Shown: positions 1 to 64,000 of the stretch, piece after piece
Layout: each line of letters begins with the position of its first letter
How positions within the stretch are numbered: position 1 is the stretch's first letter
NCBI GenBank assembly: GCA_015178975.1
Contig: WHVD01000056.1
Location: forward strand, 186,001-250,000
From: Hysterangium stoloniferum
Lineage: Eukaryota > Basidiomycota > Agaricomycetes > Hysterangiales > Hysterangiaceae
Length of the DNA: 64,000 nucleotides
Direction: 5' to 3'
Notes under the pieces: generated by a model
The model's database searches: none
What the model was told of the DNA's origin: nothing
Seen by the model: only the letters and a program-made list of their open reading frames with translations
Program-made: the position numbers and the translations under genes

Positions 1-1117
1 CTTGCATGTATATCATTTTGCATCACCAATGGGAAAGATGCAACTGAATCACTTACTTCTTATAATCATACTTCAACAGAAATTTTCATTGATCTCTGAA
101 TGATCAACTGCATTGTGGGGCATGTACAACATGGCAGGGACTGGTATATCATTGACCAAAGTGGGGGCATTGCTTGGACTGTATTCATCAAGCCCAATCT
201 GGATGAAGAATGATTATGACCTGTGGACATGCAGCTCAGGTAAGTCATCATATTTAATGCAGAGTTTTCATATTGAACTATCAGTTTAGCTTGTCATTTC
301 CACACTGTATGCCATAGGTTTTGAAAGAATTATGTATATTTGGGGTCCTTCAACAACTTTCTCTCCTCCTTCTTAGAATCCTTCAAATGGCTCCCTGCTT
401 CAACGCTAGATGGCTGTAAGGCAAATATTTGGCGAGGTATGAGTTATTTTTATGGAGAGAATCAGCAGAAAAACATGTTAGGGCCTGAAGTGGGAAACAT
501 GTCAGTGATGGTGTGGGAAACCGACCGAGGACAGATTCACGGGTTGGAATATCACATACACGAGACGGGAGTGCTGTGGCCTAGTTATTTATTTGAATTC
601 ATCTGGAAGAGTCAATTAGCCTGTGGATAGGAAATTCAAATAGATATACATCATGGGAAAGAGTGTGCAATTGTACTTGAGGGTGCCAAACAGCTGTTTT
701 TAAGTCCATAATACTACTAAGAGAAGTACAACGTTACATCAAAATTAGTTCAATTAAGCACTTGAAATCAGTGCATTTTCTTAATTAAAATACTCCAATC
801 TCAGAGACCCCTGTCCGGCGCATTTTTGGACTTCTAATCAGAGCAAGCCTCTTAAGCACCAAAAGCAGTTCCTAATATGGCGATGATGTCGATTGATGCT
901 GTTCTAAACCCTAGCTAGCATACAAAATTTTACATACTTCGACCAGAACCTTGTGGAAAACATATGAGAAAAGTGTTTTTCGATCGACGTACTTTGAGCA
1001 GCTGAATTTAAATCTGATATTAGTGTCTTGCCAAAAGTTTTCAATCGTGAGATATCAAACTTGCCGACTTTGATTGTCCGCAACAGTACACAATTGGCGC
1101 TCCATATAGAGCGCATG
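1..1117. other. No confident gene; possible 3' remnant of a Plavaka-like ORF
   Basis: No complete gene is visible. A short plus-strand frame at 100-213 (37 codons) contains a stretch ending in YIIDQSGGIAWTVFI. This resembles, from memory, the C-terminal part of proteins encoded by basidiomycete Plavaka-type transposons, but it is too short to assign. A possible intron with GT-AG ends lies at 241-317, and an open frame follows at 340-630. A stop at 322-324, just after that acceptor, is in frame with it, so the pieces do not form a clear gene. The rest, up to the tRNA, is unremarkable AT-rich sequence. Confidence 0.2.
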
Positions 1118-1124
1118 AAAAAAA
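1118..1124 (-). terminator. RNA polymerase III T-run terminator of tRNA-Ile
   Basis: Seven consecutive T residues on the minus strand begin two bases after the discriminator base of the tRNA. A T-run is the normal Pol III stop. Confidence 0.7.
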
Positions 1125-1125
1125 C

Positions 1126-1219
1126 TAACCCGAGCGAGGATCGAACTCGCGACCCTTGCATTTCGCAAAGAGATTTACCCTATAAGTACAATGCTCTGAC
1201 CAAACTGAGCTACCGGGTT
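1126..1219 (-). tRNA. tRNA-Ile(UAU) with a 19-nt intron
   Basis: The minus strand folds as a full cloverleaf. The seven-base acceptor stem pairs 1213-1219 with 1127-1133 (one G-T pair), with discriminator A at 1126. The D arm has GCTC/GAGC and the anticodon stem pairs TTGTA with TGCAA. The anticodon UAU is at 1182-1184, and the T arm is GCGAG-TTCGATC-CTCGC. A 19-nt intron (1162-1180) sits one base 3' of the anticodon, the normal place for nuclear tRNA introns; yeast tRNA-Ile(UAU) also carries one. It would decode the AUA codon. Confidence 0.93.
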
Positions 1220-1531
1220 GTTGTAAAGCAGCGTCAACTTTGACTATAAGATGATAAATTTACGGTGACGGTGCCCGGACCCGGGTGTTTGTGGAGTGGG
1301 AGAGGTGATCGATGCGGTCTTGGATTGAGCGTAGACAAAGGCTACAACGACAAGAAAATAACCAATAATAATAATAAAATCTTGTCCTTGTCCACGTCCT
1401 CGTCGCTCCTTTCATCATCATCGGCCCTCGATACCAGTGTACCCAATCTACGCGTACCCTTTTCTCTCCCGATTCGATCCCCGTCCAGTCCAGAATCTAG
1501 GTCTACTCTAGACCCTACCCTACGTTCTCCG

Positions 1532-4122
1532 ATGGAACGTCAGCAGCATTCATATCCTCATCATATATTCGACCAGACAACCCAGTTACCTCCTTTGCAT
1601 CTTCCATCCCCATCTTCCTTTCGCTCTAATAATCATTCCACCACTCTGCCCCCCTTATCTCCAGGCAGGTTTCCCCCAGCAAACTACCACCCTTCCCTCT
1701 CACCCCCATCTTCAACTCAACTACCATGGCCCCCTCTCCGTAGATCCGACGTAAAGCCTCAGATCCTCAATCCTGCTCCAAATGACCATCATCATCATCC
1801 CCAAAAATCCTCCGCAAAACACCATCCAGACACCCACCCCCAACACAAAGACAGCGATGATGGCATGCCACCCACCAGTGACTTCGTCAAGAAGCTTTTC
1901 AAGTACGTTGCATACATCCTTCTGCAAACACACTGACCCGAAGAAACAGAATGCTTCAGGACAACTCGTTTTCTGATGTCGTATGCTGGGGTCCCGGGGG
2001 CGATTGCTTCATTATCAAGGTACTTTCTCTTCCTACCATTCTTTTGTATCCCGCCCAAATCTTTTTATCATCATCACCAACAGGACATGACCGAATTCAC
2101 AAAGTCAATCCTACCCCGCATGTTCAAGCACTCCAATTTCGCCAGCTTCGTCCGACAGCTAAACAAGTACGACTTTCACAAGATGAAAAATAACGAGGAA
2201 AATACCTTCGGCGATCACAGCTGGACCTTTCGCCATCCCGACTTCCGTGCAGATCGTCGTGATATGCTTGAGAACATCAAGCGTAAAGTCCCATCACAGC
2301 GGAAACCCATCCAGCCTGCGTTAAAGTCGGGTCCTGTCCCTACTGGTTCTGGTAGTGCTCCGTCCCCAGCGTCCCCGCCCTCTCCCCCGGACTCGAGTGC
2401 GATCCAGTCCCTCCAGTCCCAAGTTGACAGGCTAAATCGCACTGTCGACGATATGTCTAGCCACATACGCAACATAGAACGCAACTACCAAACCGTACTC
2501 GGCGAAATGGTCAACTTTCAGCGCAACATGGCTCAGCAGGACGGGCTCATGCAGAACCTCATACAGTACTTTTTGCAAATCGAGAATGGGAAGACCCAAC
2601 CACAATCGCAAGCGCAGAAAGATGCTGATGCGTCTACCGCCGCTACGTCCTCTTCCTCTTCCTCGTCCGACAACCTGCACCCTCTCCCACTCACCGAGAA
2701 TCAATTCGTCCCCGTTTCCGAGGCACAGCGTATCATGCGCGGCTCATACCCCGAGTCTATCGTCGCTCGCGCTTCTTTCGAGCAAATGAACGAGATGTCC
2801 CGCATCGCCAACACCGCAGGGATGCAGTTCGCCGGACCAGGAACACCTCCAGCGTCCGTGAGCCCTATGCCAACACAGGCGCAGGCCCAATCGCGACAGG
2901 ACGCACTGCAGCGCATTGAAGAGCTGCAGAGGCAGCGGCCGATGAGTGCGAACCCGTCCGACGAGCACGTTGCTTCGGAAAGCGGGAGCGGCTTTCCGGG
3001 TGGCCTGGTCGTGGGAATGAACGGGGCCGGTGAGGTGCCCCCTGGTCTGCAGGTGTTCACTGTGGGGCATTTGCTGCCGCGTTCGAGCACGGCTGATGCG
3101 GATGGTACGTGGTCGTTTGATCCCTCGTCGTTGCAGCTTGTCCAGCCGTCCTCTTCGTACTCCTCTGCACCGCCGAAACGCCGTGCGCCGACACCACAGC
3201 GCCTGCGGGTCCGTCGCTCGACGTTTGTCCCTGGCTGGGCTGTCCCGCCGAGAGTGCTACTTGTGGACGACGACGCGGTGAGCAGGAAGCTGTCGAGCAA
3301 GTTTCTGCAGGTGTTTGGGTGTACAATCGATGTTGCTGTCGATGGTGTAGGCGCGGTGAATAAGATGAATCTGGAAAAGTATGATTTAGTGTTGATGGTG
3401 GGCTTTTTCATGTTCATTGCTCAGGGTAGCGTCGTGTGCTGAGCCAATGGATAGGATATCGTGATGCCTAAATTGGATGGTGTATCTGCGACGTCGCTTA
3501 TCCGCCAGTTCGACCCTATGACACCCATCATTTCCATGACGAGTAATTCGAAGCCCAATGAGATCCTCACGTATTACTCGCACGGGATGAACGATATCCT
3601 CCCCAAGCCATTTACCAAGGAAGGCCTTCTCGATATGCTGGAGGTGCGTACTGACTCACTCTTATGCATTCTTATCAAAACGACGACTAACGAACGAAAC
3701 CTCTTTTTGTTTCTTCCTTGTCGTTTTTTTTTTTTTTCCTTCCCCAGAAACACCTCATGCATCTCAAGTCCATTCAAGAAATGGCGCGGATGCCGCGCGC
3801 CCTGCCCCCGGTAGGAGACGCCGACGATGCCGACGAAGTTGTGCCCTCCTCTAACAACCCCTCCTCCTCATCCACGCTTATCACCCCTCCATCAATTACC
3901 CTCTCTCCTATGTCCGAGTCTGATGCACGCATCAACCCCCTTGCGGGGCTGGGACTATCAGACGAGCAATATGCACAGGTATTGCAATCAATCCTGAACG
4001 GAGAGTTGGTCGTTGGAGGTGGAGACGAGGGCACGGTGTTGGGCAAGCGGCCCTTGGAGTTGGTTGACATGGAGGAGGGGGGAAGGGAGGAGAAACGGGG
4101 AAGATTTCAGGTTGTGGAGTAG
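1532..4122 (+). CDS. skn7: SKN7/PRR1-type regulator: HSF DNA-binding domain plus response-regulator receiver
   Basis: Five exons (1532-1902, 1950-2019, 2084-3397, 3455-3643, 3748-4122) give 772 codons and all introns are GT-AG. Residues about 112-220 form a heat-shock-factor DNA-binding domain, with FVKKLF and the core SFVRQLNKYDFHK. About 253-314 is a coiled coil. About 536-645 is a receiver domain: acidic pocket VDDD, phospho-acceptor Asp586 in DIVMPKLDG (first codon of exon 4), a Thr in MTSN and Lys636 in LPKPF. This order is that of yeast Skn7 and fission yeast Prr1, which act in the nucleus in oxidative and osmotic stress after phosphorelay input. The start chosen is the ATG at 1532, which leaves a Pro/His/Ser-rich N-terminus; other in-frame starts are possible. 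The last exon ends in a Ser/Pro-rich tail containing LGLSDEQYAQVLQSILNGEL. This tail is the part copied seven times downstream. Confidence 0.93.
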
Positions 4123-5335
4123 GTAGCGGCTGCGAGCTGCCCTTGGATGGCGGCGGCGGCGACGACGGCGGCAGGGTGTTATTCGTTTGTGAATTTGAAA
4201 TTTGTATTGTTTGGGCCCCCTCACTTTATTCCCCCATCTTGTAGTGCGTTGATCCTGCTGTTTGATTTGTTTAAATACTGTTGCGTATGACGTTACGGAC
4301 TGCTCGCATACCATATGCTTGTTATTGATACCAAAGTAGAATGACATTTTGATCATTTTGTAATCGTGGGACAAGGGGAATAGGACCAACACCTAAGGGA
4401 GTCTCCAGGGTCACATTGACTTGTGCGCGCCACTGGGGGCAGACATAAATAAAGGGAGAAAACAGAATTACGACAATTAGGAAATACAGGATATTTGGAA
4501 GCAGGATATTCCTGTTGGGGGATTGATGGGGGGGTGGAGCTCTAGCACTGCACAGGATCGACAACACGACACTCGCCCTCATCGATGTCCCGGGGCTTGG
4601 CGGATGGCCGGGATGGAAGCACGATCTGAAGGAATCTGACAGGGCAGGAAGCGGCAAAAAGTAAATGAAGAAGGATATCCGGTTAAAGTGAAATCGACGA
4701 AAAGGGATGCGGACAGAAGCACCGTATCCTAACAGCTAAGGCCTACGTATTGATTCCCAGTCCAGTGTGCACGGATCAATCCCATATCATTACCATCTTG
4801 AAGCCTCGCGTAGCATCCTTATTGTTATTTATTTATTTCGCCCTTGCGCAATTTCGATGCGGAGTTGACATCAGATAATGATTAGGTAATTCCCCAACCA
4901 TATATTGAATATTGCGGGCACAAAATTACAATGGGATTTAAACTGTGTGTTCAAGAAGGTCTATCATGAAGTATTCATGTAAGAGGTTGGCAACTTGGCA
5001 GACACTTTTCAAGGATGAGTGTAGTCTCATGCAATCATCCCAAAACAGCTAGAGACCGGTGCTGAAAATGATTGGATATCGGCAAAAGAGATTAGAAAAT
5101 AAACCTGCGCCGGCCAGGCATTCGACGTGTCTAGTTAGGGACTTTGAAACCGAAGTATCCTCGCTAATATTTCACTTGGACACCTGTTTACATGCGTATT
5201 CATGCTTATGGTGCACCGTAACTATGGCATACTGTCTACATATGGGCAAAAGTGACCAAGAGAGAAATGTGTATCTGGGCGACTGGAGCTTCCGGGTTGT
5301 ATTTACCAGGGATTGAACTATGACATGACAAAGGT
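4123..5335 (+). other. SKN7 3' flank, parent of the dispersed flank copies
   Basis: The sequences 4123-4366 and 4901-5335 recur after most SKN7-tail copies further on (near 14.74, 29.3, 33.4, 37.3, 53.9 and 61.2 kb, and inverted near 38.3-38.9 kb). This shows that the duplicated segment ran out of exon 5 into intergenic DNA. Homology stops near 5335, where the possible MITE begins. The 534 bases between the two parts are absent from every copy seen. Confidence 0.75.
4367..4900. mobile_element. 534 bp insertion in the SKN7 3' region, possible short TIR element
   Basis: The flank copy at 14738 reads straight from TAATCG to TATTGAATATT, whereas here 534 bp lie between these words. The ends look like imperfect inverted repeats: TGGGACAAGGGGAAT at the left, and the complement of TGGTTGGGGAATT at the right. 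No clear target duplication is visible and the inside has no recognisable protein. It could instead be parental DNA that was lost before the copies spread. Confidence 0.35.
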
Positions 5336-5348
5336 AGTAAGTCACTGT

Positions 5349-6057
5349 ACGATTTACGCCCCAAGCGGCGTAAATCCCACCGACCCCCGTAAATCGCGGC
5401 ATCGCGCCGGCACGACGGCCGCGCCCCGCCGCACGGCAGCGACGTCCGGGAACCCGGCTCACACGCACCACTTCTACACCCCGCCGCTCACGCGGGTTCC
5501 GCGCTCGCACGCACACACACACACACTTTTTTGGGTTTGTCGTAGTAGATAGCACCAGCAACAAAGAAAGTCGCAGCGCGATATATATTTATATATCTAT
5601 GCATATAATATATATATATTATTATTCGATTCACACCACCAAGAAAAAAATTTTTTTTTTTTTTCCTTTTCAATGTAAAACTTTGTTGTAGGAAGACACT
5701 CGCGATTATGCGATTATTTGCCTCTCTTCCATAAATTTATGAATTCTATTATTTTACTGCAGACCATTTACGAGGGGATATCTGCCGCATTTTTTTTAGC
5801 CTTATAAACCAGGGGGGCAAATGAGTTTTGTTTGTTATAGCATTTATGAGACGTATAGACCGCCCACACTCAAAATTACCAGTATAAATCACACGAGTCA
5901 CTTCTGGGAGACCATGGCATGTTCCTCAATTTTTTATATAGCTATATGTTTTCATTTTGGCTAGATTTACGGTGGTAAGAGCAGGTAAGAGAGGAGGTAA
6001 GTGAGCGCTTAGCGAGATTTACGGGTGGATTTACGGCGGATTTACCGTGGATTTACA
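5349..6057. mobile_element. Possible MITE with inverted clusters of GATTTAC subterminal motifs
   Basis: Three GATTTAC/GTAAATC words lie near 5351-5395 and five near 5963-6055, mostly in opposite orientation. The left cluster (GGCGTAAATCCCACC...CCCCGTAAATCGCG) closely matches the reverse complement of the right cluster (CGCCGTAAATCCACCCGTAAATC). Clustered subterminal repeats are typical of binding sites for some DNA-transposon transposases. The interior is a GC-rich block, a CA run and AT-rich DNA without an open frame. The element begins just where homology to the other SKN7-flank copies ends, which supports an insertion. Exact ends and target duplication are not resolved. Confidence 0.4.
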
Positions 6058-6152
6058 CATCCAGGCGGCACACTTCCAAATGGTTTTTCGATCAATTGGA
6101 GGCTTCAAAAGATTTCTAATAACAAAATAATATATATATATATTCTATTCTA

Positions 6153-6550
6153 TACAAGAAACCGATTAATCCAGTATGAGTTTCGTCATCGCCCGCCCTC
6201 CCTCAGTCAGCGGTCAGGTCACGGTCAGGTCACGACCATTGCTTATGTAATGGTTCAATCCCACAACTGCCCGAGACACTCAAAAGTCACGCGAAAGATT
6301 CATTTTATAATATATAATACACACACCACTAACAATCATTTTTTTTTTTTTTACAAGAAACCGATTAATCCAGTATGAGTTTCGTCATCGCCCGCCCTCC
6401 CTCAGTCAGCGGTCAGGTCACGGTCAGGTCACGACCATTGCTTATGTAATGGTTCAATCCCACAACTGCCCGAGACACTCAAAAGTCACGCGAAAGATTC
6501 ATTTTATAATATATAATACACACACCACTAACAATCATTTTTTTTTTTTT
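6153..6550 (+). repeat. 199 bp direct tandem duplication
   Basis: The 199 bp from 6153 to 6351 are repeated almost without change at 6352-6550, including the T-run at the end of each copy. A few more bases of the unit (TACAAGAA) follow. Near identity suggests a recent event. No coding role is seen. Confidence 0.9.
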
Positions 6551-7220
6551 ATGTACAAGAAGAAAGAGAAAGAGAGAGACGAACGCCACCATCAACCAGA
6601 TTGATAACGTACCAAGGAAGGCAGGGGGTAAGCCAGGGGGGCACATATCACCACTCTAACACGCCAGCAGGAGGAGGAAGGGAAAAAGGGGGAGGGAAGA
6701 GATTCAGTAAATGGTGGCTGGCTGGCATACTGGCTGGCATACGAAAAGGGGGGGGGGAGGGGGGGGAGGCTCTCCAAACGAGCTTGGAGAGAGAATCATG
6801 TCGTTGTCGTTGTTGTCGTCATCATTGGGTTGTCTCTCTCTCTCTCTGGGTGTGATTGGGAGAGAGAGACGGGTGAACCGAGAGCGAGAGAGAATCATGT
6901 CGTCATTGTCATCGTTGTCGTTCGTCGTCATCGTCATCAGACGCAGGGTCAGTCCGAGACCAAGGAGACCGGGAGCGAGCGAGAGGGGGGATTAAAAAAA
7001 GATGTGTGCGCTTTGATAACGCCTGCCTGGGGGGGTGAGAGCACGGTGTGAACGCCTGCAGTGTGCGGTTGGCCGGTGGTGGTGGTGTGCAGTCAGTGGG
7101 TGGCCTGGTGGTGTTGTGTGTGTGTGTGTGTGTGTGTGTGTGGTGCATGTCGTGGCGGCGGTGGGCGGTGGGAGTGGCGGCGGAGTCATTCTTTAAAGAG
7201 CAGGAACAGTGGGGTCAATA
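6551..7220. repeat. Low-complexity DNA with a TG microsatellite
   Basis: The stretch is purine-rich, then rich in TCGTTGT/CATCGTC words, then G-rich, with an alternating TG run at about 7113-7141. Open frames here are composition artefacts (Ser/Arg, His/Thr and Gly-rich). I see no gene. Confidence 0.7.
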
Positions 7221-7957
7221 TGAGTGAGAATTGTAAATTGTACCATCAACGTTTCCTACAATGTCATTCTCATCCGTGGTCGTATTCATATTATTGTCGG
7301 TACAGCCAAGCAGATGAAGGTCACCCTATGGGCTTCAGTGGTGTGCGGGTGCACACTCAACACCCATGTGTTCCAGTCGGTTCCTCCTCAAGGATATACT
7401 CAGGGTGGGCTCGTGGATAGACCGATTCACGAGAACCAATTGGCGGGTTACCATAATGTTCCGTTTGCTGATTTCAGTCCCCCAGAACCCATTTATCATG
7501 TAGGACAATGCCGAACCGCTCACTGTAATCCTCAATGGTCACTTGGGAAGGAAGCCATTTCTCTTGCTTCTAGGGTGGGGAATGGGGAATGGGTTTAGAA
7601 CGTGAAATTATCAAAATCAAAGAAGTAATCGGTAGGTCTGGACTCACGATGTATAATCAAACACCTGGTTGCGGTCGCGACTGGAGGATGAACTGGAGAT
7701 AGGAGGTGACGGGATCCTTCTCATATTATTGCAGCTCGTATTTCCAGTTGCCCACCAGGAGGACTGGAATGAGTTGGCATCAAACATCAAAGACAGGATT
7801 CCAGAGAGGATACCTATACAACGTTTCAAAATACGGAAGGGAAAATAACGATTGTCAAAGCACATACCCCATGCAAAGCACATACCCATCATGAGAACCG
7901 TGATGATGGAGTGCGGGTTCGTCATTCGTGGGTCGTGGGGTAGAGAGAGGGTGGAAA
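7221..7957 (-). other. Possible terminal exon of an unrecognised minus-strand host gene
   Basis: On the minus strand a good acceptor (CCACCCTAG, at 7570-7571) precedes an open exon at 7569-7474. It would encode a 31-residue end including QVTIEDYSERFGIVLHDKW. A donor-like GTGAGT lies upstream near 7647, but the frame of the preceding open stretch does not clearly join it. The copia element starts at 7958, so any upstream part of such a gene would be separated from it by 4.8 kb. I do not recognise the product. Confidence 0.2.
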
Positions 7958-8228
7958 TATTAAAAATAGTATGAGTTGACTCTATTGCAATACACAATAT
8001 ACAAGGGTTTAATAAGCTTGTAATAAAAGTACTTTATGTCTCAATATCTTGTGTCAGTTAGTGTAGCACCTCCTGACAATATAGGTTGGATGCTCTGGGA
8101 GGTGTATAGTGGTTCTGACACACATTAACCTCCAAATGCATGGTCCACAATTAGCATCTTCATATGAAAAGTTGCAATAATTGGTGGACTCCCCTATAAA
8201 AAGGTGTGTTTCATCATCAAATTTAACA
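7958..8228 (-). repeat. 3' LTR of the first copia element (271 bp)
   Basis: It matches 12502-12773 with two substitutions and one single-base indel. On the minus strand it starts TGTTAAATTT and ends TTTTTAATA. The ends are fixed by the GGAAA target duplication. Confidence 0.95.
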
Positions 8229-11200
8229 CACCCCCTTGATGAAACACTTTTTTAATCCCATATCTGTTCAATTTCCTAATCCCATCATAGATCTGAACTT
8301 TTCCACCTTTGGTTTTGGTAATGCTTTGGTTAAGATATCTGCCAGCATTTCATCTGTTTGTAGGTAGATAGGGTTGATTGATTCCTTTTCTACCATGTCA
8401 CGTAACCAGTAGTAGCATAGGTCCAGATGTTTCATTCGTCCATGATGTTCTGGATTCTTGGCTACAGTTAGTGCTGACTGGTTGTCAATGAAGAGTTTTG
8501 ATGGACATGGTGCCTTGTATCCCAATTCCTTTAACAGGTTCTGCATCCAACAGATCTCCTTCCCTGCTGCAACTGCAGCAACATATTCAGCTTCTGTGGT
8601 GGATAGTGTCACAATTGGTTGTAGTTTGCTGCTCCAACATACTGCTCCTGATCCCACTTTGATTATGTACCCTGTTGTTGATTTTCCACTGTCCTTGTCT
8701 CCACCATAACTAGCATCACTGAAGCCAACAAATAGATCTGTATTTAATGGATCAGGACCATATGTGAGTTTCATATCCATAGTTCCCTTCAAATATCAGA
8801 ATAGATGCTTGACAGCCTTCCAGTGTGCTATACCAGGGTTTGAATTAAACCGAGCCAATACTCCTGCAGTGTATGCAATGTCGGGACGGGTGGTAGTGGC
8901 GAAGTACATCATGGACCCAACTGCATTAATGTAGGGAATGTCACGCATTTCATTCTGTTCCTCCATGGTTTTGGGTGACTGATCTGATGATAGTTTTGCC
9001 CCTGGATCCATGGGTGTACCCACTGTATGACAATTTGACATCCCAAATTCCTGTAATTTGTTCAAGATGTACTGGCATTGTGATAGAGAGATAGTCCGCT
9101 TTTCTCGATCTCGTGTGATTTCAATGCCTAATAGGAAAGATGTAGGTCCTAGATCCCTGAGTTTGAAATGTGTGGCTAATTCAGCTACAAAATCATCCAG
9201 GACTTTTTCAGATGGTCCTGCAAGGGTGATGTCATCTACAAATATGGGAACAATGACTTTGATTCCATCTCGTTGATAGATATAGACCGATGGATCAGAA
9301 TAAATCCGCTTGAAGTCCATTTTCTCTAGTACACTCCGCAGGTGTTTGCTCCAGAGGTTGCTTGCCTGCTTGAGTCCATAGAGTGACTTGTCTAGTCTAC
9401 ATGCTACATCTGATCCTCCTTGGTGAAATCCTTCTGGTTGGACCATGTATATTTCTGTATCAATATCACTGTTGATGAATGCATGTGATATGTCAACTGA
9501 TCGGAGGTGAAGGCCTTCTGCTGCAGCCAGTGCTAATACTAGACGAATAGTAGCATGGCGCATTGTTGGGGCAAAAATCTCTGTATAGTCAAATCCTGGT
9601 CTCTGGTTGTATCCTTTAGCAACCAATCGTGCCTTAAACCGTTCTATTGATCCATCTGCCTTTCGTTTCACTTTGAAAACCCATTTTGATCCTATAGCCT
9701 TTTTTCCTGGTGGTAGTTTCATTATGGTCCAAGTTCCATTGCTCATGTGTGTGTTCATTTCCTCCAAGGCTGCCTCTCTCCATTGTCTTGCCTGTGGACC
9801 ATTCATTGCCTCTGTAAATGTCCTTGGTTCAGAAATAATTGACGCATGTGCCTCCTCCAATTCCACTTCATCGGTACTGTCAGAAGTGGTAGGATTGGGT
9901 TCCCAGGTTTTCCACCATTCATTAGGAGGTTTTTTGTTGCGCAAAGGTTTTCGAATGGCAATTGGTCTGTTATCTTCCTCCTCCTCTTCCTCCTCCTCAT
10001 TATCTGTGATCTGGGGGGATGGTGTGATAACATTGTCTTCGGATTCAGGTACAGGGAATTCATGATCCTCCACAGGGGCAGTTGGTAATTCGCTCAGTGG
10101 ATTATCATCTTCTTCAACAACTGGACCCCCTGGGATATAATCCCTAGTACTTGATTCATCCTTCCCACCAGTATCTGGAACTTGTGGTGGTTGGTGTTTC
10201 CATGTGTATCGTTCATCAAATTCAGCTCGTTCACTGATCACTATCCTTCTTGTCAATGGGTTGTAGAATAACCATCCCTTATACCCTTCAGGATACCCAA
10301 TGAAGATGCATTTCTCCATGTGAGATCCCAGGCTTGATCATTTATCCTTTTGAATGTGGACATATGCAATGCATCCCCAAACTCTGATGTGACTGATATT
10401 TGGTTTCCTTTTGTGCCAAATTTCATATGGGGTTTTGTCCTTTAAGGCAGATGATGGGCAGTGGTTCCAGATGTGTACAAATGCAGCCAGGCAGTACTCC
10501 CAGAAGTTCTTGGGTAGTTCAGACTCTGTTAGCATGGTTGTAATCCCTTCTGCTAATGTCCGGTTTGCACGCTCTGCCATTCCATTTTGCTGAGGTCTAT
10601 TATGGACTGTATGCTGACGCAGGATACCATGTTTATCGGTGAATTCAATGAATGCTCTTGACATGTATTCTCCACCCTTGTCATCCCTAAGTTTCTTTAT
10701 TTCCGTCCAAGGAGGTTTTCTGCAAATGCTTTGTACCGTTTGAATGCCCAGAAAACACCACTTTTGGACTTGATTGGGATGACATAATAGAATCTTGAAG
10801 CCTCATCAATGAATGTAACCCAATAGTAACATCCAGATCGGGATCTTGTGCCAATATAATGTACATCTGTATGTACCAACTCCAAAGGTTCATTGCAGTG
10901 ATGTTCTGATGGGGGAAATGGGTTGGCATGCATCTTTCCTGCAAGACATGGTTCACAAATTGGATCTGGTTTAGCCTTTGAATTAAGTACCAATCCTTTA
11001 ACCATGTTTCTTCTCATTAGATTCTTTATCCCCTCATAGTGGTGATGTCCCAATCTTCTATGCCACAGAGACAGATCTAGAGGTAAAGTAGAGGACATAT
11101 GCACATTCTCCATTTTATTTATAATAGTCTTGCCATCCAAGTAGCCCACATTTCGATCAGTGATTGATGCAGTGAATAAAAGATTCCCATGGCGATTAAA

Positions 11201-12501
11201 TCTTATGGTTTTGGATGAAATGTGTACATCAAATTCTTTATAACGTGTGAGGTATAGGACAGCAAGAAGATTATTATGTAAAGCTGGAACATGTAATACT
11301 TTTGTGAATTCAACCTCCCGGCTAACTCTTCCATCAATGATTGGTTGAAAAATAACACTCCCAACACCTTCAGAATATACAATTCTATTGTCTGCAAGTT
11401 TTATTGGGGTTCTGTATGGGGTATAGGTGTGGAACCAGTTGTAATGGGGTGTCATATGTGATGTGGCCCCTGTGTCTGTATTCCAATCATAGATATTAGC
11501 TGAGGTTGCACATGCATCATGTTGTGAAAAGACACTTGCTTTTCCTGTCTGTTCCTCTACTTCCTCTATTTTTGCCTCTTCCATCTTGTTAGCACTGTTG
11601 CGTGACTGCCAGTATTGCTGTATCTTTTCTTTATTCCTTGGCTTTGGACAGTCATAGCTGAGGTGCCCTTTCTTGTCACAATTATAGCAAACCATCTTTT
11701 TTCGATGCTTGATGGGTGCTTTGGCCCTATTAACCATTTCTCCACGGCGATTGCGATTTAGTTCCTCGCTTCTAAATGCCTGGAGAATAGTATTCTTGTC
11801 CAACTTCTCCATGAGTAATAATGATGAGGAGAGGTGTGCATATTCCTCAGGAAGAGCCTGGATGAGTGCCATGCATTGTAATTCTTCATCCAACTTTTCA
11901 ATTGTGAAGTCCTTTGGGCGCAGGTTTTGAATAGTCCCCATTGCTTTATCAATTCTGACACCCAAATCCATCAAAGACTCCTTTTCATTCTTTTGGATTG
12001 AGAATAGGTCATCATAGGCATTGAAGCGGGCTCCTGGTTTTTGTTGTAAGTGTGTCCTTTCCAACAAGTCCCACATTTTGATTGGATCTTCTTCAAATCC
12101 ACGGAAATGCACCCTCTGATCATTTTCCACCATAAGATATATCTCTGCAGCTGCTTTCTCTGCCTTTGTTTCCCACTTCTCAATGTTATCACTGCCATTT
12201 ACTGGCTTGATTTCTTTTCCACAAACAAGCTTCCAATAACCCAACTTCATCAACCATGCCTTCATTTCTCCAGACCATTCTGGATAATTTTGGTTGTTTA
12301 ATGGTTTGAATTTTGGTAATGATTCTGAGGATGTCATGCTTGACACAGTAGGGAAATTTTTGAAAATCCGAAAATTAAGGTTTCTTGCTTATGCAAGCAA
12401 AAGTGACAGGCTCAACCAAACACAAAAGTTGGTTTGTTATGCCTCCAAATTCAAGTACTTATAGTAATGTGTATTACAATTAGAAGCCGGGGCCCATAAC
12501 C

Positions 12502-12773
12502 TATTAAAAATAGTATGAGTTGACTCTATTGCAATACACAATATACAAGGATTTAATAAGCTTGTAATAAAAGTACTTTGTGTCTCAATATCTTGTGTCA
12601 GTTAGTGTAGCACCTCCTGACAATATAGGTTGGATGCTCTGGGAGGTGTATAGTGGTTCTGACACACATTAACCTCCAAATGCATGGTCCACAATTAGCA
12701 TCTTCATATGAAAAGTTGCAATAATTGGTGGACTCCCCCTATAAAAAGGTGTGTTTCATCATCAAATTTAACA
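12502..12773 (-). repeat. 5' LTR of the first copia element (272 bp)
   Basis: Partner of the LTR at 7958-8228. It is next to the probable primer-binding region and bounded on the right by the GGAAA target duplication. Confidence 0.95.
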
Positions 12774-12778
12774 GGAAA

Positions 12779-13057
12779 AACACCCAAAACACCCAACCAA
12801 CGCTGCAACCAACCCGGTCAGGTCACGTGCGCTAACCGGCCGGCCGGGCCCCGAGTCGGGTTTGGGGGGATCCGGGGCCCCGGCCCCCCTTTATTCCCAC
12901 GCCCCATCGCCGCCGCCGCAGTAAATCTGGCGAAAAGTGCCTAGCCAGGTGAACCTTGTGTCAGATACGGATCTATGTACCGATCCGTCGTCCGAATGCA
13001 TTCTTGTCCCAGGGAGCTGGCTGTCCCGTACGGAGCGTGTGATATTACTATAAGGAA
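12779..13057. other. GC-rich intergenic stretch
   Basis: The first part (about 12790-12925) is strongly GC-rich, with CCGGCCGGCCGGG and a CCGGGGCCCCGG palindrome, quite unlike the AT-rich surroundings. The short open frame at 12708-12944 begins inside the LTR and is not a gene. Confidence 0.5.
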
Positions 13058-13136
13058 TTCACCATTGCCAGTAGCCAGTCCTAAATGCATATAATGAAGC
13101 ACCAAGATACCATGAAACTTTCAAAACCATCCTACG
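13058..13136 (+). promoter_or_regulatory. Conserved 5' leader of TZF genes, TATA-like word and overlapping upstream ORF
   Basis: The words CCATTGCCAGTAGCCAGTCC and CATATAATG lie about 40-75 bp upstream of the start in nearly every TZF copy, including damaged ones. CATATAATG could be a TATA-like element. An upstream ATG at 13094 opens a 24-codon frame that ends at 13168. It overlaps the main start at 13137 in another frame. The same overlapping arrangement occurs in most other copies, so it may lower or regulate translation. Confidence 0.4.
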
Positions 13137-14567
13137 ATGACATACCCTTCCCAACAGCATATTCTTGACCCCTCAAATGAAATGGTACCGCTCATTGGTT
13201 TATCTGACCATAATGCTAAACAGATTGCCAACAGAGGCGTGCTGAACATTCATCCCAATGCCGTCGATATTGGTACGCCGATGACACACATTCGCTCCCA
13301 CTCAATCTGACGTGCTGCTATGCTTATGCAGTCCCCAACCGCGACAGGAACACCCTCACCCCCAATAGTACCGGCCCTATTCTCGATACCTTCAAGAGCC
13401 TGCCGTTTGTACGAAGCGTGGCTCACTGGACGTCTTCCCACCAATCTACTGGTCCTCACCCCGGAATGTTCAATGACCTCCTTCAAGGCTTGATGAATAA
13501 CTACAGCACGACGCATGAAGGTACGTCCTGTGATTGCAACATATTATAACTTCCTGAGCTGAGGGATATGCCTATGCATCAGACAATCTTTCCATCCCTC
13601 TGCCTGGACCTATCGCAAATGAGGATAGCTCGGGAAATCACTCAATGTCTCCGATCCTAGGTACGCGACTACTCAAGTACGGTTTCACTGTTACTGAGGT
13701 ATAATTGGTAGGAATCAGCTCTCACAACAATGCGATGGACGATTACACCGAACTCGGACATGCCAATTCTTCCATTGCAGGTCATAGATGATTAATATTT
13801 GAGTCTTTGTTTTCATGTACTCACCGCGTTATATTAAATAGTTCCTGCTGTATCTACGGGGGGTCTTTCCGAACTACAAGGTCAGTCGCATGTTTTGTCA
13901 AACATTGTGTAATACCTAAGTAACGTCACGGTCTGTCTTGTTCTTTAGATTATAGCACCGTTGAACTCCCCTCTCCCTCATACTCTCTGCCACATACCCA
14001 ATACAGCGCAACTGTAGTACGTCCCCCAATTCCTCCATGGACCCTAAACGCTCAAGGTCCTCATCTTAGGGGGCCGCAAGTAAAGCTGCTATTCCTGTTT
14101 CAACCCCCTCTCCAGGGTCCCCCGGAAATGGAGGCCCTCCCATGGAGAGTCACACCATTGTTCCCATTCCCGATAGTTGTTCTTCCAAAGAGTATCATGA
14201 GCTGTATTTGGGGAACAACTTGTGCTCCTGTAGGCTAAGTCCCAAGAGTCGCCCAAGCAAAGTCGAGAAAGGATTCATGTGTATCGAATGGTAGCTTCAT
14301 CCAGCTATAAATTTGTCACATATTAATGTCCAGTAGCCGCGTACCATTCACGACCCGTAAGAACGGGATGCGACATGCTAGAAATGCCAAGAAGATTCAC
14401 CAGTGTCCTATATGGTGAGTTCAAAACTCGTTTTCATGTCAGATATTCAAATAATCAAACACATCTAAAATTATAGCCACGAATATTTTGCACGTATCGA
14501 CTACCGCAACTCACACAAGAAATTTTGTAGTGGCAAGAAAGGTCAAGGATTTTCTCGGGGCCTGTAA
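13137..14567 (+). CDS. TZF-1: intact nine-exon gene with Cys/His zinc-finger-like C-terminus
   Basis: I do not recognise this family. Nine exons (13137-13272, 13332-13520, 13583-13660, 13712-13780, 13842-13880, 13949-14016, 14070-14290, 14334-14414, 14477-14567) join through eight GT-AG introns of 43-68 bp into one 323-residue frame. The N-terminal two thirds are Ser/Pro/Asn-rich and probably disordered. The C-terminus has C245-x-C247, C264-x2-C267, H281 and H289. These are followed by C291-x2-C294-x12-H307-x3-C311, which fits a C2HC zinc finger and ends in a Lys-rich tail. A nucleic-acid or protein-binding role is inferred only from these motifs. No signal peptide or membrane segment is seen. 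It is the copy nearest SKN7. The start is the ATG conserved across copies. Transcription is untested; a young gene-shaped repeat is the alternative. Confidence 0.75.
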
Positions 14568-15458
14568 ATCATTCAAGACGGCGAATAAATGGATTGATGT
14601 AATGCTACTGACTGTTATTTGTCAATAAAATTTTACCTGAAGCTAGGAAACGCATACACCATAATTTTAAAATTAAGAGAGGCTAAAACTGCACTCATTA
14701 GAGCTAATTTGAGTCTGCAGGTGACGAGAAACCTCCGTTATTGATACCAAAGTAGAATGACATTTTGATCATTGTAATCGTATTGAATATTACGTGCACA
14801 AAATTACGATGGGATTTAAACTAATAATCCCTTGTGTGGAATCCCTTGTGTGGTCAAGAAGATCTATCATGAAGTATTCGTGTAAGAGGGTTCGCATGGC
14901 AGACACTTTCTCAAGGATAGGTGTAGTCTCGTACAAACATCCCAAAACAGCTAGAGACCGGTGTTGGATATCGGTAAAAGAGATTAAAAAATAATCATGC
15001 AAATTAGGGCTGATCAAGGATCGAGAGAGGTAGCGAGAAACTCAAGGTAGGTAGGGATAGGTTTGATTTCTTTTTAATTACGAGTGTTTTTTATGATCCC
15101 TCCACTTGCTGCTGTGCTTGATTAGCAGACATATATAAGTAGCCTAGAGTCCATGTATCTAGCCATTCGTTTGCCTTACGGCCAAACAGACAAACGGAAT
15201 CTTACTGCTCTCTGTTCTCACGAGCTTAATTCTAACACTAATGCCGATGAAAAAATACAAATTGGAAGAGTAAAAGAACTTACTAATAATGATAGAATAT
15301 ACAAAAGAGATTTGTATAACGCCGCAAGTAGTATGGAGTTTAAGGCAAAAACTAATAATAGTAGCACAGAAGCTCTCAAAATTTCGGAAGACGCTCGTGC
15401 CCCACCAGCTCTCGGCATGGGTGGGGAAATCCGATATTCTCTGTTGTGATGATGTGGG
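14568..15458 (+). other. TZF 3' flank, SKN7-flank copy without exon tail, coding-like relic
   Basis: The first 160 bp are the 3' flank seen behind other TZF copies, with AATAAAATTTTACC near 14625 as a possible poly(A) region. It is joined at about 14738 directly to SKN7 3' flank (homologous to 4321 onward), which runs to about 15000. A deletion must have removed the exon tail here. The part 15230-15390 shares a coding-like segment with 48280-48400 and 62150-62280. Open frames on both strands here are otherwise unassigned. Confidence 0.6.
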
Positions 15459-15715
15459 TGTTGTAAAAGAAAGCATAGCGATTGAACTACCGCTGAGTAC
15501 AACAGCCACTTGATCTATTTTTAGATTCCCATTGTGCCCCTTATTCTAAGTGGCATATTAACTGTGAATTTATGTGTCTTTTGTTACACCTATTTAGATA
15601 GAACAATGGACACAAAGTAGTATAAAGTAGACAGGAAGCATGCACTATAGAAGATGTTTATCCAGATATTGTCTTAGGAACTTGTACCCTGTGCACATAG
15701 CCTACTTTTACAATA
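15459..15715 (+). mobile_element. Solo LTR of a copia family related to the second element
   Basis: It is 257 bp with the same start (TGTTGTAA) and end (TTTTACAATA) as the LTRs of the element at 41240-46589, and patchy homology between. It is flanked by the perfect target duplication GTGGG (15454-15458 and 15716-15720). Many differences from those LTRs indicate an older insertion. Confidence 0.88.
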
Positions 15716-16229
15716 GTGGGGACATCAACACCTCAATTTTATTCTCACGCAAATAATTCTACTTTTGTCCCTCTCGCCAAAACGGGTATTTTTGCAAGAG
15801 GACAAGAATTCTTGATTTTTTCACAGTCAACCCTTTGCACTTAGTTGGTGGCCTCTGCTGAGTGTTGAGACCTAAGGTCTAAAATATTTACTACTACACA
15901 ATAATGCTCAAGGGCAGTGGATAGGCTGACCCAGCACCCGTTGCGGAAAAGACGACACAGACGGAACTGATTGTAATGGATAGTACAGGGTCCTTATTCA
16001 GGTATTGCAGCAAGCTCCTCGCAGTTGTGCCATTTCGATGTTGACGGATTCAGTTATATTTTGACAGGCTCCAGTTAGGCGTCATTTAATGGATTGTTGC
16101 ATTAATGCCGCTAGTTAAGGTTACTAACCACTAAGGATGGCTTTCAAGATTCAACCATCGCCAGTAGCCAGTCCTAAACAAATATAATAAAATAACAAGA
16201 TACCATGAAACTTTCAAAACCATCGTACT
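15716..16229 (+). other. TZF upstream spacer module and 5' leader
   Basis: It contains the recurring spacer words GTATTTTTGCAAGAGGA and CACTTAGTTGGTGGCCTCTG, then the leader with GCCAGTAGCCAGTCC at about 16160. The same order precedes most other TZF copies, so this is part of the duplicated unit. No gene is seen. Confidence 0.6.
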
Positions 16230-17758
16230 ATGACATACCCTTCTCAACAGCATATTCCTCTCCCCTCAAATGACATAGGGTCACTCATTGGTTCATCTGA
16301 GCATAATGAACAGATTACCAATGGAGGCAGGCTCAACATTCACCCCAATATCGCTGATATTGGCTATGCTTATGCAGCCCCCAACCGCGACAGGAACACT
16401 CTCACCCGCAACAGTACTAACCCTATTCTTGATACAGTCTCCTATGAGAGGCCGCTCTTTGTAGGAAGCGTGGCCAACAGAACGTCTTCCCAAGACACTT
16501 CCCACCAGCCTTCTAGTCCTCAGTCCGGAACGTTCAATGACTTCCTTCAAGGCATGGTGAATGACGATAGCATATTGCACGAAGGTGCGTCCTATGATTG
16601 CAATTTATCATAACTTCCTGAACTGAGGAATATGCCTAAGCATCAGACAATCTTTCCATCCCTCTACCTGGACTTATCGCAAATGAGTACAGCTCGAGAG
16701 ATTATTCAATGTGTCCGATATCAAGTACGCAGCTACTCAAATACAGTTTTACTGTTATTGAGGTATAATCGGTAGGGACTGACTCTTACAACGATACGAT
16801 GGACGATTACACCGAACTCGAACATGCCAATTCTTCCGTTGCAGGTGATATATAATCATTATTTCGAGTCTCTGTTTTCATGTACTCACCACGTTATATT
16901 AAGTAGTCCCTCCTGCATAGACTACGGAGAATCTTTTCGATCTACAAGGCATCATAGGTCAGTCATATGTTTTGTCAAACATTGTGTAATACCTAAGTAA
17001 CGTCACGGTTTGTCTTTTTCTTTAGATTCTAGGGCCGTTGAATCTACAGAGAGTATTCCCGATCCACAAGGTCAGTCACATATTTTGTCAAACATTGTGT
17101 AATACCTAAGTAACGTCACGCTTGTCTTGTTCTTTAAATTATTATCGCACCGTTGAACTCCCCTCTCCCTCATACTCTCTGCCAGATATCCAAGACAGCG
17201 CAACTGTAGTACGTCCCCCAATTCCTTCACGGACTCTAAACGCTCAAGGTCCGCATCTTAGGCGGCCGCAAGTAAAGCTGCTATTCCTGTGTCAACCCCC
17301 TCTTCAGGGTCCCCCAGAAATGGAGGCCCTTCCATGCAGAATCACACCATTGCTCCCATTCCCGGTCATTGTCCTTCCAAAGAGTATCATGAATTGTATT
17401 TGGGGAACGAGCCGTGCTCCTGTGGGCTAAGTCCCAAGAGTCGCCCAAGCAAAGTCGAGAAAGGATTCATGTGTATCCAATGGTAGGTTCATCCGGCTAT
17501 AAATTTGTCACATTGATATTATGTAGCGGTGTAGCATTCACGACCCGTAAGAACGGGACCCGACACGCTAGAAATGCCAAGAAGATTCACGAGTGTCCTA
17601 CATGGTGAGTTCCAAAACTCAGTTTCATGTCAGATAATCAAATAATCAAACACATCTAAAATTATAGCCATAAATCTTTTGCGCGTATCGACTACCGCAA
17701 CTCACACAAGAAATTTTGTAGTGGCAAGAAAGGTCAAGGATTTTCTCGCGGCGTGTAA
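16230..17758 (+). pseudogene. TZF-2: full-length copy with splice and frame damage and a duplicated mini-exon
   Basis: Exons 1 and 2 are fused (16230-16584) because most of intron 1 is missing. The last 15 bases of the old intron (GCTATGCTTATGCAG) are read as codons. Exons 3 (16647-16724) and 4 (16776-16844) are open. Exon 5 carries an in-frame TAG after CCTCCTGCA. A duplicated intron-5/mini-exon block follows, and the usual acceptor before exon 6 reads TTTAAATTATT, lacking AG. Exons 7-9 are open to the stop at 17758. It probably does not give the standard product, unless the extra acceptor CCTGCATAG at 16920 is used. Confidence 0.65.
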
Positions 17759-19076
17759 ATTATTCAGACGGCGAATCAATAGATAGACGCATTGTTACTA
17801 ACTGTTAAGTCAATAAAATTGTACCTGAAACTAGGAAACAGACACCATAATTTTAAAATTTAGAGTGATTAGAACTGCGCTACTTTGAGGCGCTCCAGTA
17901 TTAGTTGAACTCACACTGGTACTCTTGACGTTTTCTTCAAATTTCTGCAGGTGGCGAAAAACGCCCGGCATCTGCAAAAGAATACCGAGCACAGTATCAG
18001 GGAAAAAACATGTGTTTTGAGAATAATCTCTCCAAACAAAATGTTTTTTCATAAAGTGATTCCTGGCAGCTCAAGCGAATATGTTGCACGTTCTTATAAG
18101 TTAAATATACCGTGACAGATGTCAAACTGAGCGTGGGATATGTGATATGTTGGAATGTATACATCCACGAACACTCGGGTATAGACACCGGACACCACCG
18201 CCATGATGGTTCTGATCGAAGATCTGGTGGATTCTTTGCAGGTCCCCGATACCCTCGGGCGTAAAGGTACCTATTTGGATTGATTATCCTTTGCTTCATT
18301 CATCTAGCAATGACTCATCGAAGATCCAAAAGTTGAGAGCTAGCCCTACATTCTTGGAGCCATGGAAATCTTGAATGTATGACATAATGGTGCAGATGTT
18401 TAGAACGCATCAACCAGGGGCGATATTGAGGTAGTCTTTGAATCTGGCGGTGGTGGCGATGAGTTTGAGTACAATCAAACTTTACAACATGGAAGAAGAA
18501 GCTCGTGCCATGAGTGTTATCGATTAATAGAGTGGCATCATAGCCGCCCGTGTTTGTATGTGGCGAAATTAACTCCGGAAATTTATCTCTCACCACTTTT
18601 AAAAATAAACGTCGTCAAGAGGATTAAAATTCTTGATTTTTCTACAGCACAGTTGGTGACCTTTTGCCTGATAGATAACTATTATTTCGAGTCTTTGTTT
18701 TCATGTACTCACCGCGTTGTATTGAATAATCCCTGCTGCATCTGCGGTCTTCCTGATCTACAAGGTCAGTGACATGTTTTGCCAAACATTGTGTATATTT
18801 TTGACGTAAACCTAGAACCCATGTGTTTTGAGGTGCTAAAATCAAATATAGTTGTATTTTGACAATTTTCCAACACAAAATTAATGAGGGAGCTCCTTAT
18901 TTTGAAAAAAAAAGATATGTCGCAGAAGTTGGACATAGTGGACATACTGTAATGCCGGAAGATGGAATGTACTGGGCGTCTATTGAACCTAGCAAAGAAA
19001 CCCACCGCCAGTAGCCAGTCTTAAACAAATATAATGAAACACCAAGATACCATGAAACTTTCAGAACCATCGTACT
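17759..19076 (+). other. Spacer: TZF 3' flank, recurring spacer module, A-tailed repeat, next leader
   Basis: The TZF 3' flank runs to about 18090. The module beginning CCATGATGGTTCTGATCG (18200-18540) recurs near 29.9, 34.2 and 54.7 kb, and inverted near 21.4 and 47.1 kb. At 18790-18912 is a short copy, ending in an A-run, of a repeat whose longer form is at 63.5-63.8 kb on the other strand. The next TZF leader is at about 19008. The SKN7 tail is absent from this unit. No gene is recognised. Confidence 0.5.
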
Positions 19077-20593
19077 ATGGCATACCCTCCCCAACAGCAG
19101 CCCCCCCCCCCCTTCAAATGACACAGGGCCACTCATTGGTTCATCTGAGCATAATGAACAGATTACCAATGGAGGCGTGCTCAACATTCACCCCAATGTC
19201 GCCGATATTGACTATACTTATGCAGCCCCCAGCCGCGACAGGAACACTCTCACCCGCAGTAGTACTGGCCCTGTTCTCGACACAGTCTCCTATGAGAGGC
19301 CGCTCTTTGCAGGAAGCGTGGCCAACAGGGCGTCTTCCCACAATACTTCCCACCAACCTTCTGGTCTTCAGCCCGGAACGTTCAATGACCTCCCTCAAGG
19401 CATGGTGAATAACGATGGCATATTGCACGAAGGTGCGTCCTATGATTGCAACATGTCATAACTTCCTGAACTGAGGAATATGCCTAAGCATCAGACAATC
19501 TTTCCATCCCTCTACCTGGACTTATCGCAAATGAGTACAGCTCGAGAGATTATTCAATGTATCCGATATCAAGTATGCAGCTACTCAAATACGGTTTTAC
19601 TGTTATTGAGGTATAATCGGTAGGGACTGACTCTTACAACAATACGATGGACGATTATACAGAACTCGAACATGCCAATTCTTCCGTTGCAGGTGATAGA
19701 TAATCATTATTTCGAGTCTCTATTTTCATGTACTCACCGCGTTATATTAAATAGGATTTACGGAGAATCTTTTCGATCTACAAAGCACCATAGGTTAGTC
19801 ATATGTTTTGTCAAACATTGTGTAATACCTAAGTAACGTCACGGTTTGTCTTGTTCTTTAGATTCTAGCACCGTTGAATCTATAGAGAGTCTTCCCGATC
19901 CACAAGGTCAGTCACATATTTTGTCAAACATTGTGTAATACCTAAGTAATGTCACGCTTGTCTTTTTCTTTAGATTATTATAGCACCGTTGAACTCCCCC
20001 CTCCCTCATATTCTCTGCCAGATATCCAAGACAGCGCAACTGTAGTACGTCCTCCAATCCCTTCACGGATCCTAAACGCTCAAGGTCCTCATCTTAGGCG
20101 ACCGCAAGTAAAGCTGCTGTCCCTGTGTCAACCCCCTCTGCAAAGTCCCCCAGAAATGGAGGTCCTCCCATGCAGAATCACACCATTACTCGCATTCCCG
20201 ATCGTTGTCGTTCCAAAGAGTATCATGAGCTGTATTTGGGGAACAATTTGTGCTCCTGTGGGCTAAGTCCCAAGAGTCGCCCAAGCAAAGTTGAGAAAGG
20301 ATTCATGTGTATCGAATGGTAGGTTTATCCAGCTATAAATATGGCACATATTGATGTCCAGTAGCGGTGTAGCATTCACGACTCGTAAGAACGGGGACCG
20401 ACACGCTAGAAATGCCAAGATTCACAAGTGTCCTACATGGTGAGTACCAAAACTCAGTTTCATGTCAGATAATCAAATAATCAAACACATCTAAAATTAT
20501 AGCCACAAATTTTTTGCGCGTGTCGACTACCGCAACTCACACAAGAGAATTTGTAGTGGCAAGAAAGGTCAAGGATTTTCTCGGGGCATGTAA
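19077..20593 (+). pseudogene. TZF-3: full-length copy with a C-run frameshift
   Basis: Same subfamily as TZF-2 and TZF-4 (exons 1 and 2 fused, wording TVSYERPLF). A run of about twelve C residues near 19100 shifts the frame after the first codons, so the conserved frame is only open downstream, from about 19177. It also carries the duplicated mini-exon block seen in TZF-2 (about 19745-19980). The exon 5 region is altered (ATAGGATTTACGG). Exons 7-9 remain open, ending at 20593. It is probably inactive in its standard form. Confidence 0.65.
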
Positions 20594-20727
20594 ATCATTA
20601 AGACGGCAAACGAATGGATTGATGTAATGGACTGTTATTTGTCAATAAAGTTTTACCTCAAGTTAGGAAACAGATGCACCATAATTTTAAAATTAAGCGC
20701 GACTACATAGAACTGCACTCAGATTCA

Positions 20728-21022
20728 CTAATAATTTCATCATTATCAAATAGAATTAAACTTCTTGCTAAATCAGTTCTTGGTAACTTAGGTAAGAACT
20801 TATAGGGGCTAATTTGAGGCGCTCCAGTATTGCCAGCTGAACTGACACTGGTACTATTTGAGAGTATTTGCAACTTAATAATTTCATCATTATCAAATAG
20901 AATTAAACTTCTAGCTAAATCAGTTCCTTGGTAACTTAGGTAAGAACTTATAGGCTAATTTGAGGCGCTCCAGTATTGCCAGCTGAACTAACACTGGTAC
21001 TATTTGAGAGTATTTGCAACTA
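20728..21022 (+). repeat. 147 bp tandem duplication in a TZF 3' flank
   Basis: The block starting ATAATTTCATCATTATCAAA at 20731 is repeated from 20878 with a few differences. Each copy carries the flank word GAGGCGCTCCAGTATTGCCA and ends GAGAGTATTTGCAAC. Confidence 0.85.
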
Positions 21023-22082
21023 ATAAATTGACGTTTTCTTCAAATTTCTGCAGGTGGCGAGAAACCCCCGGCATTTGCAAGACACCGATAACAGTATCAG
21101 AAAAAAAACATGTGTTTTGAGAATAATCTCTTTAATCAAAATGTTTTTTCATAAAAGTAATTTTTAGAATCTCAAGCTAATATTGTAACAAATGTAATAT
21201 CTACCATAAAGAAAATAATGAATTAATACTATTGTTGAAAAACGAACTAGAGATGGGGTAACTTACCTCAGTCGACGCGCAGTGTGAATCGACTGAGGTA
21301 TAATCTAAGAACCTTGACTGTGCTTATACGAAGTTCAAGGGCGAGAAAATGAATGGTGAACAATATCGGAGATATATACAGGACGTCATTAAACATCTAC
21401 ACGTCGCAAGAGAACCGTGGGTCCAAGAATGCAGGGCTAGCACTCAACTTCCGCACAATACCCAGAAAGGATAATTTAAAATAAAGTATTGTTAAGCCTG
21501 AGAATATCGGGCGACTTTCTTTCGACTCCACCGGATCTTTTGATCGGCAAAATTGGCGGCAGGTCTAGCTTGGAATGCGGGGAATGGCATGACTATATGG
21601 GGTGGCGGAGTATTTGGGTTAGGGGTTCCCAACATACATATCCGGTCCAGATTAGTGATGAGTGTTGCACGATCCCTAGCTTTGCCGGGAGAAGTTCGAT
21701 TTAACGTTCAGCTCTCTCACACCTTTGTCTTCTTACGACTACTCTGTCAATGCACAGTCTTTAAAAAAATTCCCTCACTGACGTCTCATCATTCTTTTAA
21801 AGCTTATCTAGTTTGTTTACCCACCCACCCAAGCGGCGAGTCTTCCCACGCATACATAAAGAGCTGATGCTCTTCCATACAGCTCCTTGCACAGAGATTC
21901 CGCATTAGATGAAGCTGGAAGTTCGAGGCCAACGTGGAGTGTATACATACATTTAATACTGATAGTTACTAGAGAGTATTTGCAACTAATGAAATATTAC
22001 TAAATGCGGAAGATGCCCTGTCAGTGTTAATTTAAGCTGTTGCTCATGAGCGCCGAAGATGAAACTCGTGCACGTAAGTATT
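21023..22082 (+). other. Spacer with an inverted module piece
   Basis: This continues the TZF 3' flank, then changes to sequence in which the spacer module found at 18200-18540 appears inverted (about 21400-21570; for example GCAGGGCTAGCACTCAACTT). A word TTAGGGGTTCCCAACAT near 21618 matches the hairpin-forming spacer piece seen at 51.3 kb. No gene is supported. Confidence 0.45.
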
Positions 22083-22613
22083 ATTATTTATTTATTTATT
22101 TGATATATTTGTATCCTGCATCAAGCAACAATGGCTAACTGCGGCTAGGAGTGAAAAGGCCCCCAGAGAAACTATGCTACGGTGGTACGAAGTCCGAGTG
22201 AGCTAAGGGATTTTAGTAAGCAAAGGGGAGGCATGTAGATATATACATGGTATAGAGCTGAGGCCTTGAGGCCTTGGGCCGAAGCCCCAAGAAAAGTCCG
22301 AGATCCTGCTAGCAGGCGTCGACAAGGGCTGCAGGCACACCGAAGTCTTGCATTGCTAGTGCATAGGTGAATGCTGGAGTCGGGGGTGAGTAGGAAGGGT
22401 AGACCGCTGCCAGGCAGCAGTCATGGTTGGTAGGTGCCAGTGACGTTCCGCAGACGACACTGGTGCGCGGCTGAAGGCTGCCGACTTTGACAGAGCAGTG
22501 AATTCAGAGGCCCCCAAACCTGTTCACTGTCATCCGCCTCTCCGCCCTTCACCACGAGCACTGGGGGCCCCAACCCCAGAGGCAGGTGGTGGTCACGGAA
22601 CAAGAGAACCTTG
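22083..22613 (-). mobile_element. Retroposon copy, SINE-like, with 13 bp target duplication
   Basis: The 531 bp segment is flanked by GCACGTAAGTATT (22070-22082) and GCACGTGAGTATT (22614-22626), a target duplication with one mismatch. The left end is rich in T (TTATTTATTTATTTG), as expected of a minus-strand insertion with a degenerate A tail. A second copy is at 32571-33100. Both begin at the same point on the minus strand (CTCTTGTTCCGTGACC), which suggests a defined 5' end. A 60-codon minus frame (22603-22421) is conserved in both, so the source may have been the 3' part of an mRNA. No Pol III boxes were recognised. Confidence 0.65.
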
Positions 22614-23113
22614 GCACGTGAGTATTATCTATGAGTTTTGGACGCCGACTGCTTCATGAATTTTTGCTTTCACACTTGTTAATACTTTTGTCCATCTCGT
22701 CAAAAAGGGTATTTTTGCAAGAGGACAAGAATTCCTCATTTTTTCACAGCTCAGTCAACCCTTTGTACTTACACAATAAGGCTCAAGTGTAGCGGATAGG
22801 CTGACCCAGCACCGGTCGCGGAAAAGAAGACACATAGATGGAAGATGGAACTGATGGTAATGGATAGTACAGGGTCCTTATTCAGGTATCGCAGCAAGCT
22901 CCTCGCAGTTGTGCCATTTCGATGTTGACGGATTCAGTTATATTTTGACAGGCTCCAGTTATGCATCATTTAATGGATTGTTCCACTAACGCCGCTAGTT
23001 AAGGTTACTAATAACTAAGGAAGACTTTCCAGATTCAATTCATCGCCAGTAGCCAGTCCTAAACAAATATAATGAAACACCAAGATACCATGAAACTTTA
23101 GAACCATCGTACT
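22614..23113 (+). other. TZF upstream spacer module and 5' leader
   Basis: Contains GGGTATTTTTGCAAGAGGAC near 22708, a block almost identical to 15940-16120 (GTCCTTATTCAGGTAT onward), and the leader GCCAGTAGCCAGTCC near 23046. This is the same upstream part as in TZF-2. No gene. Confidence 0.6.
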
Positions 23114-24503
23114 ATGACATACCCTTCCCAACAGCATATTCCTCTTCCCTCAAATGACATAGGGCCACGCATTGGTTTATCTGAGCATAATGAACTGATT
23201 AACAACGGAGGCATGCTCAACATTCACCCCAATATCGCTGATATTGGCTATGCTTATGCAGCCCCCAACCGCGACAGGAACACTCTCACCCGCAATAGTA
23301 CTGGCCCTATTCTCGACACAGTCTCCTATGAGAGGCCGCTCTTTGCAGGAAGCGTGGCCAACAGGGCGTCTTCCCACAATACTTCCCACCAACCTTCTGG
23401 TCTTCAGCCCAGAACGTTCAATGACCTCCCTCAAGGCATGGTGAATAACGATGGCATATTGCACGAAGGTGCATCCTATGATTGCAACATGTCATAACTT
23501 CCTGAACTGAGGGATATGCCTAAGCATCAGACAATCTTTCCATTCCTCTACTTGGACTTATCGCAAATGAGTACAGCTCGGGAGATTATTCAATGTCTCC
23601 GATATCAAGTACGCAGCTACTCAAATATGGTTTTACTGTTATTGAGGTATAATCGGTAGGGACTGACTCTTACACCGAACTCGGACATGCCAATTCTTCC
23701 GTTGCAGGTGATAGATAATCATTATTTCGAGTCCCTGTTTTCATGTACTCACCGCGTTATATTAAATAGTCCCTCCTGCATCTACGGAGAATCTTTTCGA
23801 TCTACAAGGCATCATAGGTCAGTCATATGTTTTGTCAAACATTGTGTAATACCTAAGTAACGTCACGGTTTGTCTTGTTCTTTAGATTATTATAGCACCG
23901 TTGACCTCCCCCCTCCCTCATACTCTCTGCCAGATATCCAAGACAGCGCAACTGTAGTACGTCCCCAATTCCTCCACGAACCCTAAACGCTCAAGGTCCT
24001 CATCTTAGGCGGCCGCAAGTAAAGCTGCTATTCCTGTATCAACCCCCTGTGCAGGGTCCTCCAGAAATGGAGGCCCTTCCATGCAGAATCACACCATTAC
24101 TCGCATTCCCAGTCGTTGTCCTTCCAAAGAGTATCATGAGTTGTCTTTGGGGAACAAGCCGTGCTCCTGCGGGCTGAGTCGCCCAAGCAAAGTCGAGAAA
24201 GGATTCATGTGTACCGAATGGTAGGTTTATCCACCTATAAATTTGTCACATATTCATGTCCAGTAGTGGTGTAGCATTCACGACCCGTAAGAACGGGATG
24301 CGACATGCTAGAAATGCCAAGAAGATTCACGAGTGTCCTACATGGTGAGTTCCAAAACTCGGTTTCATCTATTGGCAGATAATCAAATGATCAAACACAT
24401 ATAAAATTATAGCCACGAATATTTTGCGCGTATCGACTACCGCAACTCACACAAGAAATTTTGTAGTGGCAAGAGAGGTCAAGGATTTTCTCGGGGCGTG
24501 TAA
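23114..24503 (+). CDS. TZF-4: intact eight-exon copy of the intron-1-less subfamily
   Basis: Exons 23114-23468, 23531-23608, 23660-23707, 23770-23817, 23886-23956, 24009-24220, 24264-24344 and 24413-24503 join with GT-AG introns to 327 residues. Exons 1 and 2 are fused through exonised intron remains (codons GYAYAA). Compared with TZF-1, exon 4 is 21 bp shorter, exon 5 is 9 bp longer (GGCATCATA), exon 6 is 3 bp longer and exon 7 is 9 bp shorter; all are multiples of three. The C-terminal CPTC-x12-H-x3-C finger and the CxC and CxxC words are kept. The function is unknown, as for TZF-1. The leader and upstream ORF are also present. Intact frames despite many changes argue for selection until recently. 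Confidence 0.72.
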
Positions 24504-25264
24504 ATCATTCAAGATGGCGAATGAATGGATTGATGTAATGCTATTGATTGTTATTAGTGAATAAAGTTTTACCTGAAGCTAGGAAATGCATACACCATAA
24601 TTTTAAAATTAAGAGAGACTACAACTGCACTCATTAGGGCTAATTTGAGGCGCTCCAGTATTGCCAGCTGAACTCACACTGGTACTCTTGACGTTTTCTT
24701 GAAATTTCTGCAGGTGACGAGAAATGGCCGGCATCTGCAAGAGAATACTGGGAACAGTAATACCATAGAAGCTATATAGCTTTTAGAAAAAGAATATTAT
24801 ACCATTTGAAAGTACTCACGCGTGAGCAATGATAGCGGCAGCGGCACACTCAACCAAAAAAACGTGGAAAAAGCTCGTCTCCATGAGTATTATCTATGAC
24901 TGATAGAGTTTTTGACGCTCCGTTACAATGGATGTGAGGAAATCAACCCGCCTAAAATATTTACTAATTACACAATAAGGCACATGTGCACGGATCTGCA
25001 CTCGTCGCATAGACGAAACTGATGGTAAAGGAGAATACTAGTCCCGGGTCCTTATTTAATCCAGGCAAGGTTATGTTTCTTCGTTGAAGGACTTACCCGA
25101 CGGGGTAAATTTTGGCGAATCGTGGCGAGCGACATGATTTAATCGACATTTAACCTTAAGAGGTAGCCTGTATTTGCAAAAGAGTTGGCGATAGACTCAA
25201 CCCGAAAAACGTAGAGGAAGCTCGTGCCGTGAATCTTATCAATGACTGAAAGGGGTGAGCTTAT
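24504..25264 (+). other. TZF 3' flank and spacer ending at a TIR element
   Basis: The TZF 3' flank (to about 24760) is followed by spacer pieces (CTCGTCTCCATGAGTATTATC; CCGGGTCCTTATTTAAT). The block 25102-25252 is repeated at 26770-26920. No gene is recognised. Confidence 0.5.
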
Positions 25265-26576
25265 AAACCCACTCCGACGTGGGAATGTTACATTAGGCGA
25301 CAACAGGCGACAGCACCCACATGCTTTGTAAGACATATTCGCGTCGCTCGCGCCGTGTTTGTTTGGTCACAGCGTCAAATAAAGTTCATTTTCACTAGAC
25401 GACTTGGATATCCTCACAGATCTTCCGCGACGAGGAAAAGTATGACCCTATAACCAGCTGGATTTCTTCGTACACGTTGGCATCCTTTCGGAGATTGGGA
25501 TTATCCCACCAAGTTACACACTGCTCAACCCGGAATATGTTGCTATCATTAGGTCTTTGAGTGGTACGTCCATGCCCGACTGGTTCTCATTCACTTGCTC
25601 ATTCTTTCATCTCACAGCCTATACTGAGTGACTCGAGTGAATATCATTTTCTCGAAAGACAACTCGTGTTGTCTTACCACCTACCATCGTAGTGACTTCC
25701 TCGGGACTCCTGGCCTATTTCCATTCATATTCAAAATGCCGTCTTCCCACTGCCTCTTTGTGGATTGACATGTCCATGCCTGACTGATTTTCGTTCACTG
25801 GACTCTGCGGGTCAAACCCGGGGCTTGTGTGGGGGGCTGTTGAGTTTTGCCCGCGGGCGGACTGGGTGTTGGACCTCTGAACTCGAAGGAGCAGGATGGC
25901 TAGCGGGCCACTTCGTTGCCCATGCGATACAATATGGCACATTTTACATATTACATATATTAATAAAAATTGTATATTCCACATCGTTTAGCTAAGCCTG
26001 TCTAATAGAATATCCTTTCTGAGATAAGCCAAACATTTTGTTGCGCTGTAAAGCGGCATTAAGGATGATCGTGAGACCGAGATGAGACCTGCATCCGTTT
26101 CCACAAATCTCCAAATGCTGCTATTAGCCAACTTATCCATTTCAGTCTGTATTTTTCCTACTAATTCTCGCTTTTTCCAATGATATTCAACCTGCACCCC
26201 TGTCACATCCACAAGTTGTGATATATGTATGTATATTTGCATTACAACCACATTGAATACTTGTATTGCATCAGCGTTGTTTGCTAGGACTTGTGTCCGT
26301 GTCCTTGGTAGTCTGACACCAGTATGGTCAGATTCATAAGTGTCTACAAACAATGTTTTCAGGGTATACTTCTTCAGTGAGGAGTCGCTTGATAGCTAGC
26401 TTCGCTGCTTCCACTATCATAATTATGTGGATATCCGAGTCTTCTGGTGAAAATGAACTTTATTTGACGCTGTGACCAAACAAACCTGACGCGAGCGACG
26501 CGAATATGTTTACAAAGCATGTGGGTGCTGTCACCTGTTGTCGCCTAATGTAACATTCCCACGTCGGAGTGGGTTT
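25265..26576. mobile_element. 1.3 kb element with about 130 bp terminal inverted repeats
   Basis: The left end 25265-25395 (AAACCCACTCCGACG...) is the near-perfect inverted complement of 26447-26576 (...CGTCGGAGTGGGTTT). Long TIRs mark a DNA transposon, most likely non-autonomous: the interior has only unassigned frames, the longest being a minus-strand 121-codon frame at 26353-25988 with no motif I recognise. No convincing target duplication is seen at the outer edges. Both flanks lie beside blocks that are duplicated further on (25102-25252 and 26576-26769). Confidence 0.75.
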
Positions 26577-26769
26577 TGAACCGAGCTGCCCAGAGTACGG
26601 CTAGCCTCATCAGGGCATACGACCGGCTAGGAAACATGCTCTCCTTTGACCGTCCAGGATTTCCGAATGATAATAATAGCTTCAAACGGAAGTATCAGAG
26701 GGAATAGACTGCTCCTGTCCCGGGGGGGGCGAGTATAATAAGGGATGCCCACATGGCTGATTTACATCA
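26576..26769 (+). repeat. 194 bp block duplicated at 27178-27371
   Basis: The block begins TTGAACCGAGCTGCCCAGAG and ends GCTGATTTACATCA. The two copies differ at only a few positions. The copy here touches the right terminal repeat of the TIR element. Confidence 0.9.
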
Positions 26770-26920
26770 GGGGTAAATTTTGGCGAATCGTGGCGAGCGA
26801 CATGATTTAATCGACATTTGACCTTAAGAGGTAGCCTGTATTTGCAAAAGAGTTGGCGATAGACTCAACCCGAAAAACGTAGAGGAAGCTCGTGCCGTGA
26901 ATCTTATCAATGACTGAAAG
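26770..26920 (+). repeat. 151 bp block duplicated from 25102-25252
   Basis: Both copies run from GGGGTAAATTTTGGCG to AATGACTGAAAG and differ at about one base. The first copy is left of the TIR element, the second right of it. So the element sits at the junction of a local rearrangement rather than in simple flanking DNA. Confidence 0.9.
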
Positions 26921-27440
26921 ATTTTTTGATGACTGGCTCTCCGTTATGATGGATGTGAGGAAATCAACCCGCCTTATTTACTACATAAGGCTCATGTGCA
27001 GCGGATAGGCCGACGCAGCACTCGTCGCGGAACAGAAGGCGCACAGACGAATTGACGGTAATAGAGAATAGTACAGGTCCTTATTTTGGTTTCGCCGGCA
27101 ACAAGCTTTTTGGAGTTTGGCGCCTGATCCCCGACTCTCATTCTTAGCGAATCACTGTGTTTGTGGTCTCCTACACATTGAACCGAGCTGCCCAGAGTAC
27201 GGCTAGCCTCATCAGGGCATACGACCGGCTAGGAAACATGCTCTCCATTGACCGTCCTGGATTTCCGAATGATAATAATAGCTTCAAACGGAAGTATCAG
27301 AGGGAATAGACTGCTCTTGTCCCGGGGGGGGCGAGTATAATAAGGGATGCCCACATGGCTGATTTACATCACCATCCTCCTCAATTTGGTTAGCATCTTA
27401 AGTCGTACGTGCCTCGCAAGTCGTAGTATCACATACTCAA
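26921..27440 (+). other. Spacer with the second copy of the 194 bp block
   Basis: Spacer words (GGATGTGAGGAAATCAACCC, GCAGCGGATAGGCCGAC) are followed by the second copy of the 194 bp block (27178-27371). About 70 bp of unassigned DNA then precede the truncated TZF-5. Confidence 0.5.
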
Positions 27441-28544
27441 GACCTCGTTCAAGGCATGATGAATAACTACAGCACGGCGCATGAAGGTACGTCCTATGAT
27501 TGCAACATATTATAACCTCCTGAGCTGACGAATATGCCTAAGAATCAGACAATCTTTCCATCTCTCTGCCTGAACATATCGCAAATGAGTACAACTCGGG
27601 AAATTATTCAATGCCTCCAATATTAGGTACACGGCTACTCAAATACGGTTTCGTCGTTACTGAGGTAGAATTGGTAGGAATCGGCTCTCACAACAATGCG
27701 ATGGACGATGACACCGAACTCGGACATGCCAATTCTTCCATTACGGGTGATAGATTATTATTATTTCGAGTCTTTGTTTTCATGTATTCACCGCGTTATA
27801 TTAAATAGTCCCTCCTGCATCGACCGAGGGTCTTCCCGATCTACAAGGCATCATAGGTCAGTCACATATTTTGTCAATCATTGTTTAATACCTAGGTAAC
27901 GTCACGGTTTGTCTTGTTCTTCAGATCATAGCACTGTTGAACTCCCCCCTTCCTCATACTCTCTTCCAGATATCCAAGACAACGCAACTGTAGTACGTCC
28001 TCCATTCCTCCACAGACCCCAAACGCTCAAGGTTCTCACCTTAGGCGGCCGCAAGTAAAGCTACTATCTCTGTGTCAACCTTCTCTGCAAGGTCCCCCAG
28101 AAATGGAGGCCTTCCCATGCAGAATCACACCATTGTTCGCATCCCCGATCGTTGTCCTTCCCAAGAGTATCATGAGTTGTATTTGGGGAATAATTTGTGC
28201 TCCTGCGGGCTAAGTCCCAAGAGTCGCCGAAGCAAAGTCGAGAAAGCATTCATGTGTATCGAATGGTAGGCTCATCGAGCTATAAATTTGTCACATATTG
28301 ATGTCCAGTAGCCGTGTACCATTCACGACGCGTAAGAACGGGATCCGACATGCTAGAAGTGCCAAGATTCACGAGTGTCCTACATGGTGAGTTCCAAAAG
28401 TCGGTTTCATCTATTGTCAGATAATCAAATAACCAAACACATATAATATTATAGCCACAAATCTTTTGCGCGTGTCGACTACCGCAACTCACACAAGAAA
28501 TTTTGTAGTGGCAAGAAAGGTCAAGGATTTTCTCGGGGCGTGTA
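27441..28544 (+). pseudogene. TZF-5: 5'-truncated copy
   Basis: Homology begins in the last third of exon 2 (GACCTCGTTCAAGGCATGATG) with no exon 1 or leader upstream. The remaining exons 3-9 follow in order, with recognisable GT-AG introns and an open C-terminal finger (CPTC...HKKFC), ending at 28544. Lacking a start and promoter, it is classed as a pseudogene. Confidence 0.75.
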
Positions 28545-29066
28545 AATTATTCAAGACAGCGAATAAATGGATTGATGTAATGCTACTAATTGTTAAGTCA
28601 ATAAAATTTTACCTGAAGCTAGGAAACAGACACCATAATTTTGGAATTAAGGGATAATTTTAAAATTAAGAGAGACTGGAACTGCACTCATTAGCGCTAC
28701 TTTCAGGCGCTCCAGTATTTCCAGTTGAGCTCACATTGGTACTCTTGACGTTTTCTTCAAAATTTTGCAGGTGGCGAAAGACGCCGGCATCTGCAAGAGA
28801 ATACCGGGAACAGTATCAGAAAATAAACGTGTTTTGAGAATAATCTCTCCAAACAAAAAGTTTTTCCATAAAAGTTGTTCCTAGCAGCTCAAGCTAATAT
28901 GTCCTTGCACATTTCTTAGAAGTTAAATATAACACGAAGATCCCCCTTTCAAGCATATATGTAATGCATTCGTGACATCGCATATATGCCGTAGTTGTGG
29001 ACCGTAGTGGACCTAAACGCACTATGGTATGTGCTTCGGCTGCACTGCGTCGTAGAGTATGTCGTT
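28545..29066 (+). other. TZF 3' flank leading into an SKN7-tail copy
   Basis: Conserved TZF 3' flank: AATAAAATTTTACC, GAGGCGCTCC-like words, GACGTTTTCTTCAA, and AAATAAACGTG near 28820. After about 28960 there is short unique DNA, then CGTCGTAGAGTATGTCGTTTC, a word also found in spacers near 34.5, 51.2 and 55.0 kb, fused to the SKN7 tail. Confidence 0.55.
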
Positions 29067-29274
29067 TCTTATGTCCGAGTCGGGTGCACGCATCAACCCC
29101 CTTGCGGGGCTGGAACTATCAGACGAACCATATGCACAGATATTGCAATCAAGAACGGAGAATTGATTGTTGGAGGTTGAGAAGAGGGCGCGGTGTTGGG
29201 GAGGCGGCATTTGGAGTTGGTTGACATGGAAGAGGGGGGAAGGGAAGAGAAACGGATTTCAGGTTGTGGAGTAG
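29067..29274 (+). pseudogene. SKN7 last-exon tail copy 1
   Basis: Homologous to 3908-4122 of SKN7, from the ATGTCCGAGTC word to the terminal GTGGAGTAG. No HSF or receiver part is present. Small deletions break the frame. SKN7 3' flank follows. It is a duplicate fragment, not a working regulator. Confidence 0.85.
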
Positions 29275-30680
29275 GTACAAGTTGCGAGCTGCACTTCAAT
29301 GGCGGCGCGGTGGTATTAGTTTGTGAACTTCAAATTTGTATTGTTTTAGCCCTCACTTTATTCCCCCATCTTGTAGTGCGTTGATCCTGCTGTTGATTTA
29401 TTTAAATACTGTTGTGTATGATGTACGGACTACTCGCATACCATATGCTTGTTATTGGTGCCAAGTAGAATGTCATTTTGATCATTGTAATCATATCAAT
29501 ATTGCGCACACAAAATTACTAGGAATAGATTGGGATTTAAAATAATCCTTTTGTGTGCTCAAGAAAATCTATCATGAAATATTCGTGTAAGAGGTTGGCA
29601 ACTTGGCAGACACTTTTCAAGGATGACTGTAATCTCAGACAATCATCCTAGACCGGTGTTAGAATATCGGCAAAAGAGATTAAAAAATTATTTCTGCTGC
29701 CAGGGTTTCGAGATATGTGTATGCGGACGATGGAGCCGCCCAGCCAACACAACATTATATTTTCGAGGACTATACTATGACACCGACACTACAAAATTTA
29801 ACAAGAGGTCATAGCTTCTCGCTATGAAGTCTGTCCTCCGGTGGCAGAACTGTGAACCTATGTGAGATACGGTTCTAGGTCTGCTGTCTATTTTGGGTCT
29901 GATCAAAGATCTGGTGAATTTGTTGCTTAGAGAAGGTCCCAGATGCTCTCAAACTTAAAAGTACTTTATTTTTGGATTATCCTTTCTGGGTATATGCAGA
30001 AGTTGAGAGCTAGCCCTGCATTCTTGGAACCATAGAAATCGGACCCTCTTGCGACATGCAGGTATTGATCGGGGGCGATATCGAGATAATCTTTGGGGTT
30101 TTTGATCCCGGTGTATTTTTCGTGCTAATCTGACACTTCTGCCGTTAATAACATTGGACAGGTTACTTGAGTGTGACGTGACTCCAGGAACCCCATTGCA
30201 AAAGTGCCCGACATGTCAATGATAACAGTTATTTACCAGTCGATTCGAGGCGATAGAGTGTATTGTTCCACTGGCAAGAATTTTCCCTACAATTTCTCTA
30301 TTATTTAGTTAATTTATCTGGAAATACCCTTTGGGATCATTACATTTGATTAAGTTTTATTTTCGAATTGGAGTTATCTTTCCAAATGAAGTAGATCCCC
30401 GACAACATGAAGGTATCTAGAGTCCGTGCTCGGCATCTTCGAGCAGAACGTAACACGAGGCTACTGATGTGGCGAAACCAACCCCTTATCTGTCACAGCT
30501 TTCATAATAGCATCCGTAAAGGGGAGTGGTACATGATCCTCCCTTATGTAAGTATCGCCTTATTCTGAGGTTTCCGGTTAAAGTTGCTTATGATTTCCAA
30601 GATTCAAGCCATTGCCAGTAGCCAGTCCTAAACGCATATAATGAAACACGAAACCATGGGGCTTTCAAAACCATCCTGCT
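29275..30680 (+). other. SKN7-flank copy, spacer modules, TZF leader
   Basis: SKN7 3' flank extends to about 29820 (TTATTTAAATACTGTTG, GGTTGGCAACTTGGCAGACA). The spacer module near 29900-30110 follows. A stretch to about 30580 has no close relative seen elsewhere in the window, and the TZF leader is at about 30610-30680. No gene is recognised. Confidence 0.55.
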
Positions 30681-32118
30681 ATGACGTGCCCTTCCCAAAA
30701 GCATATTCTTCTCCCCTCAAATGAAATAAAGGCACTCATTGGGTTATCTGAACATAATGCTAAACAGATTACCAATGGAGGCGTGCCCAAAATTCATTCC
30801 AATGTCGTCGATATTGGTATGTTGATGGCACACATTCCCTCCCACTCAATCTGACATGCTGCTATGCTCATGCAGTCTCCAACCGCCACAGGAACACTCT
30901 CACCCGCAATAGTACTGGCCCTATTCTCAATACCTTTGAGAGGCCGCCCTTTGTAGGAAACGTGACTCACAGGAAGTCTTCCCGAAATACCTCCCACCAG
31001 CCTTCGGGTCCTCAGCCCGGAACGTTCAATGACCCCCCCCAAGGCATGGTGAATAACTACATGTTGCATGAAGGTACGGCCTATGATTGCAATATATTAT
31101 AACCTCCTGAGCTGACGAATATGCCTAAGAATCAGACAATCTTTCCATTTCTCTACCTGGACTTATCGCAAATGAGTATAACTCGGGAAATTATTCATTG
31201 TCTCCGATATTAGGTACGCGGTTATTCAAATACGGTTTCACTGTTACTGAGGTAGAATTGGTAGGAATCGGCTCTCACAACAATGCGATGGACGCTTACA
31301 ATGAACTCAGACATGCCGATTGTTCCATTGCAGGTGATAGATAATTATTATTTCGAGTCTTTGTTTTCATGTATTCACCGCGTTATATTAAATAGTCCCT
31401 CCTGCATCGACAGGGGGTCTTCCCGATCTACAAGGTCAGTGACATGTTTTGTCAAGCATTGTGTAATACCTAAGTAACATCACGGTTTGTCTTGTCCTTT
31501 AGATTATAGCACCGTTGAACTGCCGCCTCTCTCATACTCTACGCCAGATGCCCAAGAAAGCGCAATTGTAGTACGTCCCCCAATTTCTCCACCGACCTTA
31601 AAACGCTCATGGTCCTCATCTTAGGCCACCGCAAGTAAAGCTGCTATCCCTGTGTTAACCCCGTCTGTAAGGTCCCCCAGAAATGGAGGCCCTCCCATGC
31701 AGAATCACACCATTGCTCCCATTCCCGCTCATTGTCCTTCCCAAGAGTATCATGAGCTGTATTTGGGGAACAATTTGTGCTCCTGCGGGCTAAGTCTCAA
31801 GAGCCGCCCAAGCAAAGTCGAGAAAGGATTCATGTGTGTCGAATGGTAGGTCCATCGCGCTATAAATTGGTCACATATTGATATCCAGTAGCTGTGTACC
31901 ATTCACGACCTATAAGAACGGGATCCGACACGCTAGAAATGCCAAGAAGATTCACAAGTGTCCTACATGGTGAGTGCCAAAACTCGGTTTTGTCTATAAT
32001 CAAATCATCAAACACATAAAATTATAGCCACGAATATTTTGCGCGTATCGACTACTGCAACTCACACAAGAAAATTTGTAGTGGCAAGAAAGGTGAAGGA
32101 TTTTCTCGGGGCGTGTAA
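30681..32118 (+). CDS. TZF-6: intact nine-exon copy
   Basis: Exons 30681-30816, 30876-31073, 31136-31213, 31265-31333, 31396-31434, 31503-31570, 31625-31845, 31889-31969 and 32028-32118 splice by GT-AG introns to 326 residues. Exon 2 is 9 bp longer than in TZF-1, keeping frame. The C-terminus keeps C-x-C, C-x2-C, the His pair and C-x2-C-x12-H-x3-C, but one residue in the finger loop is changed from Arg to Cys (TACTGCAAC). The upstream leader with the overlapping upstream ORF is present. The function is unknown. Confidence 0.74.
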
Positions 32119-32570
32119 ATCATTCAAGACAGCGAATGGATGGATTGATGTAATGCTACTGACTGTTATTTATCAATAAAGTTTTCCCTGAAGCTAGGAA
32201 ACAGACACCATAATTTTAAAATTTAGAGAAATTGGAACTGCACTCATTAGCGCTACTTTGAGGTGCTCCAGTATTGCCAGTTGAACTCAAACTGGTACTC
32301 TTGACGTTTTCTTGAAATTTCTGCAGTGGCGAGAAACGCCCAGCATCTGTGAGAGAATACTGGGAACAGTGTCAGAAAAAAAAACATCTGTTTTGAGATT
32401 AATCTCTCCAAACAAAATGTTTCTTCATTAAAGCAATTCCTATCAGCTCAAGCTAATATGTCTTTGCACATTTCTTAGAAGTTAAATATAACACGGAGAT
32501 CTCCTTCCAAGCGCATATATGTAATGCACACAATAGGTGTGGACCGTAGTGGAACCCAAAATCGTCACAA
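32119..32570 (+). other. TZF 3' flank
   Basis: Conserved 3' flank with CAATAAAGTTTT, GACGTTTTCTTGAAATTTCT, and ACATTTCTTAGAAGTTAAAT near 32470. The retroposon interrupts it at 32571. Confidence 0.65.
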
Positions 32571-33100
32571 TTTTTTTTTTTTGATATATTTGTATCCCGC
32601 TTCAAGCAACAATGGCTAACTGCGGCTAGGGGGTGAAAAGGCCCCCAGAGAAACTATGCTACGGTGGTACGAAGTCCCGAGTGAGCTACGTGCGTGGAAG
32701 GGATTTTAGTAAGCAAAGGGGGGGCATGTAGATATATACATGGTATAGAGCTGAGGCCTTAAGCCGAAGCCCCAAGAAAAGCCCCAGATCCTGCTAGCAG
32801 GCGTCGACAAGGGCTGCAGGCACACCGAAGTCTTGCATTGCTAGTGCATAGGTGAATGCTGGAGTCGGGGGTGGGTAGGAAGGGTAGACCGCTGCCAGGC
32901 AGCAGTCATGGTTGGTAGGTGCCAGTGACGTTCCGCAGACGACACTGGTGCGCAGCTGAAGGCCGCCGACTTTGACAGAGCAGTGAATTCAGAGGCCCCC
33001 AAACCTGTTCACTGTCATCCGCCTCTCCGCCCCTCACCACGACCACTGGGGGTCCCAACCCCAGAGACAGGTGGTGGTCACGGAACAAGAGAGCCTTGTC
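32571..33100 (-). mobile_element. Second copy of the SINE-like retroposon
   Basis: Highly similar to 22083-22613 over about 520 bp, starting with a 12-T run at 32571-32582 (the A tail on the minus strand). It has the same 5' end on the minus strand. A target duplication is not clear here. The minus-strand 60-codon frame is again open, with conservative differences. Confidence 0.65.
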
Positions 33101-33146
33101 ATATTCCACTATTTTATGTACCTTTGCTGCATAGAGTATGTTGTTT

Positions 33147-33352
33147 CTTATGTCCGAGTCGGGTGCACGCATCAACCCCCTTGCGGGGCTGTGACTATCA
33201 GACGAACACTATGCACAGGTATTGCAATCAATCCTGAACGGAGAATTGGTCGTTGGAGCGGAGAAGAGGCTATTGGGGAAGCGGCCTTTGGAGTTGGTTG
33301 ACATGAGGGGGGAAGAGAAGAGAAACGGGGAAGATGTCAGGTTGTGGAGTAG
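33147..33352 (+). pseudogene. SKN7 last-exon tail copy 2
   Basis: Matches the SKN7 exon-5 tail from the ATGTCCGAGTC word (33150) to GTGGAGTAG (33352), with frame-breaking deletions. Upstream TAGAGTATGTTGTTTC is the same junction as in tail copy 1, so both descend from the same rearranged unit. Confidence 0.85.
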
Positions 33353-35498
33353 GTAAAAGTTGCGAGCTGCACTTTAATGGCGGCGCGGTGGTATTCGTTT
33401 GTGAACTTCAAATTTGTATTGTTTTGGCCCTCACTTTATTCTCTCATCTTGTAGTGCATTGATCCTGCTGTTGATATATTTAAATACTGTTACGTACGAT
33501 GTACGGACTACTTGCATACCATATGCTTGTTATTGATGTCAAGTAGAATGGCATTTTGATCATTGTAATCATACTGATATTGCGCGCACAAAATTACCAG
33601 GAATAAACTGGGATTTAAACTAATCCCTTGTGTGATCAAGAAGATCTATCATGACGTATTTGTGTAGGAGGTTGGCAACTTGGCAGACACTTCTCAAGGA
33701 TGAGTGTAGTCTCAAACAATCATCCCAAAACAGCTAGAGAACGGTGCTAAAATTTATTGGATATCGGCAAAAGAGATTAAAGAATAATCCTGCACCCGCC
33801 AGGTATTCGAAATATCCAGTTAGGACTTTGAAGCCTTCAAATCCTCCAAAGTATCCTCGCTAATATTTCACTTAGACACCTGTTTACATGCGCATTCATG
33901 CACCAGTGTGCTTATGTTGCACCGTGTGTCTATGCTTGGGTTGGCTAAACGGCCATCGCCCGGATACTCTATGGATGAGCCTAAATACCCACGTTGGAGT
34001 AGGTACTTATTATATTACTGCGGACTAAACTATGACATTTCATTACAAGATTTAACAAGAGGGGTACGGTGGTCATAGCCTCTCCCTATGAAGTCTGTCC
34101 GCCGGTGGCGGAGAACCGTAGGGCTGTGAACCTAGGTTCTAGTTCTGCCGTTCATGATGGTTCTGATCGAAGACCTGGTGGATTCTTTGCTTCTAATAAA
34201 AGATCCCAGATGCGCTCGGGCTTAAAAATACCTATTTTGGATTGATTATCCTTTCTGGGTATCAGCTGGATCATCCTTTGCCTCATTCATCAAGCAATGA
34301 CTGATCGAAGATCTAAAGGCTGAGAGCTAGCCCTGTATTCTTGGAACCATGGAAATATTGACTGTGTGACATGATGGTGCAGATGTTTAGAACGCATCAA
34401 TCAGGGGGTGCCGAAGGAGTCTTTGAATCTGGTGGTGGTGGCGATGAATTTGAATGTGTGGGATATAGCCCTCGAGTGTGATGTCTTGCCTGCACTGCGT
34501 CGTAGAGTATGTCGTTCCTCTTTGAAATGTAGTAAACAGGTAATGTGCCACAATTTTGCGTGTTGGGAACGTTGGCTTGGTTCCCAACATAAAGTAAACT
34601 CCGGCTCGAGTAGTAACTCCCCTATGACCTGTTCAAGGCGTAGCCAAAACGCTTGTGGGAGCCCAACTATATATAGTAATTTTGATAATCCTCTTGGTGA
34701 AAAATACAAGTTACTTTGTCGACGTTTGACCTTAAGAGGTAACAACGATTCAAGATATGATAGCGGAAACGCCTAATCAACCTGTACAACGCGGAAGAAG
34801 ATCGGGGCATGAGTGTTATCGATTAATAGAGTTATGCCGATTGGCTCAGTTATAATGGATCATCGATCAACACCGGGATAAACCTTGCAATCACATGGTA
34901 TAGATCATTAACGGATTTTAATTCGGTTATGGATCCAATGAGTGATGGGCAGAGTTTATATAAAATAAGCCTCTACTAAGGATCTTACAGATTTTTGGAC
35001 CTAAGGTGTGTATTTCTCACGGTTTTAAAAATAACAACACATTCTACTTTTGTCCTTCTCGTCAACTGGGGTATTTTTGCAAGAGGATAAGAATTCTTGA
35101 TTTTTTCACAGCACAGTTAGTCCCTTTGCACTTAGTTGGTGGCCTCTGCCAAGCGTTGAGGCCTAAAGTCTAAAAGATTGACTACTTATTTACACAATAA
35201 GGCTCAAGTGGAGCGGATAGGCCGACACAGCAGCGGAAAAAACGGAGACGAACTGATGATGGAGAATAGTATAGTCCTTATTTAGGCATCGTCAGTAGCG
35301 AGATCCTCGGAGTTATGCGGTTTCGGTGGTATATTTTGATGGATCCAGTAATTTGACAGGTCCCAGTAACACGGTGTAGTAATTAATGACAAAATGTTCA
35401 GTTTAAAGTTACTAACAATATTTAACCCATTGCCAGTAGCCAGTCCTAAACGCATATAATGAAACACGATACCATGAATCTTTCAAAACCATCCTACT
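33353..35498 (+). other. SKN7-flank copy, spacer modules, TZF leader
   Basis: SKN7 flank runs to about 34110. The spacer module follows (34150-34480), then the CTGCACTGCGTCGTAGAGTATG word and a hairpin remnant (GTTGGGAACGTTGGCTTGG). Next come AAATACAAGTTACTTTGTCG, the TTTTTGCAAGAGGATAAGAA block, and the leader at about 35428-35498. This is the fullest spacer in the array. Frames at 34401-34776 on both strands are unassigned. Confidence 0.55.
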
Positions 35499-36599
35499 AT
35501 GACATACCCTTCCCAAAAGCGTATTCTTCACCCCTCAAATGAAATGGTGCCGCTCATTGGTTTATGTGAACATAATGCTAAACAGATTGCCAGCGGAGGC
35601 GTACTCAACATTCATCCCAATGTCATCGAAATTGGTACGCCGATGACACACATTTGCTCCCACTCAATCTGACGTGCTGCTATGATTGTGCAGTCTCTAA
35701 CCGCGACAGGAACACTCTCACCAGCAGTAGTACTAGCCCTATTCTCGATACCTTTGAGAGGCCCCCCTTTGTAGCAAGCGTGGCTCACTGGACGTCTTCC
35801 CACCAGTCCTCACCCCGGAACGTTCAATGACCTCCCTCAAGGCATGGTGAATAACTACAGTATATTGCATAAAGGCGCGTCCTATGATTGCAACATATCA
35901 TAACTTCCTGAGTTGAGGGATATGCCTAAGCATCAAACAAACTTTCCATCTCTCTGCCTGGACTTATCGCAAATGAGTACAACTCGGGAAATTATTCAAT
36001 GTCTCCGATATTAGGTACGCGGCCACTCAAATACGGTTTCACTTTGACTGAGGTATAGTTGGTAGGAATCGGCTCTCACAACAATGCGATGGACGATTGC
36101 ACAGAACTCGGACATACCAAATCTTCCACTGCAGGTAATAGATTATTATTATTGAAAGTATTTGTTTTCATGTACTCGCCGCGTTATATTAAATAGTACC
36201 TGCTGCATCTACGGTGGGTCTGCCCGATCTACATGGCATCATAGGTCAGTCGCAAGTTTTGTCAAACATTGTGTAATACATAAGTAACGTCACGATTTGT
36301 CATGTTCTTTAGATTATAGCACCGTTGAATTCCTCCCTCCCTCATACTCTCTGCCAGATGCCCAAGACAGCGCAACTGTAGTACGTCCTAATTCCTCTAC
36401 GGACCCTAAACGCTTAAGGTCCTCATCTTAGGCGACTGCAAGTAAAGCTGCTATCCCTGTGTCAACCCCCTCTGAAAAGACCCCAATAAATTGAGGCCCT
36501 CTCATGCAGAATCACACCATTGCTCGCATTCTCGATCACTGTCCTTCCAAAGAGTATCATGAGCTGTATTTGGGGAAAAATCTGTGCTCCTGCGGGCTA
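35499..36599 (+). pseudogene. TZF-7: copy lacking the zinc-finger exons
   Basis: Starts with the conserved ATG and keeps exons 1-6. Exon 7 is damaged (CCCAATAAATTGAGGCC) and stops abruptly after TGCTCCTGCGGGCTA, where it joins 3'-flank sequence (TTTTCATAAAAGTAATTCC). A deletion therefore removed the end of exon 7, exons 8 and 9 and the proximal 3' flank. It forms the left arm of the large inverted repeat. Confidence 0.75.
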
Positions 36600-37023
36600 T
36601 TTTCATAAAAGTAATTCCTAGCAGTTCAAGCTAGTATGTCCTTTTACATTTCATAGACGTTAAATATAACACGGAGATCCCCTTGCGCTCGCTGAAAGGG
36701 GCGAAAATTTCGACTGCTTTTTCTGATAATACTCAGTAGACACACTTGGGGGTGAAAATCGACTGAGGTATGGTAGTGCTGGCATGAACTATAAGTAGGC
36801 TAGTCTAGATGAGCGTGGGATATGTGATATGCATAAATGAAAAATATTGATGGGGGTATCAGCTCCTGGTAAGGCTTTGGCTAAGCCGTAGTCCGCGTGC
36901 GAGTACACTTCAACACTTTTCCTGATGGAAGGTGGGGTTAACGTCGCATGAGGTGCCTCTTTATAGTGGCTGAAATAGGAGGCGGTCGTTGGAGGCCACC
37001 TCACTCATCTCTATGCACAGCCA
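36600..37023 (+). other. Junction module between TZF 3' flank and SKN7 tail
   Basis: After residual TZF flank comes the module TCGCATGAGG...TATAGTGGCTGAAATA...CTCTATGCACAGCCACC, which precedes SKN7 tails here and at about 53.55 and 60.93 kb, and inverted at 39.15-39.45 kb. A minus-strand frame in it (PHATLTPPSIRKSVEV) is partly conserved among copies but has no known match. Confidence 0.55.
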
Positions 37024-37302
37024 CCCCTTCCTCTAACAACTCCTCCTCGTGCCTTATTTATCACCCCTCCAACAATTACCCTCTATTTTATGTCCGAGTC
37101 TGATGCACGCATCAACCCTCTTGCGGGGCTGGAACTATCAGACGAGCAATATGCACGGGTATTGCAATCAATCCTAAACGGAGAATTGGTCATTGGAGGT
37201 GGAGAAGAGGGCGCGGTGTTGGGAAAGCGGCCTTTGGAGTTGGGGGACATGGAGGAGGGGGGAAGGGAAGAGAAACGGGGAAGATTTCAGGTTGTGGGGT
37301 AG
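37024..37302 (+). pseudogene. SKN7 last-exon tail copy 3, frame intact
   Basis: Homology to SKN7 starts at CCTTCCTCTAACAAC (parent about 3846) and continues to a stop. From the ATG at 37090 the 70-residue frame is open and very close to the SKN7 C-terminus (LSDEQYARVLQSILNGEL, LGKRPLELGDMEEGGREEKR). There is no DNA-binding or receiver domain. If expressed it would be an isolated C-terminal tail peptide; nothing shows that it is. Confidence 0.8.
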
Positions 37303-38230
37303 GTAAAGGCTGCGAGCTACCCTTGGATGGCGGCGGGGTGTTATTCGCTTGTGAACTTCAAATTTGTATTGTTTTGGCCCTCACTTTATTCCCCAAACTT
37401 GTAGTGCGTTGATCCTGCTGTTGATTTATTTAAATACTGTTACGTATGACGTACGGACTACTCGCATACCATATGTTTGTTATTGATACCAAAGTAGAAT
37501 ATCATTTTGATCATTGTAATCATATTAATATGGCGCGCACAAAATTGCCAAGAATAGAATGGGAGATAAAATGATCCCTTGTGTACTCAAGAAGATCTAT
37601 CATGAAATATTCGTATAAGAGGTTGACAACTTGGCAGACACTCTTCAAGGATGACTGTAATCCCATACAATCATCCTAGACCGGTGTTAGAACCAAATAA
37701 AAATCGTTGGATATCGGCAAAAGAGATTAAAAAATAATCCTGCACGCGCCAGATATTCGAGATGTCTAGTTAGGACTTTGAAGCCTTCAAATTCTCCAAA
37801 GTATCCTCGCTAATATTTCACCCTTTTACATGCATATTTGAAAGGCTGCTGTCTAATGCAGCCTTACATTTGGCATCGGTCCAGACGTTGATAGGACCAT
37901 CTGTATTCCTCGAGAACGACGAGTACGATACACGATGATGACAGTAAGTAAAAACGATTATCTAAAAACAATACTATGCGCATCTGTGATAATGTAATCG
38001 GTATGTCGCAAGCCACCAGGCTTACAGTATTCATGTACCAGTGCGCTCATGGTGCACCGTATATGGTATACTGTCTACATATAAAGATGATCCAGCTAAT
38101 ACCCAGAAAGGAAAATGCAAAATAAAGTATTTCTTAATCCTGAAAGCACCTTCTTTCAAAGCAACGAATCCACCAGATCTTTTGATCAGAACCAAAATGG
38201 ACGGGTCATTCTTGGATATAGACACGGTGC
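37303..38230 (+). other. SKN7-flank copy reaching the centre of the inverted repeat
   Basis: SKN7 3' flank continues to about 37850. At about 37850-38010 there is unique DNA. The segment around 38030-38060 (GCGCTCATGGTGCACCGTA) reappears inverted at about 38224-38250, so the symmetry centre of the large inverted repeat lies near 38.14 kb. Confidence 0.6.
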
Positions 38231-38872
38231 ACCATAAGCGCGCTGGTGCATGAATACGCATGTAAACAGGTGTCCAAGTGAAATATTAGGGAGGATACTT
38301 CGAAGGATTTAAAGGCTTCAAAGTCCCTAATTAGACATCTCGAATGCCTGGCGGGTGCAGGATTATTTTTTAATTCTCTTTTGCCGATATCCAACGATTT
38401 TTATTTGGTCCTTACATGGTCTCTAGCTGTTTTGGGATGATTGTATGAAACTGCACTTATCCTTGAAAAGTGTCTGCCAAGTTGCGAACCTCTTACACGA
38501 ATACTTCATGATAGATCTTCTTGATCACACAAGAAAGACGATGTTGATATTTTTGGAGCAGTACTTGAGAAGCAATTAAAACAATCAGTACTGATTGACC
38601 AAAGATCCGGATTAGTTTAAATCCCTTGTAATTTTGTGTGCGCAATATCAATATGATTACAATGATCAAAATGTGATTCTACTTTGGTATCAATAACAAG
38701 CATATGGTATGCGAGTAGTCCGTACGACATACGTAACAGTATTAAACAAATCAACAGCAGGATCAACGCACTACAAGATGGAGGAATAAAGTGAGGGCCA
38801 AAATAATAATAATTTGAAGTTCACAAACGAATAACACTCCGCCGCCATTAAAGTGCAGCTCGCAACTTTTAC
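38231..38872 (-). other. Inverted SKN7 3' flank
   Basis: Reverse-strand copy of the SKN7 flank: the complement of TTGGCAACTTGGCAGACAC and of TACCAAAGTAGAATCACATT is readable. It pairs with 37303-38060 across the palindrome centre. Confidence 0.7.
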
Positions 38873-39141
38873 CTACTCCACAACCTGAAATCTTCCCCGT
38901 TTCTTTTCCCCTCCTCCATGTCCACCAACTCCAAAGGCCACTTCTCCAACACCGCGCCCGCTTCTCCACCTCTAACGACCAATTCTCCGTTCAGGATTGA
39001 TTGTAATGCTTGTGCATATTGTTCGTCTGATAGTCCCAGCCCCGCATGGGGGTTGATGCGTTCATCAGACTCGGACATAAGAGAGAGGGTAATTGTTGGA
39101 GGGGTGATGAATGGGACGAGGAGGGGCTGTTAGAGGAAGGA
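38873..39141 (-). pseudogene. SKN7 last-exon tail copy 4 (inverted)
   Basis: On the minus strand this matches the SKN7 exon-5 tail, from the CCTCTAACAG breakpoint word (39141) to the terminal TAG (38873). One stretch is open (39078-38869), but its last residues differ in frame from SKN7. It belongs to the inverted unit. Confidence 0.8.
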
Positions 39142-39860
39142 GTGGCTGTGCATAGAGATAAGTGAGGTCACTTCCAACGTCCTCCTCTTATTTCAGCCAT
39201 TATAAAGGGACACCTCATGTGACTTTAACCCCACCTTCCGTCAGGAAAAGTGTTGAAGTGTGTTCGCACGCAGACCATGGCTTAGCCTTACCAGGAGCCA
39301 ATACTCCCATCAATAGTTATGCATATCACATATCCCATGCTCATGTAGACTAGCCTACTTATAGTATACGCCAGCACTACCCATACCTCAGTTGATTTTC
39401 ACCCAAGTGTGTCGACTGAGTATTAATTCTCAGAAAAAGCAGTTGACACTTCCATCCCTTTCAGCGAGTGCAAGGGGATCTCCATGGTATATTTAACTTC
39501 TATGAAATGTGCAAGGACATATTATCTTGAGCTGCTAGGAATTACTTTTGTGAAAAAACATGTTGTTCAGAGAGATTATTCTCAAAACACATGTTTTTTT
39601 TTCTGATACTGTTCCCGGTATTCCCTTGCAGATCCCGGGCGTTTCTCGCCACCTGCAGAAATTTGAAGAAAACGTCAATAATACCAGTATGGGTTCAACT
39701 GGTAATACTGGAGTGCCTCAAATTAGCCCTAATGAGTGCATTTCTAGTCTCTTTAAATTTTAAATTATGGTGTATCTGTTACCTAACTTCAGGTAAAGCT
39801 TTATTGACTAATAACAGTCAGTAGCATTACATCAATCCATTCATTCGCTGTATTGAATGA
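39142..39860 (-). other. Inverted junction module and TZF 3' flank
   Basis: Complement of the module TCGCATGAGG...TATAGTGGCTGAAAT (39150-39450), then the inverted TZF 3' flank (GCCACCTGCAGAAATTTGAAG at 39650, AGCTTTATTGACTAATAACA at 39798). The order is exactly reversed relative to plus-strand units. Confidence 0.65.
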
Positions 39861-40938
39861 TTTACATGTCCCGAGAAATTCTTGACCTTTCCTGCCACTT
39901 CAAAGTTTCTTGTGTGAGTTGCCGTAGTCGATACGTGCAAAAGATTCGTGACTATAATTTGACGTGGTCAAATCCCGTTCTTGCGAGTTGTGAATGCTAC
40001 ACCGCTACTGGACAACAATATGTGACAAATTTATAGCTGGATGAATCTACCATCCGATACACATGAATGCATTCTCGACTTTGCTTGGGTGACTCTTGGG
40101 ACTTAGCCCGCAGGAGCACAACTTTTTCCCCAAATAGAGCTCATGATACTTTTTGGAGGGACAATGACCGAGAATGTGAGCAATGGTGTGATTCTGCATG
40201 GTAGGGCCTCCATTTCTGGGGGACCTTGCAGAGGAGGTTAACACAGCGACAGCAGCTTTACTTGTGGCCGCCTAAGATGAGGACATTGAGCGTTTAGGGT
40301 CCATGGAGGAATTGGGGACGTACTGCAGTTGCGCTGTCTTGGGTATGTGGCAGTCAACGGTGCTATAATCTAAAGACAACCGTGACATTACCTAGGTATT
40401 ACACAATGTTTGACAAAACCTTTGACTGACCTATGATGCCTTGTAGATCGAGAAGATCCCCCGTAGATGGAGAAGGGACTATTTAATATAATGTGGTGAA
40501 TACATGAAACAAAGACTGGAAATAATAATTATCTATCACCTGCAACGGAAGAATCGGCATGTCCGAGTTCGGTGTCATCGTCTATCACATTGTTGTGAGA
40601 GCCGATTCCTACCAATTATACCTCAGTAACAGTGAAACCGTATTTGAGTAGCCGCGTACCCAATATCGGAGACATTGAATGATTTCCCGAGCTATCCTCA
40701 TTTGCGATAGGTCCAGGCAGAGAAATGGAAAGATTGTCTGATGCTTAGGCAGCTCAGGAGGTTATGGTATATTGCAATCATAGGACATGCCTTCATGCAG
40801 CGTGCTGTAGTTATTCATCATGGCTTGAAGGTCATTGAACGTTTTCCGGTGAAGACCAGAAGGCTGGTGAGAAGACGTCCTGTGAGCCACGCTTCCTACC
40901 AAGAACGGCCTCTCAAAGGTATCAAGAATAGGGCCAGT

Positions 40939-41152
40939 TGTTGAATAACACCATTGAAATATATGTGGCCCCAAGTTGACCGACCTGAAGACCATCTAAC
41001 CTCGGACATAGGCACCCGGTATCCATAACACGCCATTAGTGGTGCCTGGCAATATATACGGTCAAGTATATAATCTGGAACTACAGTAGTATTACCTCAG
41101 TCCGTTATACAATAAACGAGACTGAGTTACATTTAGGTCTTGATTCTTAACA
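40939..41152 (-). mobile_element. 214 bp solo LTR inside TZF-8 exon 2
   Basis: It starts TGTTGAATAACA and ends TTCTTAACA on the plus strand, and is flanked by the perfect 5 bp target duplication CCAGT (40934-40938 and 41153-41157). The TG...CA ends and the duplication identify a solo LTR. Its orientation is uncertain, because both ends look alike. It is not similar to the other LTRs in this window. Confidence 0.85.
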
Positions 41153-41239
41153 CCAGTGCTATTGCGGGTGAGATTGTTTGTTCCTGTCGTGGTTGGAGGC
41201 TGCATAGCAGCACGTCGGATTGAGTGCGAGGGAATGTGC

Positions 41240-41499
41240 TGTTGTAATAAAAGGGACAATACCAGTTGAATTATCCCAGAAGAACAATAGCGACTTGAAA
41301 CAACAAAGGGAACAACTACTGATCGAACCTATTATTAGATTCCATTGTGCCACTCATAGAACAATAGGACTCAGTAGTATAAAATAACTACAGAATGTAC
41401 AGTAGTAAAACAACAGAGTCAGTCTACTCGCACTCCTCTACTCGCACTCAGGAGTTTCCTGAGTGGCACTGCGTCTACAAGTTGCGACCTTTTACAATA
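41240..41499 (+). repeat. 5' LTR of the second copia element (260 bp)
   Basis: Starts TGTTGTAATAAA and ends TTTTACAATA. It is followed at once by GGTTATGGGCCCCG, the probable primer-binding region shared with the first copia element. Confidence 0.95.
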
Positions 41500-44193
41500 G
41501 GTTATGGGCCCCGCTACCTAACACACTTATAAAATACTATTCCTACCTGACAATACCTACAGCACACACACACCCATCTTGCGACAATCAGAACATGTCA
41601 TCAACAGCTTCCAGACTTCTAACTTCAATTGAAAAATTCGATGGAACGAATTGGGAAGATTGGTCATATTCAGTACGAAGTGCATTTCGCCTCACACACA
41701 TATTACGCATTGCTGAGGAAAATGAGACTCGCCCAACACCAAAAACACCTGAGACCCCTACGAGTGAAGAAACACAGGCCATTAACGAATGGGACAGACG
41801 AAACGACGAAGGACTAGGCTTGATACAACTCGCAATCAAGCCAATGATCAGGCAATCTATCAAAGATGATGAGAGCCTTGCAGACAACTGGAAAAGACTA
41901 CAAGAAACTTACGGCACTCGCACAGGACTCAATCTTTGGGTCGACATCACCAAATACTAATACATCTATTACAACCGATCTCCCATTCACGCAACAGATA
42001 GACGAGATGTCTGAATACCGCTCCCGTATCGAAACACCTGGAATGCCCATTGCGGATAGCCTCCATGCACTCCTTATCCTTCGCGCCCTACCCTCCACAT
42101 ACGAAATAATCCAGCAAACTATTCTAGCGAACGTGAGCGACTACAAGACACTCACTTCTGCGAATATGCGTGCCCGCATCCTATCTGAAGAACTCCGACA
42201 AGGAACGACCTCAGTTAACGCCATAAAACAAGGGAAAAGGAGGACTAACGATACATGTAACTTCTGCGGCGCCCCGGGGCATTGGGAGAGAGACTGCCGA
42301 CGCAAACAGCGTGGCCTTTCAAAGGAGGAGGCACAGAGCGAGAGAAAGCAATGGAAAGTAGGGAAGGATGGGAAAGAGAAAGATACACCAACTGTGAGCG
42401 CATCAATACAAGAGGTAGCATATACCCCACCTCCTAGCAGTACCGATGTAATGGTTAAGTCAATCTCAAACGAGGCCATTATCTTTTACATTGCGCGTGA
42501 AACCAAATGGATGTTAGATTCAGGATGCTCAGATCACATCACTCACGAAATCTCGGACTTCTCAGAATACCGAGCTCTGCCAAGACCAGAAAACATTCGC
42601 CTGGCAGATGGGACCACACGAATCTCCTACATTGGAATTGGCACAGTTGCAGCCACTACACAAATCGAAGGGATTGAAAAACAAATTACATTAACAAATG
42701 TCCTACACTCGCCCAACATTAATGGGAGGTTCATTTCAATACGGAAACTAGGAGAAAAGGGGGTCTCTACCACCTTTTTCACAAACACTGTTACTCTCAG
42801 CAAGAATTCTGCTCCATGCACAAAAGGGATTTTAATTGGACAACAATACTGGATCACACTCCGTTCCTCGAAGCCTACAGTTCACTCAATCCAGAAGAAA
42901 ATCCCAATTGAGACTCTCCATGCCCGGTTGGGACACCTCTCCTGGACAACTCTTCAGAAGCTCAGTGATCACATAGATTCCACTTCTCCACACAGGCTCT
43001 CTACATGCGAAGGCTGCTTACTTGGAAAATCCACGAGAAGGACCTTTAAGACTACACATACAAGGAGAACAAACCCCTTTGAACTAGTCCACATGGATCT
43101 TGCGGGACCAATGCAAACCCGGTCAATACAGGGAAGCTTCTATCATTTTATTATTATAGATGACTATACACGCTTCAAATGGATTTTCTTTCTACGAACT
43201 AAGGATCAAGCAATACAAAAATTTAAGTATTTTGCTGTGTATATCTTAACTCAATTCCAAGCAGAGATAAAAGCCATTCGCTCTGACCATGGTGGGGAAT
43301 TCTTATCTAAGGACTTCAAAACATTCACAGATGAGAAAGGTATAAAACATGAGCTCACTGCACCATACACCCCCCAGCAGAATGGGGTAGCTGAGAGAGC
43401 AAACCGAACTATTGCAGGTGCCGCAAGGGCAATGTTGAAGTCAGCTGGGATGCCAAACACCTTCTGGGAATGTGCCATAGCTACTGCTACACATGTCAGA
43501 AATAGAGCACCTTCACGAGCAAATGACTACCTTTCCCCACATGAACGACTCTTTGGAGAGGCCCCTGATCTCTCATACCTTCGAGTTTTTGGATGCCTTG
43601 CATATAGGCATATCACGACGCCTAGAACCAAGCTTGAAGCCACCTCCGAGAAACTTATTTTCACAGGATACGAGCCTACTACAAAGGGATATCAACTGTG
43701 GGATCCCAAGACACAAAAACTCCTCACTTCCACAGATGTTATCTTTGATGAAAGTCTTTTTCCCCTCCACCCCTCCATGTCTCAACCAACCAACCTGGAT
43801 ACACCACAAAGCACTGAACTTGTAGACCTCATCTTGCCTGACAGCGATGATGAGGAACATGTTTCCCCATCTGCAACTGAGTATACATCCATATCACCAC
43901 AACCACATACACCTTCTCCTGAGCTCACGACAGAAGACTTACCTCCACTTCGCAGATCCATCCGGTCAACCCCTGGAATATGAAGGAATGATCCCATGAA
44001 TGTGCATCCTGATCGAGAGCGCATACAAGGAGGGCTGCGCCCCCAGATTCCATGTATATGGAACAATTCCTCTGAAGCATTCATAGCCGCTGCAAGTATT
44101 ACTCCAACTGGTGATCCCACTACCTACAATTATGCCATGCAGACCCCTGAAGCATACCTATGGAAGCAAGCGATGGAGGATGAAATTGCATCC

Positions 44194-44837
44194 TGTGAAG
44201 AGTCGATAGATTCTGACCGTTCAATATACAAAGAATAGTGTTTATTCAACTACTATTAGCAGGTATTGACCGTACAGTACAATACCGTAGATTACTAGAC
44301 AAGCAGTACTAGTAAGAAGACACGCTACGCGTCACAAGAGCAACTGTACAGTTGCTCTTGACGGCTAGAATGAAAGAATGAAAGAGTTGACCTTCACGGT
44401 ACAACTCGTAGCTAGATGTAAAATAGATAATCAACGCGAAGCTGAATATCTAGAGTAAAGAAATAATAGCGCAAGTCGACTATAATGTTGACTAGTGCAA
44501 AGACCTTAGATTGGAACTCGACCTTCGCGGTTCGAGTCCAAAGTTCGTTAGTATGCAAGAGAATACTACCTTTAAAGGTAGTTGAGATGTTACCCTTGAC
44601 ACCTCTCGCTATTCGACGTCTGGGTTGTTTACGAGGTGGTGTCTGCTGGGTAAAAGTGTCTATCCTTTTTGGCGCCGAGAGCGCCCATACGTATACACAA
44701 AGCTTCGAACTACAAAATAAAGGTATGCTCGAAATATAGAAAGAATATAAAGAAAGAAAATAAAAGATAAATAATAAAGTACTATAATCCAACTATTATT
44801 CCTTAGTCCGGGTATGCATATATGCATACCCTTTACA
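44194..44837. mobile_element. 644 bp solo LTR nested in the second copia element
   Basis: Begins TGTGAAGAG, ends CCCTTTACA, and is flanked by the perfect target duplication CATCC (44189-44193 and 44838-44842). Near its right end is the palindrome GGGTATGCATATATGCATAC. It is a different LTR family from its host. It must be younger than the host element's insertion, and recombination has already reduced it to one LTR. Confidence 0.85.
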
Positions 44838-46329
44838 CATCCCTAGCAGAAAATAGAACTTGGGAACTGGTTGAGTTGCCACAGGGCCGTACCACTGTGC
44901 GAAATAAGTGGGTTTTCATGACAAAACGGAACACACAGGGTGAAATCGCATGATAAAAAGCACGACTTGTTGCAAAGGGATTCACACAAATGGAAGGAGT
45001 CGACTATGAAGAAACATTTGCCCCAGTCGCCCGCTTAGACTCCCTGCGACTTTTGTTATCATTGGCGGCAGTATATAACTGGGACATACATCAAATTGAC
45101 ATCAAATCTGCTTACCTAAATGGAAATCTGAATGAGGAAATCTACATGGATCAACCACAAGGGTTCACGATCCCCAGGAAGGAGCATTTGGTCTGCCGAC
45201 TGATGAAAGCTATCTATGGTCTGAAACAAGCGGGGCGGCAATGGCATGAACATTTACAGAACACCCTGGCAAGCATGGGCTGCATTAAATTGATCTCTGG
45301 TGATGTCTCAATCTTTTTCAAAGATCACGAAGAAGGGGGACAATTCACAATAATCCTAGTATATGTAGACGACATGGCAATCTTCGGGACCTTGAAAAAC
45401 ATACAAGATGTCAAAAGCTTTATTGGTTCCAAGTACAAATACACCGATTTAGGGGAAATCAAACACTTTCTAGGACTCCACATCACTCGCAATCGCTCTA
45501 AGAAGACCATAACAATAGATCAAACTCATTATATTCAACGAATAATTGATCGTTTTAATATGAAGAACTGTCGCCCTGCATACACCCCCTTCCCTGCAGG
45601 GACTACTCTAATAGCAAATACAGAACCCAACTCAGATCACACAGTTAGGACAAGCTATCAACAACTCGTCGGACCACTCATGTATGCCATGCTGGGAACA
45701 AGGCTGGATATATGCTATGCAGTCAATCGACTCTCACAATACGGTTCCAATCCCACATCCGCTCACTTAAATGCTGCTCAGCATACCCTACGGTATCTCG
45801 CAACAACACAACAATGGAAATTGACTTACGGAAGGAATAATTCCACAGAACTGATTGGATACAGCGATTCGGATTGGGCGGGAGACAAGGACAATTGCCG
45901 ATCAACAACAGGATATACTTTCGTTCTCTCAGGGGAGCAATAGCATGGGCCACACAAAGACAACGAACTGTTGCATTATCTTCAACCGAAGCAGAATACA
46001 TGGCCCTCACAGAATGCTCCAAACACGCACAATGGATCATATCTTTGCTTCAACAACTCTTCTTTGAAATCGACCTTCCTATTAACCTTTTCAGTGATTC
46101 ACTTGGAGCTCGATCAATTGCCTCAAACAATGTTTATCACAAGAGAACAAAACATATCGATATCAAATATCATTACATCCGTGAAAGGATCACTGATGGA
46201 ACGATCAGTGTAAACGAAGTAAACACCAAGGACAATTTAGCCGATATCTTCACAAAGTCCTTACCACGAGAACAACATAACATTCTAACAATGCGGTTAG
46301 GATTAAATGATAATTCAACTGAGGGGGAG

Positions 46330-46589
46330 TGTTGTAATAAAAGGGACAATACCAGTTGAATTATCCCAGAAGAACAATAGCGACTTGAAACAACAAAGGG
46401 AACAACTACTGATCGAACATATTATTAGATTCCATTGTGCCACTCATAGAACAATAGGACTCAGTAGTATAAAATAACTACAGAATGTACAGTAGTAAAA
46501 CAACAGAGTCAGTCTACTCGCACTCCTCTACTCGCACTCAGGAGTTTCCTGAGTGGCACTGCGTCTACAAGTTGCAACCTTTTACAATA
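46330..46589 (+). repeat. 3' LTR of the second copia element (260 bp)
   Basis: Two substitutions from the 5' LTR. It is preceded by the purine run GAGGGGGAG, a likely polypurine tract, and followed by the TGTGC target duplication. Confidence 0.95.
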
Positions 46590-46744
46590 TGTGCGTTATC
46601 AACATACCAATATCGACGACATTGGAATGAATTTTGGGCACGCCTCCGTTGGCAATCTGTTTAGCATTATGCTCAGATAAACCAATGAGTGGCCCTATTT
46701 CATTTAAGGGGAGAAGAATATGCTGTTGGGAAGGGTATGTCGTA

Positions 46745-49320
46745 GTAAAATTGTTTTGAAACCTTCGTGGTATCTTGGTGTTCATCATATGCATTTAGGA
46801 CTGGCTACTGGCGATGGGTTGAACCTTGAAAGTCATCAGCAACTTTGACTGGAAACCAAGTACATCAAGTAAGCGGCGTAACTCCGAGCCGAGGCAGTTT
46901 GTACTATGACTCCCCCCATTACAGATATTATATAATTTTTTTAATTAAAAAAGCTGTGAGAGATGATTTCGCCATATCCATTGAAAAATACACCGGGATC
47001 AAAACCACCAGCAGATTCAAAGATTATCTCGATATCGTCCCCTATCGATACGTTTAAAACAGCACGTTGCAAGAGAATCCGATTTCCATGGTTCCAAGAA
47101 TGCAGGGCTAGCTCTCAACTTCTGCATAATACCCAGAAAGGATAATCCAAAATAAAGTACTTTTAAGCTTGAGAGCATCTGGGACCTTTTCTAAGCAACA
47201 AATTCACCAGATCTTTGATCAAAACCAAAATGAACGGCAGACCTAGAACCGTATCTCACATAGGTTCACATAGTGTCATGTCATAGTTCAGTCCTCCATA
47301 ATATGATCTTGTGTTGGCCGGGCGGTTCCATCGTCCGGATACAAATCTCTTTGCAGATTTAGAACCGTATCTCACGTAGGTTCACAGCCTGGCTATGGCT
47401 CTCAGCCACCGCTTCATAGTGGAGAGGCTGTGACCACCGCACCCCTCTTGATAACTTTTGTAATATCATGTCAAAGTTTAATCCACAGTAATATAATCTT
47501 GTGTTGGCTAGGCAGCTCCATCGCCCGGATACACACATCGCTTGCCTCAATCGGCAAGCGATGACAGATCGAAGATCCAGAAGTTGAGAGTATGTCGTTC
47601 CTCTTTGAAACGTTTGCAGTGCAACAGGTGTTGAAGTTATTTGCGCAGTTCTAAATATAACCTCTCAGTGAGTGATAAACCTTCACTATAACATGTATTG
47701 TTCATAAATATAACCTAAGTAACAGTAAGTAAGCTTCTACTGTAAAGTAAGAGAGATATGCGTACCCCTCAGCGAGTGATAGATTTTCACTGAGAGGCTA
47801 TGTGATCGGTCTCCATTTCATCTAGTTCACTGAACTATGCAGTCGGTGCAGTCTAGCTCACCAAAGTAACGCTTATATTGGTAATGTACCACGGTTTTGC
47901 GTGTTGGGAAAGTATTGGAGCTTACTTTATGTTGGACGTTGGCTTAGGGGTTCCCAACATTGCGAAACGCATTTAGTCCAGTCCAAAGTTGAACTGATAG
48001 CTGGTGTCTCCATGTGTTGGGTTAACCAGTCCGACGACCGTGTGGAGTATATGCATTTAATACCTATATTCATAATGTACTTAACATCTAGCGACTTGAG
48101 GTAATGGTGGGGAAAAGGTAATAATGCAAAAACATTATTACAGAGATTTATATCATAAGTATTTGAAGATTGTTTAGCAACCCTTTCGACATCTTTGATC
48201 ATAGATAGGAGAGCTAGTTCTTCTGAGGCTGCTCCAGATATGGATTATGTTCAAAATAGATTACTAGTATTTTCACAACAACCTAATCCCGATGAAAGAA
48301 ATACAAATTGGAATAATAAAAGAACTTACTGGTAATGATAGAATATACGAAAGAGATCTGGATAACGCTGCAAGTTTAAGGCAAAAATAATAATGGTAGC
48401 AAACAATGCCATAGAAGCTCCTAATATGGATGTAGTTTTTAGAAAAAGAGTAGTAGCTTCTTAAAGATATTAAGTTTGACAATGAAGCGTTTACTATTCC
48501 TATACACACAGCACTCGTGGACGGAAAAGAAGACGCACAGACAAGGATTGGCAATACTAATGGTATGGAGGGTAATCAAGGCGAGGTGACGCCTCAGCTG
48601 GCTGCTTGGGAGTTAGTTCTCCGTTTAGTATTAGTTTAATTCTATATTATTAGTAGAATTTGAATGTGAAAAAATTGAACATTTTTTTATTATCTTGTAA
48701 GACAGGTAAATCTTGGCGAATCTTGGCAACGTCGATGCAGAAAAAAGCTCACGCCTGTCGGTGTCGTCATGACACGATAGAGTTTTTGACCGACTGGCTC
48801 CGTTATAATGGACTCCCGCTCTTTAAAAATAAAAAATTATTCTGGTAGTTTTGTCCATCTTGTCAAAAGGGGTCTTTTTGCAAGGGAATAAGAATTCATG
48901 ATTTTTTCACAGCACAGTTAACCATTTGCACTTAGTTGGTGGCCTCTCCGAACGTTGAGGCCTAAGGTCCAAAAGATTTACTACTTACACAATAAGGTTC
49001 AAGTGCAGCGGATAGGCCGACACGGCAGCGGAAAACAAGACGCACTGATCTGGAGGTCCACCCTACGGAGAATCCAATCTGTCTGATAAATCGTCCTCGC
49101 TAGCCTGCTTTGCCAGAAGTCTTGCATGTCTTTGGCGTCTAATGTATGTAAGTCTCGCACGTCTTTGGCGTCTGATGTATGTTACTAATGTTCACGGCGT
49201 CTCATGTATGTTACTTCCGACTAACGAGGACTTTCAATTTTCAAACCATTGCCAGTAGCCAGTCCTAAACACATATAATGAAACACCAAGATACCATGCA
49301 ACTTTCAAAACCATCTTACT
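46745..49320 (+). other. Long spacer with inverted and direct modules, coding-like relic and TZF leader
   Basis: At about 46790-46835 is the inverted TZF leader. At 46980-47250 the spacer module is inverted (GCTAGCTCTCAACTTCTGCA). The SKN7-flank-like block is repeated around 47240-47560. At 47628-47882 a 255 bp insertion separates GTGCAACAGG from TAATGTACC. At 48120-48480 is a coding-like relic shared with 62.0-62.3 kb. At 49100-49200 are about three copies of a 36 bp repeat (CTTTGGCGTCTAATGTATGT). The leader of TZF-9 is at about 49250. No gene is assigned. Confidence 0.5.
47628..47882. mobile_element. 255 bp insertion of unknown type in the spacer
   Basis: Other units read directly from GCAGTGCAACAGG into TAATGTGCCACG (51230-51255), but here 255 bp starting TGTTGAAGTTATTTG intervene. 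Inside are two similar words, CTCAGTGAGTGATAAACC and CTCAGCGAGTGATAG. The TG start suggests an LTR, but the end and a target duplication are not clear. Confidence 0.35.
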
Positions 49321-50730
49321 ATGACATACCCTTCCCAAAAGCATATTCTTCACCCCTCAAATGAAATGGTGCCGCTCATTGGTTTATCTGAGCATAATGC
49401 TAAAGAGATTGCCAGTGGAGGGGTGCTCAATATGCATCCCAATGTCGTCGATATTGGTACGCCGATGACACACATTTGCTCCCACTGAATCTGACGTGCT
49501 GCTATGCTTATACAGTCTCCAATCTCGACAGGAACACTCTCACCCACAATAGTACTGGTCCTATTCTCGATACCTTTGAGAGGCCGCCCTTTGTAGGAAG
49601 CGTGGCTCACTGGACGTTTTCCCACCAGTCTTCTGGTCCTCACCTCGGAACATTCAATGACCTCCCTCAAGGCATGATGAATAACTACAGCACGTTGCAT
49701 GAAGGTACGTCCTATGATTGCAACATATCACAACTTCCTGAGCTGAGGGATATGCCTAAGCATCAGACAATCTTTCCATCCCTCAGCCTGGATTTATCGC
49801 AAATGAGTACAACTCGGGAAATTATTCAATGTCTCCGATAGGTACGCGGCTACTCAAATACGGTTTCACTGTTACTGAGGTATAATTGGTAGGAATCGGC
49901 TCTCACAACAATGCGATGGATAATTACACCGAACTCGGACATGCCGATTCTTCCGTTGCAGGTGGTAGATTATTATTATTTCGAGTCTTTGTTTTCATGT
50001 ACTCACCGCGGTATATTAAATAGTTCCTGCTGTATCTACGGGGGGTCTTTCCGAACTACAAGGTCAGTCGCATGTTTTGTCAAACATTGTGTAATACCTA
50101 AGTAACGTCACGGTCTGTCTTGTTCTTTAGATTATAGCACCGTTGAACTCCCCTCTCCCTCATACTCTCTGCCACATACCCGAGACAGCGCAACTGTTGT
50201 ACGTCCCCCAATTCCTCCACGGACCCTAAACGCTCACGGCCCTCATCTTAGGTGGTCCCGAGTACAGCTGCTATCCCTGGGTCAACCCCCTCTGCAAGGT
50301 CCCCCAGAAATGGAGACCCTCCCATGCAGAATCACACCATTGCTCCCATTCCCGCTCATTGTCCTTCCCAAGAGTATCATGAGCTGTATTTGGGGAACAA
50401 GTTGTGCTCCTGCGGGCTAAGTCCCAAGAGTCGCCCAAGCAAAGTCAAGAAAGGATTCATGTGTGTCGAATGGTAGGTTCATCCAGCTATAAATTTGTCA
50501 CATATTGATGTCCAGTAGCCGTAGACCATTCACGACCTATAAGAACGGGATCCGACACGCTAGAAATGTCAAGAAGATTCACGAGTGTCCTACATGGTGA
50601 GTGCCAAAACTCGGTTTCATGTCGGATAGTCAAATAATCAAACACATAAATAAATTATAGCCATAAATATTTTGCGCGTATCGACTACCGCAACTCACAC
50701 AAGAAAATTTGTAGTGGCAAGAAAGGTTAA
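49321..50730 (+). CDS. TZF-9: intact nine-exon copy
   Basis: Exons 49321-49456, 49516-49704, 49767-49841, 49893-49961, 50024-50062, 50131-50198, 50252-50472, 50516-50596 and 50661-50730 join by GT-AG introns to 315 residues. Exon 3 is 3 bp shorter than in TZF-1, and an earlier stop (GGTTAA) removes the last few residues after the finger. The C-terminus keeps C-x-C, C-x2-C, the His pair and CPTC-x12-H-x3-C. The conserved leader is directly upstream. It lies 2.6 kb from the inverted TZF-8. The function is unknown. Confidence 0.74.
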
Positions 50731-51526
50731 GGATTTTCTCGAGGCGTGTAAATCATTCAAGACAGCGAATGGATGGATTGATGTAATGCTACTGGCTGTT
50801 ATTTGTCAATAAAGTTTTACCTGAAGCTAGGAAACAGTTGCACCATAAATTTTAAAATTTAGAGAGACTAGAAGTGCACTTAGGGAAGCGCTCCAATATT
50901 GCCAGTTGAACGTTGAACTCATTGGTACTCTTGACGTTTTCTTCAAATTTCTGCAGATGGCAAGAAACGCCCGGCATCTGCAAGAGAACACTGGGGACAA
51001 TATCAGAAAAAAAACATGTGTTTTGACAATGTCTCTCCAATCAAAAATATAACAGGGAGATCCCCTTGCGATCGCCTAAAGGGATGGAAGTTCCGATCGC
51101 TTTTCGGTTGAAGTCACTGGCGGCTGTAGGAAAGTGTGGCGCAGGGTATCGCTATATTCCAACACTATTTGGGGTATGTCTCTTACCTGCATTGCGTCGC
51201 AGAGTATGTCGTTCCTCTTTGAAATGTTTGCAGTGCAACAGGTAATGTGCCACGATTTTGCATGTTAGGAACCACTAAACCAACGTTGGCTTAGTGGTTC
51301 CCAACATAAACTCTGACCCGAAGGTCAGCAGTGACTCTCCTACGACCGTTCAAGGGGGGTAGCCAACGCTTGGGTGGGCCCAACTAGATATTAAGTAACT
51401 CTTATGATCCCTCTTAATGCCAAATACAAGTTATTTTGTCAACATTTGACCTTAAGAGTAGCCTCTATCTGCAAAAGAGATTCAAAAATAATCTTGCACC
51501 GGCCAGGAATTCAGGATATGATAGCG
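50731..51526 (+). other. TZF 3' flank and spacer with a perfect hairpin
   Basis: The 3' flank to about 51060 contains GACGTTTTCTTCAAATTTCT. It then changes to spacer (GCATTGCGTCGCAGAGTATG at 51190, TTTGACCTTAAGAGTAGCC near 51448). The SKN7 tail is missing from this unit. No gene. Confidence 0.55.
51264..51305. repeat. 42 bp hairpin in spacer
   Basis: GTTAGGAACCACTAA pairs with TTAGTGGTTCCCAAC with one mismatch. The loop holds the palindrome CCAACGTTGG. Partial versions occur near 34.57, 47.94, 55.08 and 61.80 kb. Confidence 0.75.
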
Positions 51527-51975
51527 GCCACACCCAATCAAAATCATCCTTTGCCAAGTGTCGATAGCGACAACGCCCAAACAAAATCATCCTTTACCAA
51601 GTTTCGATAACCGCAAGGCCCAATCAAAATCATCGATAGCCACAAGGCCCAATCAAAATCATCGATAACCGCAAGGCACAATCAATAGCATCGATAACGA
51701 CCAGGACCGATCATCGATAACACCACTGCCCCAATTAAAACCATCGATAACCGCAAGGCCCAATCAGAATCATCGATAACCGCAAGGCCCAATGAGAAGC
51801 ATCGTTAACCGCAAGGCCCAATCAAAATCATTGATAACTGCAAGGCCCAATCAAAATCATCGGTAACCCACAAGGACTCAAAATCATCGATAACTGCAAT
51901 GCCCAATTAAAATCATCGATAACCGCAAGGCCCAATCAAAATCATCGTTTACCAAGTTTCGATGACCGCAACGCC
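51527..51975 (+). repeat. 29 bp minisatellite of about 15 degenerate units
   Basis: The consensus unit is about 29 bp, built from AAGGCCCAATCAAAATCATC and GATAACCGC, repeated with point changes and a few length variants. It ends exactly where TZF-10 homology starts in exon 3. The direct adjacency of units without constant spacers rules out CRISPR. Confidence 0.88.
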
Positions 51976-52962
51976 CAACAATCTTTCCATTTCTCTGCCT
52001 GGACTCATCGCAAATGAGTACAGCTCGAGAAATTATTCCCGATATTAGGTACGCAGCTACTCGAATAAGGTTTCACTATTACTGAGGTATAATTGGTAGG
52101 AATCGGCTCTCACAACAATGCGATGGACGATGACACCAAACTTGGACATGCCAATTCTTCCATTGCAGGTGATAGATTATTATTATTTCGAGTCTTTGTT
52201 TTCATGTACTCACAGCGTTATATTAATTAGTTCCTGCTGCATCTACGAGGTCTTCCCAATCTACAAGGCATCATAGGTCAGTCACAGGTTTTGTCAAACA
52301 TTGTGTAATGCCTAAGTAACGTCACGGTTTGTCTTGTTCTTTATATTATAGCGCTGTTGAACACCTCCCTCATACTCTCTGCCAGATACTCAAGACAGCG
52401 CAACTGGTGGACGCCCCCCAATTCCTCACGGACCATAAACGCTCAAGGTCCTCATCTTAGGCAGCCGCAAGTGAAACTGCTGTCGCTGTGTTAACCTCCT
52501 CTGCAAGGTCCCTCCAGAAATGGAGGCCCTACCATGCAGAATCACAACATTGCTCACATTCTCGGTCGTTGTCCCTCCAAAGAGTATCATGAGCTCTATT
52601 TGGGGAACAAGTTGTGCTCCTGCGGGCTAAGTCCCAAGAGTCACCCAAGCAAAGTCGAGAATGCATCCATGTGTATCGGATGGTAGGTTCATCCAGCTAT
52701 AAATTTGTCACATATTGATGTCCAGTGGCGGTGTACCATTCACGACCCGTAAGAACGGGATCCGACACGCTAGCAATGCCGAGAGGATTCACGAGTATCC
52801 TACATGGTGAGTTCCAAAACTCGGTTTCATGTCAGATAATCAAATAATCAAACATATAAATAAAATTATAGCCACGACTTTTTTTTCTGCGTATCGACTA
52901 CCGCAACTCGCACAAGAAAGATTGTAGTCAAGAAAGGTCAAGGATTTTCTCGGGGCGTGTAA
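51976..52962 (+). pseudogene. TZF-10: 5'-truncated copy behind a minisatellite
   Basis: Begins at exon 3 (ACAATCTTTCCATTTC); exons 1-2 and the leader are replaced by the minisatellite. Exon 3 lacks part of its end, exon 6 is shortened (GAACACCTCCCTC), and exon 9 has a T-run insertion and a lost piece (TTGTAGTCAAGAAAGG). Ends at 52962. Inactive. Confidence 0.75.
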
Positions 52963-53629
52963 ATCATTCAAGACAGCAATTAAATGGATTGATGTAATGC
53001 TAGTGATTGTTATTAGTCAATAAAGCTTTACCTGAAGCTAGGAAATGCATACACCATAATTTTAAAGTTAAGGAAGACTAGAACTACACTCATTAGCGCT
53101 AATTTGAGGCGCTCCTGTATTGCCACTGGTACTCTTGACGTTTTCTTCGAATTTCTGCAGGTGGCGAGAAACGCCCTGCATCTGCAAGATACCAGTAACA
53201 GTATCAGAAAAAAAACATATGTTTTGAGAATAATCTCTCTAATCAAAATTTTTTTGCATAAAAGTAATTCCTAGCAGCTCAAGCTAATATGTCCTTGCAC
53301 ATTTCTTAGAAGTTAAATGTAACATGGAGATCCCCTTGCGATTGCTGAAAGGGAAGGAAGTTTCAACTGCTTTTTGTGATAACTAATACTCCGTCGATAA
53401 ACTTCGGTGAAAATTGACTGAGGTATGGGTAGTCTAAATGAGTGTGGGATATGTGATATGTATAAGTATTGATGGGTATCGGCTCCTGGTAAGGCTAAGC
53501 AGTGGTCCACGTACAAGCACATTTCAACAAATTTCCTGTTAAAGTCGCATGAAGTGCCCCTTTATAGTGGCTGAAATCAGATGAGGACGTTGGAGGTGAC
53601 CTCATTCATTTCTATACACAGCCACCCCG
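52963..53629 (+). other. TZF 3' flank and junction module
   Basis: The conserved 3' flank (AATAAAGCTTTACC, AAAAAACATATGTTTTGAG) runs to about 53380. The junction module (TCGCATGAAGTGCCCC at 53548, CTATACACAGCCACCCC at 53615) leads into the SKN7 tail. No gene. Confidence 0.6.
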
Positions 53630-53907
53630 TCCTCTAACAGTCCCTCCTCTTCGTCCCTTACTTATTTACCCTTCCAACAATTACCCTCTCTCTTATGTCC
53701 GAGTCTGATGCACGCTTCAACCCCCTTGCGGGGCTGGGACTATCAGACGAGCAATATGCACAGTGATTGCAATCAATCCTGAATGGAGAATTGGTCGTTG
53801 GAGGTGGACAAGAAGGCGTGGTGTTGGGAAGCGGTCTTTGGAGTTGGGGGACATGGAGGAGGGGGGGATGGGAAGAGAAACGGGGAAGATTTCAGGTTGT
53901 GGAGTAG
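53630..53907 (+). pseudogene. SKN7 last-exon tail copy 5
   Basis: From CCTCTAACAGTCCCTCCTC to the terminal GTGGAGTAG (53907). The frame is broken, for example by CAGTGATTGC in place of CAGGTATTGC. It is followed by SKN7 flank. Confidence 0.85.
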
Positions 53908-56036
53908 GTAAAGGTTGCGAGCTGCCCTTTGATAGCGGCGGGGCGTTATTCGTTTGTGAGCTTGAAATTTGTATTGTTTTGACCCTCATTTTATTCCCCC
54001 ATCGTGTAGTGCTTGATCCTGCTGTTTGAATTGTTTAAATACTGTTACGTATGACGTACGGACTCCTCGCATACCATATGCTTGTTATTGATACCAAAGT
54101 AGAATGACATTTTGATAATTGTAATCATATTGATATTGCGCGCACAAAGTTAAAATGGGATTTAAATTAATCCCTTGTGTGATCAAGAAGATCTATCATG
54201 AAGTATTCGTGTAAGAGGTTGGCAACTTGGCAGACACTTTTCAAGGATGAGTGCAGTCTCATACAATCATCCCAAAACAGCTAGAGACCGGTGTTAGGAC
54301 CACATAAAAATCGTTGCATATCGGCAAAAAAGAGATTAAAAAATAATCCTGCACCCGCCAGACATTCGAGATGTCTAGTTAGGGGCTTTGAAGCCTTCCA
54401 ATCCTTCGAAGTATCCGCTAATATTTCACTTAGAACACCTGTTTACATGCATATTGTGCACCATGTCTATATCCTAGAGTAACCAAGAGATCCGGATGAT
54501 GGAGCCGTCCAGCCAACACAAGATTATATTACTGCGGACTAAAATATCACATGACACTACAAGATTTAACAAGAGGGGTACGGTGGTCATACCCTCTCGC
54601 TATGAAGTCTGTTCGCAGGTGGTAAAGAACCGTAGGACTGCAAACCTAAGTTCTAGATCTGCCGTCCATGATGGTTCTGATCAATGATCTCGTGGACTCT
54701 TGCTTCTAATAAAAGGTTTCACATGCTCTCAGGCTTAAAAATACTTTATTTTGGATTAGCCTTTCTGGGTATCAGCTGGGTCATCCTTTGCCCCATTCAT
54801 CAAGCAATGACTGATCGAAGGTCCAGAAGTTGGGACCTAACCCTGCATTCTTGGAGTATGGAAATCTTATTCTCTTACGACTGTATGACACGAAGGTGCA
54901 GATGTTTAGAACGCATCAATCAGGGGCGATATCGAGGTAGTCTTTGAATCTGGTGGCGGCGGCGATGAAGTTGAGTGTGTGGGATATAGCCCTCAAGTGT
55001 GATACCTTGCCTGCATTACGTAGTAGAGTATGTCGTTCCTCTTTGAAACGTTTGCAGTGCAACAGGCTTTGCGTGTTGGGAGCCACTAGGCCAACGTTGA
55101 ACGGACTAATACCATTAGTCCGTGTTCTTTGTAATGGGAGCGTTTCCCCTTTTAAGCTCCGCCGCCGTGGAGTCAGCTCTTGCCGCCTTTGTCTCTTGCC
55201 ACCATCGTCTTGAGTGGCCGGCCCTCAAGGTATTGCTCAGCCTTTCCTTGATCTTTTTCCCGCCATTCCGCCCTTTCCTGTACCTCTATTGCCCTAAAAC
55301 TTGTAGTTTAGATTGATTTTTTATGTATTTACTATTAGTTTGGCATGCTGTTGGGGCTCGCTCATGTCCCAACCAGTATGTTTTGTGCAATGGAGCCCCG
55401 GAGTCACCAGTCCGTTCATCCAAACATGACCTTAAGAGGTAGCCTCTATCGCCAAAAAAATGATTCTGCACTCGCCAGGCATTCAAGATATCATAGCGGC
55501 AGCGCCAAATCAATGTTACAATCAACACAGAAGGAGAGGCTCGCCTGTGAGTGATATCTGTTACTTCTAGAGTTTTTGACGCCCACTGGCTCCGTTATAA
55601 TGGATGTGAGGAAATCAACCCCTGAATTGTATCTCTGACACTTTTGTCCATCTCGTCAAAGGGGTATTTTCGCAAGAGATAAGACTTCATAGCCCAGTCA
55701 CCCTTTTGCACTTAGTTGAGGCCTCGAGGCCTAGGGTCTAAACGATTTACTGCTTACACAATAAGGCGCACGTGCAGCCCGACACAGCAGCGGAAAAGAA
55801 GATGCGCTGATGGTCCTTATTTAGGCATCGTCAGGAGCAATAGGGGCTTACGCTGTTTCGAGGTATATTTTCACGGATTCAGAAATTTAACAGGTCCCAG
55901 TTATAAGGAGTAGTAATGAATGACTGCGCGTTCAATGAGAAGTTATTAACAATATTTAACCCATTGCCAGTAGCCAGTCCTAAACGCATATAATGAAACA
56001 CCAAGATACCATTGGAACTCTCAAGACCGTCCTACC
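53908..56036 (+). other. SKN7-flank copy, spacer modules, inserted element, TZF leader
   Basis: The SKN7 flank extends to about 54560. The spacer module is at 54660-54990 (GGCGATATCGAGGTAGTCTT), followed by CGTAGTAGAGTATGTCGTTC. A possible MITE sits at 55098-55418. The block GCGGATAG-like and TTTTGCACTTAGTTG follows at 55640-55800, and the leader is near 55970. No gene is assigned. Confidence 0.55.
55098..55418. mobile_element. 321 bp possible MITE with 10 bp terminal inverted repeats
   Basis: It begins TGAACGGACT and ends AGTCCGTTCA, an exact 10 bp inverted repeat. It separates spacer words that are close together in other units (CCAACGTT and CATTTGACCTTAAGAG). The interior is pyrimidine-rich without a gene. 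A target duplication is not convincing. Confidence 0.5.
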
Positions 56037-56081
56037 TTGACGTACCTTTCCCAACAGCATATTCTTCACCCCTACAATAAA

Positions 56082-57450
56082 ATGGTGGCGGTCATTGAGC
56101 GTAATGCTAAACATATTGCCAGCGGAGGCGTGCTCAACATTCATACCAATGTCGTCGATATTGGTACGCCGATGACACACATTCGCTCCCACTGAATCTG
56201 ACGTGCTGCTATGCTTATGTAGTCTCCAACCACGACAGGAACACTCTCACCGGCAATAGTACCAGTCCTATTCTCGATACCTTTGAGAGGCCGCCCTTTG
56301 TAGGAAGTGTGGCTCACTGGATGTCCTCCCACCAGTCTTCTGGTCCTCACCCCGGAACATTCAATGACCTCCCTCAAGGCATGATGAATAACTACAGCAC
56401 GTTGCATGAAGGTACATCCTATGATTGCAACATATCATAACTTCCTGAGCTGAGGGATATGCCTAAGCATCAGACAATCTTTCCATCTCTCAGCCTGGAT
56501 TTATCGCAAATGAGTACAACTCGGGAAATTATTCAATGTCTCCGATAGGTACGCGGCTACTCAAATACGGTTTCACTGTTACTGAGGTATAATTGGTAGG
56601 AATCAGCTCTCACAACAATGCAATGGACGATTACACTGAACTCGGACATGCCAATTCTGCCTTTGCAGGTGATAGATTATTATTATTTCGAGTCTTTGTT
56701 TTCATGTACTCACCGCGGTATATTAAATAGTTCCTGCTGCATCTACGGGGGGTCTTCCCGAACTACAAGGTCAGTCGCATGTTTTGTCAAACATTGTGTA
56801 ATACCTCAGTAACGTCACGGTTTGTCTTGTTCTTTAGATCATGGCACCGTTGAACTCCCCCTTTCCTCATACTCTCTGCCAGATGTCCAAGGCAGCGCAA
56901 CTGTAGTACGTCCTCCAATTCCTCTACGGACCATAAACGCTAAAGGTCCTCATCTTAGGCCACCGCAAGTAAAGCTGCTATCTCTGTGTCAACCCCCTCT
57001 GCGAGGTCCCCCAGAAATGGAGGTCCTCCCATGCAGAATCATACCATTGTTCCCATTCTCGATCGTTGTCCTTATCATGAGCTGTATTTGGGGATCACAT
57101 TGTGCTCCTGCAAACTAAGTCTCAAGAGTCGCCCAAGCAAAGTCGAGAAAGCATTCATGTGTATCGAATGGTAGGTGCATCCAGCTATAAATTTGTCACA
57201 TATTGATGTCCAGTAGCGGCGTACCATTCACGACCCGTAAGAACGGGAACCGACATGCTAGAAATGCCAAGATTCACGAGTGTTCTACATGGTGAGTTCC
57301 AAAACTCGGTTTTATCTATTGTCAGATAATCAAATAACCAAACACATATAAAATTCTAGCCACGAATTTTTTGCGCGTGTCGACTACCGCAACTCACACG
57401 AGAAAATTTGTAGTGGCAAGAAAGGTTTAGGATTTTCTCGGGGCGTGTAA
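56082..57450 (+). CDS. TZF-11: open nine-exon copy lacking the usual start codon
   Basis: At the conserved start position (56037) the codon is TTG. From the next in-frame ATG (56082) all exons are open: 56082-56163, 56223-56411, 56474-56548, 56600-56668, 56731-56769, 56838-56905, 56959-57170, 57214-57291 and 57360-57450, giving 300 residues. Exon 7 is 9 bp shorter and exon 8 is 3 bp shorter than in TZF-1. In the finger region one Cys of the CPTC word is changed to Ser (TGTTCTACATGC), but its spacing partners remain. This is either a working gene with a shorter N-terminus or a very recent loss. The leader is altered around the start. Confidence 0.5.
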
Positions 57451-58234
57451 ATCATTCAAGACGGCGAATGAATGGATTGGTGTAATGCTACTGACTGTTA
57501 TCAGTAATTAAAGTTTTACCTGAAGCTAGGAAACGCATATACCATAATTTTAAAATTAAGAGAGACGAGAACTGCACTCATTAGGGCTAATTTGAGGCGC
57601 TCTGGTATTGCCAGTTGAACTCACACTGGTACTCTTCACGTTTTCTTCAAATTTTGCAGGTAGCGAGAAACGCCTGCATCAGGGATTTGGGAATGCCTAC
57701 ACCCATTATGTAGACTCCCTAGCCTCCCTAGATCTATGGTCAGCTTTTATACCGACTAGTAAAGTGATCTCCAAAAGTAGTGTTTCTAGCCGAGTCTAGC
57801 CGAGCTAGCTAGCTTTCCTAGATGGCTCTAGACAATATAGACGGCATACTTGCTGATCTTCCCACTTTCCTGTGACATCTGCAAGAGAATACCGGGAACA
57901 GTATCAGAAAAAAACAACATGTGTTTGAGAGTAATATCTCCAGTCAACATGTGTTTTGAGAGCAATCTCTCCAATCAACATTTTCTTTCATAAAAGTAAT
58001 TCCTGACAGCCCAAATGTCCTTGGACATTTCTTAATAAAGATTCCCCTGTGATCGCTGAAAGGGACGGAAGTTCCGACCGCTTTCCCGATGGAAGGTGGG
58101 GTTAAAGTCGCATGAGGCCCCCCTTTATGCTTATAGTGGCTGGAAATGTCTCCCCTTGACGGATAAGAAATGGACGAGGGAGGCGGCTCACTCATATATG
58201 CACAGCCACCCTTCCTCCTTGTCCCACACTTATC
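57451..58234 (+). other. TZF 3' flank with a 0.2 kb insertion
   Basis: Conserved 3' flank, interrupted at about 57680-57877 by unrelated DNA (CAGGGATTTGGGAATGCC...CTTTCCTGTGACATC) flanked by GCATC and ACATC, a possible imperfect target duplication. The flank then continues with two copies of AACATGTGTTTTGAGAG-like sequence (57915-57990) and the junction module. Confidence 0.5.
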
Positions 58235-58440
58235 ACCCCCTCAAACTGTTACTCTCCCGTGTTCGAGTCCGATGCACGCACCAACCCCTTTGCGGAGCTG
58301 GAGCACTACGCACAGATAGTGCAATCAATCGTGAGTGACACCTTGGTTGACATTGGGGGGAAGAAGGGGTCTGTGCTGAAGAAGGCGCCCGGTGCTGGGA
58401 AGCAGCCCTTGACCATGGAGGAGGGGGAATGAAAGAGAAA
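58235..58440 (+). pseudogene. SKN7 last-exon tail copy 6 (strongly degenerate)
   Basis: Recognisable words: GAGTCCGATGCACGCACCAA, CGCACAGATAGTGCAATCAATC, GGGAAGCAGCCCTTGACCATG. It has many changes and no SKN7 3' flank after it. It appears older or less constrained than the other tails. Confidence 0.65.
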
Positions 58441-58959
58441 CGAGGAAGATTTCATATTGGAGTATAAGATATTTGCGTGTGGACTTACATAATTGTGGGT
58501 GTTCAAGTTTCTAATCTCTTGTACCGTCTCGCCCTCACTCCCAGTGAAAACCTGCTCTGGAGAGATCTGGGCATAACCGGAGGGAGCAGAGGCTTGCCGA
58601 AAACCAACCGAAAGGCGATCAGCCATTCTGAACATCATATTTATGCTAATATTATACCAATGCAGGTTGGAATTCTCTGGACCAAAAAACAAAGATGAGC
58701 TCAGTTGCTTGTAGAGACAAAGTAGCGAAGAGCTAAATTATATAAAGCCTTAGTTGAGACCTCTACGGGTGAGCAACTAACTATCTACCTAAATTATATA
58801 AACTATGTGTGGTAATTAGTACAATTTTATGGTAATAACAGTGCGACTTACACCTTAGTTGGGACCTCTACAGGTGAGCAACTAAGGTGTTGGACTTGAG
58901 TACAAACATTTTTATCATCACTTCGGCAGTTGGAAGTTTCTCCACATTTCTACGTGGGA
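58441..58959. other. Unassigned DNA, possibly the LTR side of a copia remnant
   Basis: It contains a direct repeat, GTTGAGACCTCTACGGGTGA near 58753 and GTTGGGACCTCTACAGGTGA near 58858, about 105 bp apart. Its position downstream (minus strand) of copia RNase H suggests part of an old LTR, but no second LTR or target duplication is seen. Confidence 0.35.
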
Positions 58960-59310
58960 AATCTGATGCAATCCGGTATTATCCAATACTCCCCCTCATG
59001 TGAGCGTGTAGTTCAGTGCTCCATAGGAACTGTTCGAATTTGGATCGAACGAGGGCCTTGGTGAATATATCAGCAGTCATCACATTGACCGGGCAATATG
59101 TGAGGTTTACCAGGTTTTGAGTGATGGCGTCGCAGATAAAATAAAAACGAATGTTGATATGTTTGGAGTGAGCATGGTAAACACCATCTCGTGTCAGTGC
59201 GATGGCGCTTTGATTATTGCAGAAGAGGGTCATTGGGTGGGCAAGTGGTTGTGCTAGTTCACCGATGAGGGATCAGAGCCATATTAGCTCCTTTGCTGCA
59301 TTTGCATTCA
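58960..59310 (-). mobile_element. Remnant of a copia element (RNase H end)
   Basis: On the minus strand a fragment encodes the end of copia RNase H: NNQSAIALTRDGVYHAHSKH, then a DIFTKAL word, followed by a purine run before TATTGGATAATACC. It belongs to neither full element of this window. The rest of pol and gag are missing. It is joined on the right to TZF leader-type DNA. Confidence 0.85.
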
Positions 59311-59403
59311 GTTAAAAGTTACTAACAAGTTTTAACTCATTGTCAGTAGCCAATCCTAAACGCATATAATGAAACACCAAGAAACTTTCAAAACCATTTT
59401 ACT

Positions 59404-60618
59404 ATGACGTACCCTTCCCAACAGCATATTCTTCTCCCTTCAAATGAAATAAGGCGACTCGTTGGTTTATCTGAACATAATTAACAGATTACCAGCGGAG
59501 GCGAGCTCAAAATTCATCCCAAGGTCACCGATATTGGTACGCCGATGACACACATTCGCTCCCACTGAATCTGATGTCCTGCTATCCTTATACAGTTCTC
59601 CAACCGCGACCAGAACACTCTCACCCGCAATAGTACTGGCCCTATTCTTGATACAGTCTCCTCTGAGAGGCCGCTCTTTGTAAAAAGCGTGGCTCACAGG
59701 ACGTCTTCCCAAAATACTTTCCACCAGCCTTCTGGTCGTCACCCTGGAACGTTCAATGACCTCCCTCAAGGCATGGTGAATGACTACATCACATTGCATG
59801 AAGGTACGTCATGTGATTGCAACATATCATGACTTCCTGAGCTGAGGGATATGTGGCAGGTGATAGATTATTATTATTTCGAGTCTTTGTTTTCATGTAC
59901 TCACCGCGTTATATTAAATAGTTTCTGCTGCATCTACGGGGGGTCTTCCCGATCTACAAGGCATCATAGGTCAGTCATATGTTTTGTCAAAGATGGTGTA
60001 ATACCTAAGTAACGTCATGGTTTGTCTTGTTCTTTAGATTATAGCACCGTTGAACTCCCCTCTCCCTCATACTGTCTGCCAGATACCCAAGACAGCGCAA
60101 CTGTAGTACGTCCCCCAATTCCTCCACGGACCCTAAACGCTCAAGGTCCTCATCTTAGGCGGCCACAAGTAAAGTTTCTATCCCTGTGTCAACCCCCTCT
60201 GCGAGGTCCCCCAGAAATGAAGGCCCTCTCATGCAGAATCACACCATTGCTCCCACTCGCGGTTGTTGTCTTCCCAAGAGTATCATGAGTTGTATTTGGG
60301 AAACAATTTGTGCCCGCGGGCTAAGTCTCAAGAGCCGCCCAAGCAAAGTCGAGAAAGAATTCATGTATATCGAATGGTAGGTTTATTCAGCTATAAATTT
60401 GTCACATATTGATGTCCAGTAGCCGTGTACCATTCACGACCCGTAAGAATGGGATCCGACATGCTAGAAATGCCAAGATGATTCACGAGTGTCCTACATG
60501 GTGAGTTCCAAAACTTGGTTTCATCTATTGCCAGATAATCAAATAATCAAACACATGTAAAATTATAGCCACGAAACTTTTGCGCGTATCCACCACCGCA
60601 ACTCACACAAGAAATTTT
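59404..60618 (+). pseudogene. TZF-12: copy with early stop and missing exons
   Basis: Conserved ATG and start of exon 1, then a stop (CATAATTAACAG, where relatives have CATAATGAACAG or CATAATGCTAAACAG). Intron 1 is present. A deletion joins intron 2 to the end of exon 4 (near 59851), removing exon 3. Exons 5-8 follow. Exon 9 breaks off after TTTTGTAGTGGC and joins 3'-flank DNA. Inactive. Confidence 0.75.
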
Positions 60619-61020
60619 GTAGTGGCAGAAGACGGCGAATAAATGGATTGATATAATGCCACTAACTGTTAAGTCAATAAAATTTTACCTGAAGCTAGGA
60701 AACAGATACACCATAATTTCAAAATTTAGAGAGCTTAAACTGTATTTATTAAGGCTAATTTGAGGCGCTCCAGTATTGCCAGTTGAACGTTGAACTCACA
60801 CTGGTACTATTATTGACGTTTTCTTCAAATTTCTGCAGGTGGCAAGAAACACCCGACATCTGCAATAGAATACCGGGAAAAGAATCAGAAAAAAAACGTG
60901 TGTTTTGAGAATAATCTCTCCACTCAAGGTGGGGTTAAAGTCGCATGAGGTCCCCCTTTATATTGGCTGAAATAAGAGGAGGACGTTGGAGGCGACCTCA
61001 CTCATCTCTATGCACAGCCA
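60619..61020 (+). other. TZF 3' flank and junction module
   Basis: 3' flank words (AATAAAATTTTACCTGAAGC, GACGTTTTCTTCAAATTTCT), then a junction module shortened on its left (GGTGGGGTTAAAGTCGCATG at 60927) leading to CTCTATGCACAGCCACCCC. No gene. Confidence 0.6.
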
Positions 61021-61219
61021 CCCCTTCCTCTAACAGTCCCTCCTCCTCGTCCCCCATTTATCACCCCTCCAACAATTACCCTCTCTCTTATGTCCGAGTC
61101 TGATACACGCATCAACCTCTTTGCGGGGCTGGGACTATCAGACGAACAATATGCACAGGTATTGCAATCAATCCTGAACGGCGAATTGGTCGTTGGAAAG
61201 ATTTCAGATTGTGGAGTAG
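61021..61219 (+). pseudogene. SKN7 last-exon tail copy 7 with internal deletion
   Basis: Starts at the shared breakpoint (CCTTCCTCTAACAGTCCC). From the ATG at 61090 it matches the SKN7 tail up to GAATTGGTCGTTGGA. It then jumps to AAGATTTCAGATTGTGGAGTAG, having lost the acidic stretch between. SKN7 3' flank follows. Confidence 0.8.
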
Positions 61220-62782
61220 GTAAAAGTAAAAGTTGCGAACTGCACTTTGATGGCGGCGGGGTGTTATTTGTTTGTGAACTTCAAATTTGTATTGTTTGGG
61301 CCCTCACTTTATTCCCTCATCTTGTAGTGTGTTGATCCTGCTGTTTGATTTGTTTAAATACTGTTACGTGTGGCGTACGGACTACTCGCATATTATATGC
61401 TTGTTATTGATACCAAAGTAGAATGACATTTTGATCATTGTAATCATATTAACATTGTGGGCACAAAATCACAATGGGATTTAAACTAATCCCTTGTGTG
61501 ATCAAGAAGATCTATGGTGAAGTACTCGTGTGTAAGAGATTGGCAACTTGGCAGACACTTTTCAAGGATAAGTGTAATTTCATACAATCATCCTAGAGAC
61601 CAGTGTTAGCGAAATACAAATCATTGGATATCGGCAAAAGAGGTTAAGAAATAATTCTGCACCCATTAGGCATTCGGGATGTCTCGTTAGGGACTTTGAA
61701 GCCTTCAAATCCTCCAAAGTATCCTCGCCAATATTCCACTTAGACACCTGTTTACATCCATGACCACCTGGGGTGGCAGAGTATCGGAATTTACTTTATG
61801 TTGGACGTTGGGCTACGGTTTCCCAACATTGCGAAAGACCGTATCCGGTCCAAAGTTGAACTGATAGCTGGTGTCGATACATGCTGGGTTAGCCAGTCCA
61901 ACGACTGCTTGGATACATACATTAAATACCTATAATATACCTATATTCATAATGTATTTAACATCTATCCACTTGAGGTAATCATTGTAGGGAAAAGGTA
62001 ATAATGCAAAGACATTATTTCAGAGATATGTATCATCAATATTTGAAGATTATTCAGCAACCTTTTGAAAGCTACTTTGATTACCGGTAGGAGGGCTAGT
62101 TCTTTTGAGGCTACTCCAGATATGGATTATGTTCGAAATAGATTAGTAGTATTTTTACAAGAACCTAATCCCGATGAAAAAAAATACAAACTGGAAGAAT
62201 AAAAGAACTTACTGGTAATGATAGAATATACAAAAGAGATCTGTATAACGCTGCACGTAGTATGGAGTTTACAGCTAAAATAATAATAGTACCGGGTCCT
62301 TATTTAATCAAGGCGAGGTGATGGTGCCTGGTTCGAGTTACCCGAGACAGGTAAATTTTGGCGGATTGTGGCGTGTATGTACGGCGACGCAGAAGAAGCT
62401 TATCGATTAATAGAGTTTTTGACGCCAGACTGGCTCAGTTATCGATCAACCCTGAATTGTATCTCTCACGCTTTCCAAACCATTCTAATACGTTGGTCCA
62501 TCTCGTCCAATGGGGTATTTTTGCAAGAGGATAAGAATTCTTGATTTTTTTACAGCACAGTCAACCCTTTGCACTTAGGTGGTGGCCTCTGCCGAGCGTT
62601 GAGGCCTAAAGTCTAAAAGATTTACTACTTACTTACACAGTAAGGCTCAAGTGCAGCAGATAGGCCGACACAGCAGCGGAAAAGAAGACGCACTGATGAT
62701 GGAGAATAGTATAGACTCCTTATTTAGGCATCGTCACCCGCAAGGTCCTCGTAATTCCGCCGTCTCGGAGGTATATTTTGAC
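61220..62782 (+). other. SKN7-flank copy, coding-like relic, spacer block
   Basis: The SKN7 flank extends to about 61765. At 61770-61830 is a hairpin-related piece (GTTGGACGTTGGGCTACGG). At 61990-62290 is the coding-like relic shared with 48.1-48.5 kb. At about 62500-62770 is the upstream block TATTTTTGCAAGAGGATAAG...GCAGCGGAAAAGAAGACGC. No gene is assigned. Confidence 0.55.
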
Positions 62783-62986
62783 GGATTGAGTAGTGCAGGG
62801 TGTTGACAGTGGATTGAGTAGTGCAGGGTGTTGATGGATTGAGTAGTGCAGGGTGTTGATGGATTGAGTAGTGCAGGGTGTTGACAGTGGATTGAGTAGT
62901 GCAGGGTGTTGATGGATTGAGTAGTGCAGGGTGTTGATGGATTGAGTAGTGCAGGGTGTTGATGGATCGAGTAGTGCGGAGTTCTG
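62783..62986 (+). repeat. 25 bp minisatellite, about eight units
   Basis: Unit GGATTGAGTAGTGCAGGGTG plus TTGAT (25 bp), with two units ending TTGACAGT (27 bp). Most units are identical, so the array is recent. It lies in the TZF upstream spacer. Confidence 0.9.
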
Positions 62987-63480
62987 AAGAGTAATGATGA
63001 CTGGGTGTCTAGCTAATGTTATTACTAACTAACGAAGACTTTTAAGATTCAACCCATTGCCAGTAGAAACAGATGCACCATAATTTTAAAATTTAGAGAG
63101 ACTGGAACTGCACTCATTAGGGTTAATTTGAAGTGCTCTGCGTTGAACTCACACTGATACTCTTGACGTTTTCTTCAAATTTCTGCAGGTGGCGAGAAAC
63201 CCCTGGCATCTGCAAGAGAATACTGGGAACAGAATCAGAAAAAAAAACATATGTTTGGAGAATAATCTCTCTAATCAAAATGTTTTTTCATAAAAGTAAT
63301 TCCTAGCTCAAGCTAATAAGTCCTTGCACATTTATTAGAAGTTAAATATAACATGGAGATCCCCTTGCGATCGCTGAAAGGGCCGGAAGTTCCGGGCTCT
63401 TTGCCTGATGGAGGGTGGTCCAGCGGCTATAGGAAAGTGTGGCGCAGGGCGTCGCACTGCCGCGCAAGTGTCATGACATG
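62987..63480 (+). other. Scar of a deleted TZF gene
   Basis: The TZF leader is present up to CCCATTGCCAGTAG (63068) and joins directly to AAACAGATGCACCATAATTT, which is 3' flank. The whole gene between is missing. The 3' flank then runs normally to about 63390 (GACGTTTTCTTCAAATTTCTGCAGG near 63165). Confidence 0.75.
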
Positions 63481-63790
63481 TTTTTTTTTTCCAAAATAAG
63501 TAGTCCTCATTATGTAATTTTGGGTTGGAAATTCGTCAGGGTTTAACTATATTTTCCTTTAGGACCTCAAAACACAAGAAATACTACATAGAGTATCCAT
63601 TTTCCTGCTGAAACATACCTTGTGTACCACTTGAAATTGGCACATCACTAGTTTTAGCCCTTAATTGAGTAATATCCATACCCAAATAAAGTTATTAGAG
63701 TGTTCAATAACAAAATATGACATTTGAAACACATGGGTTCTAGGTTTATATCAAAAACATGTATGTTGCCACTTAATTAGAAAGGCAACT
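63481..63790 (-). repeat. Longer copy of the A-tailed repeat seen at 18790-18912
   Basis: On the minus strand it reads AAACCTAGAACCCATGTGTTT ... CCAACCCAAAATTACATAATG ... and ends in an A-run (T-run at 63481-63492 on the plus strand). The 18.8 kb copy has the same two ends but lacks the middle. A poly(A) end suggests a retroposon; its class is unknown. Confidence 0.5.
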
Positions 63791-63839
63791 GCAAGCTTAT
63801 GTATGTAATGCACTGGTGACAATATGCCCGAGAAAATTC

Positions 63840-64000
63840 TTAACCTTTCTTGCCACTACAATTTTTCCCGTGTAAGTTGCGGTAGTCGACACGCGCAAAA
63901 AATTTGTGGCTGTAATTTTACATGTGTTTGGTTATTTGATTATCTGACACTAGATGAAACCGAGTTTAGGAACTCACCATGTAGAACACTCGTGAATCTT
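63840..64000 (-). pseudogene. TZF-13: inverted copy running off the window (exons 9 and 8)
   Basis: The minus strand shows exon 9 at 63909-63840 (70 bp, ending at the early GGTTAA stop as in TZF-9), an intron with GT-AG ends, and the end of exon 8 (63978 to the window edge). The visible part is open: the finger reads TCHKFFARVDYRNLHGKNC, with one Cys of the CPTC word changed to Ser, as in TZF-11. Whether the rest is whole cannot be seen; the type reflects missing evidence, not proven damage. Confidence 0.6.

What the first reader, a model, noticed from the sequence alone, without database searches (positions are those of the whole stretch)
13137..64000. Undescribed tandem family of intron-rich zinc-finger-like genes (TZF), four or five copies still open
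Thirteen loci plus one deletion scar carry the same nine-exon gene. TZF-1, -4, -6 and -9 each splice into a single frame of 315-327 codons with all introns GT-AG, and TZF-11 lacks only the start codon. The conserved end C-x-C...C-x2-C...H...H...C-x2-C-x12-H-x3-C fits a zinc-binding tail. I recognise no known family. Such an intron-rich gene amplified locally is not the usual form of a fungal transposon gene.
Basis: partly seen in the sequence, partly recalled or inferred. Interest (0 to 1): 0.88.

Follow-up and report, generated by a model that had tools for sequence, protein, structure and literature searches.

The report
Tandem array of fungal zinc-finger genes
A stretch of probably fungal DNA carries about a dozen side-by-side copies of one intron-rich gene whose tail looks like a pair of classical DNA-binding zinc fingers; a few copies still look usable and the rest are decaying, which is an ordinary kind of gene-family growth seen here in unusual detail.

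Summary
Twelve substantial copies, one more running off the right edge and two scars lie in 12.9-64 kb. Copies 1, 4, 6 and 9 splice through GT-AG introns into single frames of 323, 327, 326 and 315 codons with stop; copy 11 lacks only its ATG. 'No known family' does not hold: the tail matches classical C2H2 zinc fingers, as a C-x2-C-x12-H finger with uncertain fourth ligand plus a C2HC finger. The N-terminal 244 residues matched nothing in Pfam. Six units carry the 3' end of a neighbouring Skn7-like gene, so the array probably grew by segmental tandem duplication beside it. Whole-gene omega is about 1, yet exon indels favour multiples of three, splice sites are kept, and zinc ligands, helix contacts and core Phe are conserved: no amino-acid change in 90 codon cells of the five open copies. 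I read this as birth and death of a DNA-binding regulator, 3 to 5 copies probably usable. A positive-selection signal did not survive the control with introns plus flanks. A 2025 survey already reports intron-rich, tandem and near-neutral C2H2 genes in Basidiomycota.

The parts
13137..14567 (+). T1 (TZF-1): intact nine-exon gene, 322 aa; exons 13137-13272, 13332-13520, 13583-13660, 13712-13780, 13842-13880, 13949-14016, 14070-14290, 14337-14414, 14477-14567
   Evidence: all eight introns GT-AG, no stop
16230..17758 (+). T2: one in-frame TAG in exon 5; about 113 bp of exon 5-intron 5-exon 6 duplicated; intron 1 lacks its 5' part
18671..18795 (+). Scar: 125-nt internal fragment of a copy
19077..20593 (+). 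T3: +1 shift in an exon-1 C run, rest open; same internal duplication as T2
23114..24503 (+). T4 (TZF-4): intact, 326 aa, eight exons (intron 1 reduced to 15 in-frame nt)
27437..28545 (+). T5: 5' truncated; remaining part of exon 2 to exon 9 open
30681..32118 (+). T6 (TZF-6): intact, 325 aa, nine exons
35499..36600 (+). T7: 8-nt exon-2 deletion, intron-2 donor and acceptor changed, cut off in exon 7
39717..46817 (-). T8: inverted copy, split by a Copia element (41240-46592) in intron 1; several further lesions
49321..50751 (+). T9 (TZF-9): open, 314 aa; TAA seven codons before the usual end
51978..52962 (+). T10: 5' truncated, several frameshifts and splice-site changes, first Cys of finger 2 changed
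56037..57450 (+). T11: nine exons open, 314 aa, start codon TTG
59404..60628 (+). T12: stop in exon 1, deletion over exons 3-4, frameshifts, first Cys of finger 1 changed, 3' deletion
63827..64000 (-). T13: end of a further copy (end of exon 8 to exon 9), runs off the window
63066..63131 (+). Scar: 3'-flank fragment of a copy
1937..4122 (+). Skn7-like gene (HSF DNA-binding domain plus response regulator domain), left neighbour and donor of the 3' tail in the units; outer exon limits not worked out
   Evidence: Pfam HSF_DNA-bind E 3.7e-20; Response_reg E 6.5e-5, below its cut-off; the name Skn7 is recalled from this domain pair
37026..37521 (+). Copy of the Skn7-like 3' end inside a unit (its 70-codon tail ORF still open, rest of the gene absent); five others, with stops or indels, near 29067, 33146, 53627, 61023 (+) and 39140-38655 (-)
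7958..12773 (-). Copia element between the Skn7-like gene and T1; LTRs differ at 3 of 272 columns
41240..46592 (+). Copia element inserted in T8; LTRs differ at 3 of 263 columns

Best explanation
This is a tandem segmental-duplication array of one C2H2-type zinc-finger gene, probably encoding a nuclear DNA-binding regulator. Shown: copies share a stretch just upstream of the ATG, up to nine exons and a 3' flank, mostly with AATAAA; six units also hold the 3' end of the neighbouring Skn7-like gene. Inferred: a duplication with one breakpoint inside the last exon of the Skn7-like gene copied [Skn7 tail + intergenic DNA + zinc-finger gene], and unequal crossing-over multiplied it. Shown: the tail resembles a two-finger C2H2/C2HC domain and follows a 244-residue part rich in Ser, Pro and Asn without Pfam match. 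Inferred: the tail binds DNA, and the N-terminal part is a loosely constrained regulatory or spacer region. Shown: frame, splice sites, zinc ligands and helix contact positions were kept better than the rest, while average amino-acid change is as fast as neutral. Inferred: birth and death, with T1, T4 and T6 (perhaps T9 and T11) usable and the others decaying.
For: Fingers: 2i13 E 4e-19 over five stretches, best single 1e-5; 1mey E 1.5e-9; zf-H2C2_2 E 2.8e-5 on the T2 tail. Gene structure. Constraint: exon indels in multiples of three 14 of 27 against 6 of 44 in introns and flanks, Fisher p 7e-4; splice dinucleotide letters changed 8 of 346 against 267 of 4655 other intron letters, p 0.0024, all eight in T7, T8 and T10; zinc ligands plus helix -1,2,3,6 positions changed in 6 of 172 cells against 61 of 350 other finger cells, p 1.2e-6; these 16 plus two core Phe: nonsynonymous to synonymous 6:11 against 443:130 in the N-terminal part, p 3e-4, and 0 of 90 cells changed in the five open copies. 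Unit: six Skn7 tails, five with stops or indels in the tail ORF. Flank homology of several pairs runs on beyond the gene on both sides.
Against: Mean omega over the 12 copies is 1.16, not below 1 (2dL against 1 = 2.44), also for open terminal branches (1.11) and the finger region (1.19), so average protein constraint is not shown. Exons differ more than introns (0.125 against 0.098). Finger 1 has no ligand at the usual x3-x5 place; its candidate is H-x7-H. Pfam cut-offs are not reached. T1 shares no homologous spacer upstream of about 13060 with the other units, which the duplication model must explain by loss. No expression data, no relatives found outside the window and no genome held. Cell counts treat copies as independent.
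Confidence: 0.76

Rival explanations
1. The whole array is a set of pseudogenes of a former zinc-finger gene; the open copies are open by chance because the amplification is young.
For: Omega about 1 in all branch classes. From stops alone each open copy had a 0.22-0.53 chance of staying open under neutrality on its terminal branch. Seven of 12 copies are broken or truncated.
Against: Multiples of three among exon indels, shared ones too (6 of 9 against 2 of 16, p 0.0099); splice sites kept over all copies; finger ligands and contacts kept. The chances for stops and splice sites together are 0.02, 0.22, 0.02, 0.07 and 0.06 for T1, T4, T6, T9 and T11 (products of the values; indels and start codon not counted). 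The constraint could still be past and now ended.
Confidence: 0.17
2. The gene is cargo or ORF of a mobile element (for example a DNA transposon or Helitron) that piled up locally.
For: Many copies, at least two of 13 inverted, in a region with transposons; six units carry a gene fragment (Skn7 tail), as capturing elements can. Weak inverted pairs do lie on either side of T6 (18 nt at 83%, 14 nt at 86%) and T9 (23 nt at 74%, 20 nt at 75%). T1 has sharp homology edges near 13060 and 14713.
Against: The T9 arms reach 17 of 23 (1 of 60 shuffles as good), but the six other copies tested have best matches of 13-15, within their shuffles, so they are not a family feature, and T11 has no flanking pair. 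Between several copies homology runs on past the gene, upstream by about 390 nt and downstream towards the Skn7 tail. No transposase, Rep/helicase or integrase match in T1 or T11; of the 10 ORFs scanned out of 35, four belong to Copia, two to the Skn7-like gene and four have no match. The captured tail is that of the array's own neighbour.
Confidence: 0.05
3. The family is under diversifying (positive) selection, as in an arms race.
For: Exons change faster than introns. Model M2a beats M1a by 2dL 55.8, with variable sites around invariant ligands. Introns alone, read as pseudo-codons, give only 1.3-5.5, though with 142-148 codons against 322.
Against: Introns plus flanks read as pseudo-codons give 2dL 25.0, 25.3 and 63.8 in the three frames, and exon frames +1 and +2 give 33.7 and 36.3, so the signal is not specific to coding sequence. 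DNA-contact positions hardly vary, against a race over binding specificity.
Confidence: 0.06

Closest known systems
C2H2 zinc-finger genes of Basidiomycota (survey PMC12295980; passages read)
   Same: Intron-rich (mean 6.2 per gene in saprotrophs), partly tandem (10 tandem genes in Schizophyllum commune, 23% in Volvariella volvacea), and some syntenic groups near neutral (Ka/Ks 0.73 for the small clusters, 0.85-0.89 for clusters 19-20).
   Different: The survey says tandem copies are a lower share than other kinds and that most clusters are under strong purifying selection. Here about 13 copies of one gene lie in one 51-kb block and most are decaying; the passages I read describe no such block and no Skn7 neighbour.
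Clustered C2H2 zinc-finger genes of mammals (PMC2443715; title and start of abstract in search listings only)
   Same: Expansion thought to be mainly by tandem duplication, in clusters, with species-specific duplication and loss.
   Different: By recall those proteins have long finger arrays and a KRAB or other effector domain; here two fingers, nearly constant contact positions and no Pfam effector domain.
Zinc-finger proteins 2i13 (Aart) and 1mey (consensus zinc finger), solved structures
   Same: The C-x2-C, Phe and first His positions of both fingers align.
   Different: The linker between the two fingers is two residues shorter, finger 1 lacks the usual second His, and finger 2 ends in Cys.

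Membership tests
C2H2 zinc finger (classical fold) | Finger 2: C-x2-C-x12-H-x3-5-H/C with Phe four residues after the second Cys | tested here: met
   C-x2-C-x12-H-x3-C and Phe297 in 9 of the 10 copies that span it; T10 lost the first Cys; T7 and T8 do not span it
C2H2 zinc finger (classical fold) | Finger 1: C-x2-C-x12-H-x3-5-H | tested here: inconclusive
   C-x2-C-x12-H is met if intron 7 uses its second acceptor (CAGTAG); T12 lost the first Cys; the fourth ligand is not at x3-x5, the candidate His is at x7 (x6 in T3, T5, T11)
C2H2 zinc finger (classical fold) | Significant sequence similarity to proven C2H2 domains | tested here: met
   T2 tail: 2i13 E 4e-19 (five stretches, best single 1e-5), 1mey E 1.5e-9, ZNF568 E 2.7e-7; only the T2 tail was searched
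C2H2 zinc finger (classical fold) | Pfam curated cut-off for zf-C2H2 or zf-H2C2_2 | tested here: not met
   24.6 of 40 bits (zf-H2C2_2) and 19.8 of 25.2 bits (zf-C2H2) for the T2 tail; lower for T1 and T11. I treat this as a curation threshold, not as a defining feature, and so call the pair divergent
C2H2 zinc finger (classical fold) | Zinc and DNA binding | not testable with these tools
DNA transposon / Helitron | Terminal repeats shared by the copies at the ends of the unit | tested here: not met
   Weak inverted pairs flank T6 and T9 but not T11; the T9 pair is not shared by the other six copies tested; homology runs past them
DNA transposon / Helitron | Transposase or Rep/helicase in the unit | tested here: not met
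   None in T1 or T11 nor in four unassigned ORFs between copies; 10 of 35 ORFs scanned
DNA transposon / Helitron | Dispersed copies in the genome | not testable with these tools
   no genome is held
Tandem birth-and-death gene family | Head-to-tail paralogues with intact and decayed members | tested here: met
   11 of 13 copies on the + strand; five open, seven broken or truncated among T1-T12

The most novel reading that the evidence does not exclude
A lineage-restricted DNA-binding family in which several neighbouring intact copies share one DNA target (constant contact residues) but carry freely changing N-terminal parts, so that copy number and N-terminal variety, not binding specificity, is what selection acts on; the tandem acceptor CAGTAG in intron 7, kept in nine of eleven copies, might switch finger 1 on and off by one residue.
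Probability: 0.1. Interest if true: 0.55.

Novelty: new member of a known kind. Interest (0 to 1): 0.3.

Why it matters
It is a clear single-locus record of how a zinc-finger regulator multiplies and dies in what is probably a basidiomycete: unit, neighbour fragment, decay and partial retention are all readable. It also shows that average omega of about 1 can hide a constrained finger core, and that site-model tests of positive selection need a non-coding control in such arrays.

Tried and rejected
Intron 6 as first placed did not work in most copies; I listed GT-AG alternatives (two-intron lists capped at 14 per copy in the print) and replaced it. Pairwise dN/dS (old intron 6) gave 0.84 pooled for all copies; the codon model with transition bias gave 1.16. 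Site models suggested positive selection; I do not uphold it after the control, in which introns plus flanks gave as large a signal although introns alone did not. A RIP-like cause was considered: singleton C-to-T and G-to-A changes showed no strong context bias (counts read by eye, not tested). A viral-contig search for relatives of the T2 tail found none. Paper searches gave one directly relevant paper (PMC12295980); none of the titles listed concerns this array, but they cover only the held library and capped lists. Plavaka-type transposon papers were sought; none of the ten listed of 590 held the word Plavaka.
Full report
What was checked. The window is 64 kb, 44% G+C, and no genome is held for it. 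It looks like basidiomycete DNA by inference only: short introns, an Skn7-like HSF plus response-regulator gene at 1.9-4.1 kb and two Copia elements.

The copies. Self-BLAST shows twelve substantial copies (T1-T12), a thirteenth cut by the right edge, and two scars. T8 is inverted and split by a Copia element whose LTRs differ at 3 of 263 columns, while the copies differ from each other on average by 0.125 per site in exons, 0.098 in introns and 0.158 in near flanks, so the array is probably older than that insertion.

Gene model. Eight introns of 46-68 nt interrupt T1: exons 13137-13272, 13332-13520, 13583-13660, 13712-13780, 13842-13880, 13949-14016, 14070-14290, 14337-14414, 14477-14567. 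T1, T4, T6 and T9 are single open frames of 322, 326, 325 and 314 residues; T11 is open but starts with TTG. T5 is open in all that is left of it, and T3 has one shift. T2, T3 and T4 lack the first 44 nt of intron 1; in T2 and T4 its last 15 nt read as codons in frame. Without an outgroup I cannot say whether this is loss or gain. The flanks carry a conserved stretch before the ATG, and AATAAA stands 51-57 nt after the stop in six of the seven copies looked at (not T11), so whole genes were copied, not cDNAs.

What the protein is. The tail of T2 (113 residues) matches classical zinc fingers: 2i13 E 4e-19, which sums five stretches of a many-fingered protein (best single stretch 1e-5), and 1mey E 1.5e-9; Pfam zf-H2C2_2 E 2.8e-5, below the curated cut-off; T1 and T11 score weaker. 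Finger 2 is C-x2-C-x12-H-x3-C. Finger 1 is C-x2-C-x12-H with a conserved His at x7 (x6 in three copies), which may be the fourth ligand or only the core residue before the next finger. The acceptor of intron 7 is a tandem CAGTAG in nine of eleven copies that have it (T2 keeps only TAG, T10 only CAG); the first AG would add one residue inside finger 1. The N-terminal 244 residues match nothing in Pfam; the weak hits listed for T1 and T11 (E 0.025 or more) all start at residue 243 or later. In T1 this part is 14% Ser, 11% Pro and 8% Asn.

How the array arose. Six copies of the 3' end of the Skn7-like gene lie in the units. Five have stops or indels in the 70-codon tail ORF; the one at 37.0 kb is still open there but lacks the rest of the gene. 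The full Skn7-like gene stands at the left edge of the array. The simplest inference is a duplication with a breakpoint in its last exon that took the neighbouring zinc-finger gene along, then unequal crossing-over. T1 does not fit fully: its homology to the other copies stops at about 13060 and 14713, and the spacer shared by other units is missing upstream of it, which I put down to later loss around the Copia insertion. Against a mobile element: weak inverted pairs flank T6 and T9, but the T9 pair is not shared by the six other copies tested and homology of several pairs runs on past the gene; T1 and T11 show no transposase-type match, and of 10 ORFs scanned out of 35 only the four Copia ORFs do.

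Is it alive? Against: omega over 12 copies and 322 codons is 1.16 and not different from 1 (2dL 2.44); terminal 1.10, internal 1.49; open terminal branches 1.11, broken 1.09. For: exon indels are multiples of three in 14 of 27 events against 6 of 44 in introns and flanks (p 7e-4; events over 60 nt and one mixed event dropped), and in shared events 6 of 9 against 2 of 16 (p 0.0099). Splice dinucleotide letters changed in 8 of 346 against 267 of 4655 (p 0.0024); the lost acceptor of the duplicated piece in T2 and intron 1 of T2-T4 were not among those counted. Ligand and contact positions changed in 6 of 172 cells against 61 of 350 (p 1.2e-6); with two core Phe added, nonsynonymous to synonymous is 6:11 against 443:130 (p 3e-4), and 0 of 90 cells changed in the five open copies. 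A control with the same amino acids in the N-terminal part gave 176 changes in 1162 cells against 3 in 119. The contact numbering (-1, 2, 3, 6) is recalled. Cells are copies, not independent events, though the tree is nearly a star. The open five were chosen for being open; the all-copy tests do not have that bias.

A signal that failed its control. M2a against M1a gave 2dL 55.8, but introns plus flanks read as codons gave 25.0-63.8; introns alone gave 1.3-5.5 on fewer codons. The control is thus mixed, and I make no claim of positive selection.

Place among known things. A 2025 survey of 1032 C2H2 genes in 30 Basidiomycota reports intron-rich genes, tandem copies and near-neutral groups, though it calls tandem copies the lower share (PMC12295980, passages). 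This array is a member of that kind, with many copies in one place. Verdict: real, mostly ordinary, well readable as a birth-and-death locus; interest 0.3.

Noticed in passing
window 13273-13331 against 16363-16377, 19211-19225, 23247-23261: Intron 1 is present (59 nt) in T1, T6, T7, T9 and T11 (60 nt in T12 and in the joined T8), but reduced to 15 nt in T2-T4: an intron presence/absence difference between close paralogues.
   Followed up: partly
window 16930-17165 and 19766-20001: About 113 bp spanning the end of exon 5, intron 5 and the start of exon 6 are duplicated in T2 and T3, making a possible extra exon; the second acceptor is lost in T2.
   Followed up: partly
window 14330-14340 and the matching place in other copies: Tandem acceptor CAGTAG at intron 7 inside finger 1; use of the first AG would make C-x2-C-x13-H.
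   Followed up: partly
window 51575-51996: A 29-nt minisatellite abuts the truncated 5' end of T10.
   Followed up: no
window 51262-51307: A 23-nt near-perfect palindrome (91% complementary, no loop) between T9 and T10.
   Followed up: no
window 50661-50751 and 63827-64000: T9 and T13 share an in-frame TAA at the same codon of exon 9, seven codons before the usual end.
   Followed up: partly
window 7958-12773 and 41240-46592: Two Copia elements with nearly identical LTRs (3 of 272 and 3 of 263 columns differ); short repeats flank both (GGAAA; ATGTGC), read by eye.
   Followed up: partly
window 22091-22616 and 32572-33101: A segment of about 530 nt outside the zinc-finger gene is 93% identical between two units, closer than nearly all zinc-finger copy pairs in the same listing (whole-gene pairs up to 91%).
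   Followed up: no
window 37026-37521: One of the six Skn7-like tail copies keeps the 70-codon end of the ORF open with few changes, the other five do not.
   Followed up: partly
window 49237-49259 and 50788-50810: A 23-nt inverted pair (17 of 23) flanks T9 only among seven copies tested; 1 of 60 shuffles as good.
   Followed up: partly
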